From contig NZ_BDAX01000001.1 of assembly GCF_001612665.1 (NCBI RefSeq), positions 1 to 64,000 of the forward strand: a stretch of 64,000 nucleotides of DNA, given 5' to 3'. The notes beneath the pieces are model-generated. The model saw only the letters and a list, made by a program, of their open reading frames with translations. It had not been told where the DNA came from and did no database searches. A program made the position numbers and the translations under genes. Each line of letters starts with the position of its first letter. The stretch's first letter is position 1. This document shows positions 1 through 64,000 of the stretch, piece after piece. Source of the DNA: Nocardia alba NBRC 108234. GTDB lineage: Bacteria; Actinomycetota; Actinomycetes; Mycobacteriales; Mycobacteriaceae.

Positions 1-4
1 ATTA

Positions 5-872
5 GAGCTCCTAACAGGTTCTGGTAGGTAGCGATGAGTCCTGTTGTAGTGCAGGATGTTTCGTCGTGGCAGCGCCGTGGATCGTGGACGACCAGCTCTG
101 GGCAGTGATCGAACCGCTACTACCGGTCAAGGCGCCGGGAACACCGGGACCAGCACGGATGAACGATCGGCTTGTCCTGCAAGGGATCCTGTTCGTGCTG
201 ATCACCGGCATCGGGTGGGAGGACCTACCCCCGGAACTGGGATTCGGGTCCGGCATGACCTGCTGGCGGCGGTTACGCGACTGGCAAACCGCCGGGGTGT
301 TCGAGGCCATGCACACCACGATCCTCGCTCACTGTCACCGGGCGGGACTGGTCGATTTCGACCGCGTCATCCCCGACGGCTCGCACGTACGGGCCAAAAA
401 AGGGGCGCCGACACCGGCCCCAGCCCGGTCGACCGCCGCAAAACCGGAGCGAAACACCACATCCTGACCTGCGGCAACGGACTACCACTCGCGATCGTGC
501 AATCCGCGGCCAACGTCAACGACCACCTCGTGCTGACAGAACTGCTCGACCGAGTACGGCCGTTGCGAGGACGCCCAGGCCGACCACGCGAGAAGATCAC
601 GACCCTGATCGCAGACAAGGGCTACGACTACCCGCGGGTCTACGACGAACTCGGACGTCGGCGGATCACTGGCTACATCCCACGCTGCGGCACCCGCGAC
701 AAGGTGACCGCCGGCCGCTGGATCGTTGAGCAAACACTGGCCTTGCTGCACCAGTACCGGCGTTTGGCGATCCCGTTGGGAACGGCGCACCGACATCCAC
801 CAGGGATTCCTCGACCTCGCCGCTGCACTGATCTGCTGGCGACGACTCAGCAATCGAACCTGATAGGAGCTC
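5..872 (+). mobile_element. IS5-family (IS427-type) insertion sequence, complete ends
   Basis: The left end GAGCTCCTAACAGGTTC (5-21) is matched by its inverted copy at 856-872 with one mismatch, giving 17-bp terminal repeats. Both ends are flanked by TTA (2-4 and 873-875), a 3-bp target duplication of the type IS427-group elements make. The 868-bp length fits that group. The element encodes one transposase split over two frames. The intact duplication suggests a fairly recent insertion. Confidence 0.9.
66..863 (+). pseudogene. IS5/IS427-type DDE transposase, two-frame, with an extra frameshift
   Basis: The first frame starts at GTG 66 (MAAPWIVDDQLWAVIEP) and carries the first catalytic Asp in IPDGSHVRAKKG. 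At the AAAAAAGGGG run (396-405) a -1 slip moves into the second frame, which carries the second Asp (LIADKGYDYPR) and the Glu (GRWIVEQTLALLHQYRRL). This A6G slip is the usual programmed frameshift of the group. Near 771-775 (ATCCCGTTGG) the expected C-terminal reading RWERRTDIHQGFLDLAAAL continues in the first frame and stops at 861-863, so one extra base breaks the tail. I therefore call the copy probably inactive, although all DDE residues precede the lesion. A sequencing error in the C run is possible. Confidence 0.75.
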
Positions 873-1458
873 TTACCGAGGCCGGTTGGTCGACGGCACG
901 ATCCGGCCGGCGTCGACGAGCACCTGGAGCGCCGATGCCTTTCGCGCGCAGTGCTTTGCCCGGCATGCCACATGCAGGCGCATCACCTCATGTGACTGCC
1001 CAACGCTGAACGGCAGCGTCGGCGCAACGTGAGCGGTGCTGTCGCACAGGGCGATCAGCTGATACATGGCAAGTGAAGGGCGTGTCACGGGCATCTCCCA
1101 GTCCAGCGGCTAGATGAGTGGCATCCGGCACCGGGGGCTCAATGGCCACCGGAGCGCCGCACCGTTGGGCGGTCGGTGCGCCGCGTGAGGGGCGCGCGAC
1201 GTCATCCCGGTGCCGGATGCCACCACTAACGTTTTCCGATCACGGCGCACGGGGGTATATCCGTTTCTGGGTGCGCGCCATACGCGCGATGCATATACGT
1301 CATTGGCGACCGGTGCGAATCCCGCGTCATGACGCCGAAATTCGCAGGTAAACCTATGTTTTCGCGGTATGTATGGAATGTATAGACCAGTCTGTCAAGG
1401 GGTGATACCGTGCGCTGACCAGGGCGAACGGAACGCAAACAGCACCGAGGAGCGGCTC
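873..1458. other. Intergenic region without a credible gene
   Basis: This stretch follows the right end of the IS element. No reading frame has a convincing ribosome site or a recognisable protein. It holds the inverted-repeat structure at 1118-1223 and, near 1355-1400, an AT-richer stretch with TATG/TGTA repeats that probably contains the promoter of the regulator starting at 1459. Confidence 0.5.
1118..1223. repeat. 106-bp structure with perfect 18-bp terminal inverted repeats
   Basis: GTGGCATCCGGCACCGGG at 1118-1135 is the exact reverse complement of 1206-1223, with 70 bp between them. Neither arm lies in a plausible gene. Size and symmetry resemble a MITE or a large transcribed hairpin. 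No clear target duplication is visible. Confidence 0.6.
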
Positions 1459-2937
1459 ATGGCGGGGGTAACACAGCGGTACTGTTCGCGGTGTGGCAGT
1501 CGGCTCAACCGCTACAACACCGGCAGTTTCTGTGCTTCATGCGAAGGCACCTTCCGAGACAATCTGCGGCAGCCGCCCGACGTGCCACCCTCGTTCTGGC
1601 AGGCCGATCTCATGCGTGATGCCCTCGCGACGTGGCACATGGGGCGCGTCATCTTCGCTTTCCGCACCCATCCCCACCACGCTCGTTCTCTGCCCCAGGA
1701 GCGTGTGGCCAGTTGGCTCGGCCTGACCCAGGCGCAGTTGTCTCGCGTCGAGAAAGGCCCTGCGCCAGAACAGCTCTCCAAGCTCACCAGGTGGGCGGAG
1801 ACGTTGCAGATTCCGGCTGACTTGCTCTGGTTCAAGGTGCCAAGTCGGGGTGGCGACGAACCGGCAATCAGGAGCGACCACCAAGATTCCGAGGGCGAAG
1901 CAGACTTGCAACTTGCCCGCTGGCTAATGACTGACGGCATGAAGCCGCGAATCCCGGCCGGTGACAGCAGGTTCGAGCATGCGGCACTGGCTTTCGAGGA
2001 TGCCTATCGGTACTTCGACGGCTCAATTGTGGAGTTCTTTGCCGACACGCTGATGAGATGCAAGGCCGACGACCGCGCACAAGGGCCCGCTGCTGCCCTG
2101 TCCCTGACGCTCGGTCTGTTGGGAGCGATCCGACAGCACGGCAAAGATGTCAGGCCAAACGTGCGCCGTTCGCTCTTGTCCCTTGGCGCTGACGGTGCGG
2201 AATTCTGTGGCTGGTTGTACCGGGATATGCGTCGCCCGACCCCCGCCGGATACTGGTACGACCGGGCGGTGGATATGGCACAGGAGGCAGGGAACCTGCC
2301 GATGCAAGGCTATGTGCTGCTGCGCAAATCGCAGATGGCCTACGAAGAACGTGACGGCGTTCGGATGCTCACGCTCGCGCAAGCGGCACACCAGGGGCCG
2401 TGGCAGCTGCCCGTCAAGGTGCGTGCCGAAGTGATCCAGCAAGAAGCCCGCGGGCTCGCCATGCTCGGGGAATCCTTGAGCGTCGTCGAACGAAAGCTTG
2501 ACGACGCCACCGCTATCCTCACCGAGGATGGAAGCGACGAAAATGACTCTCTGACCGCTGGATACAACGAACAGACACATCTGCTGCGGACGGCGAGTTG
2601 CTACGTCGAGGCGGGCAAACCAGCGCGGGCTGCTGAACTCTACGGCGGGGTGCTTACCGCCGGACACCTGTCCGGCAGGGACGAGGGCTATTTCCGGGCA
2701 CGTCATGCCGGTGCTTTGGCGTTGTGCGGCGAACCGGACCAGGCGGCAGACGAGGGATTGCTCGCAATGGCGTGTGCTGTCGAAACCCAGTCCGGCCGTA
2801 CGAAACGCGAACTTTCCCGAGTCGTCGACAGTCTCAGCCGATGGCATAGCCGGCCGGGGCCACGAGCACTGTTGGGCGCGCTGTCTGAGGATGCTGCTAC
2901 ATCGAGACGGTCACCCAGTTCCGTACTGTCTCCATGA
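1459..2937 (+). CDS. XRE-type HTH regulator with N-terminal zinc ribbon and TPR-like C-terminus
   Basis: ATG 1459 is chosen because GAGGAG lies just upstream; the frame is open from 1369 but has no ribosome site there. The 492-residue protein opens with two CxxC pairs (YCSRCG and SFCASCEG), a likely zinc ribbon. An XRE-like helix-turn-helix follows (about residues 65-105, WLGLTQAQLSRVEKG). The remainder is helical and Ala/Leu-rich like the tetratricopeptide part of actinobacterial regulators of this kind. Family members are DNA-binding, sometimes peptide- or ligand-responsive regulators; the target here is unknown. Its 3' end overlaps the convergent hydrolase gene by 41 bp. A fragment of a similar protein lies at 7588-7851, so Gabija sits between two regulator-like sequences. 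Confidence 0.8.
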   Translation: MAGVTQRYCSRCGSRLNRYNTGSFCASCEGTFRDNLRQPPDVPPSFWQADLMRDALATWHMGRVIFAFRTHPHHARSLPQERVASWLGLTQAQLSRVEKGPAPEQLSKLTRWAETLQIPADLLWFKVPSRGGDEPAIRSDHQDSEGEADLQLARWLMTDGMKPRIPAGDSRFEHAALAFEDAYRYFDGSIVEFFADTLMRCKADDRAQGPAAALSLTLGLLGAIRQHGKDVRPNVRRSLLSLGADGAEFCGWLYRDMRRPTPAGYWYDRAVDMAQEAGNLPMQGYVLLRKSQMAYEERDGVRMLTLAQAAHQGPWQLPVKVRAEVIQQEARGLAMLGESLSVVERKLDDATAILTEDGSDENDSLTAGYNEQTHLLRTASCYVEAGKPARAAELYGGVLTAGHLSGRDEGYFRARHAGALALCGEPDQAADEGLLAMACAVETQSGRTKRELSRVVDSLSRWHSRPGPRALLGALSEDAATSRRSPSSVLSP

Positions 2938-3913
2938 CGAAGGTCTGCCACTGCTGGGTTTGCGGGTCGAGGTACTCCGGGTCGTTGTCGACCGCAAAGC
3001 CGTGTTGTGCCCCGTCGATCTCCACAAGCTTGTGTTCGACCCTGAGCTGGCTGGCTGCCCGTCGCGATGTCTCGATCGGCGAAAAGGTGTCCTTGGTGCC
3101 GTGAACGAGCAGCGTCGGGGCGGCGATCTCGCCGATCACCTCGTCCGGCCTGATCCAAAACACCTCGTTCAGGAACGCCCGGCTGTGCTTCACAGTGGCC
3201 GAGTGGTTGATGTATCCCTGCTCGGTGAGCTGTGCGGCGACATCGTCGTTTAGGAAATCGCTTGACCAGTACGGTTTTTGGTCGATGTAGCGGGACTTGT
3301 AGTTGAGCTGGGGATTCAGCAGTACCAGTCGGGGTACATCGTCTGGCCGTTTGGCGGCGTAGTAGGCGGTCAGGCCACCGCCGAAACTCGTTCCGATCAG
3401 GCCGATCGTGCTGACGCCGGTCGCTTCGGCCAGGTGCTGCCGGGCAACCTGTATGTCGTTGAGGTGAGCGGCAAGTGACGATTCCTCGGGGCGTCCCTCG
3501 CTCGCACCGTGGCCACGGAGGTCGTATCGGAGCGAGGCGACGCCTGCTTCGGCCAACCCGGCTGCCAGCCGCGTGAAGAAGCCACCCTCCTCTCGGGTGA
3601 CACCGCCGCCGTGTACGAGCAGTGCTGCTGACGTAACGGGTGCATCTGGCGTGACGATCGTTCCTTCGAGATGGAGGCCGTCGAGGGTACGGAAGGGTGT
3701 GGTGCTGGAAGTGGGCACAGATCCATACGACAAGACGCCCGGACGTTCGTCAAGCGATCTGAGTGGTAGCGACCCCACTGGCGATAACCCATCGGAAGGG
3801 CTGCTCCGGGAGTCGATGACCAGCAATAGATTGCTTAGGCTTACTAGTTGCCTGCCGATCGGAGGCTTTTTGGCGTCATAAGGCGGATTCTCGGCGTGTC
3901 TGTGCGTATCCAT
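2897..3913 (-). CDS. Alpha/beta hydrolase, dienelactone-hydrolase/acyl-peptidase-like
   Basis: An alpha/beta-hydrolase fold is visible: oxyanion strand LLVHGGG, nucleophile elbow GTSFGGG, Asp in HGTKDTFSP and His in GAQHGF, so the Ser-Asp-His triad is complete. The substrate cannot be told. The 338-residue frame begins at ATG 3913, but the first 60 or so residues are low in conserved features and no ribosome site precedes that ATG. A later TTG or GTG start near 3710-3725, just before the fold, is equally possible. The gene is convergent with the XRE-TPR regulator (41-bp overlap) and divergent from gajA. Confidence 0.75.
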   Translation of the reverse strand: MDTHRHAENPPYDAKKPPIGRQLVSLSNLLLVIDSRSSPSDGLSPVGSLPLRSLDERPGVLSYGSVPTSSTTPFRTLDGLHLEGTIVTPDAPVTSAALLVHGGGVTREEGGFFTRLAAGLAEAGVASLRYDLRGHGASEGRPEESSLAAHLNDIQVARQHLAEATGVSTIGLIGTSFGGGLTAYYAAKRPDDVPRLVLLNPQLNYKSRYIDQKPYWSSDFLNDDVAAQLTEQGYINHSATVKHSRAFLNEVFWIRPDEVIGEIAAPTLLVHGTKDTFSPIETSRRAASQLRVEHKLVEIDGAQHGFAVDNDPEYLDPQTQQWQTFVMETVRNWVTVSM

Positions 3914-3975
3914 TGCTTCATTGCCGTACGCTGCCGGAACCTACCGATGGGCCGGTCTGTCAGTTCCATATAGCA

Positions 3976-4005
3976 TTGTTGTTTGACTGGTCGGAGATGT
4001 ACTAT
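3976..4005 (+). promoter_or_regulatory. Candidate gajA promoter
   Basis: TTGTTG (3976-3981), an 18-base spacer and TACTAT (4000-4005) resemble a sigma-70 type -35/-10 pair in an AT-rich stretch about 50 bp before gajA. This is by-eye inference only. Confidence 0.3.
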
Positions 4006-4054
4006 TTTCGGGTCGACTGTGAGATAATTGAAAAATTGGAGGCAGGCTTTCCCA

Positions 4055-5806
4055 GTGTTTATTCGCCGAGTTGATATTAAGAATTATCGAGGGATTAAGA
4101 ACCTGACGTGGGTAATACCCAAAGATCAGAACTTCATCTGCATGATCGGACCAGGCGACAGCGCTAAGTCTTCTATTCTTGAAGCAGTGTACCTCGCCCT
4201 TTGTGAGCGGTGGTCGTTGTCTTTATCGGACACGGATTTCTTTGATGCAAATATCGAGGAGCCGATAGTAATTCGCGTTGCCCTGACCGAGTTGTCAGAC
4301 GATATTATTACGCACCAAGCACTTGGGTTGGAGCTTAGCGGTATAGCTGATGACGGATGCCTATTGCACGACCCCGAAGCAGGGGCGGAGGTCTGCATTG
4401 TTATTCAGCTGAAGATTGACGCTGATCTAGAGCCTCATTGGAGTGCATACCGCGAGGGAGGTAAGGAACCCTTTACTCGCGTCGGTAGCGGAATTCGGGG
4501 CAAGTTGGCCGCCTTTAAAGTTGACGAGCGAATTGATAACCACCTGCGATGGTCCAAGTCATCTGCGCTGGCACGCATGACAGAGGCAAAGCATGGAACG
4601 TCAGGAACGCTTGCTGCTGCCGCACGCGCTTCGCGAGTCGCTGTCGCGGGGGCATTGTCGCCTGAGTTGAGAGAGTTGACTGACTCGATCCAAGCCAAGC
4701 TGCACGAAATGGGTAGCGGCAGCTTTGTTGACTTGCAGCCGGGATTGGACACTTCCGTACCCTCATCGGGCGGCCTGCTCTCGCTATTTGAGGGTAAGGT
4801 GCCGTTGACAAATTTCGGCCTCGGTAGTCGTCGGCTTGCTGGTATCTCGACGCAGCAGCTTGCCTACTATGCAAAGACAGTCCTGATGATCGATGAAGTT
4901 GAGTACGGGCTGGAGCCTCACCGCCTCGTTCATCTTCTAGGAAGGTTGCGTAATTCTTCATCCGCTGCGCAGGCTTTCGTTACAACACATTCGCCGGTGG
5001 CCGTGGAGCAGCTAAATGCGGAAGATTTTGCAGTTATCCGCAGCAGCTATGGTGACGTCAAAATAAAAATGTTGCGTGACTACCCGGCTATTCAGGCTTT
5101 GCTGCGGAGTCGACCCTCGGCCTTCCTCGCTCGTAAAGTTGTACTTGCGGAGGGAAGGACGGAGTATGGATTGCTCCTTGGATTGCTCGACGACTGGAAT
5201 TCAAAGCAGGCAGTAGGCGGTGCACCGTCCTCGTCTGCGCTAGGTGTTGCGGTCGCGGACGGCGTTGGTGGGGTTCAGGCGGCGCAGCGGGCTCAGTCTT
5301 TAATCGAGCTCGGATATGAAGTCGTACTATTCATAGATAACGACGATCGGGGGGCGGACAAGGAGATTCAAGACGCCGCGTCCCTTGGATGTGAAGTTGT
5401 ACGTTGGAGCCTTGGTAATGCCACTGAGAATCAACTGATGGAGACGCTAGATGCCGCTGGACTTAGCTCGTTAATTGAGTTGGCGGTAGATACTCGATCG
5501 GGTCGAGCCACGGTATGCCAAGACATTGATAGCTTTTGGGAGAACGGCAAACTGGAGGATCTAGACGTTGGTCGCTGGGTCGAGTCCGGGGCCATGACGA
5601 TCGAGGAAGCTCGAAGTCTCATCTGCAAATCTGCCATCAAGCGTAAGTGGTTCAAGGGTATTGATTATGGTAAGAAGTTGGCTAGTTGGGTGATTGCGAA
5701 TCCTGAATTTCTCACTGGTTCTCAGTTTGCCAAGGTGCTTGAGGAGCTGAGGCAGGCGATTTACACCACCGGCTCGTCTACGGCTGGCAAGACGTCGGAG
5801 GCGTAG
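4055..5806 (+). CDS. gajA: Gabija protein GajA: OLD-family ATPase with TOPRIM nuclease domain
   Basis: GTG 4055 is preferred: GGAGG lies at 4038-4042, and the protein then begins FIRRVDIKNYRGIKNL as OLD/SMC-like ATPases do; the frame also allows TTG 4028. Residues 1-340 form the ABC-type ATPase: Walker A GPGDSAKSS, Walker B LMIDEVEYG, switch histidine FVTTHSP. Residues about 370-480 form the TOPRIM domain with its Glu (VVLAEGRTE) and DxD-type motif (FIDNDDRGAD). GajA homologues are DNA nickases or endonucleases that assemble with GajB to block phages; at 583 residues it is close to characterised GajA. It overlaps gajB by one base (TAGTG), implying coupling. G+C and codon use are far below the surroundings, a sign of horizontal transfer. 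Confidence 0.9.
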   Translation: MFIRRVDIKNYRGIKNLTWVIPKDQNFICMIGPGDSAKSSILEAVYLALCERWSLSLSDTDFFDANIEEPIVIRVALTELSDDIITHQALGLELSGIADDGCLLHDPEAGAEVCIVIQLKIDADLEPHWSAYREGGKEPFTRVGSGIRGKLAAFKVDERIDNHLRWSKSSALARMTEAKHGTSGTLAAAARASRVAVAGALSPELRELTDSIQAKLHEMGSGSFVDLQPGLDTSVPSSGGLLSLFEGKVPLTNFGLGSRRLAGISTQQLAYYAKTVLMIDEVEYGLEPHRLVHLLGRLRNSSSAAQAFVTTHSPVAVEQLNAEDFAVIRSSYGDVKIKMLRDYPAIQALLRSRPSAFLARKVVLAEGRTEYGLLLGLLDDWNSKQAVGGAPSSSALGVAVADGVGGVQAAQRAQSLIELGYEVVLFIDNDDRGADKEIQDAASLGCEVVRWSLGNATENQLMETLDAAGLSSLIELAVDTRSGRATVCQDIDSFWENGKLEDLDVGRWVESGAMTIEEARSLICKSAIKRKWFKGIDYGKKLASWVIANPEFLTGSQFAKVLEELRQAIYTTGSSTAGKTSEA

Positions 5807-7239
5807 TGGATTCTGATTTGCGAACCAAGGCTGCACATATCCTGGATGCTATGCCATGTGCTCTTGAAATGCCTGCGGGCACTGGGAAAACGCAATTGGT
5901 GGCAGGTGTGACTGCCCTTGCTACTGAGCTGGGGCATCGCACCCTCATCTTGACTCATACGAACGCAGGTGTTAGTGCGTTACGCAAGCGGTTGAAAAAA
6001 TTTGGCATAGCTCCAGGAGCTTTCCATATAGACACTATTACTGGATGGGCGTTCGAATTAGTCCGCCACTATCCGAAGCTTGCAGGTCTTAGAGTCCCAT
6101 CTTCTCCAGATTGGGAGGACTCGCAGTCCTATTTGAACGCTGCAATTGCCGTGTCTCAATCGAGTGCCATCAAGCGCATGCATGCAGCGAGCTTTCGATA
6201 TTTTCTAGTCGATGAGTATCAGGATTGTAGCGTCCGGCAACATGAGTTTATGCTATCGATTGCCGATTCGATCGAGAATACTGCAATATTCGGTGATAGG
6301 CTACAGGGAATATTTGGCTTTAAAGGTGAGCAGCTAGTTAGTTGGGCTGACGACGTGTTTCCTCGCTTCCCGTTGTGTGCACAGGAGCATGCTCCTTGGC
6401 GTTGGCGAGGTCACAACGATGAGCTAGGTAATTGGCTTCTCGGTATTCGCAGCCAGTTGGTTCCAGGCGGGACTCTCGATCTTAGTGCCACGCGAATTTC
6501 TGGTTTGTCCTGGCAGCGGACTGATTTCAATGAGGCAGTTAGAACGGCTTACCGTTTTCGGAATCCAGATGAGTCAGTGGTGGTAATCGATAAGTGGCGG
6601 CAAGGTAGTGCGCGCTTTGCTGGACGCCTCGGCGGATCGTATAGCGTCATGGAAGACCTTAATGGCCGCTTTATGCAGGACGAGTTGAAGAAGCTTGACG
6701 CGATGGCGAGCGACAAGTGGCCGATTTGGCTAGTGCAACTGGCGAAAGCTTGTTTCTCCGGGCTCGCTGACATCAACGCCACGGTTGTGAATAGGCTTGA
6801 GACTGGTAAGTCGATCGATGGACTGAAGCGTCCAGCTCTAACCAAAGTGATGGCAGCGATTCGGTCCGTGCAATCAGATTCAACGCTTGCGAGACTGGCC
6901 TCGGCTATGGAATCGATTGAGTCATGTGGTGAGGCAAAACTCTATAGTCATGAGTCGTGGCGCGATATTACTGCAGCGATTCGGGCGACCTCTGCAGACG
7001 ATTCTCGTCCGCTGTGCGACAGTCTAAGCATCATCCGAGATCGTCGGCGGTATTCCGGCCGGGATACTCACAGGCGCGTGGCGTCGCGAACCCTCTTGAT
7101 TAAGGGTCTGGAATATGACCATGCCATAATTACAAATGCTGATTCAATAAATGACGCTAGAAATCTATATGTTGCTCTGACGCGACCGAGGAAGACTCTA
7201 ACGATATTTAGCTCATCGCCGACGATTCGGGTGGCGTAG
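5806..7239 (+). CDS. gajB: Gabija protein GajB: UvrD/PcrA-like superfamily 1 helicase
   Basis: The GTG start at 5806 shares its G with the gajA stop codon (TAGTG). The 477-residue product has Walker A MPAGTGKTQL (residues about 24-33), a helicase Walker B FLVDEYQDCS, and late SF1 motifs LLIKGLEYDHAII and LYVALTRPRKTL. Size and partner match GajB, which senses DNA ends or nucleotide depletion and activates or assists GajA. Together the two genes form a complete type of Gabija locus. Like gajA it is much lower in G+C than neighbouring genes and uses A/T-ending codons freely. A stand-alone UvrD helicase is the alternative, made unlikely by the overlap with an OLD-TOPRIM gene. Confidence 0.9.
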   Translation: MDSDLRTKAAHILDAMPCALEMPAGTGKTQLVAGVTALATELGHRTLILTHTNAGVSALRKRLKKFGIAPGAFHIDTITGWAFELVRHYPKLAGLRVPSSPDWEDSQSYLNAAIAVSQSSAIKRMHAASFRYFLVDEYQDCSVRQHEFMLSIADSIENTAIFGDRLQGIFGFKGEQLVSWADDVFPRFPLCAQEHAPWRWRGHNDELGNWLLGIRSQLVPGGTLDLSATRISGLSWQRTDFNEAVRTAYRFRNPDESVVVIDKWRQGSARFAGRLGGSYSVMEDLNGRFMQDELKKLDAMASDKWPIWLVQLAKACFSGLADINATVVNRLETGKSIDGLKRPALTKVMAAIRSVQSDSTLARLASAMESIESCGEAKLYSHESWRDITAAIRATSADDSRPLCDSLSIIRDRRRYSGRDTHRRVASRTLLIKGLEYDHAIITNADSINDARNLYVALTRPRKTLTIFSSSPTIRVA

Positions 7240-7264
7240 GGCTGCAGGTCGACCTCTGCCCCAA

Positions 7265-7588
7265 CTACTGTTCTCGTCCGTGGGTATCCCGCATCCGGAT
7301 GTTCCTCTTGAGGAGCGCCCGGCGAACTGTCGTGGAGTCAGCCCCCAGTCGCTCACCGATCCGCGCGAGCGACTGGCCTGTCTCGTAGAGACGGGCCGCC
7401 TCGGTGGTCTGCTCCTCACTCAGCCTCGGGTTGCGGATACTTGCGCCACCTTCCCGAAGGATCGTTAGCACTGTTCCCTTGCCCATGCTGTCACCGACCG
7501 AGCCCATGGATTGCGCGATCCCGTTGTCGGCCAACCTGTTCGCGAATCGGAAAGCGGTGTAGGTCCTAGGTTCAACCAGTCGTCGCAA
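7265..7588 (-). pseudogene. Chimeric relic: IS3 transposase OrfB fragment fused to an HTH fragment
   Basis: Residues about 9-34 (RFANRLADNGIAQSMGSVGDSM, roughly 7487-7564) match the conserved IS3-family OrfB stretch in the catalytic domain, which normally continues into DNALAES. Here that part is missing. The reading frame instead runs into SEEQTTEAARLYETGQSLARIGERLG, a resolvase/invertase-like helix-turn-helix with a tail to 7265. Neither half is complete, so this looks like two broken mobile-element genes joined by deletion. A small functional HTH protein starting at an internal Met (MGKGTVLTIL) cannot be excluded. Confidence 0.6.
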
Positions 7589-7851
7589 CAGCCCTGGTCA
7601 AGCAGAAGGACCCTGACGCCGAACACGCGATGTCACTGGCACGGCAAGCGCTGGCAACCTCTCACGGCCAACCGATCCGCTCGGTCTGGCAGCGTGCCCA
7701 CGAACTCGCCGACGTCGTCGATACGATCGATCGTCGCGCTGTTGGCACCTACCTGAGCGAGCTCGAGGACTGGACATCCTCGGCGAGCGTTGTCTCCGAG
7801 GGCGCTCGCCACTATCGAAGGGCGATAGTGGCGACGTCGTCCCATTCGTAG
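7588..7851 (+). pseudogene. C-terminal fragment of a TPR-type regulator
   Basis: The frame reads TALVKQKDPDAEHAMSLARQ and then HELADVVDTIDRRAVGTYLSELEDW, which resembles the last tetratricopeptide-like helices of XRE-TPR regulators such as the one at 1459-2937. No start codon with a ribosome site and no HTH part remain. It begins right at the end of the IS3 relic, so it was probably truncated by the same event. Confidence 0.4.
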
Positions 7852-8507
7852 GAATCCTGGGATCGCCAAAGGCGGACGAGCTTGACCTGAGTGACCGCGA
7901 TCGGGACAGGAACGATGTTGCGTAACTGTGAGACTCGCTCGATGATGGGCGCGATCTCTTGATGCCGATTGCTGTAGGCGATCCCGATGTGGGGGCGGAA
8001 GTGGGAGAGAGGTTTTGGCGCGGTGCCCGCAGCGGCGTTCCCAGAGTGAGAACGCAGAATCGTGGCGAGCTGCCAGATCGAGGACCAGGGCGTCACCGAG
8101 AAGCGGACCGCTCCCGAGGAGCCGGCTAGAGGCCCGACCTCGATGTCGAAGCTATCGACGTGTTCAAGCGCTTCGGCGGCGCTGGAGGTGACTACCTCGA
8201 TGGCGGCGTCGCTGATCGAATCGGCGGCACCAACCGGGCACAGCGTCATGTGAAGCGACGACAGCGAGACGGGATGTAGGCCGAATGAACTCAAGCTCTG
8301 CTGGCATTGTCGAGCCGAGGAAATCAGCTCGGCGTCCTCGAACGTCAAATACCAGTAGTACGCGGAGAACCCGCCGGGCCACGGTTTGACGGTGAAATGA
8401 TCCTCCATGTGGGTCAGCGCTGAAAACGCTGACCAGTCATTGCTCCTGATCGCATCGGCGTCGGTCAGCGCCGCCGGTGGCTCTGGAGGAAAAGGCCCGT
8501 GTTTCAA
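7812..8507 (-). CDS. 2H phosphoesterase (2'-5' RNA ligase/cyclic phosphodiesterase-like)
   Basis: Two histidine motifs characteristic of 2H phosphoesterases are visible: LHMTLCPV (about residue 86) and FRPHIGIAY (about residue 169). In the second the usual Thr/Ser is replaced by Gly, a variation seen in some bacterial members. Such proteins hydrolyse or form 2',3'-cyclic or 2'-5' phosphodiester bonds in RNA or small nucleotides. The start is TTG 8507 with GGAGAG upstream; an internal ATG at 8411 is the alternative. The 3' end overlaps the regulator fragment at 7588-7851 on the other strand. Confidence 0.7.
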   Translation of the reverse strand: MKHGPFPPEPPAALTDADAIRSNDWSAFSALTHMEDHFTVKPWPGGFSAYYWYLTFEDAELISSARQCQQSLSSFGLHPVSLSSLHMTLCPVGAADSISDAAIEVVTSSAAEALEHVDSFDIEVGPLAGSSGAVRFSVTPWSSIWQLATILRSHSGNAAAGTAPKPLSHFRPHIGIAYSNRHQEIAPIIERVSQLRNIVPVPIAVTQVKLVRLWRSQDSYEWDDVATIALR

Positions 8508-8642
8508 GACTCTCCATCGTAGTTGCCGGATTGCCGGTGAAATTTGCTCGGACCAAACTAAGTCCCTGCATGGACTATGCCCAATTCAAGTGCCCCAAGG
8601 TACGGGCCGGGACCGAACTGACCGCAGAGCGGGGCCCTATTC

Positions 8643-8969
8643 CTACGATACTGTGGGGCTTTCGACCCACTGGGCGTATTTCTCGGTCGTCCAGGGAACC
8701 GGGGTCGCGCTGATCTCGGGCCGACTCCACGGATGCAGCTCCGCGATGCGCTCGGCGAGATGGTCCCGACCGGCCGCGGCGACACGGAAGGTCAACCGCC
8801 ACTCCGGGCCGGTGCCGACTTTCCCAAGATGCCAAAACACGCTGTCCTGCTTGACGATCTCGGCACCAGCGGCCAGACGTTCTCCGACCACGCTTTCCGC
8901 GATCGAGTGCGCGTCCTGCTCGGTCGGCACCGTCGTGGTCATCGCCCACACACGAGATTCGGGAGTCAT
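8643..8969 (-). CDS. cutA: CutA1-like divalent-cation tolerance protein
   Basis: The 108-residue protein follows the CutA1 pattern: opening strand VWAMTTTVPTEQDAHSIAESV, then GERLAAG, the aromatic/hairpin FWHLGKV, and the late motif ELHPWSRPEISATPV followed by YAQWV. CutA1 forms very stable trimers of ferredoxin-like fold; its role in metal tolerance is debated. The usual Cys after ERLAA is absent. It lies upstream of, and in the same direction as, the 2H phosphoesterase with a 135-bp gap. Confidence 0.8.
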   Translation of the reverse strand: MTPESRVWAMTTTVPTEQDAHSIAESVVGERLAAGAEIVKQDSVFWHLGKVGTGPEWRLTFRVAAAGRDHLAERIAELHPWSRPEISATPVPWTTEKYAQWVESPTVS

Positions 8970-9337
8970 GACATCGAGGCTAGCGACCTGCGTCAGCTTC
9001 GGTCATGACTCGGGGTTCGGTGTTCTCAGCATGCGTTCGTGGGTGTGCTGTAGAGGCCGTGGACGACGAGGACATCCTCTGTACTCGTTACTGGGTCGAG
9101 GTCGGGCGTGCGGCGGCATCGCGCCGTACTCACACGATCGCCATCAATGCGTTCTTACAAGCTGAAAGCATCGCGCCAGAACATGTTCGGAACACGCTGC
9201 ACCGAGGAGGACTCGCGACTGTTCGTCGAAGGCCTTTCGTGGCCTAACGCCAGGCCTACGATCAGCGGGGCAACACTGGGATTTGCGACCGCAACTATGC
9301 AGGCCGGTGCGGCTACCTCGGGACCGGCCCTGATTGC
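8970..9337. other. Gap without a recognisable gene
   Basis: Short open frames occur on both strands (for example 9005-9247 +), but none has a ribosome site together with a recognisable sequence. The low information content suits decayed DNA within the accessory region. Confidence 0.4.
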
Positions 9338-9742
9338 TCAGACCAGGAGCTGTGGATTCCGTCGGCTGTAAGTGGTGAACGGGTCGAGGACGATCACGTC
9401 GGTGACGGTCAGCAGCCCGGTCGGCACCTGGCCCTCGAGGTGCTCGAACGTGGGACACAACACCACATCGGCGGCGAGCTCGGTGGCGAGGAACTGCAGG
9501 CGGGTCAGCGGAGTCGCGGCGAGCACCAGGGTCCCGAGCAGCTCGTAGCCGAGATCTACTGCGGTGGTGCGGATCAGCGTTTCGTATCGCGGTCGGCTCG
9601 GACCGGCCAGGTCGGTACGCACGTAGCCGATAGCGGTCTTGACGACCGTACGTCGACGCTTACGCCGATGGGCGAATCCGATATCTGCTGGGGTGCGGGT
9701 GAACCAGTGCGCACCAGCCGGTTTCGAGATCTGTTTGTTCAT
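9338..9742 (-). CDS. Unknown 134-residue protein with a weak recombinase-like fold pattern
   Basis: The frame is open to 10030, but the part before MNKQISKPAG is Arg/His-rich and reads like a shadow, so ATG 9742 is chosen. The protein has a basic stretch (HRRKRRRTVV) followed by TAIGYVRTDL and ADVVLCPTFEHLEG, a strand-helix pattern that recalls the N-terminal domain of serine recombinases (AIGYxR). The catalytic serine motif of a recombinase is not present, so activity is unlikely. I do not recognise the family with confidence. Confidence 0.5.
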   Translation of the reverse strand: MNKQISKPAGAHWFTRTPADIGFAHRRKRRRTVVKTAIGYVRTDLAGPSRPRYETLIRTTAVDLGYELLGTLVLAATPLTRLQFLATELAADVVLCPTFEHLEGQVPTGLLTVTDVIVLDPFTTYSRRNPQLLV

Positions 9743-9846
9743 CGGATGTCCTGTCTTCGGTCGGTGCCATGTCCGCGAGCACGGCACGGCGCGGAGGGAA
9801 GGCAGTGGTGAGCCCACACCAGGCTGGAACGCTTCGGCGCGGTGAG

Positions 9847-10356
9847 TTATCCGGTGCGCCCGCGGATTCGGGACGGAGTGGTCGCATCGGCGAAGTAGCG
9901 CACGGCGCCACTGGTCGTGATGCGCATGCGCCAATCGCTCGAGCGCTGGTACCCGGCGGCGGCCAGCAGGTGATCGAGCCCGTCCAGGTCCGCCGCCGCG
10001 CCCGGCTGTGCCGGCAACGACCACGCCCAATCAGCCGTGTGACGACTGCACACCGGGACGTCGAAGGTTCTTCTGTAGATGTCGGCCGCACTGTCGCCGA
10101 TATCCAGGCGGGCGATGACGTAGAACTCGGTGTGCGGCGACCCGGCCGAAACGGACGATCCCACACCCCCCGGCCTGGGATTCCACTGAAGTGCGTCCTC
10201 GGAATCATCGGGGCAGCAGCAAATCTCACCTGTGCTCCCGAGTTTGTGTCTCGGGCAGGATCGGCTCGCAGTAATCGGCTTCTCGTGAACGGAGGGGCCA
10301 TGGACGATGGCTTCGTTCCTATGTCGAGCGCGAGTGACTCGCGGGGCAATCATCAC
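9847..10356 (-). CDS. Hypothetical protein
   Basis: The 169-residue frame has good third-position G+C only in its second half (HTEFYVIARLDIGD through the AAAGYQRSSDW region). Its first 70 residues are Cys/Arg-rich and may not be translated. No domain is recognised. It lies about 100 bp upstream of, and in the same direction as, the unknown gene at 9338-9742, so the two could be co-transcribed. Confidence 0.4.
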   Translation of the reverse strand: MMIAPRVTRARHRNEAIVHGPSVHEKPITASRSCPRHKLGSTGEICCCPDDSEDALQWNPRPGGVGSSVSAGSPHTEFYVIARLDIGDSAADIYRRTFDVPVCSRHTADWAWSLPAQPGAAADLDGLDHLLAAAGYQRSSDWRMRITTSGAVRYFADATTPSRIRGRTG

Positions 10357-10687
10357 CTGAACACCTCACATTCCGCGGGGTGGAGCGTTTGACGGGCCCA
10401 ACCTCATCACAGTTACCGATGGGCAAATAGAGTAGAAGGTCCCTCCAAAAGGAGTACTCGGGAAGCTGCGGAACCGGCGGGGATATGCTCGCCACGTGGC
10501 AGCGCCCGACCGTCCGGCGCCTCTCGCACCGGTCACCCGGAGGGCGCAACTCCGCCGAAATCAATTGTGGCGCAGTGCCGTCCCATCGGACCGCGTTCGA
10601 TGCTGATCGGAACCGAGGACCGTGCGACGGCGGGTTGTGAGCGCGGTCGCAGTGTCGGTCTCGATCCCCGGTGGTGAGCCCGACGAC
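10357..10687. other. Gap without a recognisable gene
   Basis: Nothing with a credible start or conserved sequence was found. The stretch follows the 3' end of dosS and precedes no gene on the + strand. Confidence 0.4.
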
Positions 10688-13110
<2,423 letters not shown>

Positions 13111-13488
13111 CGGTGCCTCCTTCTCGTGTCGGTGTGGGTCTTTGTTCCCATCATCGGCTGCACTGTCGGTCGAAAGATCACCGTATTGCTCGTGCGGGGC
13201 GATGATCACGCATACCGGGTGGACCCAGCTGAATTCTCGTAATACCGATAGCTGCAACAGGATCCAGCAGATCAGTGCGCAGGCGGCGACCGCACCATTG
13301 CCGGTCATGAGCGACGACCGTGTGCGGGTCACCGCGACGCTGATCGGCGCGCTCGAAGGGCGCGGTGCCGAACACGATCAGTCGCTGCGGCCGCGGCAGG
13401 CGTCGAGTGGTCGAAGCCTGTCCCGAGGGGGCATGACATCGCGTTCCTCGCGCAAGACGCCACTCCAGAGCAAATGGACGTACAATTA

Positions 13489-13507
13489 TTAGGTAATCCT
13501 AACTATC
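13489..13507 (+). promoter_or_regulatory. Probable IdeR/DtxR iron box
   Basis: TTAGGTAATCCTAACTATC matches the 19-bp IdeR consensus TTAGGTTAGGCTAACCTAA at about 12 positions, including the full TTAGGT half and the central CTAAC. It sits 18 bp before the start of a siderophore-interacting protein, exactly where an iron-dependent repressor would act. Confidence 0.65.
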
Positions 13508-13524
13508 GATCTTCGGAGGTTCCC

Positions 13525-14277
13525 TTGGCTCGCCCCCGTACGACTTTGACGGTGCTGCGTACCGAACAGCTGTCCCCGCACATGGTGCGCGTTCACTTCA
13601 GCGCCGCGGGTCTCGCGCCCGGCGCGTCCACCGACTCCTACGTCAAACTCATCTTCCCACTGGACGGCGTCGAGGTGCTGCGCACCTACACCCTGCGCAC
13701 GATCGACCGATCCAGCGAGCAGGTCGCGATAGATTTCGTGTACCACGGTGACGAAGGCATCGCGGGACCGTGGGCAGCGCAAGCCGCCCCCGGCACCACC
13801 ATCGACGTCTACGGCCCCGGCGGCGCCTATGCCCCACGCGCCGACGCCGACTGGCATCTGCTGGCCGGTGACGACTCCGCGCTGCCCGCGATCGCGGCCG
13901 CACTCGAGTCGATGCCCGCCACGACCGTGGGTGTCGCCTTCGTCGAGGTGTCCGGCCCTGACGACGAACTCCCCGTCGACAAGCCGGCGGGCGTCGAGCT
14001 GACCTGGATCCACCGCGGCGACCGCCCACCGGGGGAAGCGCTGGCCGAGGCTGTGCGTGCCGCGGCCTGGCGTGACGGTCAGGTGCAGGTGTTCATCCAC
14101 GGCGAAGCGAACGCCGTCATGCATGATCTGCGCCGCTACGTTCGCAGAGAACGGGAAGTCCCCGCTGAATGGGCCGCCTCGATCTCGGGCTACTGGCGTC
14201 GCGGCCGGACCGAGGAGGGCTTCCGGGAGTGGAAGGCCGACCTGGTTTCCCGCGAGTCCGCACCCACGCCGAGCTGA
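13525..14277 (+). CDS. Siderophore-interacting protein (NAD(P)H-dependent ferric-siderophore reductase)
   Basis: TTG 13525 is chosen: GGAGG lies 6-10 bases upstream, whereas the first ATG (13474) precedes the iron box. The 250-residue protein has an FAD-binding barrel (VLRTYTLRTID, the R-x-Y-T flavin motif), a NAD(P)-binding half with GDDSALPAIAAALE and the C-terminal GYWRRGRTEEGFREW, all hallmarks of the ViuB/SIP family. These cytosolic flavoproteins reduce Fe(III) in imported siderophores. The upstream iron box predicts derepression under iron limitation. Confidence 0.9.
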   Translation: MARPRTTLTVLRTEQLSPHMVRVHFSAAGLAPGASTDSYVKLIFPLDGVEVLRTYTLRTIDRSSEQVAIDFVYHGDEGIAGPWAAQAAPGTTIDVYGPGGAYAPRADADWHLLAGDDSALPAIAAALESMPATTVGVAFVEVSGPDDELPVDKPAGVELTWIHRGDRPPGEALAEAVRAAAWRDGQVQVFIHGEANAVMHDLRRYVRREREVPAEWAASISGYWRRGRTEEGFREWKADLVSRESAPTPS

Positions 14278-14300
14278 GTGGCCATACTGGCACGGGTTCG

Positions 14301-14343
14301 ATCGAGGATGTCCAAAAGCCAAGGGGGATAGGACATCCTCGAT
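14301..14343. terminator. Bidirectional hairpin between convergent genes
   Basis: ATCGAGGATGTCC (14301-14313) is the perfect reverse complement of 14331-14343, a 13-bp stem with a 17-base loop. It lies between the 3' ends of the siderophore-interacting gene and the CorA gene. Confidence 0.75.
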
Positions 14344-14370
14344 GAGGCCAGGGAGCATCGCGAAGGTTGT

Positions 14371-15507
14371 TCAGAGCCAGTTGATTCGGCGGAACACCAC
14401 GATCAGTGTCGTGCAGGTGGTGGCCATGGTGGCCAAGACCGCGGGGTAGCCCCACGCCTGTTTCAGCTCGGGCATGTAGTCGAAGTTCATGCCGTAGATG
14501 CCGGCGATCATGGTGGGCACGGCGAGGATCGCGACGAATGCTGAGATCTTGCGCATATCGGTGCTCTGCTGGACGGCGATCTTGGCGACCGCCGCGCCGA
14601 CGAGCGTGGTCAAGGTTTCGTCGAGGTCGTTGATGCGTTCGGCGATGCCGCTGTGGTGGTCGGCGACATCGCGAAGGTAGCGGCGGACTTCCTTGGGTAG
14701 CGTCGTCTGCGGGCTTGCGAGGGTCTGCAGCGGACCGGCGAGCGGGCGCACCGCGCGGCGCAGTTCCACGATTTCGCGTTTGAGCTGGTAGATCGCCTCG
14801 ATCGGGATCGTGGTGCGTGGGGTGAACAGTTCCTCTTCCATGGACTCGACGTCGTACTCGACCGCCGAGGTGACGTCGTGATAGGACTCGACGACATGGT
14901 CGGTGATCGCGTGCAGCACAGCTCCGGGTCCGAGGGCGAGGCGGTCGGGGTCGGCTTCGAGCCGGTGACGGACCCGGGTGAGTCCGGTGTGTTCGCCGTG
15001 GCGGACCGCGACGACGAAGTCGGGGCCGGTGAAGACCATGATCTCGCCGGTTTGCACGATCTCGCTGACGATGTGCATGTCGTGCTCGACGTAGGCGACG
15101 GTGCGCATCGCGGTGACCAGGGTGGTGTCGTAGCGTTCGAGCTTGGGGCGTTGGTGGGCGTTGACGGCGTCTTCGACCGCGAGGGGGTGTAGCCCGAAAA
15201 CGTCAGCGATCTCACCCATCTGATGCTTGTCGGGTTCGAACAGTCCGATCCACACGAAACCTCTACCGCGGGTGCGGATCTCGGCTATCGCGGAGGCTGG
15301 GGTAGGCCGGTCCGGGAGCCGCGCACCGTCGACGTAGGCGGCGCAGTCGACGATCGCCCGCGTGGTCGGCACGGTGGGTTTGGGCACCACCGCGACGACT
15401 CGGCGGCGCCGGGACCGCAACTGCGCGCCCGCGACCATCGAGCTGATGCCGCGAGGCGGCCTCGCTCCCACCGCTGTTGTACCGGTGGGAATTATCTTGT
15501 GAACCAT
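14371..15507 (-). CDS. corA: CorA-family magnesium/divalent cation transporter
   Basis: The 378-residue protein ends with two membrane segments; the first is followed by the signature YGMNFDYMP, the GMN motif that forms the CorA pore selectivity filter. The long N-terminal domain (IWIGL-type strand FVWIGLFEP, then FGLHPLAVEDA and HQRPKLERY) is the cytosolic funnel. A homopentameric Mg2+ or Co2+/Ni2+ channel is expected. The first 30-45 residues are Arg-rich and poorly conserved, so the true start could be ATG 15438. Confidence 0.9.
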   Translation of the reverse strand: MVHKIIPTGTTAVGARPPRGISSMVAGAQLRSRRRRVVAVVPKPTVPTTRAIVDCAAYVDGARLPDRPTPASAIAEIRTRGRGFVWIGLFEPDKHQMGEIADVFGLHPLAVEDAVNAHQRPKLERYDTTLVTAMRTVAYVEHDMHIVSEIVQTGEIMVFTGPDFVVAVRHGEHTGLTRVRHRLEADPDRLALGPGAVLHAITDHVVESYHDVTSAVEYDVESMEEELFTPRTTIPIEAIYQLKREIVELRRAVRPLAGPLQTLASPQTTLPKEVRRYLRDVADHHSGIAERINDLDETLTTLVGAAVAKIAVQQSTDMRKISAFVAILAVPTMIAGIYGMNFDYMPELKQAWGYPAVLATMATTCTTLIVVFRRINWL

Positions 15508-15831
15508 CGGAGTCGACCGTTTCGAAGATCAGCTGCCCATGTCGGCGGGCAGGGGCGGAAGTGGGCCGACCGGAGTCACGTCGATGTCCACATGTCTCGC
15601 AGCATGGCAGGCACTCGAACAGTCGCACAACTGCGTCGGCGTCGACTTGCGAGTGGGTGTAGAGATTGCGTAAGGATCGCTTCTCCGGCTTCGACGCGGT
15701 CGGAGAACGTCGACGAGGTTGTTGTGCTGTTATCCGTCGGCCAACGATACCGAAAGCCCGCGATACGGCCGGTTCAACAAGCCGACCACCCGTCGTTCCA
15801 TCGGGTGGTCAGGCCAGGTGCGCCGGTTGCG

Positions 15832-16011
15832 TCACTGCCTGTGTCGCGGATGATTCCGGCGTGGACGGCCTTCGGCGTCGAGTGCGGGCAGGACGATTGT
15901 CTCTGCGCGAGGGTCGTCGCGGAGGCGGGCCAGGAACTCTTCGAGGGTGCCGTACCGATCCAGAACTCTGTCCAGCAGCCGTGTCGCGGCTTCGCCTGGT
16001 CCTGATGTCAT
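15832..16011 (-). CDS. Possible small protein, 59 residues
   Basis: An ATG at 16011 opens a 59-codon frame with high third-position G+C: MTSGPGEAATRLLDRV, then YGTLEEFLARLRDD and a tail ending at TGA 15832-15834. The amphipathic Leu/Arg pattern looks like a real helix, but no strong ribosome site is present (a GAGG lies about 16 bases up). No family recognised. Confidence 0.4.
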   Translation of the reverse strand: MTSGPGEAATRLLDRVLDRYGTLEEFLARLRDDPRAETIVLPALDAEGRPRRNHPRHRQ

Positions 16012-16336
16012 AGCTCACTTTTACTTCCTCGGCATCGGAAAGCAACCCCCTGGGCTAATTGTCCGCTTCGGTGCGCTGCGACCGCCACGAACCGCAGCTC
16101 CGCGCGAGCGTGGGCCGGTGGGTGACCGACTGTGGGTCGCGAAAGATCTCGCGGTCGGGCGTCTTTCGGTAAGTGCGGCTCGGGTGGGGACACGTCGTGG
16201 AGACGCCACACTCGAGGCCCGTTCGCCTGAGCGATGCGAGCCGAACCGATTCAGGTGGCAATACACAGCAATGCATTCGCAAACTGCCCCACCGGTCATG
16301 GCAACACCGGTGAGCGCGGTTGCGGACTGAGCTCGG

Positions 16337-16369
16337 GTGGGTGGTGCATCGACGGAGTGCACCACCCAC
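16337..16369. terminator. Hairpin downstream of the beta-helix protein gene
   Basis: GTGGGTGGTGCA (16337-16348) pairs perfectly with 16358-16369 across a 9-base loop. It is about 70 bp beyond the 3' end of the gene at 16438-17151 (minus strand), as expected for an intrinsic or pause hairpin. Confidence 0.6.
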
Positions 16370-16437
16370 TACCGGTCCAAAGAGCGGGACTCCCGACGAT
16401 GGTTCGAGAGCGTGACGGCGCCGGCGGTTGCCGGCCC

Positions 16438-17151
16438 TCACGAACGCGACGTCGAGGGAACAACCTGTGGTGTCTTGAGTGGAACTCCTTGCATCACTCG
16501 GCTTTTCACCTCCCGAAAATTCTCGATGCCGTCCACTTCGATGATCGGGGTGCCGTCGTCCGCTGTGTCCTCGAGAATTCGCAGCAGCTTGCGGTCGAAG
16601 TGCTCCAACAGTCTCGGATCATCGAGGTCGATTCCGTCTGGTTCGTCGTCGATCATCAGACGCGGCCGCCCGACGACCACATCGGCCTCCAGTTCACCCT
16701 CGATGGTGAAGAAGTGCTCCTCGCCGTAGAAGAGGTCGGCCAGCACATCGCCGCCGATGTGGGCGCTGCAATCGTTGTAGTCGCCGATGAGCCTGCCGGT
16801 ATGTAGATCGCCGTGTACCTCCAGCCACCCAGCGGTGACCACATCGCGGGCGTGCATATCGCCGGTGACCAGCAGATACGTTTCCGGATCGTCTTGGTCG
16901 GTGTAGGCGCCGTCGACGCGCAGGGTCCCGTTGACGATCAGCAGGAACGCGCCTTCGGCTCCTAGATCCAGATCCCCCTCGATGTGGAGATCCCCTGCCA
17001 CGTAGAGGATGTCGGAGTTGTAATCCTGGATCTCGTCGAGCGCCTCGGTGATCCGCTCGGTCTTGTATTCCTCCCGGAAACCCTCGATGGCGGCCAGGAT
17101 TTCCGCCCGGGACACCTGGTTCGCTGTGAAGCTACGTGCATCGGCAATCAT
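16438..17151 (-). CDS. Polymer-forming/beta-helix-like protein
   Basis: The middle of the 237-residue protein repeats a strand pattern: VAGDLHIEGDLDLG, VNGTLRVDGAY, VTGDMHARDVV, VHGDLHTGRLIG, IGGDVLADLF, IEGELEADVVVG. Such GDL/V-rich repeats occur in right-handed beta-helix or bactofilin-like polymer-forming proteins. The flanks are helical and acidic. Start ATG 17151 is chosen; a GTG at 17190 would add a lipobox-like LLLGAC, but only about eight residues from the start, too short for a signal peptide. Function unknown. Unlike bactofilins it is larger and acidic. Confidence 0.65.
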   Translation of the reverse strand: MIADARSFTANQVSRAEILAAIEGFREEYKTERITEALDEIQDYNSDILYVAGDLHIEGDLDLGAEGAFLLIVNGTLRVDGAYTDQDDPETYLLVTGDMHARDVVTAGWLEVHGDLHTGRLIGDYNDCSAHIGGDVLADLFYGEEHFFTIEGELEADVVVGRPRLMIDDEPDGIDLDDPRLLEHFDRKLLRILEDTADDGTPIIEVDGIENFREVKSRVMQGVPLKTPQVVPSTSRS

Positions 17152-17330
17152 GGCGCAGAAGCTACACGCACCCAGCAGCAGCCCCGCCACGGTCAGCTAC
17201 GAATCTCACAGTTGCCATCGGACAGATGACCAGTCGCTACGCGACATCTGCGCGCCTACGATCGTGGATCGAGTGCGGCCCGGAAGGCATTGGGAGATAG
17301 TCGGTCCCGTGGCGACTGAAAGCAGGTGAG

Positions 17331-18023
17331 ATGTCCCAGAATCATCAGGTATCGGTCGATGCGCGTGACGCGCGGCGCGTCGGTGTGGTCGACGACCAAC
17401 GAGAATTCACGGTCTCCGCGCTTCGTTCGTATCTGAACGCGTACCCGGACATCGTGATCGTCGCGGCAGCGGAGAGTGTCACCGAACTGCTATCGGTCAC
17501 CAATGACGTGGACTTGGTCGTGCTGGACCTGCTACTGGGCGACGGTTCCACCCCGTACGACAACGTCAGCGCACTACAGGAGCAGGGGATCGAAAGCTTG
17601 CTGTTCACCTCCGGTGAGGAGGCGGAGTTGGTGCGGATGGGTGCTCGTGCTGGAGCGCGGGGCATGGTCAAGAAATCGGATCCGCCCGAGATTGTGGTCG
17701 CGGCCATTCGTGCTGCGGCATATGGAGAATCGGTAGTATCGACCGACCTCGCCATGGTGCTCGACGCCGATCCTGACTTCGCCCCCACCCTGTCGCCCCG
17801 GTTGCAGCGGGTGCTCGCGTTGTACGCGTCAGGAGAATCAGAGAAAGACATTGCCGAAATCATGGAGTTGAGCCCGCACACCGTGAAGGCGTATCTGGTC
17901 AAAGTTCGCAGCGCCTACGCGGCGGTGGGCCACGAGAATATGTCGCGGTCGGAGCTTACTCGAGCCGCGCGGCTCGGCGGCTTCGCACGGCGGCCGTGGT
18001 ACCGCCCGCGATGGCGGTTGTAG
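17331..18023 (+). CDS. LuxR-type response regulator
   Basis: The 230-residue protein has a receiver domain (GVVDDQREFTVSALRSYL; phospho-acceptor VVLDLLLGDG; Lys in MVKKSDPP) and a C-terminal LuxR HTH (ASGESEKDIAEIMELSPHTVKAYLVKV). The loop after the phospho-Asp is longer than usual and lacks the normal Met-Pro, reading LLLGDGSTPYDN. The next gene, a histidine kinase, begins inside its 3' end (13-bp overlap from ATG 18011), so this is a two-component operon. Target genes are unknown. Confidence 0.85.
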   Translation: MSQNHQVSVDARDARRVGVVDDQREFTVSALRSYLNAYPDIVIVAAAESVTELLSVTNDVDLVVLDLLLGDGSTPYDNVSALQEQGIESLLFTSGEEAELVRMGARAGARGMVKKSDPPEIVVAAIRAAAYGESVVSTDLAMVLDADPDFAPTLSPRLQRVLALYASGESEKDIAEIMELSPHTVKAYLVKVRSAYAAVGHENMSRSELTRAARLGGFARRPWYRPRWRL

Positions 18024-20254
18024 TGACCCCGGCCGAGGACAATTCAGCGGATCGGCTACTGCAGTTGTACTGCCGGTTCATCGGCGTGGGGTACCTCGCG
18101 TACTTCGGGCTGGTACTGCACCAGATCGTCGCCGAAGCGCCGATCACGTCGGTGTGGTGGGTGCCGCTGGCCATAACGACAGTCTTCGTTCCAGGAATCG
18201 CGATGGGAGCAGCGACCTTCCGACGGTCCTGGCAGAAACCGACACGCTACGCAGCACAGGCCGCTGCCCTCGGGTTTCTGGTCCCGGTACTGCTGTGGCT
18301 GCCCGCGTGGAACGGTCAGGTCCCTCCGATGACCTATCTATGGATCTCGGCGATCCCGGGTCTGGCAGGCTGGTGCGCCGCCGCATTCTGGTCGCCGCGG
18401 GTCGCGCTCGCCTACACCTGCCTGCTCGTTGTGCTCACTCAGAGCTTGAACCACCTCAGCGGTGCCGCAACCTCGTACCTTGTGCCCGATCTGATCACCA
18501 ACCTCGGCTATTGCATACTTCTCGTCGGCGCCGGCTGCATCACGCTACGCACCGGGCGAACACTGCACGAGACCCGCAGCCGCGCACCGAAAGATGCCGC
18601 GATAGCCGCCGCGCAGATCGCGCAGATCACCGAACGCAGGCTGTTCATCGACCTGGTTCACACCTGGGTGATGGCAACGCTTCTCGCCGCCGCACGGCAG
18701 ACCCTGGCAGAGCCGGACCTTCGTCGACACGCCCAGGCGGCCTTGGCCAGACTCGACAGCCTCGCCGCGCAACCGCCTACCGATGAACCAGTCCCGATAA
18801 CCGAAGTGGCCGAACGGCTTTCCCTGGCGGTGCACGACGTCGACGCGAGCTCTGTCTTGCGGATCGAGACCGATGGGCACGCTGCGCTGCCCTGTGCTGT
18901 CGTCGACGCGATTGCCGCTGCGCTCACCGAAGCCGTAAGCAACAGCGTTCGGCATGCCGAAACATGCGGAACCCGAACTGTCTTCATCGAACTGCGCGAG
19001 GGCAGCGTTTGCGTTCGCGTCGCTGACAACGGGCCAGGTTTCGAACCCGCTCAGGTCGGCGACAAACGACTTGGATTGACCGCGATGAAGGGTCGTGTCG
19101 AAGAGTTGCCCGGCGGCTCGGTGTCGATACGAACCGGCGTGGGGCAGGGGACAACGGTCACGTTGAAGTGGCGCGCTCCGAGACGCGAACCCGAAGACAT
19201 CCGTGCCCTGCTCGGGATGCGGCAACCGGCAGCGTGGATCGCGACGTCCGGTTTCCTGTTGGGCATGGCTTTGCAGGCGGTCACGGGGCGTTCCGGCATC
19301 ACGACGTGGTGGCCGGTGGGGGTGGCGCTGTTGCTGTTCATCGCTGCGGCGGTCGCTTTGCTCATCGTGCCCGACGATCCGATGCCGATTCTCGCCGCGG
19401 TCCCCGTGACGCTGTCAGGTCCGGTGGCGATGGCGTTTGTTTGTTCTGTTCTGCCCGTTCCCGTGCACTCGGGAACCCAGTTGTGGCCTCTGTTCCTGGC
19501 CACCACCGTGTACGCGTTCCTGTGTGTACGTGGTCGGGTTGTACTCGGGTGGGTCGGTTCGATCCTGATCGCCGCGGTAGCGATCGAGTGGGCGATCGGA
19601 ACCGGGCAGGGGTTCGCCTATGGCGTCATGATCACCGCGATCGACATAGCGCCGATGACCATCGCGACCATTGTCGCGCGAACGATTCGGCCCGCCGCGT
19701 ACGACATCTTCGCCGTCCGAGCGGAAGCTATCCGCCGCGCGGCGCGATCCGCGCAGCTCGCGGCCGCAACAGCCGAACGAAGCACCCAGCTCAGAACACT
19801 CGACCCGCAGATCTTCCGTCTACTGGAGACCATCGCCGCCGACGGTCGACTCAGCGAGCACGACGCGACAACAGCGGGGCTGTTCGAAGTGCACCTGCGA
19901 AGTGTCGCCCGCGCTCCCGGCCTGGTGCACCCCATCATCGTCGATGCCGCATGGGCGGCGCGGCGTCGCGATGTCGACGTTCGACTCGTCGACGACGGCG
20001 CCGATCGAATCGACGAACTCACCGGACCGCAGCGCGAAGACTTCCTGCGCTGGGTGGCAACAGAAATCGACGGCTGCGACCCCGGCACGGCCGTCACGAT
20101 CCGCGTCAACCCGAGACGACGACCAGCATTGGCCACCGTTGTCGCGAAAACCCTCGACAGCACCCGCCGACGCTCCTACGAAACCGCCACAAACCTCACC
20201 CGAGCGCCGGTCACTGCTGTCGGCGCCACGCCTGCAACCACTGCGTGGACGTAG
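18011..20254 (+). CDS. Large membrane histidine kinase with a second degenerate membrane-kinase module
   Basis: The first half has about five hydrophobic segments (residues 20-190), a dimerisation helix with a histidine (FIDLVHTWVMATLLAAARQ) and a proper HATPase domain: EAVSNSVRHAE (N box), VADNGPGFEP (G1), GLTAMKGRVEELPG. After about residue 400 a second set of five or six membrane segments begins (ATSGFLLGMALQAVTG onward), followed by a soluble domain of about 190 residues (LRTLDPQIFRLLETIAADGRL) that resembles a dimerisation plus ATPase domain without recognisable N or G boxes. The 748-residue tandem arrangement is unusual. Start ATG 18011 overlaps the response regulator; GTG 17996 is an alternative. 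Its 3' end overlaps the next gene on the other strand by 44 bp. Confidence 0.8.
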   Translation: MAVVVTPAEDNSADRLLQLYCRFIGVGYLAYFGLVLHQIVAEAPITSVWWVPLAITTVFVPGIAMGAATFRRSWQKPTRYAAQAAALGFLVPVLLWLPAWNGQVPPMTYLWISAIPGLAGWCAAAFWSPRVALAYTCLLVVLTQSLNHLSGAATSYLVPDLITNLGYCILLVGAGCITLRTGRTLHETRSRAPKDAAIAAAQIAQITERRLFIDLVHTWVMATLLAAARQTLAEPDLRRHAQAALARLDSLAAQPPTDEPVPITEVAERLSLAVHDVDASSVLRIETDGHAALPCAVVDAIAAALTEAVSNSVRHAETCGTRTVFIELREGSVCVRVADNGPGFEPAQVGDKRLGLTAMKGRVEELPGGSVSIRTGVGQGTTVTLKWRAPRREPEDIRALLGMRQPAAWIATSGFLLGMALQAVTGRSGITTWWPVGVALLLFIAAAVALLIVPDDPMPILAAVPVTLSGPVAMAFVCSVLPVPVHSGTQLWPLFLATTVYAFLCVRGRVVLGWVGSILIAAVAIEWAIGTGQGFAYGVMITAIDIAPMTIATIVARTIRPAAYDIFAVRAEAIRRAARSAQLAAATAERSTQLRTLDPQIFRLLETIAADGRLSEHDATTAGLFEVHLRSVARAPGLVHPIIVDAAWAARRRDVDVRLVDDGADRIDELTGPQREDFLRWVATEIDGCDPGTAVTIRVNPRRRPALATVVAKTLDSTRRRSYETATNLTRAPVTAVGATPATTAWT

Positions 20255-20657
20255 AAACAACCACCTCGCTGCGCTGCATGCTGTTCGAAAAGTTCTCCAT
20301 CGCTTGCCGCAGAAAGGTCAGATCGCGAACCACGAGTATTGCGGCAGCCGCGTTCTGCCACCGAACTGTCTCCTTGCCTGCCTGAGCTCGCTTCAACGCC
20401 GAGGCTTCCCGGTGGTGGCCGAGTGACTCGAGCACCCGTATCGCATTCATGATGAACTGATAGGAAAGTCCGAGCTCGGTGGTCACGATCGGGACAGTGA
20501 TGCCGCGATCGGACATCGAGAGCTGGGCCTCGATCTCCTGATCTGTGGCGCCCAATGCTGAATAGACTCGCACCGCAACCTCGAACGGAGTCCGAATCTG
20601 ATCTTCGATTCCATCGGGCAGGGTGTGCAGCTGCGATTTCCGGCTGAGAAAGCCCAT
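20211..20657 (-). CDS. Unknown helical protein, 148 residues
   Basis: ATG 20657 is supported by AAGGAG seven bases upstream. The product (MGFLSRKSQLHTLPDG) contains repeated helical stretches (VRVYSALGATDQEIEAQLS; YQFIMNAIRVLESLG) that might form an HTH-like bundle, and ends STSTQWLQAWRRQQ. I do not recognise it. It is convergent with the tandem kinase gene, overlapping its end by 44 bp, so the two may be regulated against each other. Confidence 0.6.
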   Translation of the reverse strand: MGFLSRKSQLHTLPDGIEDQIRTPFEVAVRVYSALGATDQEIEAQLSMSDRGITVPIVTTELGLSYQFIMNAIRVLESLGHHREASALKRAQAGKETVRWQNAAAAILVVRDLTFLRQAMENFSNSMQRSEVVVSTSTQWLQAWRRQQ

Positions 20658-21172
20658 CTTCCAACTCCTTCGAGACAAATCTTCCGCCTGCCCCGAACCG
20701 TACAGTTGCTCAGGCGTCGAGTTCAGTGCTCGTTTCGTGGACTACTGTTCATTCGGCGAACTATCGTCACGTTCAATCCACCCCTGTGCCGGCCTGTCGG
20801 CCGCGTGATGGTGAGCAATGCGAACGATACCCCCGGAAAAGGCTACCTTCTCGAACTGGTTGCGGGTGGATACCTTGGTGGGAGCCAGTCCGCGCAGCAA
20901 CCAGATGCACATCCGAAGGAGCCGACAATGGCCAATTTACTGGACAAGACATCTTCCTGGCTTTGAGCTCTGTCTCTATCGCTCCGAAGTCAGTATCGCT
21001 TCTAGAACTTCCACGGTGCGACTCCGTGAGACTTCATGACCGAGGTGTGGACAAGCTGTCGCACTGACGCACCAACTGGTGATTCACAGACAGCCCAAGG
21101 GTCGAGGTCAACACCGGTGGATGAAGTCAAATTCTTGCGAGTAGTACCCCGTAGTCAATGAAAGGGATGGCC
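20658..21172. other. About 500 bp without a clear gene; one mini-ORF
   Basis: The stretch separates divergent genes. Its only notable coding signal is a 12-codon ORF with a strong ribosome site at 20928-20966. The lower-G+C sequence near 21085-21150 probably contains the promoter of the gene starting at 21173. Confidence 0.4.
20928..20966 (+). CDS. Possible 12-residue leader or micro-peptide
   Basis: GAAGGAG at 20915-20921 precedes ATG 20928 by six bases, an ideal spacing. The frame encodes MANLLDKTSSWL and stops at TGA 20964-20966. It might be a leader peptide, a micropeptide or the start of a frameshifted gene. The ribosome site is the only evidence. Confidence 0.25.
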   Translation: MANLLDKTSSWL

Positions 21173-21844
21173 GTGCGCTTCAATCCGCCTCCAAACTGGC
21201 CGGTGCCGCCACCAGGATGGAAGCCGCCGCTGGGCTGGCAACCTGGCTCAGAATTGCCGCCGCTTCCTTCGAACTGGACACTCTGGATTCCTGATGACGA
21301 CGGCACCGACGAAGAACTGTCCGTACGGGCAGCAGTAGAATTCAGGTTCGGCCTCGGCGTGTTGACTGGCCTTCTTCTCACCGTTTGTGCAACCTTCAGT
21401 TGCTACGTGGCCCTCGCGGCATTTACTTTCCAAGAAACCATCGTGCACCGCGACAACGGGCGAACTATTGCGGGCTACTTCAACTCCGTCGGCTACCAGC
21501 CGCTGAAAGCCCTGATCGGCCCGGTGTTCGACCGCGGAGGTGACAACAACGAGGTTGCTTATGCGATCGCCACCTCAGTTGTCGCGATGATCGCAGCGCT
21601 CTTCGCTGTCTTGCTGGTCTACCGACGACGTCAGATCATCGGATGGGCTACGGGTTTCGTACTTCTAGTGGCGATGCACTACGCCATCGTGGTCATACTC
21701 CTCACCGCTGGGCAGGCGGGAGGTGGATACCAGATGGCGAACCCTTCGGTGTGGCCCATCGCTGGCCTTATCTTGTGGTCGGCAACCGCCGGGGTGGCAT
21801 TGTCGGCTTACAGGGCACAAGCCGGCGATCGGCCTCGGAGATGA
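21173..21844 (+). CDS. Membrane protein with Trp/Pro-rich N-terminal motif
   Basis: GTG 21173 is chosen because the product then begins VRFNPPPNWPVPPPGW, matching the neighbour MRYNPPPNW, and AAAGGGA lies six bases upstream; ATG 21158 is also in frame. The 223-residue protein carries an N-terminal repeat of P-x-x-W/GW units (about residues 4-45), then four membrane segments (LGVLTGLLLTVCATF; VVAMIAALFAVLLVY; ATGFVLLVAMHYAIVV; VWPIAGLILWSA). Such PPGW-type N-termini are common on actinobacterial membrane proteins of unknown role. It forms a pair with the next gene, 99 bp downstream. Confidence 0.7.
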   Translation: MRFNPPPNWPVPPPGWKPPLGWQPGSELPPLPSNWTLWIPDDDGTDEELSVRAAVEFRFGLGVLTGLLLTVCATFSCYVALAAFTFQETIVHRDNGRTIAGYFNSVGYQPLKALIGPVFDRGGDNNEVAYAIATSVVAMIAALFAVLLVYRRRQIIGWATGFVLLVAMHYAIVVILLTAGQAGGGYQMANPSVWPIAGLILWSATAGVALSAYRAQAGDRPRR

Positions 21845-21943
21845 TGACGCAATACCGGGTCGGTTGAGAGCGTGGCTGGGGCTGTTTCGTTGGGATCGCT
21901 CGGCCGAGCTTTTCGATATTCAACTCACTAGGAATGGCAATAT

Positions 21944-22546
21944 ATGAGATATAATCCGCCGCCGAACTGGCCTAAACCACTGCAAGGATGGAGTCCGGAT
22001 CCGGGGTGGAACCCAGACCCGGCGTGGGGTCCTTTGCCGGATGGATGGCCACTATGGATAAACGACGAGACCGGAACAGGCGACACAGATCTAGCGGCCC
22101 ACGCTGGGCCGGACGATCGGTTCGTCGCCTTGCGGCGCTGGAAGAGACCGCACGGATGGATCATCGCCACTGCGGCGGCCGCCATTATCGTGCTCGGTGG
22201 AATCGGGCTCCATCTTATACTTGACGAAGAGGTGCCAACTTCCGTCGGACAGCAGATTACCCGAGCAGTCGCCGACATGACTGAGGCGCTGAATGCTGCA
22301 GACGCAGATTCGGTCAATGCATTAACCTGCCGAGAAAATCGAGAGAAGAAACCAGCAACTGTTCATGGCTTGCGCGAATCGCTGGACGCATATGGTACAT
22401 ACCGTACAAAAATAAAGAACATCAATATTGATGGTGGCAATGCAGCGGTCCTCGTGAATATAAAGGCCTCCAAAGATAAAGAAGAGGGCACCATGGAAGT
22501 TGATTACGTACTTGAAGATGGTTCATGGAAAAGATGTGACCGCTGA
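21944..22546 (+). CDS. Single-pass membrane protein with Trp/Pro-rich N-terminus and extracytoplasmic domain
   Basis: The 200-residue protein starts MRYNPPPNWPKPLQGW, the same Trp/Pro motif as the upstream gene, followed by one membrane helix (WIIATAAAAIIVLGGIGLHL, about residues 73-92). The C-terminal 100 residues (ITRAVADMTEALNAADADS, then a Cys, and VDYVLEDGSWKRC) resemble the NTF2-like or lumazine-binding-like domain of actinobacterial membrane-anchored proteins. The first hundred bases and the last third are lower in G+C than the neighbours. A stress-signalling or envelope role is possible but not shown. Confidence 0.7.
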   Translation: MRYNPPPNWPKPLQGWSPDPGWNPDPAWGPLPDGWPLWINDETGTGDTDLAAHAGPDDRFVALRRWKRPHGWIIATAAAAIIVLGGIGLHLILDEEVPTSVGQQITRAVADMTEALNAADADSVNALTCRENREKKPATVHGLRESLDAYGTYRTKIKNINIDGGNAAVLVNIKASKDKEEGTMEVDYVLEDGSWKRCDR

Positions 22547-22785
22547 GTCTGCCCTTTTCAATTAATAGGGGCGCTGCCGGATCGGGCCCGCACGGTAGAA
22601 TCCTGCGGAAGCAGACGGCCAGTGATGGCGTGACGCCGAAGCCTCATTTCCAAGTCCAGCCACAACTAGCACGGCAGTGGCATTTCGTTGTTTTGTGATG
22701 GTGGCGATCATGGGATAAATTCGCTGGCTGTATTGGGTGATGAAGTGGCCGAGGATTTTTCGGTGTCGCGGGCGTATCTGACGGG

Positions 22786-23160
22786 TTGTTGGCACCGGTG
22801 GAGTGCGAGAACGCCTGGCAGCTGTCTGAGGCGGCGGGGCAGGTGGATTCGAGCTGGCTGCAGTATTTCCTGGATCGGTTGCGTTGGGATGCCGATGAGC
22901 TTCGCGTGCTCTACGGCAGTGACTGGCCGTTCGCGCCCCAGGCCGCGGTGGCCTGGTTCGATGCGGGACTGCGGGAGTTCGACGGCGCCGGCTCGGACGT
23001 GCGAGATGCGATCCATCACGGCAATGCTGCCGCGCTGCTGCCCCGATTCGGCGGAGCGGCGGTTGCCGTGGCGCCGACGCCGCTGTTGACGCGGGCGCGC
23101 CGCGAGCTGCGTAGTCGCGCCTTCGCGGCGATCGCGCGGGCGGCCTCTCGGCGGGTCTGA
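22786..23160 (+). pseudogene. Amidohydrolase, C-terminal fragment only
   Basis: The last 110 codons read RVLYGSDWPFAPQAAVAWF and then AAALLPRFGG and a basic tail SRAFAAIARAASRRV. This aligns with the end of the complete amidohydrolase at 41265-42308 (HVLYGSDWPFAPDPAVLYF, ALTLFPRFG, RQAFRGIARAIGPRA). The first two-thirds, including the HxH metal motif, is missing, so the enzyme cannot work. The few upstream codons in this frame do not resemble the family. This suggests a deletion or recombination at the left border of the catabolic region. Confidence 0.8.
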
Positions 23161-23170
23161 CCGAGCGAGG

Positions 23171-23836
23171 TTACGGGCCGGCCTGTAGGAGCAGGTCGGG
23201 ATTGGTGGGCAGCTCGGGCAGCGGTGCGGAGCTGAGGCGCTGCGCGGACCGCTTGTTCATGCCGAACATGCGCAGAGCTCGATAGGTCATCTCGTCGGCG
23301 AGCGCGGCCGCATCGGCGTCGGGATCGGCGTCGAGCAGTTGGAGCAGTCCGAGCAGTGTTCCGCCCGCCGCCATGATCGCCAGGTCGGGATCCATCGGTT
23401 CGAAGCGCCCGGCTTCCTGGGCGGCGATGATGTCCTGGCGCGCACTCGGTGCGAGTCCCTGGTCGCGCAGCATGACTCCCATGCCGGAGTGGAGGACGAC
23501 ACGGACCATCTCCGGAAGCTGGCGTTGCAGTCGACCGGTGAGCCGGAAGCTGACCGCGAAGATCTCCGCGGGGTCGTCGTAGCGGGCCACGATGTGGTCC
23601 CGCATCTCGTTGTAGACCTTCAATGCGGACTGCACGGCCTCGTCGAAGAGCTGTTCTTTGGAGTCGAAGTGGTTGTAGAAGGAGCCGAAACCGACGTCCG
23701 CGGCGTCGGTGATCTCTTTGATGCTCACCGACGACTGGCCTTCGGACAGGAACTTCCGTGCCGCGCCGAGCAATGCGTTGCGCGTGCGTTCCTTGCGGCG
23801 ATCGGTGCGCGTGGGTGCGGTCTGTTCGGCTGTCAT
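23171..23836 (-). CDS. TetR-family regulator, copy 1 of a duplicated pair
   Basis: ATG 23836 has GGAGGG immediately upstream; the frame extends to 23959 without support. The 221-residue protein has a TetR HTH near the N-terminus (SVSIKEITDAADVGFGSFYNHFDSKEQLFDEAV) and a helical ligand domain. It is about 85-90% identical by eye to the regulator at 44782-45447, and even the promoter sequences are conserved. The palindrome at 23870-23889 lies just upstream, implying autoregulation. It lies next to the FAH-family hydrolase gene in the same direction. TetR proteins are mostly repressors released by small ligands; here the ligand may be an aromatic or acyl-CoA intermediate. Confidence 0.9.
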   Translation of the reverse strand: MTAEQTAPTRTDRRKERTRNALLGAARKFLSEGQSSVSIKEITDAADVGFGSFYNHFDSKEQLFDEAVQSALKVYNEMRDHIVARYDDPAEIFAVSFRLTGRLQRQLPEMVRVVLHSGMGVMLRDQGLAPSARQDIIAAQEAGRFEPMDPDLAIMAAGGTLLGLLQLLDADPDADAAALADEMTYRALRMFGMNKRSAQRLSSAPLPELPTNPDLLLQAGP

Positions 23837-23869
23837 CTGCCCTCCACCTAGAGTTGCCGCGAGAATCAT

Positions 23870-23889
23870 AACTGATCGTGCATTCAGTT
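23870..23889. promoter_or_regulatory. Operator palindrome upstream of TetR copy 1
   Basis: AACTGATCGTGCATTCAGTT: inverted AACTGA/TCAGTT arms separated by eight bases, 34 bp before the start codon. The same structure occurs before TetR copy 2 (45481-45500) and resembles CTGAT-N6-ATCAG operators elsewhere in the region. Confidence 0.6.
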
Positions 23890-23955
23890 CCGATTCTGAC
23901 GCAGATGGGTGACCTCGGCGCGAGGGCTGCGAATCCGTCGCGGCAGGCGACGCGA

Positions 23956-24894
23956 TCACGGCGCGTATCGCACTGCGGTTCGTTGCGCGCCGAGGTCGAT
24001 GGCCCCGTCGTCGGTGGCGATCGCCGCTCGGATGACGTCACCGTGCTGGAGGTACTTCGGATTCTTGGCCTGGCGGTCGAGGAACAGCTTCCACTTGATC
24101 TTGGGTGGGAGCATCGCGCCGATGATCTCCAGCGGTTTTGGTGGAGCGCTGATCGCGGTTCCCACCGGAGTTCCGGTGAGCAGCAGATCGCCGGAACTCA
24201 TCCGCTGGAATCGGGACAGCGCCCGCACGGTCTCGAGCGGTTGGTAGATCATGTCGGCCACGGTCATGTCCTGGCGCTTCTCGCCGTTGACCCACAGCCG
24301 TAGCCGCAAGTCGACGAACCGGTCGAGTTCGTCTGCTTCCAGTAGGACCAGTGCCGGTCCGGTCGGGGTGAAGGTCGGATACGACTTGCCCTCGTAGTAC
24401 TGGGTCTGCGGCAATTGCACGTCGCGCGCGGAGATGTCGTTGGTGACGACGAGTCCCGCGATGTAGTCGCCGAGATTGTCGGAGTCGATCTCGGTACCGA
24501 CGGGCATTTCCCTGCCGAACACCAACCCGATTTCGACTTCGTAGTCCAGCAGCCGCACATGGCTCGGACGGACGACCTCGTCGTGGGGGCCGCTGATCGA
24601 TCCCGATGCCTTCCTGAAGAAGGTGAGTGGGACCGATCCGGGATCTCCGCCGGAATCCTTCACGTGGGAGGCGAAGTTCGTCATCTGGGCGACTACCCGG
24701 CACGGGGCCGTGACCGGGGAGAGCAACGAGAGTTCGTGCACCGGGACCGGATCGGCGTTTCGCGCCGCACTGGTGATCGCGGAGCGGTCGGCGAGGAGGG
24801 CGGCGGTCGTAGTGGCGTCGGTGGCGATCCGGGCCGCGCCCGCGGGGGTCAGCAGCCACCAGCCGCCGATCGTGCGGAGAACGGTGTGTGCCAT
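23956..24894 (-). CDS. Fumarylacetoacetate-hydrolase-family protein
   Basis: The 312-residue protein shows the FAH fold signature: DYEVEIGLVFGREMP (metal-binding Glu residues), AGLVVTNDISARDVQ, FTPTGPALV, GDLLLTGTPVGTA and the end HGDVIRAAI. Relatives hydrolyse or decarboxylate beta-diketo acids, acylpyruvates or ring-cleavage products, so it may act on a product of the nearby aromatic pathway. Start ATG 24894 is preferred; ATG 24948 would place the start within the operator at 24934-24947. It is divergent from the TetR gene at 25053 and shares its operator region. Confidence 0.8.
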   Translation of the reverse strand: MAHTVLRTIGGWWLLTPAGAARIATDATTTAALLADRSAITSAARNADPVPVHELSLLSPVTAPCRVVAQMTNFASHVKDSGGDPGSVPLTFFRKASGSISGPHDEVVRPSHVRLLDYEVEIGLVFGREMPVGTEIDSDNLGDYIAGLVVTNDISARDVQLPQTQYYEGKSYPTFTPTGPALVLLEADELDRFVDLRLRLWVNGEKRQDMTVADMIYQPLETVRALSRFQRMSSGDLLLTGTPVGTAISAPPKPLEIIGAMLPPKIKWKLFLDRQAKNPKYLQHGDVIRAAIATDDGAIDLGAQRTAVRYAP

Positions 24895-24933
24895 GAACGC
24901 TACTTTCTTCAGACCGACCAGCTGCTCACATTC

Positions 24934-25010
24934 TGACGATATCATCACTTAAGGCAGATGCATCAATTTAGGTCAACTGAATGATAGCGTCAATTATGAT
25001 ATAGTGATCA
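24934..25010. promoter_or_regulatory. Divergent operator region with two TGAT-N6-ATCA-type sites
   Basis: TGACGATATCATCA (24934-24947) and TGATATAGTGATCA (24997-25010) share the palindromic core found before most units of this region. A half-like TGATAGCGTCA lies at 24982-24992. They lie between the FAH-family gene and a TetR gene transcribed away from each other. Confidence 0.65.
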
Positions 25011-25052
25011 TTTGTGTGATCGGGAATCGACTGGCTCGGTGTGGAGGGCACG

Positions 25053-25679
25053 ATGGATGACACTGGCGGCACCAATCGGCTGGCGCGGCGGAAAGCCCGG
25101 ACTCGGGCAGCGCTCGTCGCGGCGGCGCAGGTCTTCATCGCGCAGGGCAGGCTCAACGTGCCCATTCTGGAGATCACCCAGGCCGCGGACGTGGGCATGG
25201 GGTCGTTCTACAACCATTTCTCGAGCCGGGAGCAACTCCTGCAGGTGGCAGTAGGGGAGGTGCTCGACCGGCTCGGTGGCGCGCTGGACGAACTGACGGC
25301 AGACCTCGAAGACCCGGCGCACGTCTTCGCGCAGAGCTTTCGTTTGGTGGGCAGGGTGCATCGGCGTGAACCCACCGCCAGTAAGGTTCTGCTCGCGGAG
25401 GGACTGGTCTACGCCGGGTCGGACAGGGGTGTGGCCGCACGAGCACGCCGGGATATCGAGATAGGTATGCGCGCTGGTCGGTTCCGGGTGCGCGATGTCG
25501 AACTCGCGCTGGTGATCGTGTCGGGCGCCGCGCTGCGCCTCGGCCAGTTGTTGCACGAACAGGCGGACCGTGACGACGCCGCGGCCGTCGACCAGGTGAC
25601 CGAAGACCTCCTGCGCATGCTCGGGCTCGGCGTGGAAGAGGCTCACGACATCAGTCGACGTGCCTTGCCGGAGATCTGA
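25053..25679 (+). CDS. TetR-family regulator divergent from the FAH-family hydrolase
   Basis: ATG 25053 follows GGAGGG (25043-25048); GTG 25041 is in frame but has no ribosome site. The HTH reads VPILEITQAADVGMGSFYNHFSSREQLLQVAV, closely similar in its recognition helix region to the duplicated TetR pair, so it may recognise the same palindrome. The ligand domain differs. With operators on both sides of its promoter it is the best-placed candidate for the master repressor of the local regulon. Confidence 0.9.
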   Translation: MDDTGGTNRLARRKARTRAALVAAAQVFIAQGRLNVPILEITQAADVGMGSFYNHFSSREQLLQVAVGEVLDRLGGALDELTADLEDPAHVFAQSFRLVGRVHRREPTASKVLLAEGLVYAGSDRGVAARARRDIEIGMRAGRFRVRDVELALVIVSGAALRLGQLLHEQADRDDAAAVDQVTEDLLRMLGLGVEEAHDISRRALPEI

Positions 25680-25737
25680 GTTCCGGCGGCACGTGCCGCG
25701 TCCGCCGCTGGGTCCTGGGTCGGTCCCGGTCGGCCCG

Positions 25738-25769
25738 GGCCGGGCGCGTGGGAAGCCCCGCGCCCGGCC
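25738..25769. terminator. Strong GC hairpin between convergent genes
   Basis: GGCCGGGCGCG (25738-25748) pairs perfectly with 25759-25769 over a 10-base loop, between the 3' ends of the TetR gene and the exported amidohydrolase gene. Confidence 0.75.
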
Positions 25770-25786
25770 GTGGTCAGACGTGGAGA

Positions 25787-26947
25787 TCAGCCCGCGTTGA
25801 CCGCCGCGGCCAGCCTGGGAAGCTGGCGAAGCGGGGCGTGGTGCTCGACTTCCATGCGCTGTTCGGCGTCGAAGATGTCGCTGAGACCCGGGGCGGGGTC
25901 GTGGGTTCCGGACTGCGGCAGGGTGGTCGCGCTGAACGGCCAGTCGGAGCCGAAGACGATGTGGTCGCGCGTGGTCACGGCCGACACCGCCGACATCGCA
26001 GCATTCGAGGCACTGAGAGCTGTGTCGTAGAAGAAGCGCGAGATCTGGGTCTTCGTGTCTAGCAGCGACGGCTTGCCCAGGCCATCAGGCCAGTTCTCGC
26101 CGATGGCCGTCTCGGAGGCGACTCCGATCCGCCAGGACAGGAAAGGCAGGGTGCCGCCGGCGTGGGAGAGCTGGAACCGGATGTTGGGGTACCGCTGGGT
26201 GACGCCGGTCAGCATCATCATCGTCGCGGCCCGGGTGGTGTCGAAGGTGAACTCTTCGAGGAAGTCGGGCAGGGGCAGCTTCGGCTTGGCGTCGTCCGGG
26301 ATCGCGGCCGGGTGGACAAAGACGTAGGCCTTGCGGTCGTTCAGCGCGATCATCAACGGCTCGTAGAGCGGATCGCCCAGATAGACGCCGTTGTAGGCGG
26401 ACAGCAGGACGATGCCGTCGGCGTGCAGGACGTCGAGGGCGTAGATCGCCTCGGCGACCGAGGCGGCGATGTCCGGCATGGGCAGGACGGCGAAGGAACC
26501 GAAGCGGGTGGGGTGCTGCTTGGTGAGTCCGGCGACGTAGTCGTTGCAGTATCGGGCCATGTCGTTGGCTTCCTTGCCCGCGGGCAGGAAACCGACGCCG
26601 GGATCGGACACCGACAGGGCTTGCGCCTGGATGCCGTAGTAGTCCATGAACTCCAGCGCGGATTCGGGCGACCACTGGGGCGTGGGATAGCCGCCGATCG
26701 TGAAGTGCCCGTGCGAGAGCAGTGCCGCGCGGTAGTCCGGTGGCAAGACGTGGGAATGCAGATCGATGCGGTAGGTACCGCTCGGAGCGGGCTGCTGGGC
26801 GCGGGCGGTTCCAACCGCGCCGAACCGGGTCGATGTACCAAGGGGGAGCGCCGTGGCCGCGGCGACACCGAGCGTGCCTGCGACAGCTCCTCCCAGCATG
26901 CGGCGGCGGCTCACACCGGCGCGCGATGGAGTATCGGATTCGTTCAC
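25787..26947 (-). CDS. Tat-exported amidohydrolase (amidohydrolase-2/ACMSD-like)
   Basis: The N-terminus carries a twin-arginine signal, SRRRMLGGAVAG with a hydrophobic stretch and cleavage-like TARAQQ, so the 386-residue enzyme is probably exported folded with its metal. The TIM-barrel metal ligands are present: DLHSHVLP, HP in VFVHPAAIP, SHAGG and GSDWPFS. Relatives are metal-dependent decarboxylases or hydrolases such as ACMSD and gamma-resorcylate decarboxylase. An exported member is unusual. The cytosolic paralogue at 41265-42308 and the fragment at 22786-23160 belong to the same family. The promoter region lies in the 110-bp block at 27185-27294. Confidence 0.85.
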   Translation of the reverse strand: MNESDTPSRAGVSRRRMLGGAVAGTLGVAAATALPLGTSTRFGAVGTARAQQPAPSGTYRIDLHSHVLPPDYRAALLSHGHFTIGGYPTPQWSPESALEFMDYYGIQAQALSVSDPGVGFLPAGKEANDMARYCNDYVAGLTKQHPTRFGSFAVLPMPDIAASVAEAIYALDVLHADGIVLLSAYNGVYLGDPLYEPLMIALNDRKAYVFVHPAAIPDDAKPKLPLPDFLEEFTFDTTRAATMMMLTGVTQRYPNIRFQLSHAGGTLPFLSWRIGVASETAIGENWPDGLGKPSLLDTKTQISRFFYDTALSASNAAMSAVSAVTTRDHIVFGSDWPFSATTLPQSGTHDPAPGLSDIFDAEQRMEVEHHAPLRQLPRLAAAVNAG

Positions 26948-27184
26948 GAGAATGTCCTTTCCTTCGGTTGTTTCGGTCGCATCGCGAAGTCCCGCTCGGC
27001 GCGGTCGGAGTCCGCCCGAACGGGGATGGGCTGCGGGGTGGGGAGTGCTCGATCGAGCTGATCGGGCGAAGCGATCCGCGAATCGCTGATGAAAGTATCA
27101 GATGCGATGCGATACGTGGCTGAACCGGTCTTCTTGCGCCGGAGTCGTTCCGCCGGAGGGTCTGGGCGGGGAGCGCGACCAGCA

Positions 27185-27294
27185 TCATCGGCGGAAGCGC
27201 TCACTGCTGATGTAAACCGTCATAGATGATTATATGGTCAGTCAATTGCTGCCAGAGAATTCTCAGGCGATCCGCAGACCTCCGACAGGAAACG
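27185..27294. repeat. Duplicated promoter block, copy A
   Basis: This 110-bp segment aligns without gaps to 48421-48530 with 87 matches (79%). It contains TGATTATATGGTCA (27227-27240), the counterpart of the perfect palindrome in copy B. It lies between the divergent amidohydrolase and LmeA-like genes. Confidence 0.8.
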
Positions 27295-27333
27295 CGTGGG
27301 CGACGTCACGCGGCATGGGTTATTACGTCAGAT

Positions 27334-27349
27334 ATGATGATTTCATCAT
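27334..27349. promoter_or_regulatory. Perfect operator palindrome ATGATGA-TT-TCATCAT
   Basis: Seven-base arms with two bases between them, 72 bp before the LmeA-like gene. The core TGATGATTTCATCA is the complement of the site at 43596-43609. Confidence 0.7.
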
Positions 27350-27421
27350 CATAACGTGAGTGCGGCAATCGTGCCCGAGATCATCTGCCCGGTCCGCCAG
27401 GGGGAATCCGGAGGAGAACGT

Positions 27422-28156
27422 ATGAAGCTTCGAGGGCTGGATCCCGTCGACAACGGCAACGTGCCCGGTGGGAGTGTGCGGCGACGAATCGCGCGCGGCA
27501 TCGCTCTCGGCCTGGTCGTCTCGCTCGTGCTGGTGACGATCGGGATCGTGTCGGTCGAGCTATATCTGCGGAACCGGATCGAGGGCTGCCTCGCGGCCGG
27601 CCTGCGAGACGACCTCGGCTCCCAGGTGGACGTGGATCTCGGTCCGCGACCCGTCGTGTTCAGTCTGATCGACCGGCGGATTCCCGAGCTGACCGTGGAC
27701 GGCGACGACGCGCAGTTCGGTCCGGCGGTCGGGATGGCGGTCCATGCCACACTGCATCAGGTCTCGATGGCGCAGGGCGGGGCTTCGGCCGCCGTGGGCG
27801 GCTCCGAGGCGCGCGTCGACTGGAGCGCCGAGGCGATCCAGCGCACGCTGCACGGGCTGGCCGGGGAGGTGGGGATGTCCGCTGCCGATGGCACGGTCGA
27901 TGTCACCGGGGTCATCGGCGTGGTGTCGGTGCGGCTGCGCCCCTACATCGAAGACGGGGTGATCCGCGTCGAAATCGTCTCTTCACGCGGGGTCCCGCCG
28001 CAGCTGGCGAACGAGATCGCCGACCTGCTCACGGAGAGCCTCCGTGACTATCCGCTGGGGCTTCGGCCGGAGTCTGTGGCCGTGGCCGACTCGGGAATCC
28101 GGGTCGAACTCCGTGGCGGCGCTACCGAGCTCCCGGCATCGGGCGACACGTGCTGA
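27422..28156 (+). CDS. DUF2993/LmeA-like membrane-anchored protein
   Basis: ATG 27422 follows GGAGGAGAACGT, an excellent ribosome site. The 244-residue protein has one N-terminal membrane helix (GIALGLVVSLVLVTIGIVSV) and an extracytoplasmic domain beginning VELYLRNRIEGCLAAGLRDDLGS, with later LRPYIEDGVIRVEIVS. This is the pattern of LmeA-type (DUF2993) proteins, phospholipid-binding envelope proteins needed for lipoglycan elongation in mycobacteria. It is followed by an operator and then the YhgE-like gene. Confidence 0.75.
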   Translation: MKLRGLDPVDNGNVPGGSVRRRIARGIALGLVVSLVLVTIGIVSVELYLRNRIEGCLAAGLRDDLGSQVDVDLGPRPVVFSLIDRRIPELTVDGDDAQFGPAVGMAVHATLHQVSMAQGGASAAVGGSEARVDWSAEAIQRTLHGLAGEVGMSAADGTVDVTGVIGVVSVRLRPYIEDGVIRVEIVSSRGVPPQLANEIADLLTESLRDYPLGLRPESVAVADSGIRVELRGGATELPASGDTC

Positions 28157-28168
28157 TCTTTTCATCAG
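28153..28168. promoter_or_regulatory. Operator CTGAT-N6-ATCAG before the YhgE-like gene
   Basis: CTGATCTTTTCATCAG overlaps the stop codon of the LmeA-like gene and is followed by TTGAC (28176-28180), a likely -35. The arrangement of site, GAAA and TTGAC recurs at 33934-33960 before the meta-cleavage operon. Confidence 0.7.
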
Positions 28169-28258
28169 AAATTGCTTGACCTGCCAAGAGTTGGTGCTCG
28201 ATGATCGATGTGGTGGGTTGCGACGAAGTTGCCGAGCTGGCGTTGAAGGAGTGGTTCC

Positions 28259-29548
28259 ATGGCGATCACCGGTAGGAATCTTGCGAGGTGGCTGCGTCCC
28301 GGTGCTGTTGTCGCGGTGCTCGCGGCGCTGCTGGCGACCATGTATCTGGGATACATCGTCGACCCGGAGAAGAACATGCACGACTTCCCGATCGGACTGG
28401 TCAACCTCGATGTCGGCGACACTGTCGGAGGTGAGCAGGTCAATGTCGGCGATCAGATCGCGGCCTCGATGGTTCAGCAGATCCCCGCCGACAAGGTCGC
28501 GCTGCGCGAGATGGGCCTGCCGGAGCTGCATCGGGCCATGCTCAACGGCGAGATCTACGGGGCGATCGTCATCCCGAGTGACTTCACCAAGCGTGTGTCG
28601 ATCCTGGGCGCGGCCGGTGTCGTGCCCGGCGATGTCGATTGGCCCGTCATCACGGTCGAATCGAATCCGGCGGCGGGTGCCTACGCCACGCAGATCATGC
28701 TGCGCATCACCACTCAGGCGACGGACGCGGCGAACAAAGCGGTAGGCGCGCAACTGCTCGACCGGGTGCAGAACCAGCTCCAGCCGACATCGGGCGCACC
28801 CGCTACCCAGCTCTCCGGCGTGAGCCGACTCGCCCTGGCCGAGCCCGTCTCGGTGCTGGTCGTGCCGTTCCGTGAGCTTCCCGACGGCGCCGGTGGGGGA
28901 CTGTCGGCGTTCTTCTACACACTGCTGTTGCTGCTGGCCGGGTTCACCGGCGCGATGATCATCCACGCGATGGTGGACTCGGCACTGGGCTTCGCGCCGA
29001 CCGAATACGGGCCCTGGTACGTCCACTACCCGGCGACTCCGATCTCGCGCGTGCGGACGCTGCTGCTCAAATGGGGCATTCTGGTGGTCGTCGCGCCAGT
29101 GGTCTCCGGGATCTACCTGGCCGTCGCGACGCTGCTGGGGATGTCGATCGAGCGTGCTCCGATGCTGTTCCTCTACGGGGTGCTCGCGATCGTGGCGGTC
29201 GGGATCACCGCGCTGTCCATCCTGGCGATCTTCGGTGCGGCCGGGATGCTCGTGAATCTCATCGTGTTCATCGTCCTCGGTCTGCCCTCCGCGGGCGGAA
29301 CCGTGCCGATCGAGGCGACGCCGCAGGCCATGGCGTGGCTGTCGACCTTCGAACCGATGCACCAGATCTTCATCGCGGTGCGGGCGATCCTCTACTACGA
29401 CGCCCGGGCGAGTTCGGGCCTGGCACACGGTGTGTGGATGGCCCTGCTCGGCCTGCTGATCGGACTGGTCATCGGCCTGGCCGCGACGATCTTCTACGAC
29501 CGGAAGGGGCTGGAACGCCGGGCTGTCCCGGCGGCCGGAAAGCAGTGA
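28259..29548 (+). CDS. YhgE/Pip-like (DUF3533-type) ABC-2-like membrane protein
   Basis: AAGGAG lies nine bases before ATG 28259. The 429-residue protein has a first membrane helix (VVAVLAALLATMYLGYIV), a long external domain containing PIGLVNLDVG and YGAIVIPSDF (hallmarks of the YhgE/SNG1-type family) and five more membrane helices in the second half. Such proteins act in export or efflux without their own ATPase, and YhgE/Esa homologues associate with secretion. No ATPase gene is adjacent. Its own operator suggests induction along with the catabolic genes, perhaps to handle toxic lipophilic compounds. Confidence 0.8.
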   Translation: MAITGRNLARWLRPGAVVAVLAALLATMYLGYIVDPEKNMHDFPIGLVNLDVGDTVGGEQVNVGDQIAASMVQQIPADKVALREMGLPELHRAMLNGEIYGAIVIPSDFTKRVSILGAAGVVPGDVDWPVITVESNPAAGAYATQIMLRITTQATDAANKAVGAQLLDRVQNQLQPTSGAPATQLSGVSRLALAEPVSVLVVPFRELPDGAGGGLSAFFYTLLLLLAGFTGAMIIHAMVDSALGFAPTEYGPWYVHYPATPISRVRTLLLKWGILVVVAPVVSGIYLAVATLLGMSIERAPMLFLYGVLAIVAVGITALSILAIFGAAGMLVNLIVFIVLGLPSAGGTVPIEATPQAMAWLSTFEPMHQIFIAVRAILYYDARASSGLAHGVWMALLGLLIGLVIGLAATIFYDRKGLERRAVPAAGKQ

Positions 29549-29554
29549 GTTCTG

Positions 29555-29598
29555 CGCGGACCGGCGCCGACCAGGGCATGGTGGGCGCCGGTCCCGCG
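29555..29598. terminator. Hairpin between convergent genes
   Basis: ACCGGCGCC (29560-29568) pairs with GGCGCCGGT (29584-29592), and the outer CGCGG/CCCGCG bases extend the stem with one bulge. It lies between the YhgE-like gene and the acyl-CoA dehydrogenase gene. Confidence 0.75.
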
Positions 29599-29599
29599 A

Positions 29600-31429
29600 T
29601 CAGAAGGCGGCCTCGTCGAGATCCATGATGGCGGGGTCGATATCCGCGATCACGGCACGGTCGGCACCGAGCCGGGGCAGCACGGTTCGGAGGAAGAAGG
29701 ACGCCACCGCGATCTTGCCCGCGTAGAAGTCACGGTCCGATCCGGCGGACGGGAGTGCGGCCGAAGCGATTTCCGCGGCTACCAGCAGTCGCCACCCGAT
29801 CAGCAGATCGCCGACCGCCAGCAGGAAACGGACCGATTCGAGCCCGACCTTGTACAGCTCCCGACTGTCGTTCGCGGCCGCGAGCAGGTGCTGGGTCAGG
29901 GTGGCGGTCATGGCCTGCACGTCGTCGAGCGCGGTCAGCAGAATCGCGCGTTCGACCTTGAACTCGGGGGTGCCGGATTCGGGCTGGGTGGTCGCCCGGA
30001 CCTGGTCGGCGATATGGGCCAGGGCCACGCCGCGGTCGCGGGCGATCTTGCGGAAGAAGAAGTCCTGCGCCTGGATGGCGGTGGTGCCCTCGTAGAGGGA
30101 GTCGATCTTGGCGTCGCGGATGTACTGCTCGATCGGGTAGTCCTGCAGGAAGCCGGAGCCGCCGAAGGTCTGCAGCGAATCGGTCAGGTACTGGTAGGCG
30201 CGCTCGGAGCCGACACCTTTGACGATCGGCAGCAGCAGATCGTTGACCCGCGCGGCCAGCTCGGCGTCCGCGCCCGAGACATGCTGGGCGACTGCGGGAT
30301 CCTGGTGGGCGGCGGTGTAGAGATAGATCGCGCGCAGGCCCTCCGCGTAGGCCTTCTGTATCATCAGCGAGCGCCGAACATCCGGGTGGTGGCTGATGGT
30401 CACCTTCGGTGCGGTCTTGTCGGCGATCTGGGTCAGGTCGGTGCCTTGGACGCGAGTCTTGGCGTATTCCAGCGCGTTCAGGTAACCGGTCGACAGGGTC
30501 GCGATGGCCTTGGTGCCGACCATCATGCGCGCTTCCTCGATGACCTGGAACATCTGCGCGATGCCGTTGTGCACCTCGCCGACGAGCCAGCCCTTCGCGG
30601 GCACGCCGTGGCCGCCGAAGGTGAGCTCGCAGGTGGCCGAGGCCTTGAGTCCCATCTTGTGCTCGACATTGGTGACGAACACACCATTGCGATCACCGAG
30701 TTCGCCTGTCTCGGAGTCGAAGTGGAACTTCGGCACCAGGAAAAGGCTCAACCCTTTGGTGCCCGGGCCCGCGCCCTCGGGGCGAGCCAGGACCTGGTGG
30801 ATGATGTTGTCGGACAGATCGTCGGCATCGGCCGCGGTGATGAACCTCTTGACGCCCTCGATATGCCAGGAGCCGTCTTCCTGCTGGACCGCCTTGGTGC
30901 GGCCCGCGCCGACGTCGGAGCCCGCGTCGGGCTCCGTCAGGACCATGGTCGCGCCCCAGCTCTTCTCGACGGCGATCCGCGCCCAGCGGCGCTGGTCCTC
31001 GGTGCCGATGCGGTCGACGATATCGGACATACCGGGCCCGGTCAGGTACATGTACGCCGCCGGCTGGGCGCCCAGAATGAGCTCGCTGATCGCCCAGGCG
31101 AGCATTCGAGGCGCCGGAATACCGCCGATGGCCTCGGATTTCGCGATGCGCCACCATTCGCCGTCCTGCCACGCCCGTACCGAGCGCTTGAACCCGTCCG
31201 GTAGCCGCACGGTGTGGGTCGCGGGATCGAATCGAGGTGGGTTGCGGTCGGCGTCGGCGAACGACGCGGCGGCCGGACCCTCGGCGATCCGCGCTGCTTC
31301 GACCAGCATCGTGCGCACGGTGTCGCCGTCGAGGTCGCTGAACGCGCCGCTGCCCAGCACGTCCGTCAGGCCGAAGACCTCGAGCAGATTGAACTCGAGG
31401 TCTCGGACATTGCTCTTGTAGTGGCCCAC
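29600..31429 (-). CDS. fadE5: FadE5-like acyl-CoA dehydrogenase
   Basis: GTG 31429 has AAGGGA upstream; the product then begins [20 protein letters not shown], as mycobacterial FadE5 proteins do. The 609-residue length is that of FadE5, about 200 more than classical acyl-CoA dehydrogenases. Key motifs: [20 protein letters not shown] (flavin/substrate loop), [42 protein letters not shown] and the C-terminal DLDEAAF. FadE5 oxidises a broad range of acyl-CoAs in beta-oxidation using FAD. Here it could shorten an acyl side chain before ring degradation. A double-TetR regulator gene lies upstream on the same strand. Confidence 0.9.
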
Positions 31430-31645
31430 GGCCGAGTCCCTTCGACAGGCCGGTCGAGACGACCGGGAGTGAGGTGGAATGCGCGGATCAGATACGCGCC
31501 GTGGGCCATTGTGGGTGCGCGCCGAAGCGCTACGCAACCGTAAGTTATTTGCGACTAAGCAAGTTCAATCTGAGGGCCGTTGGTACCAGATCATGAGAAC
31601 GTGTTTTCGCGCACTAAGTTGACAACTGCTAAGTGGACGAACGAG

Positions 31646-32851
31646 TCAGTCGTGGAGCGCGATCCGGTCACCGATGGCGATCAACGCGCCCGAGAGATTC
31701 CGGTGGCCGAGGGCGCGCGGGTTACGCACGGCATCGATCACGACCGTGCCGATCGCCTGGATGAGGATCCGGGCCTCCAGGAGTGGCAGTTCGGCATGGG
31801 CCGTCTGCAACAGCCGGGCCCAGTTCAGGATGCCGTCGCGATGGATCCGGCGGTAGCGCGTGGCCTGCGGTTCCGGTAGATGTCCGACCTCGCTGACGGT
31901 GGTACCGAGCAGGTCCGGCTGCTGGAGCGCGAATCCCACGAACGATTCCATCAGCAGATGTACCGCCTCGCGGGCGTCCCGGCCCTCGGCCAGCGCGCGG
32001 GAGGTGTAGAGGCCGATCCACTGCTCGTTGCGCACGATGATCTCGTTGAGCAGATCGGCCTTGCTTGCGAAGTGGTGATACAGCGCGGGTCCGCTCACGC
32101 CGACGGCGGCGCCGATGTCTTCGATGCCGACCGCGGCATAGCCGCGCGTGTTGAACAGGCGCGCCGCCGCGCCGATGAGGCGCTCGGGCCGGGCGATTCG
32201 TTCGAACTCGGGGGACGGCGGTGGCGCCGCCGGACGCGACGGGCCGGGGGCGGTTCCGCCCGGAGGCAATTCGGTGGTGAGGAGTCGCACGATCGCGGCG
32301 TCGAGCACCGAGGTGAATGTCGTCGCAGGCAACTGCTGGCGGTGGTACGACGGGCTGACCGCCACCGAGAGAACGCACCAGCTCAGCAGCTCGACGTCAT
32401 GGTCGGAGAGCTCTGGGCGTCGCGCGCGCACCGCCCGGCGCAGGTAGCCGGTCAATCGAACCGCCCGGATCAACACCGACGAGCGGTGCGTGGCGGTGAG
32501 GTTGCGGAATTCGAGCTGCCACAGCCTCGGCAGCCCACGCAGCTCGAGCGCGATGGCGACAAGTTCCTCGAAGACCTGATGCCCGCTCGCGTCCTGGGCC
32601 GCGGCAGCCTCCAGCCGGGACACCGTCGCGTCCATGCCGGACATCAGGCAGTGGCCGAGTAACTCCTGCTTGGTGCGGAAATGGCGGTACAACGCCGCCG
32701 AGGAGATCCCGACGGCGGTGGCGATCTCGGCCATCGACGTGCCGTGGTAGCCCGCGCGCGCGAAGGCGTCGGCGGCCGCGGTGAGGATGGTGGCGCGGCG
32801 GTCGCGTGGACGTCGGCGAATCGCGTGGCCGCCCGGGGTGCTGGTGCTCAT
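31646..32851 (-). CDS. Double-domain TetR regulator
   Basis: ATG 32851 has GGGAG upstream. The 401-residue protein contains two complete TetR HTH regions: TSMAEIATAVGISSAALYRHFRTKQELL (about residues 35-65) and AAVGIEDIGAAVGVSGPALYHHFASKADLL (about 235-265), each followed by its own helical domain. Tandem TetR proteins occur in mycolate-producing actinobacteria, often next to lipid-metabolism genes. It probably controls the fadE5-like gene downstream and the divergent acyltransferase gene. The fadE5 promoter gap (31430-31645) has ACTAAG and AAGTTGACAACT repeats different from the TGAT-N6-ATCA motif, which would fit separate control. Confidence 0.85.
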   Translation of the reverse strand: MSTSTPGGHAIRRRPRDRRATILTAAADAFARAGYHGTSMAEIATAVGISSAALYRHFRTKQELLGHCLMSGMDATVSRLEAAAAQDASGHQVFEELVAIALELRGLPRLWQLEFRNLTATHRSSVLIRAVRLTGYLRRAVRARRPELSDHDVELLSWCVLSVAVSPSYHRQQLPATTFTSVLDAAIVRLLTTELPPGGTAPGPSRPAAPPPSPEFERIARPERLIGAAARLFNTRGYAAVGIEDIGAAVGVSGPALYHHFASKADLLNEIIVRNEQWIGLYTSRALAEGRDAREAVHLLMESFVGFALQQPDLLGTTVSEVGHLPEPQATRYRRIHRDGILNWARLLQTAHAELPLLEARILIQAIGTVVIDAVRNPRALGHRNLSGALIAIGDRIALHD

Positions 32852-32992
32852 CGTCTCCCAGTCTGGCGTACCGGGGCTGTGCCGTCGGGGTGCGGTCCTG
32901 GTCCGGCCCACTGCACGGCCTCGTCGTCCGATGGCGTGCGCGACCGGCCCCAGTGGGTGAACTCACAGGCACATGAATGAGTCGATCAAATA

Positions 32993-33023
32993 TGATCAAA
33001 ATATCAATGTTGCGATCATTGAT
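32993..33023. promoter_or_regulatory. Operator region before the acyltransferase gene
   Basis: TGATCAAAATATCA (32993-33006) fits the regional TGAT-N6-ATCA pattern. It overlaps a second inverted repeat, ATCAATG (33003-33009) with CATTGAT (33017-33023). Confidence 0.6.
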
Positions 33024-33082
33024 GGGAGTGCCGTCCGGTGTTCGTGTCACAGCGCGGCGACAAGCGCGGGAAGTGAGAAGTA

Positions 33083-33913
33083 GTGCCTGACAGTGGTGTT
33101 CAGCCGCTTCACGATGAGCCGTTCGACGACGCGCCGCAGGGTGGGAATGGGGTCGAATCCGGGCGGGCACCGGCTGCCGTGAGAATTCTGCTCGGGGCGT
33201 TCCGGTGGTATCACCGCCACGAAGTAGGGGGCGTGCTCGAACCGGCACCGGGGCCGTCGTTGTTCGTGGCCAACCACGGCTTCGGCGGTGTCTTCGATCT
33301 GAATGTCCTGGCCGCGCGATCGGCCTACGTCCGCATCGGGGATCCGCGACGGGCGGTCGTCCTGACCCATCACATGGCCTGGGCGATGGGGCTCGGCCCG
33401 TTGCTCGCCAAGATGGGGGCCGAGCCCGCGACCGGTGAGAACGCCCTGGCGGCCCTCGCGCGCGGTGAGCATGTCCTCGTGTTTCCCGGGGGTGATGTCG
33501 ACGCGTTCAAGTCGTGGGGCGAGCGCAACCGGATCATCTTCGACGGGCGGACCGGCTTCGCGCGGCTGGCGATCCAGGCGGGGGTGCCGATCGTTCCGGT
33601 GGTCACCTCGGGGGCGGGAGAGTCGCTGATCTGCCTGTCCGATGGTCGTGCGCTGGCGCGATTGCTTCGCCTCGACAAGGCGCTGCGGCTCAAGCGGCTC
33701 CCGATCACGCTGTCGTTGCCGTGGGGGCTCACCGTCGGAATCGCGGGGTTGTTCCCCTACATCCCGCTGCCGACCAAGGTTCGGACCACGGTGCTGCCTG
33801 CGATGGGGCCGGAGGGTGGGGAGTCGCCGGGGGAGTTTGCCGACCGGGTGCGTCGGGTGATGCAGGACGAGATGGATCGCCAGACCGCGAACCGTGTCCT
33901 GCTGCTCGGATGA
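33083..33913 (+). CDS. Lysophospholipid/glycerolipid acyltransferase-like protein
   Basis: GTG 33083 follows GGGAAGTGAGAA. The 276-residue protein has the acyltransferase opening VANHGFGGVFD (an NH...D motif, spaced a little wider than the usual NHxxxxD), VLVFPGGDVDAFKSWGERN, and GFARLAIQAGVPIVPVVTSG, typical of LPLAT/MGAT-like acyltransferases that acylate glycerolipids or other lipids. No signal peptide; it is probably membrane-associated. It is divergent from the double TetR gene and ends 99 bp before the meta-cleavage operon. Confidence 0.8.
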   Translation: MPDSGVQPLHDEPFDDAPQGGNGVESGRAPAAVRILLGAFRWYHRHEVGGVLEPAPGPSLFVANHGFGGVFDLNVLAARSAYVRIGDPRRAVVLTHHMAWAMGLGPLLAKMGAEPATGENALAALARGEHVLVFPGGDVDAFKSWGERNRIIFDGRTGFARLAIQAGVPIVPVVTSGAGESLICLSDGRALARLLRLDKALRLKRLPITLSLPWGLTVGIAGLFPYIPLPTKVRTTVLPAMGPEGGESPGEFADRVRRVMQDEMDRQTANRVLLLG

Positions 33914-33932
33914 GAATCGGTCAAACCACCAG

Positions 33933-33992
33933 TTCTGAGTATTTCATCAGAAACACTTGACGTGGAATCAATCGAAGGTGATGATATTATCA
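33933..33992 (+). promoter_or_regulatory. Promoter/operator of the meta-cleavage operon
   Basis: Two palindromes frame the probable promoter: TCTGAGTATTTCATCAGA (33933-33950) and TGATGATATTATCA (33979-33992). TTGAC at 33957-33961 is a likely -35. A repressor bound at both sites would block transcription. The first site plus TTGAC matches the arrangement at 28153-28180. Confidence 0.7.
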
Positions 33993-34012
33993 ACTTCACT
34001 GGGAGGTACATC

Positions 34013-34882
34013 GTGACAAGCATCGACAAGGGAGTCGACACCGGGCGCACGGTCCAGGTCGGCAACCGCGAGATCTACTTCAGCGAGTTCGGATCAGGAC
34101 CCGCGGTCGTGCTGTTGCACGGCGGCGGCCCCGGCGCGACCGGGCTGTCGAACTACTCGCGCAATATCGAGGCGCTGGCGCAGCACTTCCGGGTGCTCGT
34201 GCTCGACATGCCGGGCTACGGACGGTCGTCGAAGTACGTCGACCAGTCCGATCCCTTCGGCGACCTGGCGCGTGTGCTCGGCGAGTTCCTCGACGCCTTG
34301 CAGATCGACTCGGCGCACCTGATCGGCAACTCCTACGGCGGGGCGGCGGCGCTGCGGTTGGCGATGGACCGTCCCGACAAGGTCGGCCGCCTGATCCTGA
34401 TGGGCCCCGGCGGCGTCGGTTCCACGCGTGCCCTGCCGACCAAGGGTCTGCAGGAGCTCCTCGCGTACTACCCCGGCAGTGGCCCGAGCCGCGAGAAGAT
34501 CATCCGCTTCATCCGTGAGTTCCTGGTGTACGACGGTGCGACGGTGCCGGACGAAGTGATCGAGGAGCGCTACCGGGCCAGCATCGACCCCGAGGTCGTC
34601 GCCAACCCGCCGCTGCGCCGGCCCTCGGGCCTGTTCGCTTTGCGCACGCTCTGGCGGATGGACTTCACCCGGGATTCGCGCCTGAGCGAGGTGGCGCACC
34701 CCACGCTGGTGGTGTGGGGTGAGGACGACAAGGTCAACCGGCCGTCCGGGGGCAGGATGCTCGCCGAGACCATGCCCAACTGCGACCTCTACCTGGTCGC
34801 GCGCACCGGGCACTGGGCGCAGTGGGAGCGGGCCGAACTGTTCAACACCCTCGCGATCGCGTACCTGAAGGCCGAGCGATGA
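34013..34882 (+). CDS. mhpC: Meta-cleavage product hydrolase (C-C bond hydrolase, MhpC/BphD-like)
   Basis: GTG 34013 has GGGAGG seven bases upstream and places the start after the operator; the frame begins at 33962. The 289-residue alpha/beta hydrolase has the family's LLHGGGPGATG oxyanion region, nucleophile elbow LIGNSYGGAAAL, Asp in VVWGEDDKVNRP and His in ARTGHWAQWE. Such enzymes split 2-hydroxy-6-oxo-dienedioates or -dienoates made by extradiol dioxygenases. First gene of a six-gene operon in which successive genes overlap by four bases (ATGA). Confidence 0.85.
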   Translation: MTSIDKGVDTGRTVQVGNREIYFSEFGSGPAVVLLHGGGPGATGLSNYSRNIEALAQHFRVLVLDMPGYGRSSKYVDQSDPFGDLARVLGEFLDALQIDSAHLIGNSYGGAAALRLAMDRPDKVGRLILMGPGGVGSTRALPTKGLQELLAYYPGSGPSREKIIRFIREFLVYDGATVPDEVIEERYRASIDPEVVANPPLRRPSGLFALRTLWRMDFTRDSRLSEVAHPTLVVWGEDDKVNRPSGGRMLAETMPNCDLYLVARTGHWAQWERAELFNTLAIAYLKAER

Positions 34883-35901
34883 GCGGCCTCGTACCCGGCG
34901 ACGGGTCGGTCTTCGGGGCGGTGCACCTGGGCTACATCGTTGTGGAGTCGGCGCGGCTGGGCGAGTGGCGTCGCTTCGGCGCCGACGCGATCGGCATGCA
35001 CGCCGACGACGTCGACAGCTCCACGCTGCGGTTCCGCCTCGATGAGCACGCGTGCCGTTTCCTGGTGGAGCAGGGTCCGCAGGAGGACGTGACGGCCGTC
35101 GGCTGGCAGGTCGACGATCACGAAACCTTCGACCGGATCATCGCGCGGGTGTCCGATCGTGGCGTGCCGATCGCCGAAGGCAGTGCCGAGGACGCGGCCC
35201 GCCGTGGCGTGGAGCGTCTGTGGCGGTTCGCCGGCCCCAAGGGGATCCGGCAGGAGATCTTCACCGTCCCGGTGACCACGCCCGAGCCGCTGCGCATGCT
35301 CAGCTCCGGGTGGGTGACCGGCGAAGCCGGCATGGGACATGTCGCGATCGTGTCGAGGGAGCCGGAATCACTGCGGGGCTACTACGAGACGGTCTTCGAC
35401 TCCCGGCTCAGCGACTACATCGACGAGAACGTCTCCGGTCTCAAGCTCAAGATCCGGTTCCTGCGGGTCAACGAGCGGCACCACTCGATCGCGATCGCCA
35501 ACATCCGCGGAGTAAAGATCGATCCGATCCGAACCCGGGTGCAGCACATCAACATTCAGTCCGGCTCGCTCGACGACGTGCTGGCCGCCTATGGGCGGGT
35601 CACCGATCTCGGCTTCCGGATGGCCTGGTCGGTCGGCCAGCACACCAATGATCGGGAGCTGTCCTTCTACTGCGTCACCCCGTCCGGATTCGAACTCGAG
35701 GTCGGCTGGAATCCGATCGTGTTCGGTCCGGAACGCGAATCGACGTGGGAGCCGACCACCTACCAGGGCATCAGTATCTGGGGTCACACGCCGGTCGGCG
35801 AGACCGTGCTGGACAAGTTCACGCAGTTCCGGCAAGTCGTTCGGACCCTGCGGACCCCCGAGATCACTGTCCCCCAACTCACCGGAGGCATGGCGCGATG
35901 A
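34879..35901 (+). CDS. Type I extradiol (VOC-fold) ring-cleaving dioxygenase
   Basis: It starts in the ATGA overlap with the hydrolase. The 340-residue protein has two vicinal-oxygen-chelate halves; the C-terminal one carries the likely Fe(II) ligands His in GMGHVAIV, His in RVQHINIQ and Glu in GFELEVGW, plus an active-site His in RHHSIAIAN. It resembles BphC/HsaC-type 2,3-dihydroxyphenyl dioxygenases, not the LigB-type MhpB of E. coli. It should cleave a catechol or 2,3-dihydroxyphenylalkanoate at the meta position and feed the hydrolase upstream. Confidence 0.85.
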   Translation: MSGLVPGDGSVFGAVHLGYIVVESARLGEWRRFGADAIGMHADDVDSSTLRFRLDEHACRFLVEQGPQEDVTAVGWQVDDHETFDRIIARVSDRGVPIAEGSAEDAARRGVERLWRFAGPKGIRQEIFTVPVTTPEPLRMLSSGWVTGEAGMGHVAIVSREPESLRGYYETVFDSRLSDYIDENVSGLKLKIRFLRVNERHHSIAIANIRGVKIDPIRTRVQHINIQSGSLDDVLAAYGRVTDLGFRMAWSVGQHTNDRELSFYCVTPSGFELEVGWNPIVFGPERESTWEPTTYQGISIWGHTPVGETVLDKFTQFRQVVRTLRTPEITVPQLTGGMAR

Positions 35902-37652
35902 CATCGTTCGACTACGACGTGGTAGTCGTCGGGCTGGGGCCCACCGGGCTGACCCTGGCGAACCTGCTCGGCCGGCGCGGCGTGCGGGTGCTGGTACTCG
36001 AGCGTGAGCCGGAGTTCTACGGCTTGGCGCGGGCGGTGTACACCGACGACGAAGGCATGCGGATCTTCCAGACCGCCGGTGTCGCCGACGAGGCCTCGGC
36101 GCAGATGAACCTCGACTGCACCGTGCAGTGGGTGCGCCGTGACGGCTCGGTGCTCGCCCAGTTCAACCAGGTCTCGCGCCCGCTGGGCTGGCCGGTGGCC
36201 AACTTCCTGTACCAGCCCTACCTGGAGAACACGCTCGAGAACGCCCTCGAGCGCTACCCGCACGTGACGGTTCGCCGCGGCCGGGAGGTCCTCGGTTTCG
36301 ATCAGGACGCCGACGGTGTGCTCGTGCGGCATGCCGAATGCCAGGGGACCGGGTACGGCAAACACGCCGCCGACACCGATGCGGCCACCTCGGAAGAGGT
36401 ACGGGCGAAGTTCCTCGTCGGCTGCGATGGCGGCCGCAGCGTGGTCCGCACGCAACTGGGCATCGATATGACCGGTACGAGCTATCCCGAACGCTGGCTC
36501 GTGGTCGATCTGCTCGCCAACGATGGTGTCGACGCGTTCCGGCATCTGCCGTACTTCAACTTCGTCTGTGATCCCGAGCTGCCGACGGTGTCGTGTCCGC
36601 AGCCTGGTGGGCATCACCGTTTCGAGTTCATGCTCAACGATGAGCAGAGCAAAGAGGAGATGGAGGACCCCGACCAGGTCCGCAGTCTCATCGCCCACTA
36701 CGTCGATCCCGACGAAGTGACGGTGCTGCGCAAACTGGTCTACACCTTCAACGCCGTGGTCGCCGACCAGTGGCGTCAGGGACGCGTCCTGCTCGCCGGC
36801 GACGCCGCGCACATGACGCCCCAATTCATCGGCCAGGGCATGAACGCCGGTGTCCGCGACGCCGACAACCTGTCCTGGAAGCTCGGCGCCATCATCGGGC
36901 ACGGTGCGAGTCTCGATCTCCTCGACACCTACGAGACCGAGCGGCGGCCCCACGCCAAGGCGATGATCGATCTGTCGGTGCTGAACAAGAGCCTCGTCTC
37001 GATCGACAACAAGCTCGCCGCGGGTGCCCGCGATATCGCCCTGGCCACCGCGCTGAAGGTCCCCGGACTCAACACCTGGATCCGGGAGGCGAAGATGAAG
37101 CCGTCCCCGCGGTTCAAGCGCGGTGCCTACTTCGGGCTCCCGCGCAAGTGGACGCGCGGCGTCGAGGGCACGCTGGCACCGCAGCCGGAGATCCGCACCT
37201 TCGACGGCCGCCATGAGCACCTCGACGATGCGCTCGGCCTCGGCTTCGCCGTCGTCGGCTACGGTGTCGATCCGCGTGCGGGACTCAGTGTCGCCCAGCG
37301 CAATGCCCTGCAGATACTCGGCACGCAGTTCGTGACCGTGTACGCGACCGGTGGCCGTCCGCAGGGCGAGCGGGGCGACGCCCGGGTCGCCGCCACCGAC
37401 TACGCCGACGTCGAGGATTACACCGGGGACATGGCCCGGTGGTTCGCCAAAGCCGGTGTCGCCCATGGCGGCACGGTCCTGCTCCGCCCGGACCGATACG
37501 TGTTCGGGATCAGCGCGAAATCCGACGCGCGCGAGCTGGTCACCGCACTGCTGGCCCGCCTCGCCGTCACGCCCGCGATGTTGACCGCGAACCACAGCCC
37601 CCTGCGCGTCGTGGCGTCCGCCGCGCCGAGCCCCCTGGAGGAAGCCCGATGA
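35898..37652 (+). CDS. mhpA: FAD-dependent aromatic hydroxylase, MhpA-like
   Basis: ATG 35898 overlaps the dioxygenase stop (ATGA). The 584-residue flavoprotein has the FAD-binding GxGxxG-type motif VVVVGLGPTGLTLANLLG, the DG motif VGCDGGRSVVR and the second FAD motif GRVLLAGDAAHMTPQFIGQGMNAGVRDA. Length and sequence resemble 3-(3-hydroxyphenyl)propionate 2-hydroxylase, which makes the 2,3-dihydroxy substrate for ring cleavage using NAD(P)H and O2. The true substrate, a hydroxyphenylalkanoate or another monohydroxylated aromatic, cannot be read from the sequence. Confidence 0.85.
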   Translation: MTSFDYDVVVVGLGPTGLTLANLLGRRGVRVLVLEREPEFYGLARAVYTDDEGMRIFQTAGVADEASAQMNLDCTVQWVRRDGSVLAQFNQVSRPLGWPVANFLYQPYLENTLENALERYPHVTVRRGREVLGFDQDADGVLVRHAECQGTGYGKHAADTDAATSEEVRAKFLVGCDGGRSVVRTQLGIDMTGTSYPERWLVVDLLANDGVDAFRHLPYFNFVCDPELPTVSCPQPGGHHRFEFMLNDEQSKEEMEDPDQVRSLIAHYVDPDEVTVLRKLVYTFNAVVADQWRQGRVLLAGDAAHMTPQFIGQGMNAGVRDADNLSWKLGAIIGHGASLDLLDTYETERRPHAKAMIDLSVLNKSLVSIDNKLAAGARDIALATALKVPGLNTWIREAKMKPSPRFKRGAYFGLPRKWTRGVEGTLAPQPEIRTFDGRHEHLDDALGLGFAVVGYGVDPRAGLSVAQRNALQILGTQFVTVYATGGRPQGERGDARVAATDYADVEDYTGDMARWFAKAGVAHGGTVLLRPDRYVFGISAKSDARELVTALLARLAVTPAMLTANHSPLRVVASAAPSPLEEAR

Positions 37653-38467
37653 CCACGACCACCAGCGAACTGCCCGCCGTCCTCGCCGCCGCCGAGCGAC
37701 TGGCGACCGCGACGCAGCTGGGCGTGCCCGTGGCCGCGGTGCGTGACCTGATCGGCGCCGACGACGTGGACCTGGCCTACGCGGTGCAGAGGCTGGGCAC
37801 TCGCCGACGGATCGACGAGGGCGCCCGCGTCGTCGGGCACAAGATCGGACTGACCTCCACGGCGGTGCAACGTCAGCTCGGTGTCGACCAGCCCGACTTC
37901 GGCGTGCTCTTGCACGACATGGACGCGGGCACGACGCCGCTGTCGCAGCGGCCGAGGCTGCTGCAGCCCAAGATCGAGGCCGAGCTGGCCTTCGTCCTCG
38001 GCGCCGACCTGACCGGTGACGACCTCGATCCCATCTCGGTGCGCGGCGCCATCGACTACGCCGCACCCGCACTCGAGATCGTGGACAGCCGAATCGCGGG
38101 CTGGGACATCACCTTCGGCGACACCGTGGCCGACAACGCCTCGAGCGGCTGGTTCGTGCTGGGCGAACAGCGGCTCTCCCTCGATGACTTCGAACCGCGC
38201 GAGATCACGATGGCCATGCGCATCGATGGTGAGATCGTCTCGCGCGGAAAAGGCGTGGACTGCCTCGGCGACCCACTGCTGGCGCTGGCCTGGCTCGCGC
38301 GCACCGCTCAGGCGCTGGGAGATCCGCTGCGCGCGGGCGAGATCGTGCTCTCCGGCGCGCTGGGGCCGATGGCGCCGCTGGTGCCCGGCGCGCGGGTCCA
38401 CGCCGAACTGACTCAGCGTTCGGGGCCGCTCGGCACCGTCGACTTCACCCTGGAGGAACAGCGATGA
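37649..38467 (+). CDS. mhpD: 2-keto-4-pentenoate hydratase
   Basis: It starts in an ATGA overlap. The 272-residue protein has [39 protein letters not shown] (metal-binding Glu pair), [11 protein letters not shown] and the late [11 protein letters not shown] motif of the MhpD/HsaE hydratase family. It adds water to 2-hydroxypenta-2,4-dienoate to give 4-hydroxy-2-oxovalerate, a step common to meta-cleavage pathways. The order hydratase, acetaldehyde dehydrogenase, aldolase is the usual lower module. Confidence 0.9.
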
Positions 38468-39408
38468 GCCGCACCAAAGTCGCCGTCATCGGATCGGGCA
38501 ATATCGGCACCGATCTGATGATCAAGGTCTTGCGCCTGTCCGAAACACTCGAGATGGCCGCCATGGTCGGCATCGACCCGGATTCCGACGGGCTCGCCCG
38601 CGCCGGTCGGTTGGGTGTGCAGATCACCTCCGATGGTGTCGAGGGTCTGATCGGGCTACCGGATTTCGATGACATCGAGATCGTTTTCGACGCCACCTCG
38701 GCGGGCGCCCACAAGGCCAACGCCGCCGCCCTCGCCCCCTTCGGCAAACGCCTGATCGATCTGACTCCCGCCGCGATCGGCCCGTTCGTCGTTCCGGCGG
38801 TGAACCTCGATCAGCACGTGGCGGCCGACAACGTCAACATGGTCACCTGCGGTGGTCAGGCGACGATTCCGGTGGTCGCGGCCATCGCTCGGGTCACCGC
38901 GGTGCCCTACGCCGAGATCGTCGCCTCGATCGCGTCGAAGTCCGCGGGCCCCGGCACCCGAGCCAATATCGACGAGTTCACCGAGACCACCTCGACCGCG
39001 ATCGCCGCGGTGGGCGGCGCCCAGCGCGGACGCGCGATCATCGTGCTCAACCCCGCGGAACCGCCGCTGATCATGCGCGACACCGTGTTCGCGCTCATCG
39101 ACACCGCCGACGCCGAGGTCCACGCGCGGATCAAGGAGTCGATCCTGGCCATGGTGGCCGACGTCGCCGCGTATGTGCCGGGCTACCGGTTGAAGCAGGG
39201 TGTGCAGATCACGCCCGTCGAAGCCGGAGCTCCGCTGCGCACCCTGGTCGGCGACGCTCCGGTCACCCACCAGGTCAGCGTGTTCCTCGAGGTCGAGGGT
39301 GCCGCGCACTACCTGCCGGCCTATGCCGGGAATCTCGACATCATGACCTCGGCCGCCGTGCGCGTCGCGGAGCGGATCGCGGCATCCACGAAGGAGAGTG
39401 TCCGATGA
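38464..39408 (+). CDS. mhpF: Acetaldehyde dehydrogenase (acylating)
   Basis: It starts in an ATGA overlap. The 314-residue protein has the NAD-binding [18 protein letters not shown], the catalytic Cys in [14 protein letters not shown] and the [13 protein letters not shown] stretch of MhpF/DmpF/HsaG enzymes. It converts acetaldehyde channelled from the aldolase to acetyl-CoA with NAD+ and CoA. It should form a complex with the next gene product. Confidence 0.95.
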
Positions 39409-40415
39409 GCGCCGAAATCTTCCTGCAGGACGTCACTCTGCGCGATGGGATGCACGCACTGCGGCACCGCATCGATCCCGCCGGGGTGGCCCGGATCGCC
39501 GCCGCGCTCGATGCCGCGGGCGTGGACGCGATCGAGGTCGCCCACGGTGACGGGCTGCACGGCGGCAGCCTCAACTACGGGCCGGGCAGCCACACCGACT
39601 GGGAATGGCTCGAAGCCGCCGCGGGCGCGGTGCAGTTCGCCCGGCTGACGACCCTGCTGCTGCCCGGCATCGGCACCATCGAGGACCTGCGTCGCGCGTT
39701 CGATCTCGGCGTGCGCTCGGTCCGGGTGGCCACCCACTGCACCGAGGCGGACATCTCCGCCCAGCACATCGCCTGCGCGCGCGAACTCGGCATGGACGTG
39801 TCCGGTTTCTTGATGATGAGCCATATGAACAGTCCGGAGGGTTTGGCCGACCAGGCGAAACTCATGGAATCCTACGGCGCGCACTGCGTGTACGTCACCG
39901 ATTCCGGCGGGCGCCTCACCATGGACGGTGTTCGTGAACGCGTGCGCGCCTACCGCGGCGTGCTCACGCCCGACACCGAAATCGGTATCCACGCCCACCA
40001 GAACCTCTCGCTGTCCGTGGCGAACAGTGTCGTCGCGGTGGAGGAGGGCGTGACCCGGGTGGACGCATCCCTGGCCGGACTGGGCGCCGGGGCGGGCAAC
40101 ACTCCGCTCGAAGCGTTCGTCGCCGTCGCCGACCTGACCGGCTGGGAACACGGCGCGAACCTCGATCAGCTGACCGATGCGGCCGACGACCTGGTCCGGC
40201 CGCTGATGGATCGGCCCGTCCAGGTCGACCGCGAAACGCTGACGCTCGGCTACGCGGGTGTCTACTCGAGCTTCCTGCGCCACGCGGAGAACGCCTCGGC
40301 CACCTACGGCGTGGACGTGCGCACGCTGCTCACCGTCGCCGGTCGGCGAGGGCTTGTCGGCGGACAGGAAGACATGATCGCCGATATCGCGCTCGACCTG
40401 GTCGGTGATCACTGA
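39405..40415 (+). CDS. mhpE: 4-hydroxy-2-oxovalerate aldolase
   Basis: It starts in an ATGA overlap. The 336-residue protein begins [17 protein letters not shown], the DRE-TIM aldolase opening with the metal-binding Asp and catalytic Arg, and has [16 protein letters not shown] (metal-binding HxH) and [15 protein letters not shown]. It splits 4-hydroxy-2-oxovalerate to pyruvate and acetaldehyde, which passes to MhpF. It is the last enzyme of the operon; the next regulator gene overlaps its end by 11 bp. Confidence 0.95.
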
Positions 40416-41157
40416 GACTTCCGGCTCGCGCGGACCGGAAGGTGACGCGGTCCCGGCCTTTGTCACAGGAGGCCGGGACCGCCGTCCCCACGAGTCGGAA
40501 CACGGGTGTGCCACGACCGCTGCCGATGTCAGGCGGTACGGCGGCCAGACCATCGCGACGCGCAAGGCGCGGCGACGGCGTCAGTTCCTCGACGCGGCCA
40601 CCCGCGTCTGCGCGGAGCGCGGCTGTTTCGGCTGTTCGCTCAGCGACATCTGTGCGTCGGCGTCGCTGTCGAAGCGGCAGTTCTACGAGGAATTCCACAC
40701 TCTCGACGAGGTGCTCGTCGCGGCCTATGCCCGGATCCAGGACAGGGCGGCCGTCGCGGTGGCACGCGCGCTCGCGGACCAGACCGGACCCGTCGAACTG
40801 GTCGTCGCACTGCGCGCCGCCCTGATCGCCTATTTCGCCGCGATCGAGAGTGAGCCGCACGGCGCGAGGTTCGCCCTGCTCGAGGTGAGCGGCGTCGGCG
40901 AACTCGCACAGCAGCAGTGCCGGGCGCACGCCCACCGATGGGCGGGACACATCCGGAGTTTCCTGGCGGCGAGAGGTTCACGTCCGGCCGACGACACCGT
41001 CGGGCTGCTGACCGCGACGGTCAACGCTGTCGCGCGCGAAGGCCTGTCGTGCGTCCCCGAGCTGCCGCCGTCGAGCCTGATCGAGCTCCTGACGAGTATG
41101 GCGATGCTGGTGGTTACCCGAGGGGCTTCGGCAGATCACGAGGCAGTGGATTCGTAG
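40405..41157 (+). CDS. TetR-family regulator at the end of the meta-cleavage operon
   Basis: GTG 40405 lies inside the aldolase gene. The first 55 residues are unstructured; the HTH reads [32 protein letters not shown], atypical in having several Cys and Ser residues, followed by a helical ligand domain. Co-translation with the operon suggests autogenous control of the pathway or of a linked unit such as the adjacent amidohydrolase. Its HTH is unlike that of the duplicated TetR pair, so it probably recognises another site. Confidence 0.8.
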
Positions 41158-41264
41158 GCAGCAATATCGCGGCGCGCGCGGGGAGCGAGGCCTCGTCGCG
41201 AACGAGGATCGATGTGCCCGAGTGCCGGGTAGTGGGTTCGGCTGTCATCGAACCTTTCTCCGGC

Positions 41265-42308
41265 CTACGCTCGTGGACCGATCGCCCGTGCGATGCCACG
41301 GAAGGCTTGCCGCCGAATCGTGCTCCGAACCCGGTTCAGCATCGGCGTCGACGGTGCGATGGCCGGGGCGGCACCGAAACGGGGGAACAGGGTGAGTGCG
41401 TTGACGCGCTCGACGGCACGGCGCTGGGCGTCGTCGAGACCCGCATAGGCGTCGAGGCCGCCGCCGAAGTAGAGCACCGCCGGATCGGGGGCGAACGGCC
41501 AGTCGCTGCCGTAGAGGACATGGCCCGGCCGGGCGAACGACAGCAGGCTCGGCAGCGCCGACGCGCTCGAGGACAGCGCGGTGTCGAAATAGAACCCGGC
41601 GAACTCGTCGATCAGGTCGGCGGGGCTCACTCCGGTTTCGCTGAAGATGGTGAGCGCCAGCCGGTGGGCCGCGTAGGGAACGAAGCCGCCACCGTGCGAC
41701 AGGATGAACTTGATGTTCGGGTACCGACGTCGAATCCCGTTGCGCACCAACAGGTAGGCGGCCCGGGTGGTGTCGAGGAGGAAGTCCGCGGCGAAGGGCA
41801 GGATTCCGGGAACCGGCTCGCCGGGAAGATCCGCCGGGTGTACCAGAACGACCGCGCAACGGTCGTCGAGCGCGCGGAAGAGTTCGTCCTGGCCCTCGGC
41901 GCCGAGATAAACCCCGGCGGAGTTCCCGAGCAGCACCACTCCGTCGGCGCCGAGAGTATCGAGGGCTCGTTCGGCTTCCAGCCGGGACGCTCGCACGTCG
42001 GGCATGGGCAAGGTGGCCATGAATCCGAGCTGTCCCGGGTGGGCGGCCGAGATCTCGGATGAGTAGTCGTTGAGGGCCTGGGCGAGCGTCGTGGCCTCGG
42101 CGGGATCGGTGAGGAAGGTGGTTCCGGGTGTCGACACCGACAGAATCGCCGAGCCGATCCTCGCAGTCGTCATCAGGCTCAGAGCCGAGTCCGGCGACCA
42201 GTCCGGTAGATCCCGGCCACCCGGGGCGGTGATGCCGTGGCGGCGCAGCGCGTCGCGATAGACCGGCGGGATCATGTGCTGATGCACGTCGATTCGGTCC
42301 GCGTTCAT
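41265..42308 (-). CDS. Cytosolic amidohydrolase (amidohydrolase-2/ACMSD-like)
   Basis: The 347-residue protein has all expected metal and catalytic residues: DVHQHMIPP, HPADLPG, ILSHGGGF and LYGSDWPFAP. It lacks a signal peptide. Enzymes of this family decarboxylate aromatic or muconate-type acids (gamma-resorcylate, 5-carboxyvanillate, ACMS) or hydrolyse lactones. Near a meta-cleavage operon it may decarboxylate an aromatic acid before hydroxylation. Two operator sites lie upstream (42363-42414). Its C-terminus is the template for the fragment at 22786-23160. Confidence 0.85.
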   Translation of the reverse strand: MNADRIDVHQHMIPPVYRDALRRHGITAPGGRDLPDWSPDSALSLMTTARIGSAILSVSTPGTTFLTDPAEATTLAQALNDYSSEISAAHPGQLGFMATLPMPDVRASRLEAERALDTLGADGVVLLGNSAGVYLGAEGQDELFRALDDRCAVVLVHPADLPGEPVPGILPFAADFLLDTTRAAYLLVRNGIRRRYPNIKFILSHGGGFVPYAAHRLALTIFSETGVSPADLIDEFAGFYFDTALSSSASALPSLLSFARPGHVLYGSDWPFAPDPAVLYFGGGLDAYAGLDDAQRRAVERVNALTLFPRFGAAPAIAPSTPMLNRVRSTIRRQAFRGIARAIGPRA

Positions 42309-42362
42309 CGGGTCCTTCCGTTCATGGTGGAGAGATCTGCGGCCACACCATCGGCACTAATG

Positions 42363-42414
42363 TGATGATAGTATCAGTTACGACGAAATGCTATCTATAG
42401 TGATGAAAATGTCA
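42363..42414. promoter_or_regulatory. Two operators before the cytosolic amidohydrolase
   Basis: TGATGATAGTATCA (42363-42376) differs in a single base from the operon site at 33979-33992. TGATGAAAATGTCA (42401-42414) is nearly the same as the site at 43700-43713. Confidence 0.7.
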
Positions 42415-42436
42415 GAAGATTCGCGCTGGGTGCGGG

Positions 42437-43525
42437 CTACTTCGTCAGCCCCAGCAGGGCGGCCGTGAGTCCGTAGTCGGGACCGAAGTCCTGCATGTTG
42501 CCGGTGCGGCAGCCGTCCGCGCGCATCTGGATCCGCTCGCAGAAGACGCTGATGATCTCGCCCGATAGGGCGGTTCCGATCAGCACGTTCTGGCGGAAGT
42601 ACCTTCCGTCTTTGTCCATCGTGCGGTCGATGTTCTCCATGAGCAGCGGAGTGAGGTCAACGATCTCGGTGAGCGCGCCGGAGTTCGCACGTAGTTGGTT
42701 GGTGACATTGGTCAAACCGGCGAGTGAGGCGGCGAGCTCGTCCTGGTGCCCGGCGAATGCGATGCTGGTGTTGGTCAGGAAGGCGTTGAGCTGGTCCAGT
42801 GTTGCCTGCAGGCCGGGCGCCTGCTCGGCTAGTAGCCCCGACATGGCGGTCATCCGGTCGTTGAAGTCGCGCACCGACTGGTCGTTGTCGGCCAGCATCG
42901 TCGTGAGCTCGTTGAGCTTGATGATGATGTTGGCGATGGCGTCCTTGTTGTCGACACCGACCTTCAAAGCACCCGAGAGCGCATCGAGGGTTTCGCGGAT
43001 CTTCTGGCCGTTGCCGTTGAGCACCGGGTAGAGCGCCCGGCCTGAGAGCGGGCCGAGACCCTCCTGGCCGGGTTCGGGCTCGAGCGAGGCGGCGAACTGG
43101 TCGATGGTCTTGATCATCGTGTCCAGCTCGACCGGGGTCCTGGTCCGCGCGAGCGGCAGGTGATCGCCGGATTCGAGGGTGTCGCCGCCGGTGTAGGGCG
43201 GGGTGATCTCGATGTGGCGGTCGGTGACGATCGATGGTGAGATGATCGCCGCGATGGCGTCTTTCGGGATCTCGATGCCTGCGTCAACGGTCATGTGGAC
43301 CTCGACGTAGGTGCCCTTGGGCACGATCTTGTCGACCTTGCCGACCGCGAGGCCGAGGACCATGATCTCGTTGCCCTCGTACATGCCCGCGATGTTCTCG
43401 AAATCCGCGGTGATCTTGGTGGGAGGCGTCGATGTCGGCAGGGCGGAGCAACCGCCGAGGGTGAGGGCGGCTGCTCCGCCCGCGACGCACAGCCAGCGGA
43501 ACCCGGCCTTCTTTCTGCCCAGCAT
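42437..43525 (-). CDS. Orphan MCE-family lipoprotein
   Basis: The N-terminus is a lipoprotein signal (WLCVAGGAAALTLGGCSALP, lipobox LGGC). The MCE domain follows (about residues 38-115: ITADFENIAGMYEGNEIMVLGLAVGKVDKI, then GTYVEVHM). The remainder is a long helical region with Asn/Asp repeats (LNELTTMLADNDQSV) and a C-terminal domain, as in MceE/LprN-type subunits of lipid importers. A normal mce operon has two YrbE permeases and six MCE proteins; none of these is nearby. It has its own operators at 43553-43609. It may supply an alternative lipoprotein subunit to a remote Mce system. Confidence 0.85.
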   Translation of the reverse strand: MLGRKKAGFRWLCVAGGAAALTLGGCSALPTSTPPTKITADFENIAGMYEGNEIMVLGLAVGKVDKIVPKGTYVEVHMTVDAGIEIPKDAIAAIISPSIVTDRHIEITPPYTGGDTLESGDHLPLARTRTPVELDTMIKTIDQFAASLEPEPGQEGLGPLSGRALYPVLNGNGQKIRETLDALSGALKVGVDNKDAIANIIIKLNELTTMLADNDQSVRDFNDRMTAMSGLLAEQAPGLQATLDQLNAFLTNTSIAFAGHQDELAASLAGLTNVTNQLRANSGALTEIVDLTPLLMENIDRTMDKDGRYFRQNVLIGTALSGEIISVFCERIQMRADGCRTGNMQDFGPDYGLTAALLGLTK

Positions 43526-43552
43526 GAACGGGTCCCTTCGCGCTACGAGAAA

Positions 43553-43609
43553 TGATTATGCGATCACAAATGATAGAAGCATCGACACGATCTGGTGATG
43601 AAATCATCA
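43553..43609. promoter_or_regulatory. Two operators before the MCE lipoprotein gene
   Basis: TGATTATGCGATCA (43553-43566) and the perfect palindrome TGATGA-AA-TCATCA (43596-43609). The first begins 28 bp before the start codon. Confidence 0.7.
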
Positions 43610-43699
43610 AATGCGCCCGGGGCGTCGGGCTCGGATCGGGATGACTCCCGCCACTCTAGGTGCGGCGTCGTTGCAGTTTATGGAAATGACCGTCAGTAT

Positions 43700-43713
43700 T
43701 GATGAAAAAGTCA
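43700..43713. promoter_or_regulatory. Operator before the secreted protease gene
   Basis: TGATGAAAAAGTCA lies 64 bp before the start at 43777 and is almost the same as the site at 42401-42414. Confidence 0.5.
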
Positions 43714-43776
43714 TAAACTATCGACCGGTCGGCACGCTGCTCCATGCCCCGCACCGGCAGAAGGGACCGGGTCGAG

Positions 43777-44742
43777 ATGTCGAACCTGCGGCGCGTAGTC
43801 GCCCTGCCCGCGGTCGGAGTCATGTGCTCCGCGTCGCTGCTGATCTCCGGGTGTGGAATCGGCGTGTCGGGTGGATCGCAGGACGGCAGTGGTAGATCCA
43901 CGGTCGCGACATCGCCCCGGACGACGAGTCCCGTCGCGGCGGAGGTGGTCACCCCGGAAGACGCCGGTCATCGGTGGGCGGCCGCCGGTTCGGCCGTCCT
44001 GACCCCCGGGATCCAAGCGAACACGCACGGAGGCGGGCAGTGCACGACGAACTACGTGTTCGTCGACGACACCGACAGGGTCTACCTCAGCCAGTCCGCG
44101 CACTGCGCCGGAACGGGCGGATCCACCGAAACCGACGGATGTACGGCCACCAGTCAGCCGCTCGGCACCGCGGTCGATTTCACCCGCCGTGGCTCACTCC
44201 GGTCCGACGGCACCACCATCGGCACCGGCCGGCTGGCCTACAGCAGCTGGCTGACGATGCGCCAACTCGGCGAAGCGGACCCGAATGCCTGCGCGTACAA
44301 CGACTTCGCGCTGATCGAGATCGACCCCGGCCTCGTCGATCAGGTCAATCCGAGCGTGCCGTACTGGGGCGGTCCCACCGGTCTCAACACCACCGGCACG
44401 CCCGAGGGCGAACACGTCTACAGCTATGGCAACTCGAGAATCCGGGGTGGCCTCCCCGGGCTGTCGCCGCAACGAGGTGAGAGCTTCGCCGATGACAGCT
44501 CACTCGGCGGGTGGACCCACGCCCTGAAATCGCCGACGCCCGGCATTCCGGGTGACAGCGGAAGCGCCTTCCTCGACGCCGAAGGACGAGCGGTGGGCAC
44601 GCTCTCGACTTTGGGGCTCGGGTTGCCCATCATCAACAATGTCGGCGACGTCAGCCGCGAACTCGCTTATGCGCGAGCGCATTCCGGGATCTCCGGACTG
44701 CGCCTCGTGCTCGGAACCGAAGAGTTCGACCCGAACCGGTGA
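43777..44742 (+). CDS. Secreted chymotrypsin-like serine protease lipoprotein
   Basis: ATG 43777 has AAGGGA/GGGTCGAG upstream (ATG 43744 is also in frame). The signal ends in a lipobox, ASLLISGCG, so the mature 300-residue protein is probably lipid-anchored. The catalytic triad of an S1-type protease is visible: SQSAHCAG (His), YNDFALIEID (Asp) and GIPGDSGSAFLD (Ser). Targets are unknown; it may process exported envelope proteins. It is separated from the MCE gene by a divergent operator region and ends at a hairpin. Confidence 0.85.
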   Translation: MSNLRRVVALPAVGVMCSASLLISGCGIGVSGGSQDGSGRSTVATSPRTTSPVAAEVVTPEDAGHRWAAAGSAVLTPGIQANTHGGGQCTTNYVFVDDTDRVYLSQSAHCAGTGGSTETDGCTATSQPLGTAVDFTRRGSLRSDGTTIGTGRLAYSSWLTMRQLGEADPNACAYNDFALIEIDPGLVDQVNPSVPYWGGPTGLNTTGTPEGEHVYSYGNSRIRGGLPGLSPQRGESFADDSSLGGWTHALKSPTPGIPGDSGSAFLDAEGRAVGTLSTLGLGLPIINNVGDVSRELAYARAHSGISGLRLVLGTEEFDPNR

Positions 44743-44776
44743 CACCTGTCCGCATCTGTCCCGGCCGGACCAGGTG
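44743..44776. terminator. Imperfect hairpin between protease and TetR genes
   Basis: CACCTGTCC (44743-44751) pairs with GGACCAGGTG (44767-44776) with one bulged base, immediately after the protease stop and before the convergent TetR gene. Confidence 0.55.
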
Positions 44777-44781
44777 CGGGT

Positions 44782-45447
44782 CTACTCGCCGGCCCCGAGG
44801 GGTAGATCGGGGTCGGCGGGCAGCTGGGGGAGTGGTCCGGAGCTGAGGCGCTGCTCGGTTCGCTTGTTCACGCCGAACATGCGCAGGGCTCGATACGCCA
44901 TGTCGTCGGCGAGTGCCGCCGCGTCCGCATCCGGATCGGCGTCGAGCAGTTGCAGCAGTCCCAGCAGCGTTCCGCCCGCCGCCATGACGGCCAGATCGGG
45001 ATCCATCGGTTCGAAGCGCCCTGCCTCCTGCGCGGCCACGATGTCCTGACGGGCACGGGGCGCGAGCCCCTCGTCGCGCAGCATGACCCCCATGCCGGAA
45101 TGCAGGACCACGCGCACCATCTCGGGAAGTCGGCGCGGTAGCCGTCCGGTCAGCCGGAAGCTGACCGCGAAGACCTCGGCCGGGTCGTCGTAGCGAGCCA
45201 CGACCTGGTCGCGCATCGTGCTGTAGACGTTCAGCGCGGACCGCACGGCCTCGTCGAAGAGCTGTTCTTTGGAGTCGAAGTGGTTGTAGAAGGAGCCGAA
45301 ACCGACGTCCGCGGCGTCGGTGATCTCCTTGATGCTGACCGATGACTTGCCCTCGGACAAGAATTTTCGCGCAGCACCGAGCAGCGCATTGCGCGTGCGT
45401 TCCCGGCGACGATCGGTACGCGTGGGTGTGGTCTGCTCGGCTGTCAT
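44782..45447 (-). CDS. TetR-family regulator, copy 2 of a duplicated pair
   Basis: ATG 45447 has GGAGGG upstream, identical to copy 1. The 221-residue protein matches the one at 23171-23836 almost residue by residue, including the whole HTH; the differences are mostly conservative (for example KVYNEMRDHI against NVYSTMRDQV) and concentrated in the C-terminal tail. Identical recognition helices mean that both copies should bind the same operators, while small changes in the ligand domain might alter inducer response. A terminator-like hairpin (45534-45569) separates it from the esterase gene upstream on the same strand. Confidence 0.9.
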   Translation of the reverse strand: MTAEQTTPTRTDRRRERTRNALLGAARKFLSEGKSSVSIKEITDAADVGFGSFYNHFDSKEQLFDEAVRSALNVYSTMRDQVVARYDDPAEVFAVSFRLTGRLPRRLPEMVRVVLHSGMGVMLRDEGLAPRARQDIVAAQEAGRFEPMDPDLAVMAAGGTLLGLLQLLDADPDADAAALADDMAYRALRMFGVNKRTEQRLSSGPLPQLPADPDLPLGAGE

Positions 45448-45480
45448 CTGCCCTCCACCTAGAGTTGCCGTAGCAATCAT

Positions 45481-45500
45481 AACTGATCAGATCTTCAGTA
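45481..45500. promoter_or_regulatory. Operator palindrome upstream of TetR copy 2
   Basis: AACTGATCAGATCTTCAGTA has the same arms, eight-base gap and distance to the start codon (34 bp) as the site before TetR copy 1. Confidence 0.6.
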
Positions 45501-45533
45501 CCGATGCTTGTGCGGCTCGTGGCGTGGAGTGGC

Positions 45534-45569
45534 GGTCGCTGTGGGCCCGGCCTCGCACCCACAGCGACC
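45534..45569. terminator. Perfect 12-bp hairpin after the esterase gene
   Basis: GGTCGCTGTGGG (45534-45545) pairs with 45558-45569 over a 12-base loop, 21 bp beyond the 3' end of the minus-strand esterase gene. Confidence 0.75.
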
Positions 45570-45589
45570 GACCGGCGCGAAGGGTCGGC

Positions 45590-46600
45590 TCAGCCGATGG
45601 CGCCGGACAGGACGGGCAGCATCTTCACGACCTGGGCTTCCCAATACGTCCAGGCGTGGACACCCGAGGAGGGGAAGTCGTAGGTCACGGTGGTGGCGCC
45701 CAGTGATGTCATGCGTGTCTGGAACGACCGCGAGTTGGTCAGCGACAGCGTCTCGAGTGCCGAGCCTTCCGCGGCCTGCTTGCTGGGCTCCCCGGCCTCG
45801 GACGGCACGCCGTTGGCGGCCGACACCCATAGCTCGGTCCCGTTCCGGAGGAGCGCGGGGGCGAGGAACATGGGATCCATCCACTGCCATTTGTCGGAGG
45901 TCGGCGAGCTGATCATGCACGAGATGTTGTACCCACCAGCCTTGACCATGGCGGCCGAGATCGCTCCGCGCATGCCCGGAGCCGACGGGTTCAGATATCC
46001 GGACAGGGACGCGGCATAGCTGAACTGGGCCGGGTGATGAGCGGCGAGCGCGAACGCGGCGCTACCACCCATCGAGAGTCCGATGACACCGTTGCGGGCC
46101 GGGGACAGGCCGAGCCGTTCGTGCAGGGCGGCGGGCAGGACCCGGGTCAACAGTGTCTCCCAGGTGTAGGTGTAGGACTTTCCCGGCCCGATGTCGGGTG
46201 CGGAATCACCGGCGATGTCGGATACGGCGCCCTCCGGAAGGTACGACGGGCGATCCCAATCCATATAGAAACTGGATTGTCCGCCGACCGGCAGTACGAC
46301 ATTGATGTTGTTCTCGGTCAGTGTCCTGGCGACCTCGGTTTCGATCTCCCAGCCGTTGAGGTCCTCACGTGCCCACATTCCGTCGAGGGCATAGACCACG
46401 CGCTGGGTGTTGCCGTCGGCCGCGCGGAATACGCGGGTCTTGACGGGGCCCATGTCGGAGTCGACCCAGAAGTCGACGCCGACCGGATCGAACGCGGCGT
46501 TCGACCGAGGTGTCGCTACGAGCAGAAACGCGAGCAAGGAGAACAGGGCAAGCCACAATGTCATTCGGGAGAGCGCTATCAACGCTTCGTCTCTTTTCAT
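45590..46600 (-). CDS. Secreted Ag85-like esterase/mycolyltransferase
   Basis: The 336-residue protein has a signal peptide (MTLWLALFSLLAFLLVATP, cleavage near SNAAF). The mature part resembles antigen-85-type mycolyltransferases: RVVYALDGMWAREDLNGWEIET, INVVLPVGGQSSFYMDW, nucleophile elbow GLSMGGSAAFALAA and the catalytic His region SSGVHAWTYW. Ag85 enzymes move mycolic acids onto trehalose or arabinogalactan. This supports a mycolate-containing host. The following genes of the minus-strand cluster encode other exported envelope proteins, so it belongs to an export cluster starting at 48371. Confidence 0.85.
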   Translation of the reverse strand: MKRDEALIALSRMTLWLALFSLLAFLLVATPRSNAAFDPVGVDFWVDSDMGPVKTRVFRAADGNTQRVVYALDGMWAREDLNGWEIETEVARTLTENNINVVLPVGGQSSFYMDWDRPSYLPEGAVSDIAGDSAPDIGPGKSYTYTWETLLTRVLPAALHERLGLSPARNGVIGLSMGGSAAFALAAHHPAQFSYAASLSGYLNPSAPGMRGAISAAMVKAGGYNISCMISSPTSDKWQWMDPMFLAPALLRNGTELWVSAANGVPSEAGEPSKQAAEGSALETLSLTNSRSFQTRMTSLGATTVTYDFPSSGVHAWTYWEAQVVKMLPVLSGAIG

Positions 46601-46663
46601 GGGTTGTCGGAGCCAGTTCGATACTGGTCACCGGGCGGAGGCTCAGCTCGAAGTGGAAGGCCA

Positions 46664-46691
46664 CGGGCGCGCGGGGCCCACCGCGCGCCCG
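46664..46691. terminator. Perfect GC hairpin after the glycine-zipper protein gene
   Basis: CGGGCGCGCGG (46664-46674) pairs with 46681-46691 over a six-base loop, just beyond the 3' end of the minus-strand gene at 46704. Confidence 0.7.
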
Positions 46692-46703
46692 GCTTTGCGA
46701 CCG

Positions 46704-47414
46704 CTACTTCGCCTGCTGCTGGCTCTGCACCGACGGCTGGTTGATCGTGGTGTAGTACTGGACCGCGGCGTAGATCGCCACGGGCGCGGCGATGAGCAGC
46801 TGTCCCGCCAGCACGCCGAGGAAACCACCGGCCGCCACACCCGCGATGCAGCCCTGCACCTCGGACGGGAGTCCGCTGAACATGGTCGCGAGCGCGCCGG
46901 TCAGTGTCGCGCCGGTCGCGCCGCCGATGACGCAACCGACTGCCGCGCCGCCGATTCCGCCGACCATGGCGCCGATCGAGGCGCCGAGTCCGATCGTGCT
47001 CGTCATACGGGCCCAGGCGTCCCGCTCACGGTCGTAGTCGTTCTTCCAGGTGGCCTGCTCCTCGTAGGGCAGGGCGACCGGCTCGTAGTGGGCCTTGTCC
47101 AGGGTGAACTGCGGAGTGAGCGTCGCAGTCCGCTCGTTGATCTCAGCTCCGATGGGGAAGACGAATTCGTCGACGCGGAACTTCAGTTCGGTGCCGGCGA
47201 GAACCTTACCGTCCGGTGCCTTCACCTTCAGGGCGCCATCCTCGACGACCAGGGAGCCCGCGTCGATCTGGACGAGCGTGGACGCGTCGGTCGTGGTCGT
47301 CGTGTAGTTCACGACGCCGAGGTCGTCGGCCGGGTCGGCGTATGCCGTCCCGGTGCCGGTGGCCAGCGCGCCGATCAGGATCGCTGAGACGGCGGTGAAA
47401 CGTTCGATGCGCAT
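46704..47414 (-). CDS. Exported protein with glycine-zipper membrane segment
   Basis: AAGGAA precedes ATG 47414. The 236-residue protein has a signal peptide (ILIGALATGTGTAYADP), a beta-rich part (VNYTTTTTDASTLVQIDAG; FRVDEFVFPIGAEI) and a C-terminal half of Gly/Ala zippers (GASIGAMVGGIGGAAVGCVIGGATGA and a second such stretch, each named here only in part) typical of a membrane-inserted oligomer. Similar proteins of unknown function are common in Nocardia and Rhodococcus, often near cutinase-like genes. It is the middle gene of an export cluster. Confidence 0.7.
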   Translation of the reverse strand: MRIERFTAVSAILIGALATGTGTAYADPADDLGVVNYTTTTTDASTLVQIDAGSLVVEDGALKVKAPDGKVLAGTELKFRVDEFVFPIGAEINERTATLTPQFTLDKAHYEPVALPYEEQATWKNDYDRERDAWARMTSTIGLGASIGAMVGGIGGAAVGCVIGGATGATLTGALATMFSGLPSEVQGCIAGVAAGGFLGVLAGQLLIAAPVAIYAAVQYYTTINQPSVQSQQQAK

Positions 47415-47468
47415 TTCTGTTCCTTCTTCGTGGCGGAGATTTCCCGGGGAGGGTCTGGGTGGGTCGGA

Positions 47469-48371
47469 TCAGCCGAGCGCGGACAGCCAGTCGTGCAGCC
47501 AGGTGACGGCGGTGTGCCGGCCGTCGACGGGGTAGCTGCCGTAGGACATGTGCGTTCCGGATCCGTAGAAGTGCGCGAGCTGTCGCGCGCGTTCATCGCG
47601 GGCCTGGTCGGTGAGCTCGCCCTGTTCGTCGGCGGATCGCAGGGCGGTCAGCATTTCCGCTGCTCTGCCGCGGTAGCGGGGCAGATCGTCGGGGTGGTCG
47701 GCGGAGACTCCGGCCAGGGCGCCGGCGATGGCGATGACGAAGTCCTCGTCGTCGGTCGAGCAGTACAGATCGCCGACGGCGCAGATCGTGCGGACTCGAG
47801 CCGTGATCGAGCCGAACCCGTCGGGGCGTGGCCCCCGGACGCCGACGCCGCGGGCGGGCGGGCCGACCTGGGCATCGGCCCGCGACCGCTGGGGATCGGA
47901 GGGCAGGCCGACGGCCTGCACGCGATCCGGCGACACGACCCCGCCGCCCCTGCCGATCTCCGCCGCCAGATCACCGGCGGCGTCGGCACCCTGGCTGTAG
48001 CCGACCAGAGCGAAATCGGTGCCGGAGCAGCGGTCGGCGATGGTTCGCATCATCTCGCGCGCGGTGTCGACGGCGACCCGCTGCGAAGCGCCGTAGACCT
48101 TGCCCTCCCAGGGGAAGGCCGTCGCGGGATAGTCGACATAGGCGACCTGTTGGCTCGCGGGGAGGCCGTCGGTGACGCCGGCGAGCATGCCGGGGCCCGG
48201 GGTGTGCCGGGCCTCGCCGGTTTCCCAGGTGCCAGGGATCGCGATGACCGTGAGACCGGGGCAGCCCGGATCCGCGGCGGCGCTGCCCGTCACCGTGCCG
48301 GGCACGGTCGTGAGCGCGATGGCCGCACCGGCCGCCAACGCGATGGCCGCGGTGTGCATGTTCGTCCGCAC
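47469..48371 (-). CDS. Secreted cutinase-family esterase
   Basis: GTG 48371 has GGAGC upstream. The 300-residue protein has a signal peptide (HTAAIALAAGAAIALTTVPG, cleavage near AAADP). The cutinase features are the elbow FALVGYSQGADAAG (Ser), the Asp in VGDLYCSTDDEDF and the His in YGSGTHMSYG. Cutinase-like proteins of mycolic-acid bacteria hydrolyse lipids, polyesters or act as envelope phospholipases. Its promoter is in the duplicated 110-bp block B, shared with the divergent prrA gene. Confidence 0.8.
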   Translation of the reverse strand: MRTNMHTAAIALAAGAAIALTTVPGTVTGSAAADPGCPGLTVIAIPGTWETGEARHTPGPGMLAGVTDGLPASQQVAYVDYPATAFPWEGKVYGASQRVAVDTAREMMRTIADRCSGTDFALVGYSQGADAAGDLAAEIGRGGGVVSPDRVQAVGLPSDPQRSRADAQVGPPARGVGVRGPRPDGFGSITARVRTICAVGDLYCSTDDEDFVIAIAGALAGVSADHPDDLPRYRGRAAEMLTALRSADEQGELTDQARDERARQLAHFYGSGTHMSYGSYPVDGRHTAVTWLHDWLSALG

Positions 48372-48420
48372 CGGTCTAGCTCCGTTCGTCTCTGGGAGGT
48401 CGGCAGGAGCGTGACCGGCG

Positions 48421-48530
48421 TCATCGGCGGAACTGCGCCCTGGTGGTATAAAACGTCACAGATGATCATATGATCAGTCAATCGTCGTCAGAGAACTCTC
48501 AAGCAATCGGTAAACCTTCGACAGGAAGCG
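48421..48530. repeat. Duplicated promoter block, copy B
   Basis: This block matches copy A (27185-27294) at 87 of 110 positions without gaps. It contains the perfect palindrome TGATCATATGATCA (48463-48476). It lies between the divergent cutinase (start 48371) and response-regulator (start 48559) genes. Confidence 0.8.
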
Positions 48531-48558
48531 TTTCGACCGGCAGAGGAAGTGAATTCAG

Positions 48559-49326
48559 GTGCACGTAGCAGCCACGGCGCGAACGGTGCGGCCGCGCGCC
48601 GTCGACGCCCGCGAGGGTTCCGCCGCCCCGGGTGCGAGCGGGATGGTGCTGGTCGTCGACGACGACGCCGACGTTCGTGAATCGCTGGAACGTGGTCTGC
48701 GTCTCAACGGCTTCGCGGTGTGTACCGCGGCCGACGGCGCGGCCGCGCTGGCGGTGACCCGCGAGCAGACGCCCGACGTGGTGGTGCTCGATATCGAGAT
48801 GCCGGGACTGGACGGGTTGGCCTTCATCACCGCGCTGCGAGCACTCGGCAACAACGTGCCCATCTGTGTGGTGAGCGCTCGCACGCGGGTATCGGACCGG
48901 ATCGAAGGGCTCGAGCTGGGCGCCGACGACTACCTGACCAAGCCGTTCGACTTCGTCGAATTGACCGCGCGGTTGCGTGCGCTGCTGCGCCGCCGCGGCA
49001 GTGGCTGGAGCACCGCGCGGGACTCGGTGACCATCGGGGCGCTGCGGGTCGAGTTCGCGGCGCTGCGGGTGACGGTCCGTGGCCGCGAGATTCCGCTGAC
49101 ACGGCGGGAATTCGAGCTGATCAGTGTCCTGGCCACCCATCATGGGGAGGTCGTGACCCGCGACCGGCTGTTGGAGACGGTGTGGGGTTACGACTTTCGG
49201 CCGCAGACCAATGTCGTGGATGTCGTCGTGGGGCACATACGCCGCAAACTCGAAGACGACGGCGTGCCCCGCCTCCTGCACACGGTGCGCGCTGTCGGGT
49301 TCGTCCTCCGGGAGGAAGGGCCGTGA
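48559..49326 (+). CDS. prrA: OmpR-type response regulator, PrrA-like
   Basis: GTG 48559 follows GAGGAAG. The 255-residue protein has a 28-residue loose N-terminus, a receiver domain ([23 protein letters not shown]; phospho-acceptor [13 protein letters not shown]; Lys in DDYLTKPF) and a winged-helix DNA-binding domain ([49 protein letters not shown]). The sequence closely follows mycobacterial PrrA. The histidine kinase gene starts in its stop codon. Placement next to operator block B suggests control within the catabolic regulon rather than being an independent housekeeping pair; a second, canonical prrAB elsewhere is possible. Confidence 0.85.
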
Positions 49327-50660
49327 GGGGGAATCTCTCGCTGCGAACGCGGGTCGCGGTGGCGGCGGCGACGGGAACGACGCTCGTCGTCGGCGCGCTC
49401 GCCGTCTTCCTGTTCGTCGCCATCGAGCGAAACAACATCAGGCACGTCGACGAGCAACTCGACATCATCACCGGCCTGGTCGAAGCGAATGTCGGTACCG
49501 CGCAACTGTTCATCGGTAGCGTGCGCGACGGCGGCTTCGCCGCCGTCACCCTGCACCAGGACGGCGCCGTTCTCGCCAGCACGTCCACGCGACTGCCGGA
49601 GCTGCCCGAGGGGCACCAGAGCCTGGTGCTCGACGATGCCGGTTACCGCGTCAAGACCATGATGGTGGAGCAGTCTCCGATCGGCCCGCACCTCGTGTCC
49701 GTTGCCGCGCCCCTGTCCGCGGCGGAATCGGTGACCCGGGAACAGCGGCAGCACGTCCTGCTCGCCGGGGCGGCGGCGATCGCGGTGGCATCGGGATTGG
49801 GATGGCTACTCGGCGGCCGGGCGATCCGGCCACTGATCGACCTGACCCGCAGGATCGATGCCGGTGACGAATTGCCTGAGGCGAGAGGATGGTTCCGGGT
49901 GCGGGAAGCCGATCGACTCGCCGGTTCGGTCCGGTCGATGCTCGCGCGGATCGACTCCGCGCAGCAGCGCACGATCTCGGCTCTCGGGACGGCGCGCACG
50001 TTCGCGAATACGGCCGCCCATGAGCTCCGAACCCCGCTCACCGCCATCCGCATGGACATCGAGATCGCGCGGGATGTCGAACTGGTGCCCGCCGAGCGCG
50101 CGCAGATCCTCGACGACGCGCTGCGCAAACACGGCCGGGTCGAATCGACGCTCGTGGCGCTGGAACTGCTCGCCGCCGGTGAACTGACATCGCGCCACAT
50201 CAGTGAACCGTCCGACTTGGTCGAGCTGGCCTACTCGGTGGTCGCGGACGCGGCACGGACCCATTCGGAACTCCACCTGGCCGTCTCCGGCGAGCAACGA
50301 GCGGACTGCCATTGTTCCCCGGCCGGGATCCGCCTGATTCTCGACAACGCGATCACGAACGCGGTCCGCCACGGCCGCGCCACCCGAATCGAGATCTCCG
50401 TCCACCGAACCGGTGACGGATTCCTGCTGGCGGTCGACGACGACGGCACCGGGTTGCCCGAGAACGAACGCGAGGTGGTGTTCGGTCGATTCCGGCGGGG
50501 CTCCGGCGCGGCCCGCGAAGGATCGGGCCTCGGCCTCGCCCTGGTCGCGCAGCAGGCCGAACTACACGGCGGACGCGCGGAACTGATCACGAGCCCACTC
50601 GGCGGCTTACGGCTCGCCGTCGTCCTCGCCTGCCCCGATCCCCCCGGGACGCAGGCATGA
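49323..50660 (+). CDS. prrB: Sensor histidine kinase, PrrB-like
   Basis: GTG 49323 overlaps the prrA stop (GTGA). The 445-residue protein has two membrane helices ([20 protein letters not shown] and [19 protein letters not shown]) around a 110-residue external domain, a HAMP segment, the phospho-acceptor [16 protein letters not shown] and an ATPase domain ([33 protein letters not shown]). It pairs with the upstream regulator. The signal is unknown. Confidence 0.85.
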
Positions 50661-50692
50661 CACTCTCACGACGCCATTTGACTGATGTTTAC

Positions 50693-50714
50693 ATCGCATG
50701 TGATTCTCTCATCA
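50693..50714. promoter_or_regulatory. Operator region before the Cvn-like kinase
   Basis: TGATGTTTACATCG (50693-50706) overlaps TGATTCTCTCATCA (50701-50714), both of the TGAT-N6-ATC type, ending 18 bp before the start codon at 50732. Confidence 0.6.
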
Positions 50715-50731
50715 ACTGATGGGAGTGGGCA

Positions 50732-52822
50732 ATGAAAGACCAGCTGGAACGGAAGGAATCGAACGCGCGACGAGTCGGCGCCGCCCGCTTCCGACGCACA
50801 CGGGGTGGTCGGACCCACACTCCGATCCACCACGACCCTCCCGCGCGCCCGGCGAAATCGAATCCGCTGACCGGAATTCGCGCACGGGTGATGGCCATCG
50901 TGCTCATCCCGAGCATCGTGTTCGCTACCGCGGTGATCGCGGTAGGCGTGCACCTCATCGAGGAGAACCGGCAGAACCGGGCGTGGGCCGAACTCATCCT
51001 CCGAGTGGCGCCGCATGCGGTGGACTTCAGTGAAGCCATGCTGCGGGAACGTCGATTCGCGATGGCTCGCGTCGCACAGCCGGAACTCGGCTCCGATGAG
51101 CTCAACGCCCAGCGCCTTCGCGTCGACGCCGCCGGCACGGCACTGCTGGAGGCCGCATCGTCACTCAGCGAACTCACCACCGGAGCGTTCGACGATTCCG
51201 CTCACCAGCTGCGTGACACGGTCCGCCGACTCGGCGCCGTGCGCGCGCGTACCGTCAGCGGTACCTCGACAGTCGACGAGGTGTACCAGGCATACAGTCT
51301 GCTCACCGCGACCGGGACGATCGCGGTCGAGGCATTGGTCCCCAGAGCTCCCGACGTGGACAGCGCTATCGCTTTGACCACGACCGCGACCCTGCTGCGC
51401 ACAGCCGACGCCATCTCCGCGGTGCAGGCACTCGTCGCGGCCGCAGGCGCAGGGACAGCACTCGATCAGGCCGCCTTACAAGCGTTCGCCACCAGGGTCG
51501 GCGCCTACCACGCCGACCTGGACTCACTGGCACAGAAGGACGATCCCGCCATCCGGGAGAGGCTCGTGCAACTGACCTCCAGCCCACAGTGGAGACAATT
51601 GGTCGAGTTCGAGAACGCCGTCGTGGCCAGAGGCGCTGCCCCCGCCCCGTCGGACCGCGACAACCCCGCCGAGCCGCTGCCCACCGATTCCGCGGCGGCA
51701 CAGCAGATTCTGGGACTGATGGTGAACGGCCTGTTGACGCTGTGGCGCACCAACTTCGCCGGTGTCCAACAGCGAGCGACCGACATCGCGGACAACGCCG
51801 TGCGCACCTCTGCCCTGACCGTGCTCGCAGCGCTGATCATCGCCGCCGTGACTTTCGTGCTGACCTCATGGTTGGCGAGCGGAATCATTCGACGACTCCG
51901 ACGCCTTCGACTGCACACGTTGGCCGTCGCGGACACCGAGCTGCCTGCGATCATGTCCCGGATCAGTGCTGGTGAGGCGATCGATCTGACCTCGGCTCTA
52001 CCTCCATCCGACTTCGGTGACGATGAAATCGGGCAGTTGGCACAGGCTTTCGACACCGCACAGCGCGCGGCGGTGTCCGCGGCGATGGCCGAAGCCCGGA
52101 CCCGCGGCGCGGTCAACGCGATCTTCTTGAACCTCGCACACCGCAGCCAAGCCATGGCGTCTCGCCAACTGGAAGTTCTGGACGTCGCGGAAGCTCACGA
52201 GGAGGACCCGGACAAGATGGAGCTGCTGTTCGAACTCGACCATCTGGCCACTCGTGAACGCCGCAACGCCGAGAACCTGATCATTCTCGGCGGTGAACGT
52301 CCCGGACGGCAATGGCGATATCCGGTGCCGCTCGGCGACGTCGTGCAGGGGGCGATCACCGAGTCCAAGGACTACACGCGCGTCACACTCAACCGTTTCC
52401 CTGATGTCTCGGTCAACGGCGGCGTCGTCGCCGACATCATCCACTTGCTCGCCGAGCTGGTCGAGAACGCCACCTACTTCTCATCCACGACCGCACCCGT
52501 CACGGTCTCGGGCAGACTTGTCGAAGGTGGCGCCGTCGTCGAGGTCGCCGACCAAGGGCGGGGGCTGTCCCGGCGGGAACTGAACCGAATCAATCGAATT
52601 CTCGACAGCGCACCGGATTTCGGCATCATGCACCTTTCCAGCGATGCGCGCATGGGGTTGATCGTGGTCTCGATCCTCGCCGGCCGCAACGAGATCGAGG
52701 TCCGACTCACCGAGTCGGACCACGGCGGAATCAAAGCGCTCGTGTTCCTACCTCTCACCTTGCTCGATGGCAGATCGCCTTCGGAGCTCGCCGGCGCCGG
52801 TCGTGCCCCGCTGCTCCGGTAG
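50732..52822 (+). CDS. Nitrate-sensor-domain (CvnA-like) histidine kinase homologue
   Basis: The 696-residue protein has a disordered basic N-terminus, a membrane helix (VMAIVLIPSIVFATAVIAVGVHL), a long helical periplasmic domain of the nitrate/nitrite-sensing type (AVDFSEAMLRERRFAMARVAQ), a second helix (ALTVLAALIIAAVTFVL), HAMP, and an ATPase domain (LLAELVENATYFSSTTAPV, VADQGRGLS, MGLIVVSILAGR). The dimerisation helix FLNLAHRSQAMASRQLEVL lacks the usual H-E/D-x-R/N context, as in conservon CvnA proteins. CvnA is normally followed by roadblock, DUF742 and GTPase genes; these are absent here. Its promoter carries regional operator sites. Confidence 0.8.
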   Translation: MKDQLERKESNARRVGAARFRRTRGGRTHTPIHHDPPARPAKSNPLTGIRARVMAIVLIPSIVFATAVIAVGVHLIEENRQNRAWAELILRVAPHAVDFSEAMLRERRFAMARVAQPELGSDELNAQRLRVDAAGTALLEAASSLSELTTGAFDDSAHQLRDTVRRLGAVRARTVSGTSTVDEVYQAYSLLTATGTIAVEALVPRAPDVDSAIALTTTATLLRTADAISAVQALVAAAGAGTALDQAALQAFATRVGAYHADLDSLAQKDDPAIRERLVQLTSSPQWRQLVEFENAVVARGAAPAPSDRDNPAEPLPTDSAAAQQILGLMVNGLLTLWRTNFAGVQQRATDIADNAVRTSALTVLAALIIAAVTFVLTSWLASGIIRRLRRLRLHTLAVADTELPAIMSRISAGEAIDLTSALPPSDFGDDEIGQLAQAFDTAQRAAVSAAMAEARTRGAVNAIFLNLAHRSQAMASRQLEVLDVAEAHEEDPDKMELLFELDHLATRERRNAENLIILGGERPGRQWRYPVPLGDVVQGAITESKDYTRVTLNRFPDVSVNGGVVADIIHLLAELVENATYFSSTTAPVTVSGRLVEGGAVVEVADQGRGLSRRELNRINRILDSAPDFGIMHLSSDARMGLIVVSILAGRNEIEVRLTESDHGGIKALVFLPLTLLDGRSPSELAGAGRAPLLR

Positions 52823-53008
52823 GCATCACAGGCGCGCACGCGCGAGATGTGCCGACGGCTCGGTCCTGCTCGGATCCGGGACAGGCCGACCCGCAGCCTC
52901 CCGAGGCGCGGGAAGGGACGGCGATGTCGCGCACGGCTTCGGCGAGCTTGTTACTGGGTGGACGTTGGCCGTATCCGGCTTCGTGGGGCGAATGACCGGG
53001 CGCCGACG

Positions 53009-53800
53009 TCAGGCGGTCGCCGCGGTCGGGGCCGCGGCGACCATCCAGTTGCTGAACTCGCTGGCCAGGTGCCATTGATGCTGGTGGATGAGCCGAGCGG
53101 GCAGGCTACCCGGGAACTGGCAGGTCAGTAGGGCTTCGAGCGCGCCGTCGCGGTCGCGGAATTGGTGGCGGACGCCGCCGATGACCAGGCCGTCGTCGAG
53201 TACGGCTTGGCCGGCGATCTGGATGGGGTAGTCGGGATCGGCGGGGATGGTCAGCGCTTCGGTTCTGGTGTAGTCGACGAGGAACCTCGACGCCGTGGGC
53301 GAGCCGCCGGTCGTTTCGACGACTTCCTGACGGCCGTCGGGAAGGCCGCGCAGGAGGTAGTGGTCCGGGGTGGCGTCGACCATATCGACCTCGGCGTTGG
53401 AGATGGTCAGGTTGTTGAACCAGTCGGCGAATCGCTGCGCGGAGTAGTGGGGGACGTGAAGTCGGATGACCGAGTACTTGACCCGGCCCCGGCTGGCGGC
53501 GACACCGACCCGCGACATCCGCTCGGAGATGGCCAGTTCGCGCTTGAGCAGTGCGTAGATTCCCGCGTGGCCCAGTCCGGTCTTCATGATGGTGAGGGCC
53601 TCGCGCTGGACATCGAGGGGCGCGTCGAGTGCCCTGCCGATCGTGAAGTCGGGCAGGAGTTCGGCTACTCCGCGGCGCCCCAGGCGTGCGGCGAACTTCT
53701 CGAGCACCGCTTCGGCGCGCCGCGCTTCCCAGGCGCGCACCTGCTGGCGTGTGACGTTCTCCTCGCCGAGGAACGTTCGGATTTCGATGGGATCGTCCAT
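53009..53800 (-). CDS. Unknown protein, cytosolic member of a paralogous pair
   Basis: The 263-residue protein has no signal peptide. Its second half (ATPDHYLLRGLPDGRQEVVE, then FLVDYTR, GGVRHQFRD, and IHQHQWHLASEFSNWM) aligns closely with the divergent neighbour at 53974-54852. The first half is helical (VTRQQVRAWEARRAEAVLEKF). The conserved HY, DGRQEVVE-TGG, RHQFRD and HQWHLA..F.NW residues look like a functional site, perhaps a small enzyme or binding fold. I do not recognise a named family. AGGT precedes ATG 53800. Confidence 0.75.
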   Translation of the reverse strand: MDDPIEIRTFLGEENVTRQQVRAWEARRAEAVLEKFAARLGRRGVAELLPDFTIGRALDAPLDVQREALTIMKTGLGHAGIYALLKRELAISERMSRVGVAASRGRVKYSVIRLHVPHYSAQRFADWFNNLTISNAEVDMVDATPDHYLLRGLPDGRQEVVETTGGSPTASRFLVDYTRTEALTIPADPDYPIQIAGQAVLDDGLVIGGVRHQFRDRDGALEALLTCQFPGSLPARLIHQHQWHLASEFSNWMVAAAPTAATA

Positions 53801-53973
53801 GTCAGCTACCTTTCGTTAAAGCTATAGAAACTGGCGTTAACACTGCCTTCCTGCGCCTGGAAACGCAAGTTCGTCTGGCGTTAATTATGCGCAAGCCGTT
53901 GACAGAGTGACGCCGGTAACGGAAGCTGTGTTATCGCAAGTTTAGCTAGCTTTAAATCGAAGGGAATTGGTCA
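53801..53973. promoter_or_regulatory. Divergent regulatory region with repeated motifs
   Basis: TTAAAGCTA (53816-53824) and TAGCTTTAA (53947-53955) form an inverted pair at the two edges, one next to each gene. Between them CTGGCGTTAA occurs twice (53831-53840 and 53875-53884). The region is AT-richer than its surroundings. It should hold two promoters and shared operators, possibly for the TetR gene at 54931. Confidence 0.55.
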
Positions 53974-54852
53974 ATGCTGACCAGAAGAAACTTCATCGTC
54001 CGTGCCGCCGGGGCGACGGCCGCCACCGCGGCGGTCGCTTACGCCGGTGCGGGAACCGCTTTCGCCGACCGTGGTCCGTCGGCAGCCGGATTGCGGACAT
54101 ACATCGACGGTCGCCTGGTCGACCAGGGCAAGGTCGTCGAGTGGGAACGGCGTCGACTGTCGGTCGCCGCGGCGCGGCTGCGCAAGGACTACGTCGGCCT
54201 GTTGACCGGTGAGCTCGACTCACTGCTCGCCCGCTTCGCGATCGAGGTCGACGACATCCCCGCCGCCCGAGCAGTGCTGGCACAGGCTCGCGTGCTGATC
54301 GGCTCCAGCGGATTGCGGGAGCTGCTCGCCGGTGAACTCGTCGCCTCCGAGGCCGCCACCCGCGCCACGCTCGCGGCCTCGGGTGGACGCTGGGCCGTGT
54401 CGACCGTCGAGATCGCCAGCGACCACGGCACCGCGCAGGGCTTCATCGACACATTCGACCGGGCGCGGGTGGGCAACGACCAGGCGTTCTGGACCGACGC
54501 CTGCCCGGACCACTACATCATCGCCACCATGCCCGACGGGCGACAGGAAGTCGTCGAGGTGACCGGTGGAGCCATGCTCGCCAGCAGGTTCCTCGTGGAG
54601 TACACCGACCCGGCGAAGGTGGTGGTCGCCGCGGATCCGGCCTACCCGTTCGCGGTCGCCGGCGCGGCCAGGCTCGCCGACGGTGAACTCATCGGCGGGG
54701 TCTGCCATCAGTTCCGTGACGAACCCGGTGGTGGGTTCCGCAGTCAACTGAAAGTCGCGTTTCCGGCGGCGGTGCCCGGCCTGTATATCAGCGAGCACCA
54801 GTGGCATCTCGCGACCGAGTTCGGCAACTGGATCGAGGCATATCTGCGCTGA
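53974..54852 (+). CDS. Unknown Tat-exported protein, paralogue of the divergent neighbour
   Basis: AAGGGA precedes ATG 53974. The N-terminus is a twin-arginine signal (MLTRRNFIVRAAGATAATA, cleavage near AFADR), so the 292-residue protein is probably exported folded. The mature part has a helical first half and a C-terminal half (ACPDHYIIATMPDGRQEVVE, FLVEYTD, GGVCHQFRDE, SEHQWHLATEFGNWI) shared with the cytosolic neighbour at 53009-53800. The pair probably arose by duplication and acquired different locations. Function unknown. Confidence 0.75.
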   Translation: MLTRRNFIVRAAGATAATAAVAYAGAGTAFADRGPSAAGLRTYIDGRLVDQGKVVEWERRRLSVAAARLRKDYVGLLTGELDSLLARFAIEVDDIPAARAVLAQARVLIGSSGLRELLAGELVASEAATRATLAASGGRWAVSTVEIASDHGTAQGFIDTFDRARVGNDQAFWTDACPDHYIIATMPDGRQEVVEVTGGAMLASRFLVEYTDPAKVVVAADPAYPFAVAGAARLADGELIGGVCHQFRDEPGGGFRSQLKVAFPAAVPGLYISEHQWHLATEFGNWIEAYLR

Positions 54853-54930
54853 CCCAGGGTGGGGCAGGACGCGTAGGTCTCATCAGTCGGCATTTGGGCG
54901 TACGGCGTGGCCGTCGAGTAGAACTGGACT

Positions 54931-55560
54931 ATGGATCAGAGTGGACTCGATGCCGACGACAAACAGTCGGTGACACCCCCGGGTCCGCGTAAGCGGACCG
55001 GGGGACGCTCGGCGCGGGTGCGTGACGCGGTGCTGACCGCGACTCTGGAGCAGGTCACCGAGCACGGCATCGAGGGTTTGACCATCGGTGATGTCGCGGC
55101 CCGCGCGGGTGTCGCCGAGACGACGATCTATCGCCGCTGGGGCACCCGCACCGCGTTGATCGCCGAGGCTGTCACCGAGCTTGCCGCCGTCGGGAATCCC
55201 GCGCCGGATACCGGAAGCTTGCGATCGGATCTGGCGGTGCTGGCCGGACAAGTTTCCGACCTGATCTCCCGGCCGGGGATGGCGCGGCTGGTGGGCACCA
55301 CCGTGGCTCTGTCGTCCGATCCGGAGGTTGACGCCGCGCGCCGCAGATTCTGGAACGATCGCTTCGAGCGGAGCTCCCAGGTGATCACGAACGCGGTGGC
55401 GCGCGGTGAACTCCCGGCATCGGTGAACCCGCGCGCAGTCCTCGAAACCCTTTCCGCGCCACTATATTTCAGGCTATTGGTCGGAGAGCAGGCGATCGAT
55501 GACGTGTTCATCGCACGCTGCATCGACGACACACTCGCCCTCCATGGCAAACGGACCTGA
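54931..55560 (+). CDS. TetR-family regulator
   Basis: The 209-residue protein has a disordered N-terminus, an HTH (LTIGDVAARAGVAETTIYRRWGTRTALIAEAV) and a helical domain with RFWNDRFERSSQVITNAVARGELP. The C-terminus resembles the TetR_C_16-type ligand domain. It lies 78 bp downstream of the exported unknown gene and is convergent with pcaJ, separated by a strong terminator. It most likely controls the paralogous unknown pair, inferred from position only. Confidence 0.8.
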   Translation: MDQSGLDADDKQSVTPPGPRKRTGGRSARVRDAVLTATLEQVTEHGIEGLTIGDVAARAGVAETTIYRRWGTRTALIAEAVTELAAVGNPAPDTGSLRSDLAVLAGQVSDLISRPGMARLVGTTVALSSDPEVDAARRRFWNDRFERSSQVITNAVARGELPASVNPRAVLETLSAPLYFRLLVGEQAIDDVFIARCIDDTLALHGKRT

Positions 55561-55590
55561 GGACAGTCACGCTTCGCGAACGGATCAGGT

Positions 55591-55630
55591 CGGCGTGAAG
55601 CCCGCACCCTTCCGTGTGGGCTTCACGCCG
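55591..55630. terminator. Strong 17-bp hairpin between convergent genes
   Basis: The arm at 55591-55607 pairs with 55614-55630 with one G-T pair and a six-base loop. It lies between the TetR gene and pcaJ. Confidence 0.85.
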
Positions 55631-55634
55631 GATC

Positions 55635-56288
55635 TCATCGGGCAGGGGCGGTGGCGAGTGCGATCGTGAAATCTGCTCCGGTGGCGGCCCGAATGTCGGA
55701 TTCGCTGACTCCTGGGGCGGTTTCGACGAGTGTCAGCCCGTCGGGGCCGATGTCGAGCACGGCCATCTCGGTGATGATCCGGTGCACGCAACCCAACCCG
55801 GTCAGCGGCAGGGTGCACTGCTCGACGATCTTGGGTTCGCCGCTGCGGGAACGGTGTTCCATCATCACGATCACCCGTTTCGCGCCGTGGACCAAGTCCA
55901 TCGCGCCACCCATGCCTTTGACCATCTTGCCCGGAATCATCCAGTTCGCCAGGTCACCGTGGGCGCTGACCTGCATCGCGCCCAGCACGGCGACATCGAC
56001 GCAGCCGCCGCGGATCATCCCGAAGGACTGCGACGAGTCGAAATAGGAGGCGCCGGGCAGAACGGTGATCGTCTCCTTGCCCGCGTTGATCAGCTCGGGA
56101 TCGACTTCGTCCTCGGTGGGGTAAGGCCCCACGCCGAGGACGCCGTTCTCCGAATGCAGGACGACCGTGACGTTGTCGGGCAGATAGTTGGGTACCAATG
56201 TCGGCATCCCGATGCCGAGGTTGACGTACTGGCCGTCACTGAGTTCGGCGGCCACCCGCGCTGCCAACTCCTGGCGTGTCCACGTCAT
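55635..56288 (-). CDS. pcaJ: 3-oxoadipate CoA-transferase, subunit B
   Basis: The 217-residue protein has the CoA-transferase beta signature: [29 protein letters not shown] (catalytic Glu of the SENG motif), [29 protein letters not shown]. PcaIJ transfers CoA from succinyl-CoA to 3-oxoadipate. It starts in an ATGA overlap with pcaI. Sequence alone does not separate 3-oxoadipate from acetoacetate transferases; the adjacent thiolase, IclR regulator and hydroxyquinol genes favour the former. Confidence 0.85.
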
Positions 56289-57031
56289 GCCCGCACCGTC
56301 CTGTTCTCGATTCCGACCTCGACTGTGCCGACGTGCACCACGCGCTGTACGTGGATGCCGGGGGTGTGTACTTCGTCTGGATCCAGTTCGCCCGGTTCCA
56401 CCAGATGCTCGACCTGGGCGATGGTGATCCGGCCCGCTGTAGCGGCCGGGGGATTGAAGTTGCGCGCGCTGCGCCGGTAGACGAGGTTGCCGTGGCGGTC
56501 GCCCTTCCAGGCGTGGACCAGCGCGAAATCGGTGACGATCGCGTGTTCGAGCACGTAGGACACCCCGCCGAAGACGCGCGTCTCCTTCGGGGGACTGGCC
56601 AGCGCGATCCCTCCCTCGCCGTCGTAGCGCAGCGGCAGGCCGCCGTCGGCGACCTGTGTGCCGACGCCCGCGGGGGTGAAGAACGCCGGAATGCCCGCAC
56701 CGCCTGCCCGCATCCGTTCGGCCAGGGTGCCCTGCGGTGTCAGTTCCACTTCGAGTTCGCCGGCGAGGAACTGACGTGCGAACTCCGCGTTCGATCCTAC
56801 GTAGGAGCTGGTCGTGCGGCGGATCCGGTGGGCTTCGAGGAGCACGCCCAATCCGACGCCCGCGGTGCCGCAGTTGTTGCTCACGACCTCGAGATCGGTG
56901 GCGCCGTGGGCGAGTACGGCGTCGATGAGTACCTGCGGCACGCCGACCGAGCCGAATCCGCCGACCGCGAACGACGCGCCGTCCTGAATATCGGCGACGG
57001 CCTCGGCGGCCGTCGCAATGACTTTGTCCAT
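56285..57031 (-). CDS. pcaI: 3-oxoadipate CoA-transferase, subunit A
   Basis: ATG 57031 is chosen because the product begins [20 protein letters not shown], like subunit A enzymes; the frame upstream runs through the operators. The 248-residue protein has [20 protein letters not shown] (CoA-binding glycine motif), [12 protein letters not shown] and the strand [20 protein letters not shown]. Together with pcaJ it forms the heteromeric enzyme. A 36-bp operator (57055-57090) lies 24 bp upstream. Confidence 0.85.
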
Positions 57032-57054
57032 CACGCCAGCGATGCTAGCCGAGA

Positions 57055-57090
57055 TGTTCGTAATACGCACTTGTGTTCGCATAGCGAACA
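57055..57090. promoter_or_regulatory. IclR-type operator, copy 1 (pcaIJ side)
   Basis: The 36-bp segment starts TGTTCGTAATACG and ends GCGAACA; 28 of its 36 positions equal those of copy 2 (57121-57156). The ends TGTTCG/CGAACA are inverted. It lies close to the pcaI start. Confidence 0.7.
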
Positions 57091-57120
57091 GTTGCGCAGG
57101 CTGGAGCAGTCGACGTAGCG

Positions 57121-57156
57121 TGTTCGCAATACGGACTAGCGTTCGTATCATGAACA
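57121..57156. promoter_or_regulatory. IclR-type operator, copy 2 (regulator side)
   Basis: The segment starts TGTTCGCAATACG and ends TGAACA. It is a direct repeat of copy 1 at 66-bp spacing, about six helical turns, and may cover the promoter of the IclR gene. Confidence 0.7.
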
Positions 57157-57285
57157 CCTGTTCTTCGTGCACGCCGAGCCTCGTGCCGGGTCGTCGCGAC
57201 GTAGCCTCGGGCCCGGCTCGGTGCACCGACGTTCGCCACGGGGTGGACGCCATCGAGCCCAGTGGGAGAAGGAGTTACGGCAGCC

Positions 57286-58065
57286 ATGACAGAACCGTCG
57301 CCGGATTACGTGCAGTCCCTCGCGCGCGGCCTCGCCGTCATTCGAGCCTTCGATGCGGAGCATCCACGGCGCACCCTCAGTGAGGTCGCCCACGCGACTG
57401 ACCTGACCCGGGCCACCGCCCGGCGTTTCCTGCTCACCCTGGTCGAGCTCGGCTATGTGCGCTCGGATGGAAACCAGTTCTGGCTCACGCCGCGCGTGCT
57501 CGAGCTCGGGTACAGCTTCTTGTCCAGCTTGACCCTGCCCGATCTGGCGGGCCCGCATCTCGAGGCGCTGGCCGAGAAGGTTCGTGAGTCGACCTCGGTG
57601 TCGATCCTGGACGGCACCGACATCGTCTACGTCGCCCGTGTCCCCGTCAGCCGGATCATGACCGTGTCGATCAACATCGGGACCCGTTTCCCCGCCTACG
57701 CCACCTCGATGGGTCGGGTCCTGCTCGCCGACCTCGACGCCGACGCGCTGGAGAACTATCTGGCCACGGTCGAACTGACGCCCCTCACCGACACGACGGT
57801 CACTACGAAACGACAACTGCGCGCCGAGCTGGCCCAGGTCCGCGCGGACGGCTACTGCGTCGTCGACCAGGAACTCGAGCACGGTCTGCGGTCGATGGCG
57901 GCGCCGGTGCGCGACCAGCGCGGCGTGGTCGTCGCCGCGGTGAACATCTCCACTCAGGCCGCCCGCTACACGCTGCGCGAGGTCCGCGACTCCCTGGTTC
58001 CCGCCCTGCTCGAGACCGGTGCCGCGATCGAGCACGACCTCACCCGGATCCGATCCACCACCTGA
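57286..58065 (+). CDS. pcaR: IclR-family regulator, PcaR-like
   Basis: ATG 57286 has AGAAGGAG upstream. The 259-residue protein opens with DYVQSLARGLAVIRAFDAEHPRRTLSEVAHATDLTRATARRFLLTL (quoted in part; a winged HTH of the IclR type with the QSLxRGLxVI opening of PcaR/CatR/PobR) and ends with the effector domain (SVSILDGTDIVYVARVP; GYCVVDQELEHGLRSMAAPV). Such proteins activate or repress protocatechuate and 3-oxoadipate genes in response to pathway intermediates. It is divergent from pcaIJ and 18 bp upstream of pcaF. Confidence 0.85.
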   Translation: MTEPSPDYVQSLARGLAVIRAFDAEHPRRTLSEVAHATDLTRATARRFLLTLVELGYVRSDGNQFWLTPRVLELGYSFLSSLTLPDLAGPHLEALAEKVRESTSVSILDGTDIVYVARVPVSRIMTVSINIGTRFPAYATSMGRVLLADLDADALENYLATVELTPLTDTTVTTKRQLRAELAQVRADGYCVVDQELEHGLRSMAAPVRDQRGVVVAAVNISTQAARYTLREVRDSLVPALLETGAAIEHDLTRIRSTT

Positions 58066-58083
58066 CACCTACGAGGAAGAGCT

Positions 58084-59292
58084 ATGCCCGAAGCTGTTAT
58101 CTGCGAACCACTGCGAACCCCGGTCGGACGATTCGGCGGGGTTTTCAAAGACATCGCCCCGCAAGACCTCGCCGCGACCGTGATCACCGAACTGATCACC
58201 CGCACCGGACTCGACGCCACGACCGTCGACGACGTCATCCTCGGCCAGTCCTCGCCCAACGGCGAGGCGCCCGCGATCGGCCGCATCGCCGCGCTGGACG
58301 CGGGCCTGGGGGTCGGCGTGCCCGGCATTCAGGTGGACCGGCGTTGTGGGTCGGGTCTGCAGGCGGTGTTGCAAGCCTGCATGCAGGTGCAATCGGGCGG
58401 CAGTGATCTCGTCCTGGCGGGCGGTGTGGAGTCGATGAGCCGCACCGAGTTCTACGCCACCGACATCCGCTGGGGCATCCGTGGTGACGGGCCGGTGTTG
58501 CACGACCGCCTCGCGCGTGCGCGAATCACCGCCGGTGGCAAGAACTTTCCGGTCGACGGCGGCATGATCGAAACTGCGGAGAACCTGCGCGCGCAGTTCG
58601 CGATCAGCCGTGCGGACCAGGACGCGCTCGCCGTGCAGTCGCACCAGCGTGCTGTCGCCGCGCAACGTGATGGTCGCTTCGAAGCGGAGCTGGTTAGTGT
58701 CGCTGTGCCGCAACGCAAGCGGGAGCCGCTGCTGGTGCGCACCGATGAGCATCCACGAGCCGATACCGACCTGGACACGCTGGGCAAGCTTCGCCCGATC
58801 CGGCTTGGTATCGATCCTGAATCCACGGTGACCGCCGGAAATTCCAGCGGTCAGAACGACGGTGCGGCAATCTGTATCGTGACGACACCGCAGCGTGCAC
58901 AAGCACTCGGGCTGCGCCCCATGGCTCGACTGGCGTCGTGGGCCGTCGCGGGCGTACCGCCGTCCACCATGGGCATCGGGCCGGTACCCGCGACCGAAAA
59001 AGCGCTGGCGCGACTGGATCTCACACTCGACGACCTGGACGTGATCGAACTCAACGAGGCCTTCGCCGCGCAGACGCTGGCTGTGCTGCGGACCTGGAAG
59101 GTCGAACCCGACGACCCGCGCGTCAACCCCAACGGCTCGGGAATCTCCCTCGGTCACCCGGTCGGCGCCACCGGCGCCAGAATCCTGGCCACCCTGCTCC
59201 ACGAACTGACCCGCCGCGAAGGCCGCTACGGCCTCGAAACGATGTGCATCGGCGGTGGCCAGGGGCTCGCGGCCGTTTTCGAACGCCTCTGA
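58084..59292 (+). CDS. pcaF: 3-oxoadipyl-CoA thiolase
   Basis: The 402-residue protein has all thiolase active-site motifs: QVDRRCGSGLQAVLQAC (nucleophilic Cys), NEAFAAQTLAVL, GHPVGATGARIL (His) and MCIGGGQGLAAVF (second Cys). The neighbours pcaIJ and the IclR gene suggest that it cleaves 3-oxoadipyl-CoA to succinyl-CoA and acetyl-CoA. A general acetyl-CoA acetyltransferase is the alternative by sequence. It probably forms an operon with the IclR regulator (18-bp gap). Confidence 0.9.
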   Translation: MPEAVICEPLRTPVGRFGGVFKDIAPQDLAATVITELITRTGLDATTVDDVILGQSSPNGEAPAIGRIAALDAGLGVGVPGIQVDRRCGSGLQAVLQACMQVQSGGSDLVLAGGVESMSRTEFYATDIRWGIRGDGPVLHDRLARARITAGGKNFPVDGGMIETAENLRAQFAISRADQDALAVQSHQRAVAAQRDGRFEAELVSVAVPQRKREPLLVRTDEHPRADTDLDTLGKLRPIRLGIDPESTVTAGNSSGQNDGAAICIVTTPQRAQALGLRPMARLASWAVAGVPPSTMGIGPVPATEKALARLDLTLDDLDVIELNEAFAAQTLAVLRTWKVEPDDPRVNPNGSGISLGHPVGATGARILATLLHELTRREGRYGLETMCIGGGQGLAAVFERL

Positions 59293-59303
59293 TCCACCCG
59301 GGA

Positions 59304-59332
59304 CCCGGTCGCGACTACCTGTCGCGGCCGGG
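59304..59332. terminator. Hairpin between convergent thiolase and regulator genes
   Basis: CCCGGTCGCGAC (59304-59315) pairs with GTCGCGGCCGGG (59321-59332), one mismatch, five-base loop. It overlaps the end of the XRE-cupin gene. Confidence 0.65.
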
Positions 59333-60061
59333 CTTGGTCGCGGGTGGTTGTACGGCGGTGGCACCGAGTAGATCCAGTGCGTCGACCGCGTTCGTCACGC
59401 GCAGGGGTGATTCGGTGTCGGTCTCACCCAGCTGTGCGGCGACCCATGCACGGGTGGGGCCGGATTCGTGGCGGCCCGCGACGAACCACACACCGCGTGC
59501 GGGTTCGCTCGACTGGTTGACGTACATATGAGGCCGGGTGGAGTCGAAGCACAGTGAGTCGCCCGCGCCGATGGTGTACCTGTCGAAATCGAGCAGCAGC
59601 GTCAACTCCCCGGCGAACAGGTAGGCGTACTCGGTTCCGGAGTGGCGCATCGGCATTCGGTCCACCGAGCTCGCGGCACCCGGCTCGTAGGTGACCAGCA
59701 GGGCGTCGACGCCCGCGTCCGGGTCGACCGCCAGCTTTTCCCACCGGACCCCGTTGGCCATTTCCAGTACCGGGTTGTCCGCGGCGCGTTGAACGACTCC
59801 GGTGGAACGGCTGGTGCCCGGAAGTCCGGCCGGTTCCGCGGTGGGCTCGGTGCGGCCGTACCGGATGCCCAGCAGATCGTCGAGGGAGACCTCGAGATGG
59901 TTGACGAGCGCGTAGAGAGTGCTCACCGACGGCTGGGACTTGTTGTTCTCGATCTGGGAAAGCTGGCTGGCGGAGATGCCCGCCGCGGCCGCCAACCCGC
60001 GCAGACTTGAACCCCGATCCAGACGCGCCTGCTTCAACGCCGGTCCGATCCTGTCCTGCAT
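59315..60061 (-). CDS. XRE-cupin transcriptional regulator
   Basis: ATG 60061 has AGAGGT upstream; the frame continues to 60097. The 248-residue protein has an XRE HTH (RGSSLRGLAAAAGISASQLSQIENNKSQPSVSTLYAL, quoted here only as its position, about residues 12-55) and a C-terminal cupin (SVDRMPMRHSGTEYAYLFAGEL; ARGVWFVAGRHESGP). In this family the HTH binds operators and the cupin a small ligand. Operator repeats at 60101-60138 and 60303-60313 lie between it and the divergent hydroxyquinol operon, which it probably controls. Confidence 0.85.
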   Translation of the reverse strand: MQDRIGPALKQARLDRGSSLRGLAAAAGISASQLSQIENNKSQPSVSTLYALVNHLEVSLDDLLGIRYGRTEPTAEPAGLPGTSRSTGVVQRAADNPVLEMANGVRWEKLAVDPDAGVDALLVTYEPGAASSVDRMPMRHSGTEYAYLFAGELTLLLDFDRYTIGAGDSLCFDSTRPHMYVNQSSEPARGVWFVAGRHESGPTRAWVAAQLGETDTESPLRVTNAVDALDLLGATAVQPPATKPGRDR

Positions 60062-60100
60062 CAGCGCACCTCTGTCCACTCGCCGAAACAAAATCAACTA

Positions 60101-60138
60101 TTAGTGAACACTACGGGTTCACTGATAGTGAACACTAC
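60101..60138. promoter_or_regulatory. Operators for the XRE-cupin regulator
   Basis: TTAGTGAACACTAC (60101-60114) recurs as TAGTGAACACTAC (60126-60138), and between them TTCACTGATAGTGAA (60118-60132) is an inverted repeat. A weaker copy, ACTGAACACAT (60303-60313), lies near the opposite promoter. Confidence 0.65.
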
Positions 60139-60274
60139 TGTGCCGCACGGCGAACCTCGGTAGTCCGCCCCGACGTGCCGTTTTCGACAGCGCTTCTGCC
60201 CCTGAGGTGCCTCTTCTCGGCGATTCGAATGTCGCTCACGAGCCGCGATCGAGGCGATAACCGTTGTCCCGTGG

Positions 60275-60313
60275 TTGACATCACTCCCTATATGTTTAAT
60301 GATACTGAACACA
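60275..60313 (+). promoter_or_regulatory. Candidate promoter of the hydroxyquinol operon
   Basis: TTGACA (60275-60280) is followed after 17 bases by AATGAT (60298-60303), a plausible -35/-10 pair. The operator-like ACTGAACACAT overlaps the -10. The transcript would have a leader of about 150 bases before GTG 60465. Confidence 0.45.
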
Positions 60314-60464
60314 TTCGCGGTGGCTTCAGCCCCGTTCCCCGTCATCGACGACGAAGGAGACTCGTGTCTTTCCCGATTGCGCGACTTCGGTCGACCTGCT
60401 TTTCTCCGCCTCTCACCACCGCTCACCGATTCGCCGCGACAGTCGCCGTAGCGGGGGAGGGGCC

Positions 60465-61355
60465 GTGCTGATCGGATTCGCGGGCCTGGGCCGAATGGGC
60501 AGGCCGATGGCCGCCCACCTGGCCGCGGCGGGACACACCGTTCTCGCCTATGACCCGCATGTCGAGCAAGCGCCCGAAGGGGTCGGCCTCGCCGACTTCC
60601 CCGATGCGCTGGCCGCCGCCGCATTGACGATCAGCATGCTGCCCGATGGTGAATCCACTCGCGACCTGGTGATCGAGGGTCTGCGCGCCGTCACGCCCGG
60701 CCACTTGCACATCGTGATGGGTACCGTCGGCCCGGAGGTCGTCCGTGAACTCGCCGACCTGCCGCATCTCGCGGTGATCGATGCCCCGGTGTCGGGCAGT
60801 GTGTCGATGGCCGAAACCGCCGCCATCACCACGATGGTCGGCGCCACGCCCGAACAGTTCAAGCGGGCGCAGCCGGTACTGGCCGCGATGACCACCGCCC
60901 AGTTCCACGCAGGACCCGTCGGCTCGGGGTCCACAGCCAAACTCGCGGTCAACGCCGTCCTGGCCGGGCTGAGTCAGGCTGTCGCGGAAGGACTTCTGCT
61001 CGCCGAAGCCGGTGCCCTCGACCCGGCCACGTTCTACGACATCCTGCGCAACAGCGCGGCGGGCGCACCCTATGTCGGCTACAAGCAGCAGGCATACCTC
61101 GCGCCGGAGTCGACCCCGGTCGCGGCGCCGGTATCGCTGATCCGCAAGGACCTCGGCCTGGCACTCGCGCTGGCCCACCGTCACCGGCTGCTCCTGCCCG
61201 GATCCGAAGCCGCGTTCGCCGTCCTCGACGATGCCGTGGCCACCGGGCTGGGTCAGGCCGACATGGCCGAGGTCCTCACCGTCCTGCGCCGCCGCAACGG
61301 CGTGATGTTGCGCGAAACCCTGTCCACCGCACCACAGACCGGAGCCCTCTCATGA
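60465..61355 (+). CDS. 3-hydroxyisobutyrate-dehydrogenase-like NAD(P)-dependent enzyme
   Basis: GTG 60465 has GGGGGAGGGG just upstream. The 296-residue protein has the N-terminal dinucleotide motif GFAGLGRMGRPMAAHL, the substrate strand VIDAPVSGSVSMAE, the catalytic Lys region GSGSTAKLAVNAVLAG and the C-terminal KDLGLALALA of beta-hydroxyacid dehydrogenases. In this operon its substrate is probably a small hydroxy acid or semialdehyde linked to resorcinol or hydroxyquinol breakdown, but that is inference. The next gene starts in its stop codon (ATGA). Confidence 0.8.
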   Translation: MLIGFAGLGRMGRPMAAHLAAAGHTVLAYDPHVEQAPEGVGLADFPDALAAAALTISMLPDGESTRDLVIEGLRAVTPGHLHIVMGTVGPEVVRELADLPHLAVIDAPVSGSVSMAETAAITTMVGATPEQFKRAQPVLAAMTTAQFHAGPVGSGSTAKLAVNAVLAGLSQAVAEGLLLAEAGALDPATFYDILRNSAAGAPYVGYKQQAYLAPESTPVAAPVSLIRKDLGLALALAHRHRLLLPGSEAAFAVLDDAVATGLGQADMAEVLTVLRRRNGVMLRETLSTAPQTGALS

Positions 61356-61750
61356 CCGATACTCTCGCTACGGCCGAGATCGAATCGACCATCCGCTCTC
61401 TCGAAGACGCTCGCTACGCCGCGGTAGTGGCAGGCGACATCGAAGGCTTCGCCGCCTTCGCGCACCCCGAGTTGCTCTACACGCACTCCAATGCCGCGGT
61501 CGACACCCTCGACAGCTACCTGGAGAAACTGCGCACCGGCTTCTACGTCTACCACCGGATCGACCACCCGGTGCACAAGATCGTCGTCGTCGGCGACACC
61601 GTGCTGGTCTCCGGTGAGATGCGCGCCGACATCACCGCCGGCGGGGTGCGCAAACAACTCGCCAACAGCGCGCTCGCGGTCTGGGTGCGCGACGGCGGTC
61701 GGTGGCTGCTGCTCGGCTACGGACCCACGGTCATCCCGGGGGCTATCTGA
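61352..61750 (+). CDS. SnoaL/DUF4440-like NTF2-fold protein
   Basis: The 132-residue protein has the pattern of the cone-shaped NTF2 fold: RSLEDARYAAVVAGDIEGF, HPELLYTHSNAAVDTLD, IVVVGDTVLVSGEM and ALAVWVRDGGRWLLL. DUF4440-type proteins include small hydratases, isomerases and inactive binding proteins. Tight overlaps on both sides (ATGA with the dehydrogenase, TGATG with the reductase) make a direct metabolic role in the pathway likely, perhaps as an isomerase or hydratase. Confidence 0.8.
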   Translation: MTDTLATAEIESTIRSLEDARYAAVVAGDIEGFAAFAHPELLYTHSNAAVDTLDSYLEKLRTGFYVYHRIDHPVHKIVVVGDTVLVSGEMRADITAGGVRKQLANSALAVWVRDGGRWLLLGYGPTVIPGAI

Positions 61751-62826
61751 TGACACAGTTCACCTACGACGGCCTGCCGGGCCGGGTCGTCTTCGGCGCC
61801 GGTGCCGCACGGACCCAATTGCTCACCGAGCTCGACCTGCTCGGCGCCCGCCGCGTGCTGCTCATCGCCACCGATGCCGAGAACGGCACCGCGACACAGC
61901 TGTGCGCACCGTTCGCCGATCGGGTGGTCGCGACCTTCTCCGAGGTTCGTCCCCACGTGCCCGCCGAGGTCGCCGAGCTCGCCCGCAAGATCGCACTCGA
62001 TGCCGACGCCGACGTGGTGCTGTCGGTGGGCGGCGGCTCGACGACGGGAACGGCCAAGATCGTCGCCTTGACCACCGGTCTGCCGGTGCTCGCTGTGCCG
62101 ACGACCTATGCCGGTTCCGAAGTGACCCCGGTGTGGGGCCTGACCGAGCGCGGGCGCAAGACCACCGGGACCGATCGACGGGTGCTGCCCAAGACCGTCG
62201 TCTACGACCCGGAGCTGACTCTTACTCTGCCGGTAGAACTCTCGGTCGCCAGCGGACTCAACGCGGTGGCGCACTGTGTCGAGGCTTTCTGGGCGCCACG
62301 GCGAAGCCCGGTGTCCAGTGCGGTCGCCGAAGACGGCATCCGTCACCTGGTCAACGGCCTGACCACGATCGCGTCCACCCCGACCGGCCTGGCCAGCCGC
62401 GGTGAACTGCTGCTCGGTGCCTACCTGGCCGGATCGGCGTTCGCCGTCGCCGGATCCGGGCTGCACCACAAGATCTGCCACGTCCTCGGCGGGGCGTTCG
62501 ACCTGCCCCACGCCCATACACACGCCATCGTGCTGCCCTACGTACTGGCCTACAACGCTCCCAACGCAGGCGAGGCCGTCGGCCGGATCAGCCGCGCGCT
62601 CGGGCGAGTCGACATCGTCGACGGCCTGCGTGAACTCGGTGGTGCGGTCGGCGTCCCCGCGGGGCTGCGTGAGCTCGGCATGGACGAGTCCGGTGTCGAC
62701 GACGTGATCGACGACATCCTGGCGATCGCCCCGGCCGACAACCCGACCCGCGTCACCGCGGAAGGGCTGCGCGCGATCTTGCACGGTGCATGGGCAGGAT
62801 CGCACCCTGTAGGGCCGACGGCATGA
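61750..62826 (+). CDS. Maleylacetate reductase
   Basis: ATG 61750 shares one base with the preceding stop (TGATG). The 358-residue protein is an iron-type alcohol dehydrogenase: [28 protein letters not shown] (NAD(P)-binding GGGS), [17 protein letters not shown] and metal-site histidines in [13 protein letters not shown] and [13 protein letters not shown]. The pattern [13 protein letters not shown] is typical of maleylacetate reductases, which reduce maleylacetate to 3-oxoadipate. That product feeds pcaIJ and pcaF, located 5 kb away. Confidence 0.9.
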
Positions 62827-63707
62827 CCGGCGACCCGGCTACCGCCGTGAACAAGGAACAGGCCGTCACCGAGGAGGTGCTGGCCAGCTTCGATGCCACC
62901 CCCGATCCTCGGCTGCGCGAGGTGATGCACAGTCTCGTGCGGCACCTGCACGCCTTCGCCCGCGACGTCAGGCTCACCGAACACGAGTGGGAGTCGGCGA
63001 TCGAATTCCTCACTCGCGCAGGGCATATCACCGACAGTCGGCGTCAGGAATTCATTCTGCTCTCCGATGTACTCGGCCTGTCCATGCTCACGGTCGCCAT
63101 CAACGAACCCGCCGAGCCCGGCGCTACCGAGTCGACGGTGTTCGGTCCGTTCTTCGTCGATTCCGCACCGGAGATTCCGCTCGGCGGCGATATCGCCCGG
63201 GGCGCGAAGGGTCTGCCCTGCTACGTATCCGGCCAGGTTCGCACTACCGGTGGCGAGCCGATCGAGGGGGCGCGGATCGAAGTGTGGGAAGCCGACTCCG
63301 ACGGTTTCTACGACGTCCAGTACACCGACGACCGCTCGGCCGGTCGCGGCTGGCTGCGCTCGGGCGCGAACGGCGAGTACCGATTCTGGTCGGTGCTGCC
63401 CGCGCCGTATCCGATTCCCCACGACGGCCCGGTCGGCGACCTGCTGACCGCGACCGCCCGCGGCCCGATGCGCCCCGCGCATCTGCACTACATGGTCACC
63501 GCGCCGGATTTCCGGCCCCTGATCACCCATATCTTCGTCGCGGGCGACCCCTACCTCGACTGCGACGCGGTGTTCGGCGTGAAGGAGAACCTCGTCGTCG
63601 AGGCGGTCCACCACGCCGACACCCCCGCTCCTGACGGGACGCATCCGCAGGACGGCTGGACGAGCATCACGTTCGACCTGGTGCTGGCCACCCACGACGG
63701 CCGCTAG
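62823..63707 (+). CDS. Hydroxyquinol 1,2-dioxygenase (intradiol)
   Basis: ATG 62823 overlaps the reductase stop (ATGA). The 294-residue protein has the N-terminal dimerisation part ([20 protein letters not shown]), [44 protein letters not shown] and the iron site [15 protein letters not shown]. The iron ligands should be the Tyr residues of FYDVQY and PYPIP and the two His of AHLH. The sequence fits the hydroxyquinol branch of intradiol dioxygenases; catechol 1,2-dioxygenase is less likely given the adjacent maleylacetate reductase. Confidence 0.9.
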
Positions 63708-63727
63708 CGCTCCCGTCACTCACACGA

Positions 63728-63747
63728 CCGGACCCGTCGAGGTCCGG
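63728..63747. terminator. Hairpin between dioxygenase and transporter genes
   Basis: CCGGACC (63728-63734) pairs with GGTCCGG (63741-63747) over six bases. It may end the hydroxyquinol operon or attenuate transcription into the transporter. Confidence 0.45.
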
Positions 63748-63902
63748 ATCGAACGGCACCGCTATGCCTTTCGCCGGATTACACACCGGCAGGCGATTGC
63801 TCGGTGCCGGTTCCACCTGTGCGGCGAACACCCGTTCGCCGCGATTCGAAGATCACTGCTGCCCGGGCACGACCCCCAGCAGCTCACACTGGAGGTACAA
63901 CG

Positions 63903-64000
63903 ATGCGACGTACACGTTGGATCGTGCTCGGCGGGTGTTTTCTCGCCTACCTGTTCGACGCCCTGGAAATCGTCCTACTCTCCATGGCGCTACCGTCCAT
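63903..64000 (+). CDS. MFS transporter, 5' end only
   Basis: ATG 63903 follows CTGGAGGTA. The 32 codons present encode a first membrane helix (WIVLGGCFLAYLFDALEIVLL) with the FDALE pattern at the end of helix 1, typical of aromatic-acid/H+ symporters of the major facilitator superfamily. Position after hydroxyquinol genes suggests uptake of the pathway substrate. The gene continues past the window end. Confidence 0.7.
   Translation, partial: MRRTRWIVLGGCFLAYLFDALEIVLLSMALPS

Follow-up and report, generated by a model that had tools for sequence, protein, structure and literature searches.

Recurring palindromes suggest a RolR-type TetR regulon joining meta-cleavage and cell-envelope genes in Nocardia alba

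A palindrome of the form TGAT-N6-ATCA recurs ahead of transcription units over about 27 kb of the Nocardia alba NBRC 108234 genome (7.28 Mb). It is probable that these palindromes are operators of RolR-type TetR proteins, with the twin regulators T1 and T3 as their owners and with repression relieved by a phenolic ligand. A TetR regulon that joins aromatic catabolism with cell-envelope genes had been proposed in a preliminary description of this DNA, and it is supported here by the regulator subfamily, by operator geometry and by gene-by-gene conservation of the sites. The window, that is the whole stretch of DNA analysed, comprises 64,000 nt (GCF_001612665.1, NZ_BDAX01000001.1, positions 1-64,000, forward strand), within which the region under study spans 23870-50714. 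Background for motif counts came from 400 kb sampled elsewhere in this genome together with whole-genome pattern searches, and sites were compared gene by gene with three related Nocardia, G112 (80-kb stretch), G049 (40-kb stretch) and G019. T1, T2 and T3 denote the TetR proteins encoded at 23171, 25053 and 44782.

Distribution of the palindrome

Sequence was read at all 17 previously listed sites. Every one holds the frame TGA-N8-TCA, and TGAT-N6-ATCA is found 12 times in the window against 0.60 expected, a count reached in 0 of 100 shuffles, which confirms the recurrence first described. The exact TGAT-N6-ATCA form accounts for 10 of the 17; one-sided variants occur at 24934, 27227, 33936, 42401 and 43700, and a second form, AACTGA-N8-TCAGT(T), lies at 23873 and 45484 ahead of the twin genes for T1 and T3. 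Judged by sequence, this second form is a distinct, putatively autoregulatory operator. An additional exact site at 27087-27100, absent from the earlier list, brings the total to about 18 in 27 kb. Several sites had been called perfect palindromes, which holds for TGATCATATGATCA, fully palindromic, but only in part for TGATGA-TT-TCATCA, where perfect 6-bp arms flank a non-palindromic TT centre. The putative operators, none assigned a strand, are listed with the evidence for each.

23873..23886, ahead of T1, autoregulatory form AACTGA-N8-TCAGTT (sequence, relatives; 8.9 bits)
24934..24947, between the FAH-family gene and T2, T2-like form (matrix; same T2 offset in G019)
24997..25010, between the FAH-family gene and T2 (matrix)
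27087..27100, ahead of exported amidohydrolase AH1 (identical 14-mer at near-same offset in G112, G049 and G019)
27227..27240, in a duplicated promoter segment (matrix; 81% over 125 bp to 48463; no equivalent in aligned relatives)
27335..27348, ahead of the LmeA-like gene (matrix, relatives)
28154..28167, ahead of the YhgE/DUF3533 gene (relatives; directly upstream of a TTGACC -35)
32993..33006, between the acyltransferase and double-TetR genes (frame retained, flanks diverged)
33936..33949, upstream operator of the meta-cleavage operon (relatives; 43 bp from the 33979 site)
33979..33992, downstream operator of the meta-cleavage operon (overlaps a putative -10; 14/14 bases kept in three relatives)
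42363..42376, ahead of amidohydrolase AH2 (matrix, relatives)
42401..42414, second AH2 operator (matrix, relatives)
43553..43566, ahead of the MCE lipoprotein (matrix, relatives; 43 bp from the 43596 site)
43596..43609, ahead of the MCE lipoprotein (matrix, relatives)
43700..43713, ahead of the protease-like gene (matrix, relatives; counterpart at G112:C2:59638)
45484..45497, ahead of T3, autoregulatory form (sequence, relatives)
48463..48476, between the cutinase operon and the response-regulator/kinase pair (matrix, relatives)
50701..50714, ahead of the NIT-domain sensor kinase (overlaps a possible -10; at -31 also in G112)

Spacers other than N6 (lengths 0-19 tested in the window) gave 0-4 matches each. 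The looser TGA-N8-TCA occurs 22 times in the window against 10.6 expected (1 of 100 shuffles as high); this form is only mildly enriched and was kept out of the main evidence. Across the whole genome TGAT-N6-ATCA is present at 36 places, of which 12 fall in this window (binomial P ~1e-20 for 12 of 36 within 27.5 kb), and mean spacer GC is 33% for the 12 local matches versus 73% for the other 24. A weight matrix derived from 10 relatives (47 sites picked by hand), with the sites of this genome left out, returned 18 matches scoring 16 bits or more in 23.5-51 kb and 0 both in the rest of the window and in the 400-kb sample. The regional enrichment anticipated for such a scan is therefore present, and together with the whole-genome pattern search the sample shows that the motif is not as dense in coding or unrelated DNA. 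Beyond the island, the parts of the genome covered hold no comparable site; an outside site at C2:518770 (15.9 bits, near threshold) falls within a long reading frame and was disregarded. The T1-promoter site at 23873 scores only 8.9 bits in the relatives' matrix. Its core CTGA-N8-TCAG is found 38 times genome-wide against 34 for the control, and is therefore informative only beside T3 orthologs.

The sites could in principle have arisen from promoter duplication or from the AT-richness of intergenic DNA and have no common function, and duplicated DNA does hold two site pairs, 23873/45484 and 27227/48463. Barring neighbours with overlapping flanks, flank sharing is limited to those two pairs (27335 shares part of the 27227/48463 flank), which, with the fixed N6 spacer, the empty 400-kb background and conservation across rearrangements, makes such an origin barely credible.

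RolR-type regulators of the region

Three regulators encoded in the region are, by their sequences, RolR-type TetR proteins.

23171..23836, minus strand, T1, RolR-type TetR repressor (Pfam TetR_N and TetR_C_40; likely start ATG 23836)
25053..25679, plus strand, T2, sister RolR-type TetR, ~43-44% identical to T1/T3
44782..45447, minus strand, T3, RolR-type TetR repressor, 87% identical to T1 with an identical recognition-helix stretch

All three score above the Pfam cut-off for TetR_N and TetR_C_40, and they are the only TetR_C_40 proteins of the genome. The nearest solved structure is RolR (3AQS/3AQT), with E ~3e-29 for T3 and 2e-32 for T2, and for T1 by way of its 87% identical twin T3. The signature IxxxAxxGxGxFYxxF is present in each, as ITDAADVGFGSFYNHF in T1 and T3 and as ITQAADVGMGSFYNHF in T2. 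Of the RolR ligand-network residues Asp94, Arg145, Arg148 and Asp149 (positions assigned from an alignment with an offset of 16), T2 keeps 4/4, T3 keeps 3/4 (Gln at 148) and T1, read against T3, keeps 2/4 (Ser at 145, Gln at 148). As two network residues are missing in T1 and one in T3, the ligand of this pair may not be resorcinol-like.

T2 probably serves as a sister regulator for the divergon that it forms with the FAH-family gene, acting through TGAC-type operators. Among T2-ortholog loci (the best 79 of 339), 77 have TGA-N8-TCA upstream and 69 contain relatives of the FAH-family gene. The T2 consensus operator is TGACGATATCGTCA, and 154 T2-type sites include 77 with TGAC..GTCA and 1 with TGAT..ATCA. 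RolR-ortholog loci have an upstream TGA-N8-TCA in 4/4 cases. The fourth operator base is C in 168/240 half-sites beside Met proteins and T in 42/66 beside Phe proteins.

Genes behind the sites

23956..24894, minus strand, FAH1, FAA_hydrolase-family enzyme divergent from T2 (Pfam PF01557, E 4e-46)
25787..26947, minus strand, AH1, Amidohydro_2 enzyme (domain match; apparent twin-arginine signal SRRRMLGG, by eye in the translation)
27422..28156, plus strand, LmeA-like phospholipid-binding protein (Pfam)
28259..29548, plus strand, YhgE/Pip-like (DUF3533) membrane protein (Pfam above cut-off; NCBIfam YhgE/Pip models below cut-off)
31646-32911, Mce3R-like double TetR (two TetR_N domains; near full-length match to Mce3R 9B7Y, E 1.5e-46)
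33083..33913, plus strand, acyltransferase (Pfam)
34013..41157, plus strand, meta-cleavage operon (Pfam, NCBIfam)
41265..42308, minus strand, AH2, Amidohydro_2 enzyme (Pfam)
42437..43525, minus strand, MCE-family lipoprotein (domain match; lipobox LGGC by eye)
43744..44742, plus strand, exported protease-like protein (Trypsin_2 match below cut-off)
45590..48371, minus strand, cutinase, unknown protein (46704-47414) and PF00756 esterase (domain matches), a probable operon
48559..50660, plus strand, OmpR-type response regulator (48559) and histidine kinase (domain matches)
50732..52822, plus strand, NIT-domain histidine kinase (domain match)

The meta-cleavage operon encodes a C-C hydrolase (BphD/HsaD-like), an extradiol dioxygenase (BphC-like), an MhpA-like FAD hydroxylase, a hydratase, an acylating acetaldehyde dehydrogenase, an aldolase and a further TetR, T5 (40405); NCBIfam equivalog matches for the hydrolase, dioxygenase and hydratase are below cut-off. 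A promoter estimate, made with no shuffled control, gave 9.5 each for FAH1, YhgE and the meta-cleavage operon, 9 for AH2, a middling 8.5 for the MCE lipoprotein, cutinase and NIT-domain kinase, and 7-8 for T2 and the LmeA-like, protease-like and response-regulator genes. It yielded no candidate for 5 of 16 gene starts (T1, AH1, double TetR, acyltransferase and T3).

Conservation in relatives and ownership of the sites

In G112, G049 and G019, sites stand at similar offsets ahead of most orthologs even where gene order has changed; the NIT-domain kinase gene is inverted in G112, yet its site is still at -31. The 100% identity of TGA and TCA across relatives is by construction, because sites were found with that frame. 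No site lies within 400 bp of the protease-like gene in G019, and none precedes the esterase in the window, G112 or G019, which fits its probable operon membership. Outside the island genomes, T2-type operator pairs lie upstream of LmeA homologs at 3 of 26 loci, in three other Nocardia, with no upstream operator at the remaining 23; protease-like homologs have a site of at least 12 bits nearby at 2 of 11 loci and none at 9.

T1 and T3 are the likely readers of the TGAT-type sites, because the sites persist in two genomes that lack an intact T2 and because motif and T3 co-occur, a basis that combines T2 absence in two genomes with a correlation within one genus whose genomes are not independent. 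G049 has one RolR-type match and keeps TGAT-type sites; T1 is 98-100% identical there at the amino acid level, with 95.8% DNA identity, and T2 has no match although the sites persist. G112 retains only a T2 remnant (~56 codons) and also keeps TGAT-type sites, with no match to the strict pattern TGATGA[AT][AT]TCATCA. Among 150 genomes of one genus this strict pattern is found in 34 of 48 with T3 versus 6 of 102 without, the latter including G012, which has a partial T3 match; the exceptions are thus 14 T3 genomes lacking the motif and 6 genomes that have it without T3.

That T2 binds all sites, leaving T1 and T3 to control only themselves through AACTGA-N8-TCAGTT, is improbable. The T2 gene is in the island, many TGAT-type sites have an inner GAWWTC similar to the T2 consensus, and the LmeA-like genes of three other Nocardia have T2-type operators. 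However, both relatives without intact T2 retain the sites, TGAT..ATCA is nearly absent from T2-type sites (the single case in 154), and most strict TGAT-type sites are found no more than 25 kb from T3 (38 of 60 TGATGANNTCATCA matches). A model in which T1, T2 and T3 share the sites through overlapping specificity, so that the island integrates several ligands with no single owner, has greater appeal but is still rather unlikely: the common frame, the near-identical recognition helices, the mixture of both types at 24934 and 24997 and the differing pocket residues are consistent with it, whereas the divergence of the fourth base between Met and Phe proteins argues against it.

Ownership by another local regulator is very improbable. 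The double TetR (31646), T5 (40405) and the OmpR-type response regulator (48559) are all in the island, and the first and last each have a site ahead. However, the double TetR, a protein of the same kind as Mce3R, was rejected as the sites are kept in the G112 and G049 stretches, where it does not occur, and T5 and the response regulator are missing from the G049 stretch. OmpR-type proteins also usually read direct repeats.

Comparison with known regulons

RolR is a TetR repressor of resorcinol catabolism in Corynebacterium glutamicum (PDB 3AQS/3AQT). In PMC9210681, which cites the original work, the rolO half TGAAC-N4-GTTCA has TGA-N8-TCA geometry and RolR is reported to act as a roadblock at the single operator of one divergon. 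The system described here shares the TetR_C_40 domain, the signature motif and the frame of rolO REP1, and REP2 as printed there (TTCAT-N2-ATGAA) holds TCA-N4-TGA, the same gap-4 step as seen here. Unlike RolR, there are 18 putative operators, up to 16 gene starts and two twin repressors with altered pocket residues, and the genes nearby are for meta-cleavage and the envelope and not rolHMD. RolR itself, with one operator in the rolHMD divergon, was rejected on account of the meta-cleavage genes and the number of operators.

In mycobacteria, steroid ring cleavage and the mce4 importer belong to the KstR regulon. According to PMC1995591, KstR is one TetR repressor that controls a large lipid-degradation gene set by a 14-bp palindrome, and the present system would be alike in placing a large gene set under one TetR repressor type via a palindrome of that length; the reported KstR motifs, however, are spread over many loci, whereas the set here is local. 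The KstR operator TnnAACnnGTTnnA has 0 matches in the window and this regulon was rejected. The CRP/GlxR-type motif is TGTGA-N6-TCACA; its one-mismatch form matches once in the window (10636, outside the region) with 1.1 expected, and that regulon was likewise rejected. Among the matches listed by a literature search, with subscription papers mostly outside its reach, there was no RolR-type regulon in Nocardia and none of these operator strings.

Proposed mechanism and significance

We propose that T1 and T3, with the same recognition helix, would bind TGAT-N6-ATCA within the TGA-N8-TCA frame at up to 16 gene starts, a figure that takes in the TetR genes and counts each gene of a divergent pair. 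In the promoter of the meta-cleavage operon, one operator would sit upstream of -35 and a second over -10, and given these positions repression is the most likely resting state. A ligand of the phenolic class, as suggested by RolR, would release the repressor and turn on together ring hydroxylation and meta-cleavage, the two amidohydrolases and two sensor kinases, and also the LmeA-like, YhgE-like, acyltransferase, MCE lipoprotein, cutinase, esterase and protease-like genes. T2 would hold its own divergon with the FAH-family gene via TGAC-type operators. We infer binding, ligand, sign of control and the division of labour between T1 and T3, and with them a coupling of uptake or envelope remodelling to degradation. 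With a shared sign read by T1 and T3, the phenol-degradation and cell-surface gene groups would switch on together.

More tentatively, the sites may reflect a modular RolR-type operator code that spread in one Nocardia clade and lets two ligands open one combined programme. The code would consist of a fixed TGA-N8-TCA frame, a fourth base set by subfamily and an 18-bp stepping of paired dimers: TGAT with Phe and TGAC with Met in the recognition-helix G-x-G, whereas RolR has Thr, with TGAA in rolO and TGAG at the loci of RolR orthologs. It may have spread from the meta-cleavage operon to nearby genes for the envelope, secretion and sensor kinases. Twin repressors that read DNA alike but differ in their pockets could then admit two ligands to one programme for the uptake and degradation of a hydrophobic phenolic compound.

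On this model, envelope genes whose role is unclear (LmeA-like, YhgE-like, orphan MCE lipoprotein, cutinase and the two sensor kinases) become tied to a likely catabolic trigger, so that their function is testable by finding one inducer. The RolR subfamily, so far tied to a single divergon, would gain a regulon that spans an island, and the pairing of one helix residue with the fourth operator base offers a testable recognition rule. The region also provides a clear case of putative operators staying with their genes through rearrangement.

Operator sites and their distribution

Judged from its sequence, the island most plausibly represents a regulon of RolR-type repressors that is local and has expanded. 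The preliminary description had proposed a local TetR regulon joining aromatic catabolism to cell-envelope genes. Site counts, weight matrix, regulator family and conservation bear out the local regulon in substance. All 17 sites it listed carry TGA-N8-TCA when read directly from the sequence, 10 of them as the exact TGAT-N6-ATCA, and an overlooked exact site at 27087-27100 brings the total to 18. The exact motif occurs 12 times in the 64-kb window, all within 24997-50714 and with 27335 and 27338 overlapping, against 0.60 expected; 0 of 100 dinucleotide shuffles reached 12, and spacers of 0 to 19 other than N6 gave 0-4 matches each. The complete genome, 7.28 Mb in 62 contigs, has it at 36 places, 12 of them in the window, compared with 4 for a reversed control. 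Mean spacer GC is 33% for the window places versus 73% for the other 24, and 14-base scores are 14.4-26.4 versus 4.9-17.0.

A position-weight matrix was then run over the window and a background sample. The symmetric 20-column matrix derives from 47 sites in 10 relatives, window excluded, hand-picked among frame (TGA-N8-TCA) matches standing before genes. At a threshold of at least 16 bits, 18 matches lie within 23.5-51 kb (17 distinct sites, given the overlapping pair), with none in the rest of the window or in a background of 20 stretches of 20 kb (400 kb) from the same genome, where the top score was 15.9 bits, within a long reading frame. The site of T1 at 23873 (8.9 bits) is the only one of the 18 under 16.

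Regulators and operator types

Three TetR_C_40 proteins are encoded in the genome, all in the window:

23171-23836, minus strand: T1
25053: T2
44782: T3

T1 and T3 are 87% identical, and T2 is ~43-44% identical to either. For T2 and T3 the nearest solved structure is that of RolR, which represses resorcinol catabolism in C. glutamicum, and the RolR signature IxxxAxxGxGxFYxxF is present in all three. The strongest anchor of the family, on sequence comparison, is the match to the experimentally studied RolR operator. PMC9210681, which cites the original work, gives it as TGAAC-N4-GTTCA together with TTCAT-N2-ATGAA, occupied by two paired dimers. The first element fits the frame of the window sites; the second holds TCA-N4-TGA, and TGA at gap 4 likewise stands beside window sites, implying an 18-bp stepping. 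It is over-represented in 9 of 36 flanks (P 4e-9, uncorrected and the best among ~134 offset and triplet combinations), a count that takes whole sites stepping by 18 bp from both sides, and is also enriched in relatives (14/94), at T2-type sites (92/308) and at RolR-ortholog sites (12/20). Of the four RolR ligand-network residues, the alignment shows all conserved in T2, three in T3 and two in T1; given this difference, the ligands of T1 and T3 may not be the same. The T1 protein of G049, a related Nocardia genome, is 98-100% identical (DNA 95.8%) compared with 76-95% for nine other island proteins there, which suggests unusually strong constraint on T1.

The operators fall into two main types. 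Among the best 79 of 339 T2-ortholog loci found, 77 have TGA-N8-TCA upstream, and in 62 of the 69 having at least two a distance of 43-45 bp separates the outermost ones; of 154 such T2-type sites, 77 are TGAC..GTCA and one is TGAT..ATCA. T3 orthologs have their own CTGA-N8-TCAG site, with both outer letters in 24 of 26 loci with an extracted site (the exceptions being L105, with CTGA-N8-TCAG closer to the gene, and L107, with TCAA) and also at four loci that the script missed, in the window, G112, G049 and G019. The divergent meta-cleavage operon beside T3 orthologs is preceded by TGAT..ATCA sites. RolR orthologs occur at 4 loci among 401 genomes of the family, C. glutamicum itself not among them, each with one TGAG..CTCA site and adjoining frame matches. 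A variable recognition-helix residue is Phe in T1 and T3 and Met in T2; the fourth base is T in 42/66 half-sites beside Phe proteins and C in 168/240 beside Met proteins, a correlation that is confounded by descent and does not capture the RolR-ortholog loci.

Conservation and ownership of the sites

Of 150 genomes from this genus, 48 carry a T3 ortholog, taken as an identity of at least 72% along most of the protein. The motif TGATGA[AT][AT]TCATCA occurs in 34 of these 48 and in 6 of the 102 genomes lacking one (P 1.5e-16 by Fisher's test, uncorrected for relatedness). Matches to TGATGANNTCATCA lie no more than 25 kb from T3 in 38 of 60 cases, and the reversed control of the motif search gave one match in each of two genomes. 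TGAT-type sites are retained in G049, with a single RolR-type match among the matches listed, and in G112, with two T3-like copies and a T2 fragment; intact T2 was not found in G112, nor FAH1 (a FAA_hydrolase-family enzyme) in the 80 kb of it examined. Two G112 features were recorded in passing:

G112:C2:45542-45709 (in L129): T2-like remnant of ~56 codons adjoining the amidohydrolase AH1
G112:C2:57773-58411: further T3-like TetR, 67% identity, between the TetR T5 and the amidohydrolase AH2; not in the window

T1/T3 is the sole island regulator found in all four stretches (window, G112, G049 and G019). T5 and the response regulator were not found in the G049 stretch, and neither of the following was found in the G112 and G049 stretches:

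31646-32911, minus strand: double-TetR protein, near full-length Mce3R match (E 1.5e-46)
29600-31537, minus strand: acyl-CoA dehydrogenase adjoining the double-TetR gene

Sites stand at similar offsets before the same genes in G112, G049 and G019: -106/-106/-100/-104 for YhgE (a YhgE/Pip-like protein), -97 for the response regulator in three genomes, -84/-41 and -85/-42 for the MCE lipoprotein, -153 to -159 for AH1 in four genomes, and two sites before the meta-cleavage operon in four. Gene order differs in G019 and the NIT kinase is inverted in G112, and the sites move with their genes. Over 27 site-to-site comparisons the fourth base is 94% and the inner bases 80% identical versus 57-70% for flanks, the TGA/TCA bases being identical by selection and the fourth partly so. 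The protease-like gene has no site within 400 bp in G019; in G112 its C-terminal part alone aligned, and site C2:59638 precedes a weaker N-terminal match. The MCE gene was not found in the G112 stretch, and the G049 stretch (40 kb) holds part of the island only.

Promoter layout and target genes

The promoter of the meta-cleavage operon has a predicted operator on either side of its TTGACG -35, and the second of the two covers the putative -10. YhgE has the same upper arrangement and HK2, the NIT-domain histidine kinase, could have the lower; for most of the other units no promoter was located. Operators placed around -35 and -10 suggest that a bound regulator would repress the core promoter, with a ligand releasing repression. 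The operon encodes a C-C hydrolase, a BphC-like extradiol dioxygenase, an MhpA-like hydroxylase and the enzymes of the lower pathway. Such a set would probably act on a phenol that bears a side chain and may be hydrophobic.

LmeA-like, YhgE-like, acyltransferase, MCE, cutinase, protease-like and kinase genes are all preceded by the same sites within the clade. Outside it, the LmeA-like genes of three Nocardia (G132, G141 and G091), at 42-44% identity, have pairs of T2-type operators with a spacing of 43 bp (L186, L187 and L188; L021 is apparently the same locus as L188). Both types of RolR-type operator are thus linked to the LmeA-like gene, although none was seen upstream at the 23 other LmeA loci scanned. 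Protease-like genes elsewhere have nearby sites in 2 of 11 loci. We infer that uptake may be physiologically coupled to degradation. mce4 belongs to the KstR regulon. PMC1995591 offers a precedent in KstR, one TetR controlling a large lipid-degradation set.

Two further observations concern individual loci:

25787-26947, minus strand: AH1, a decarboxylase-type Amidohydro_2 enzyme that apparently carries a twin-arginine signal
27227 and 48463: operators in a duplicated promoter segment of ~125 bp, the two copies being 81% similar

The signal makes AH1 probably exported, which seems unusual for the Amidohydro_2 family. The 27227 site has no equivalent among the aligned relatives, and the duplication is perhaps the trace of a rearrangement between the cutinase and LmeA regions.
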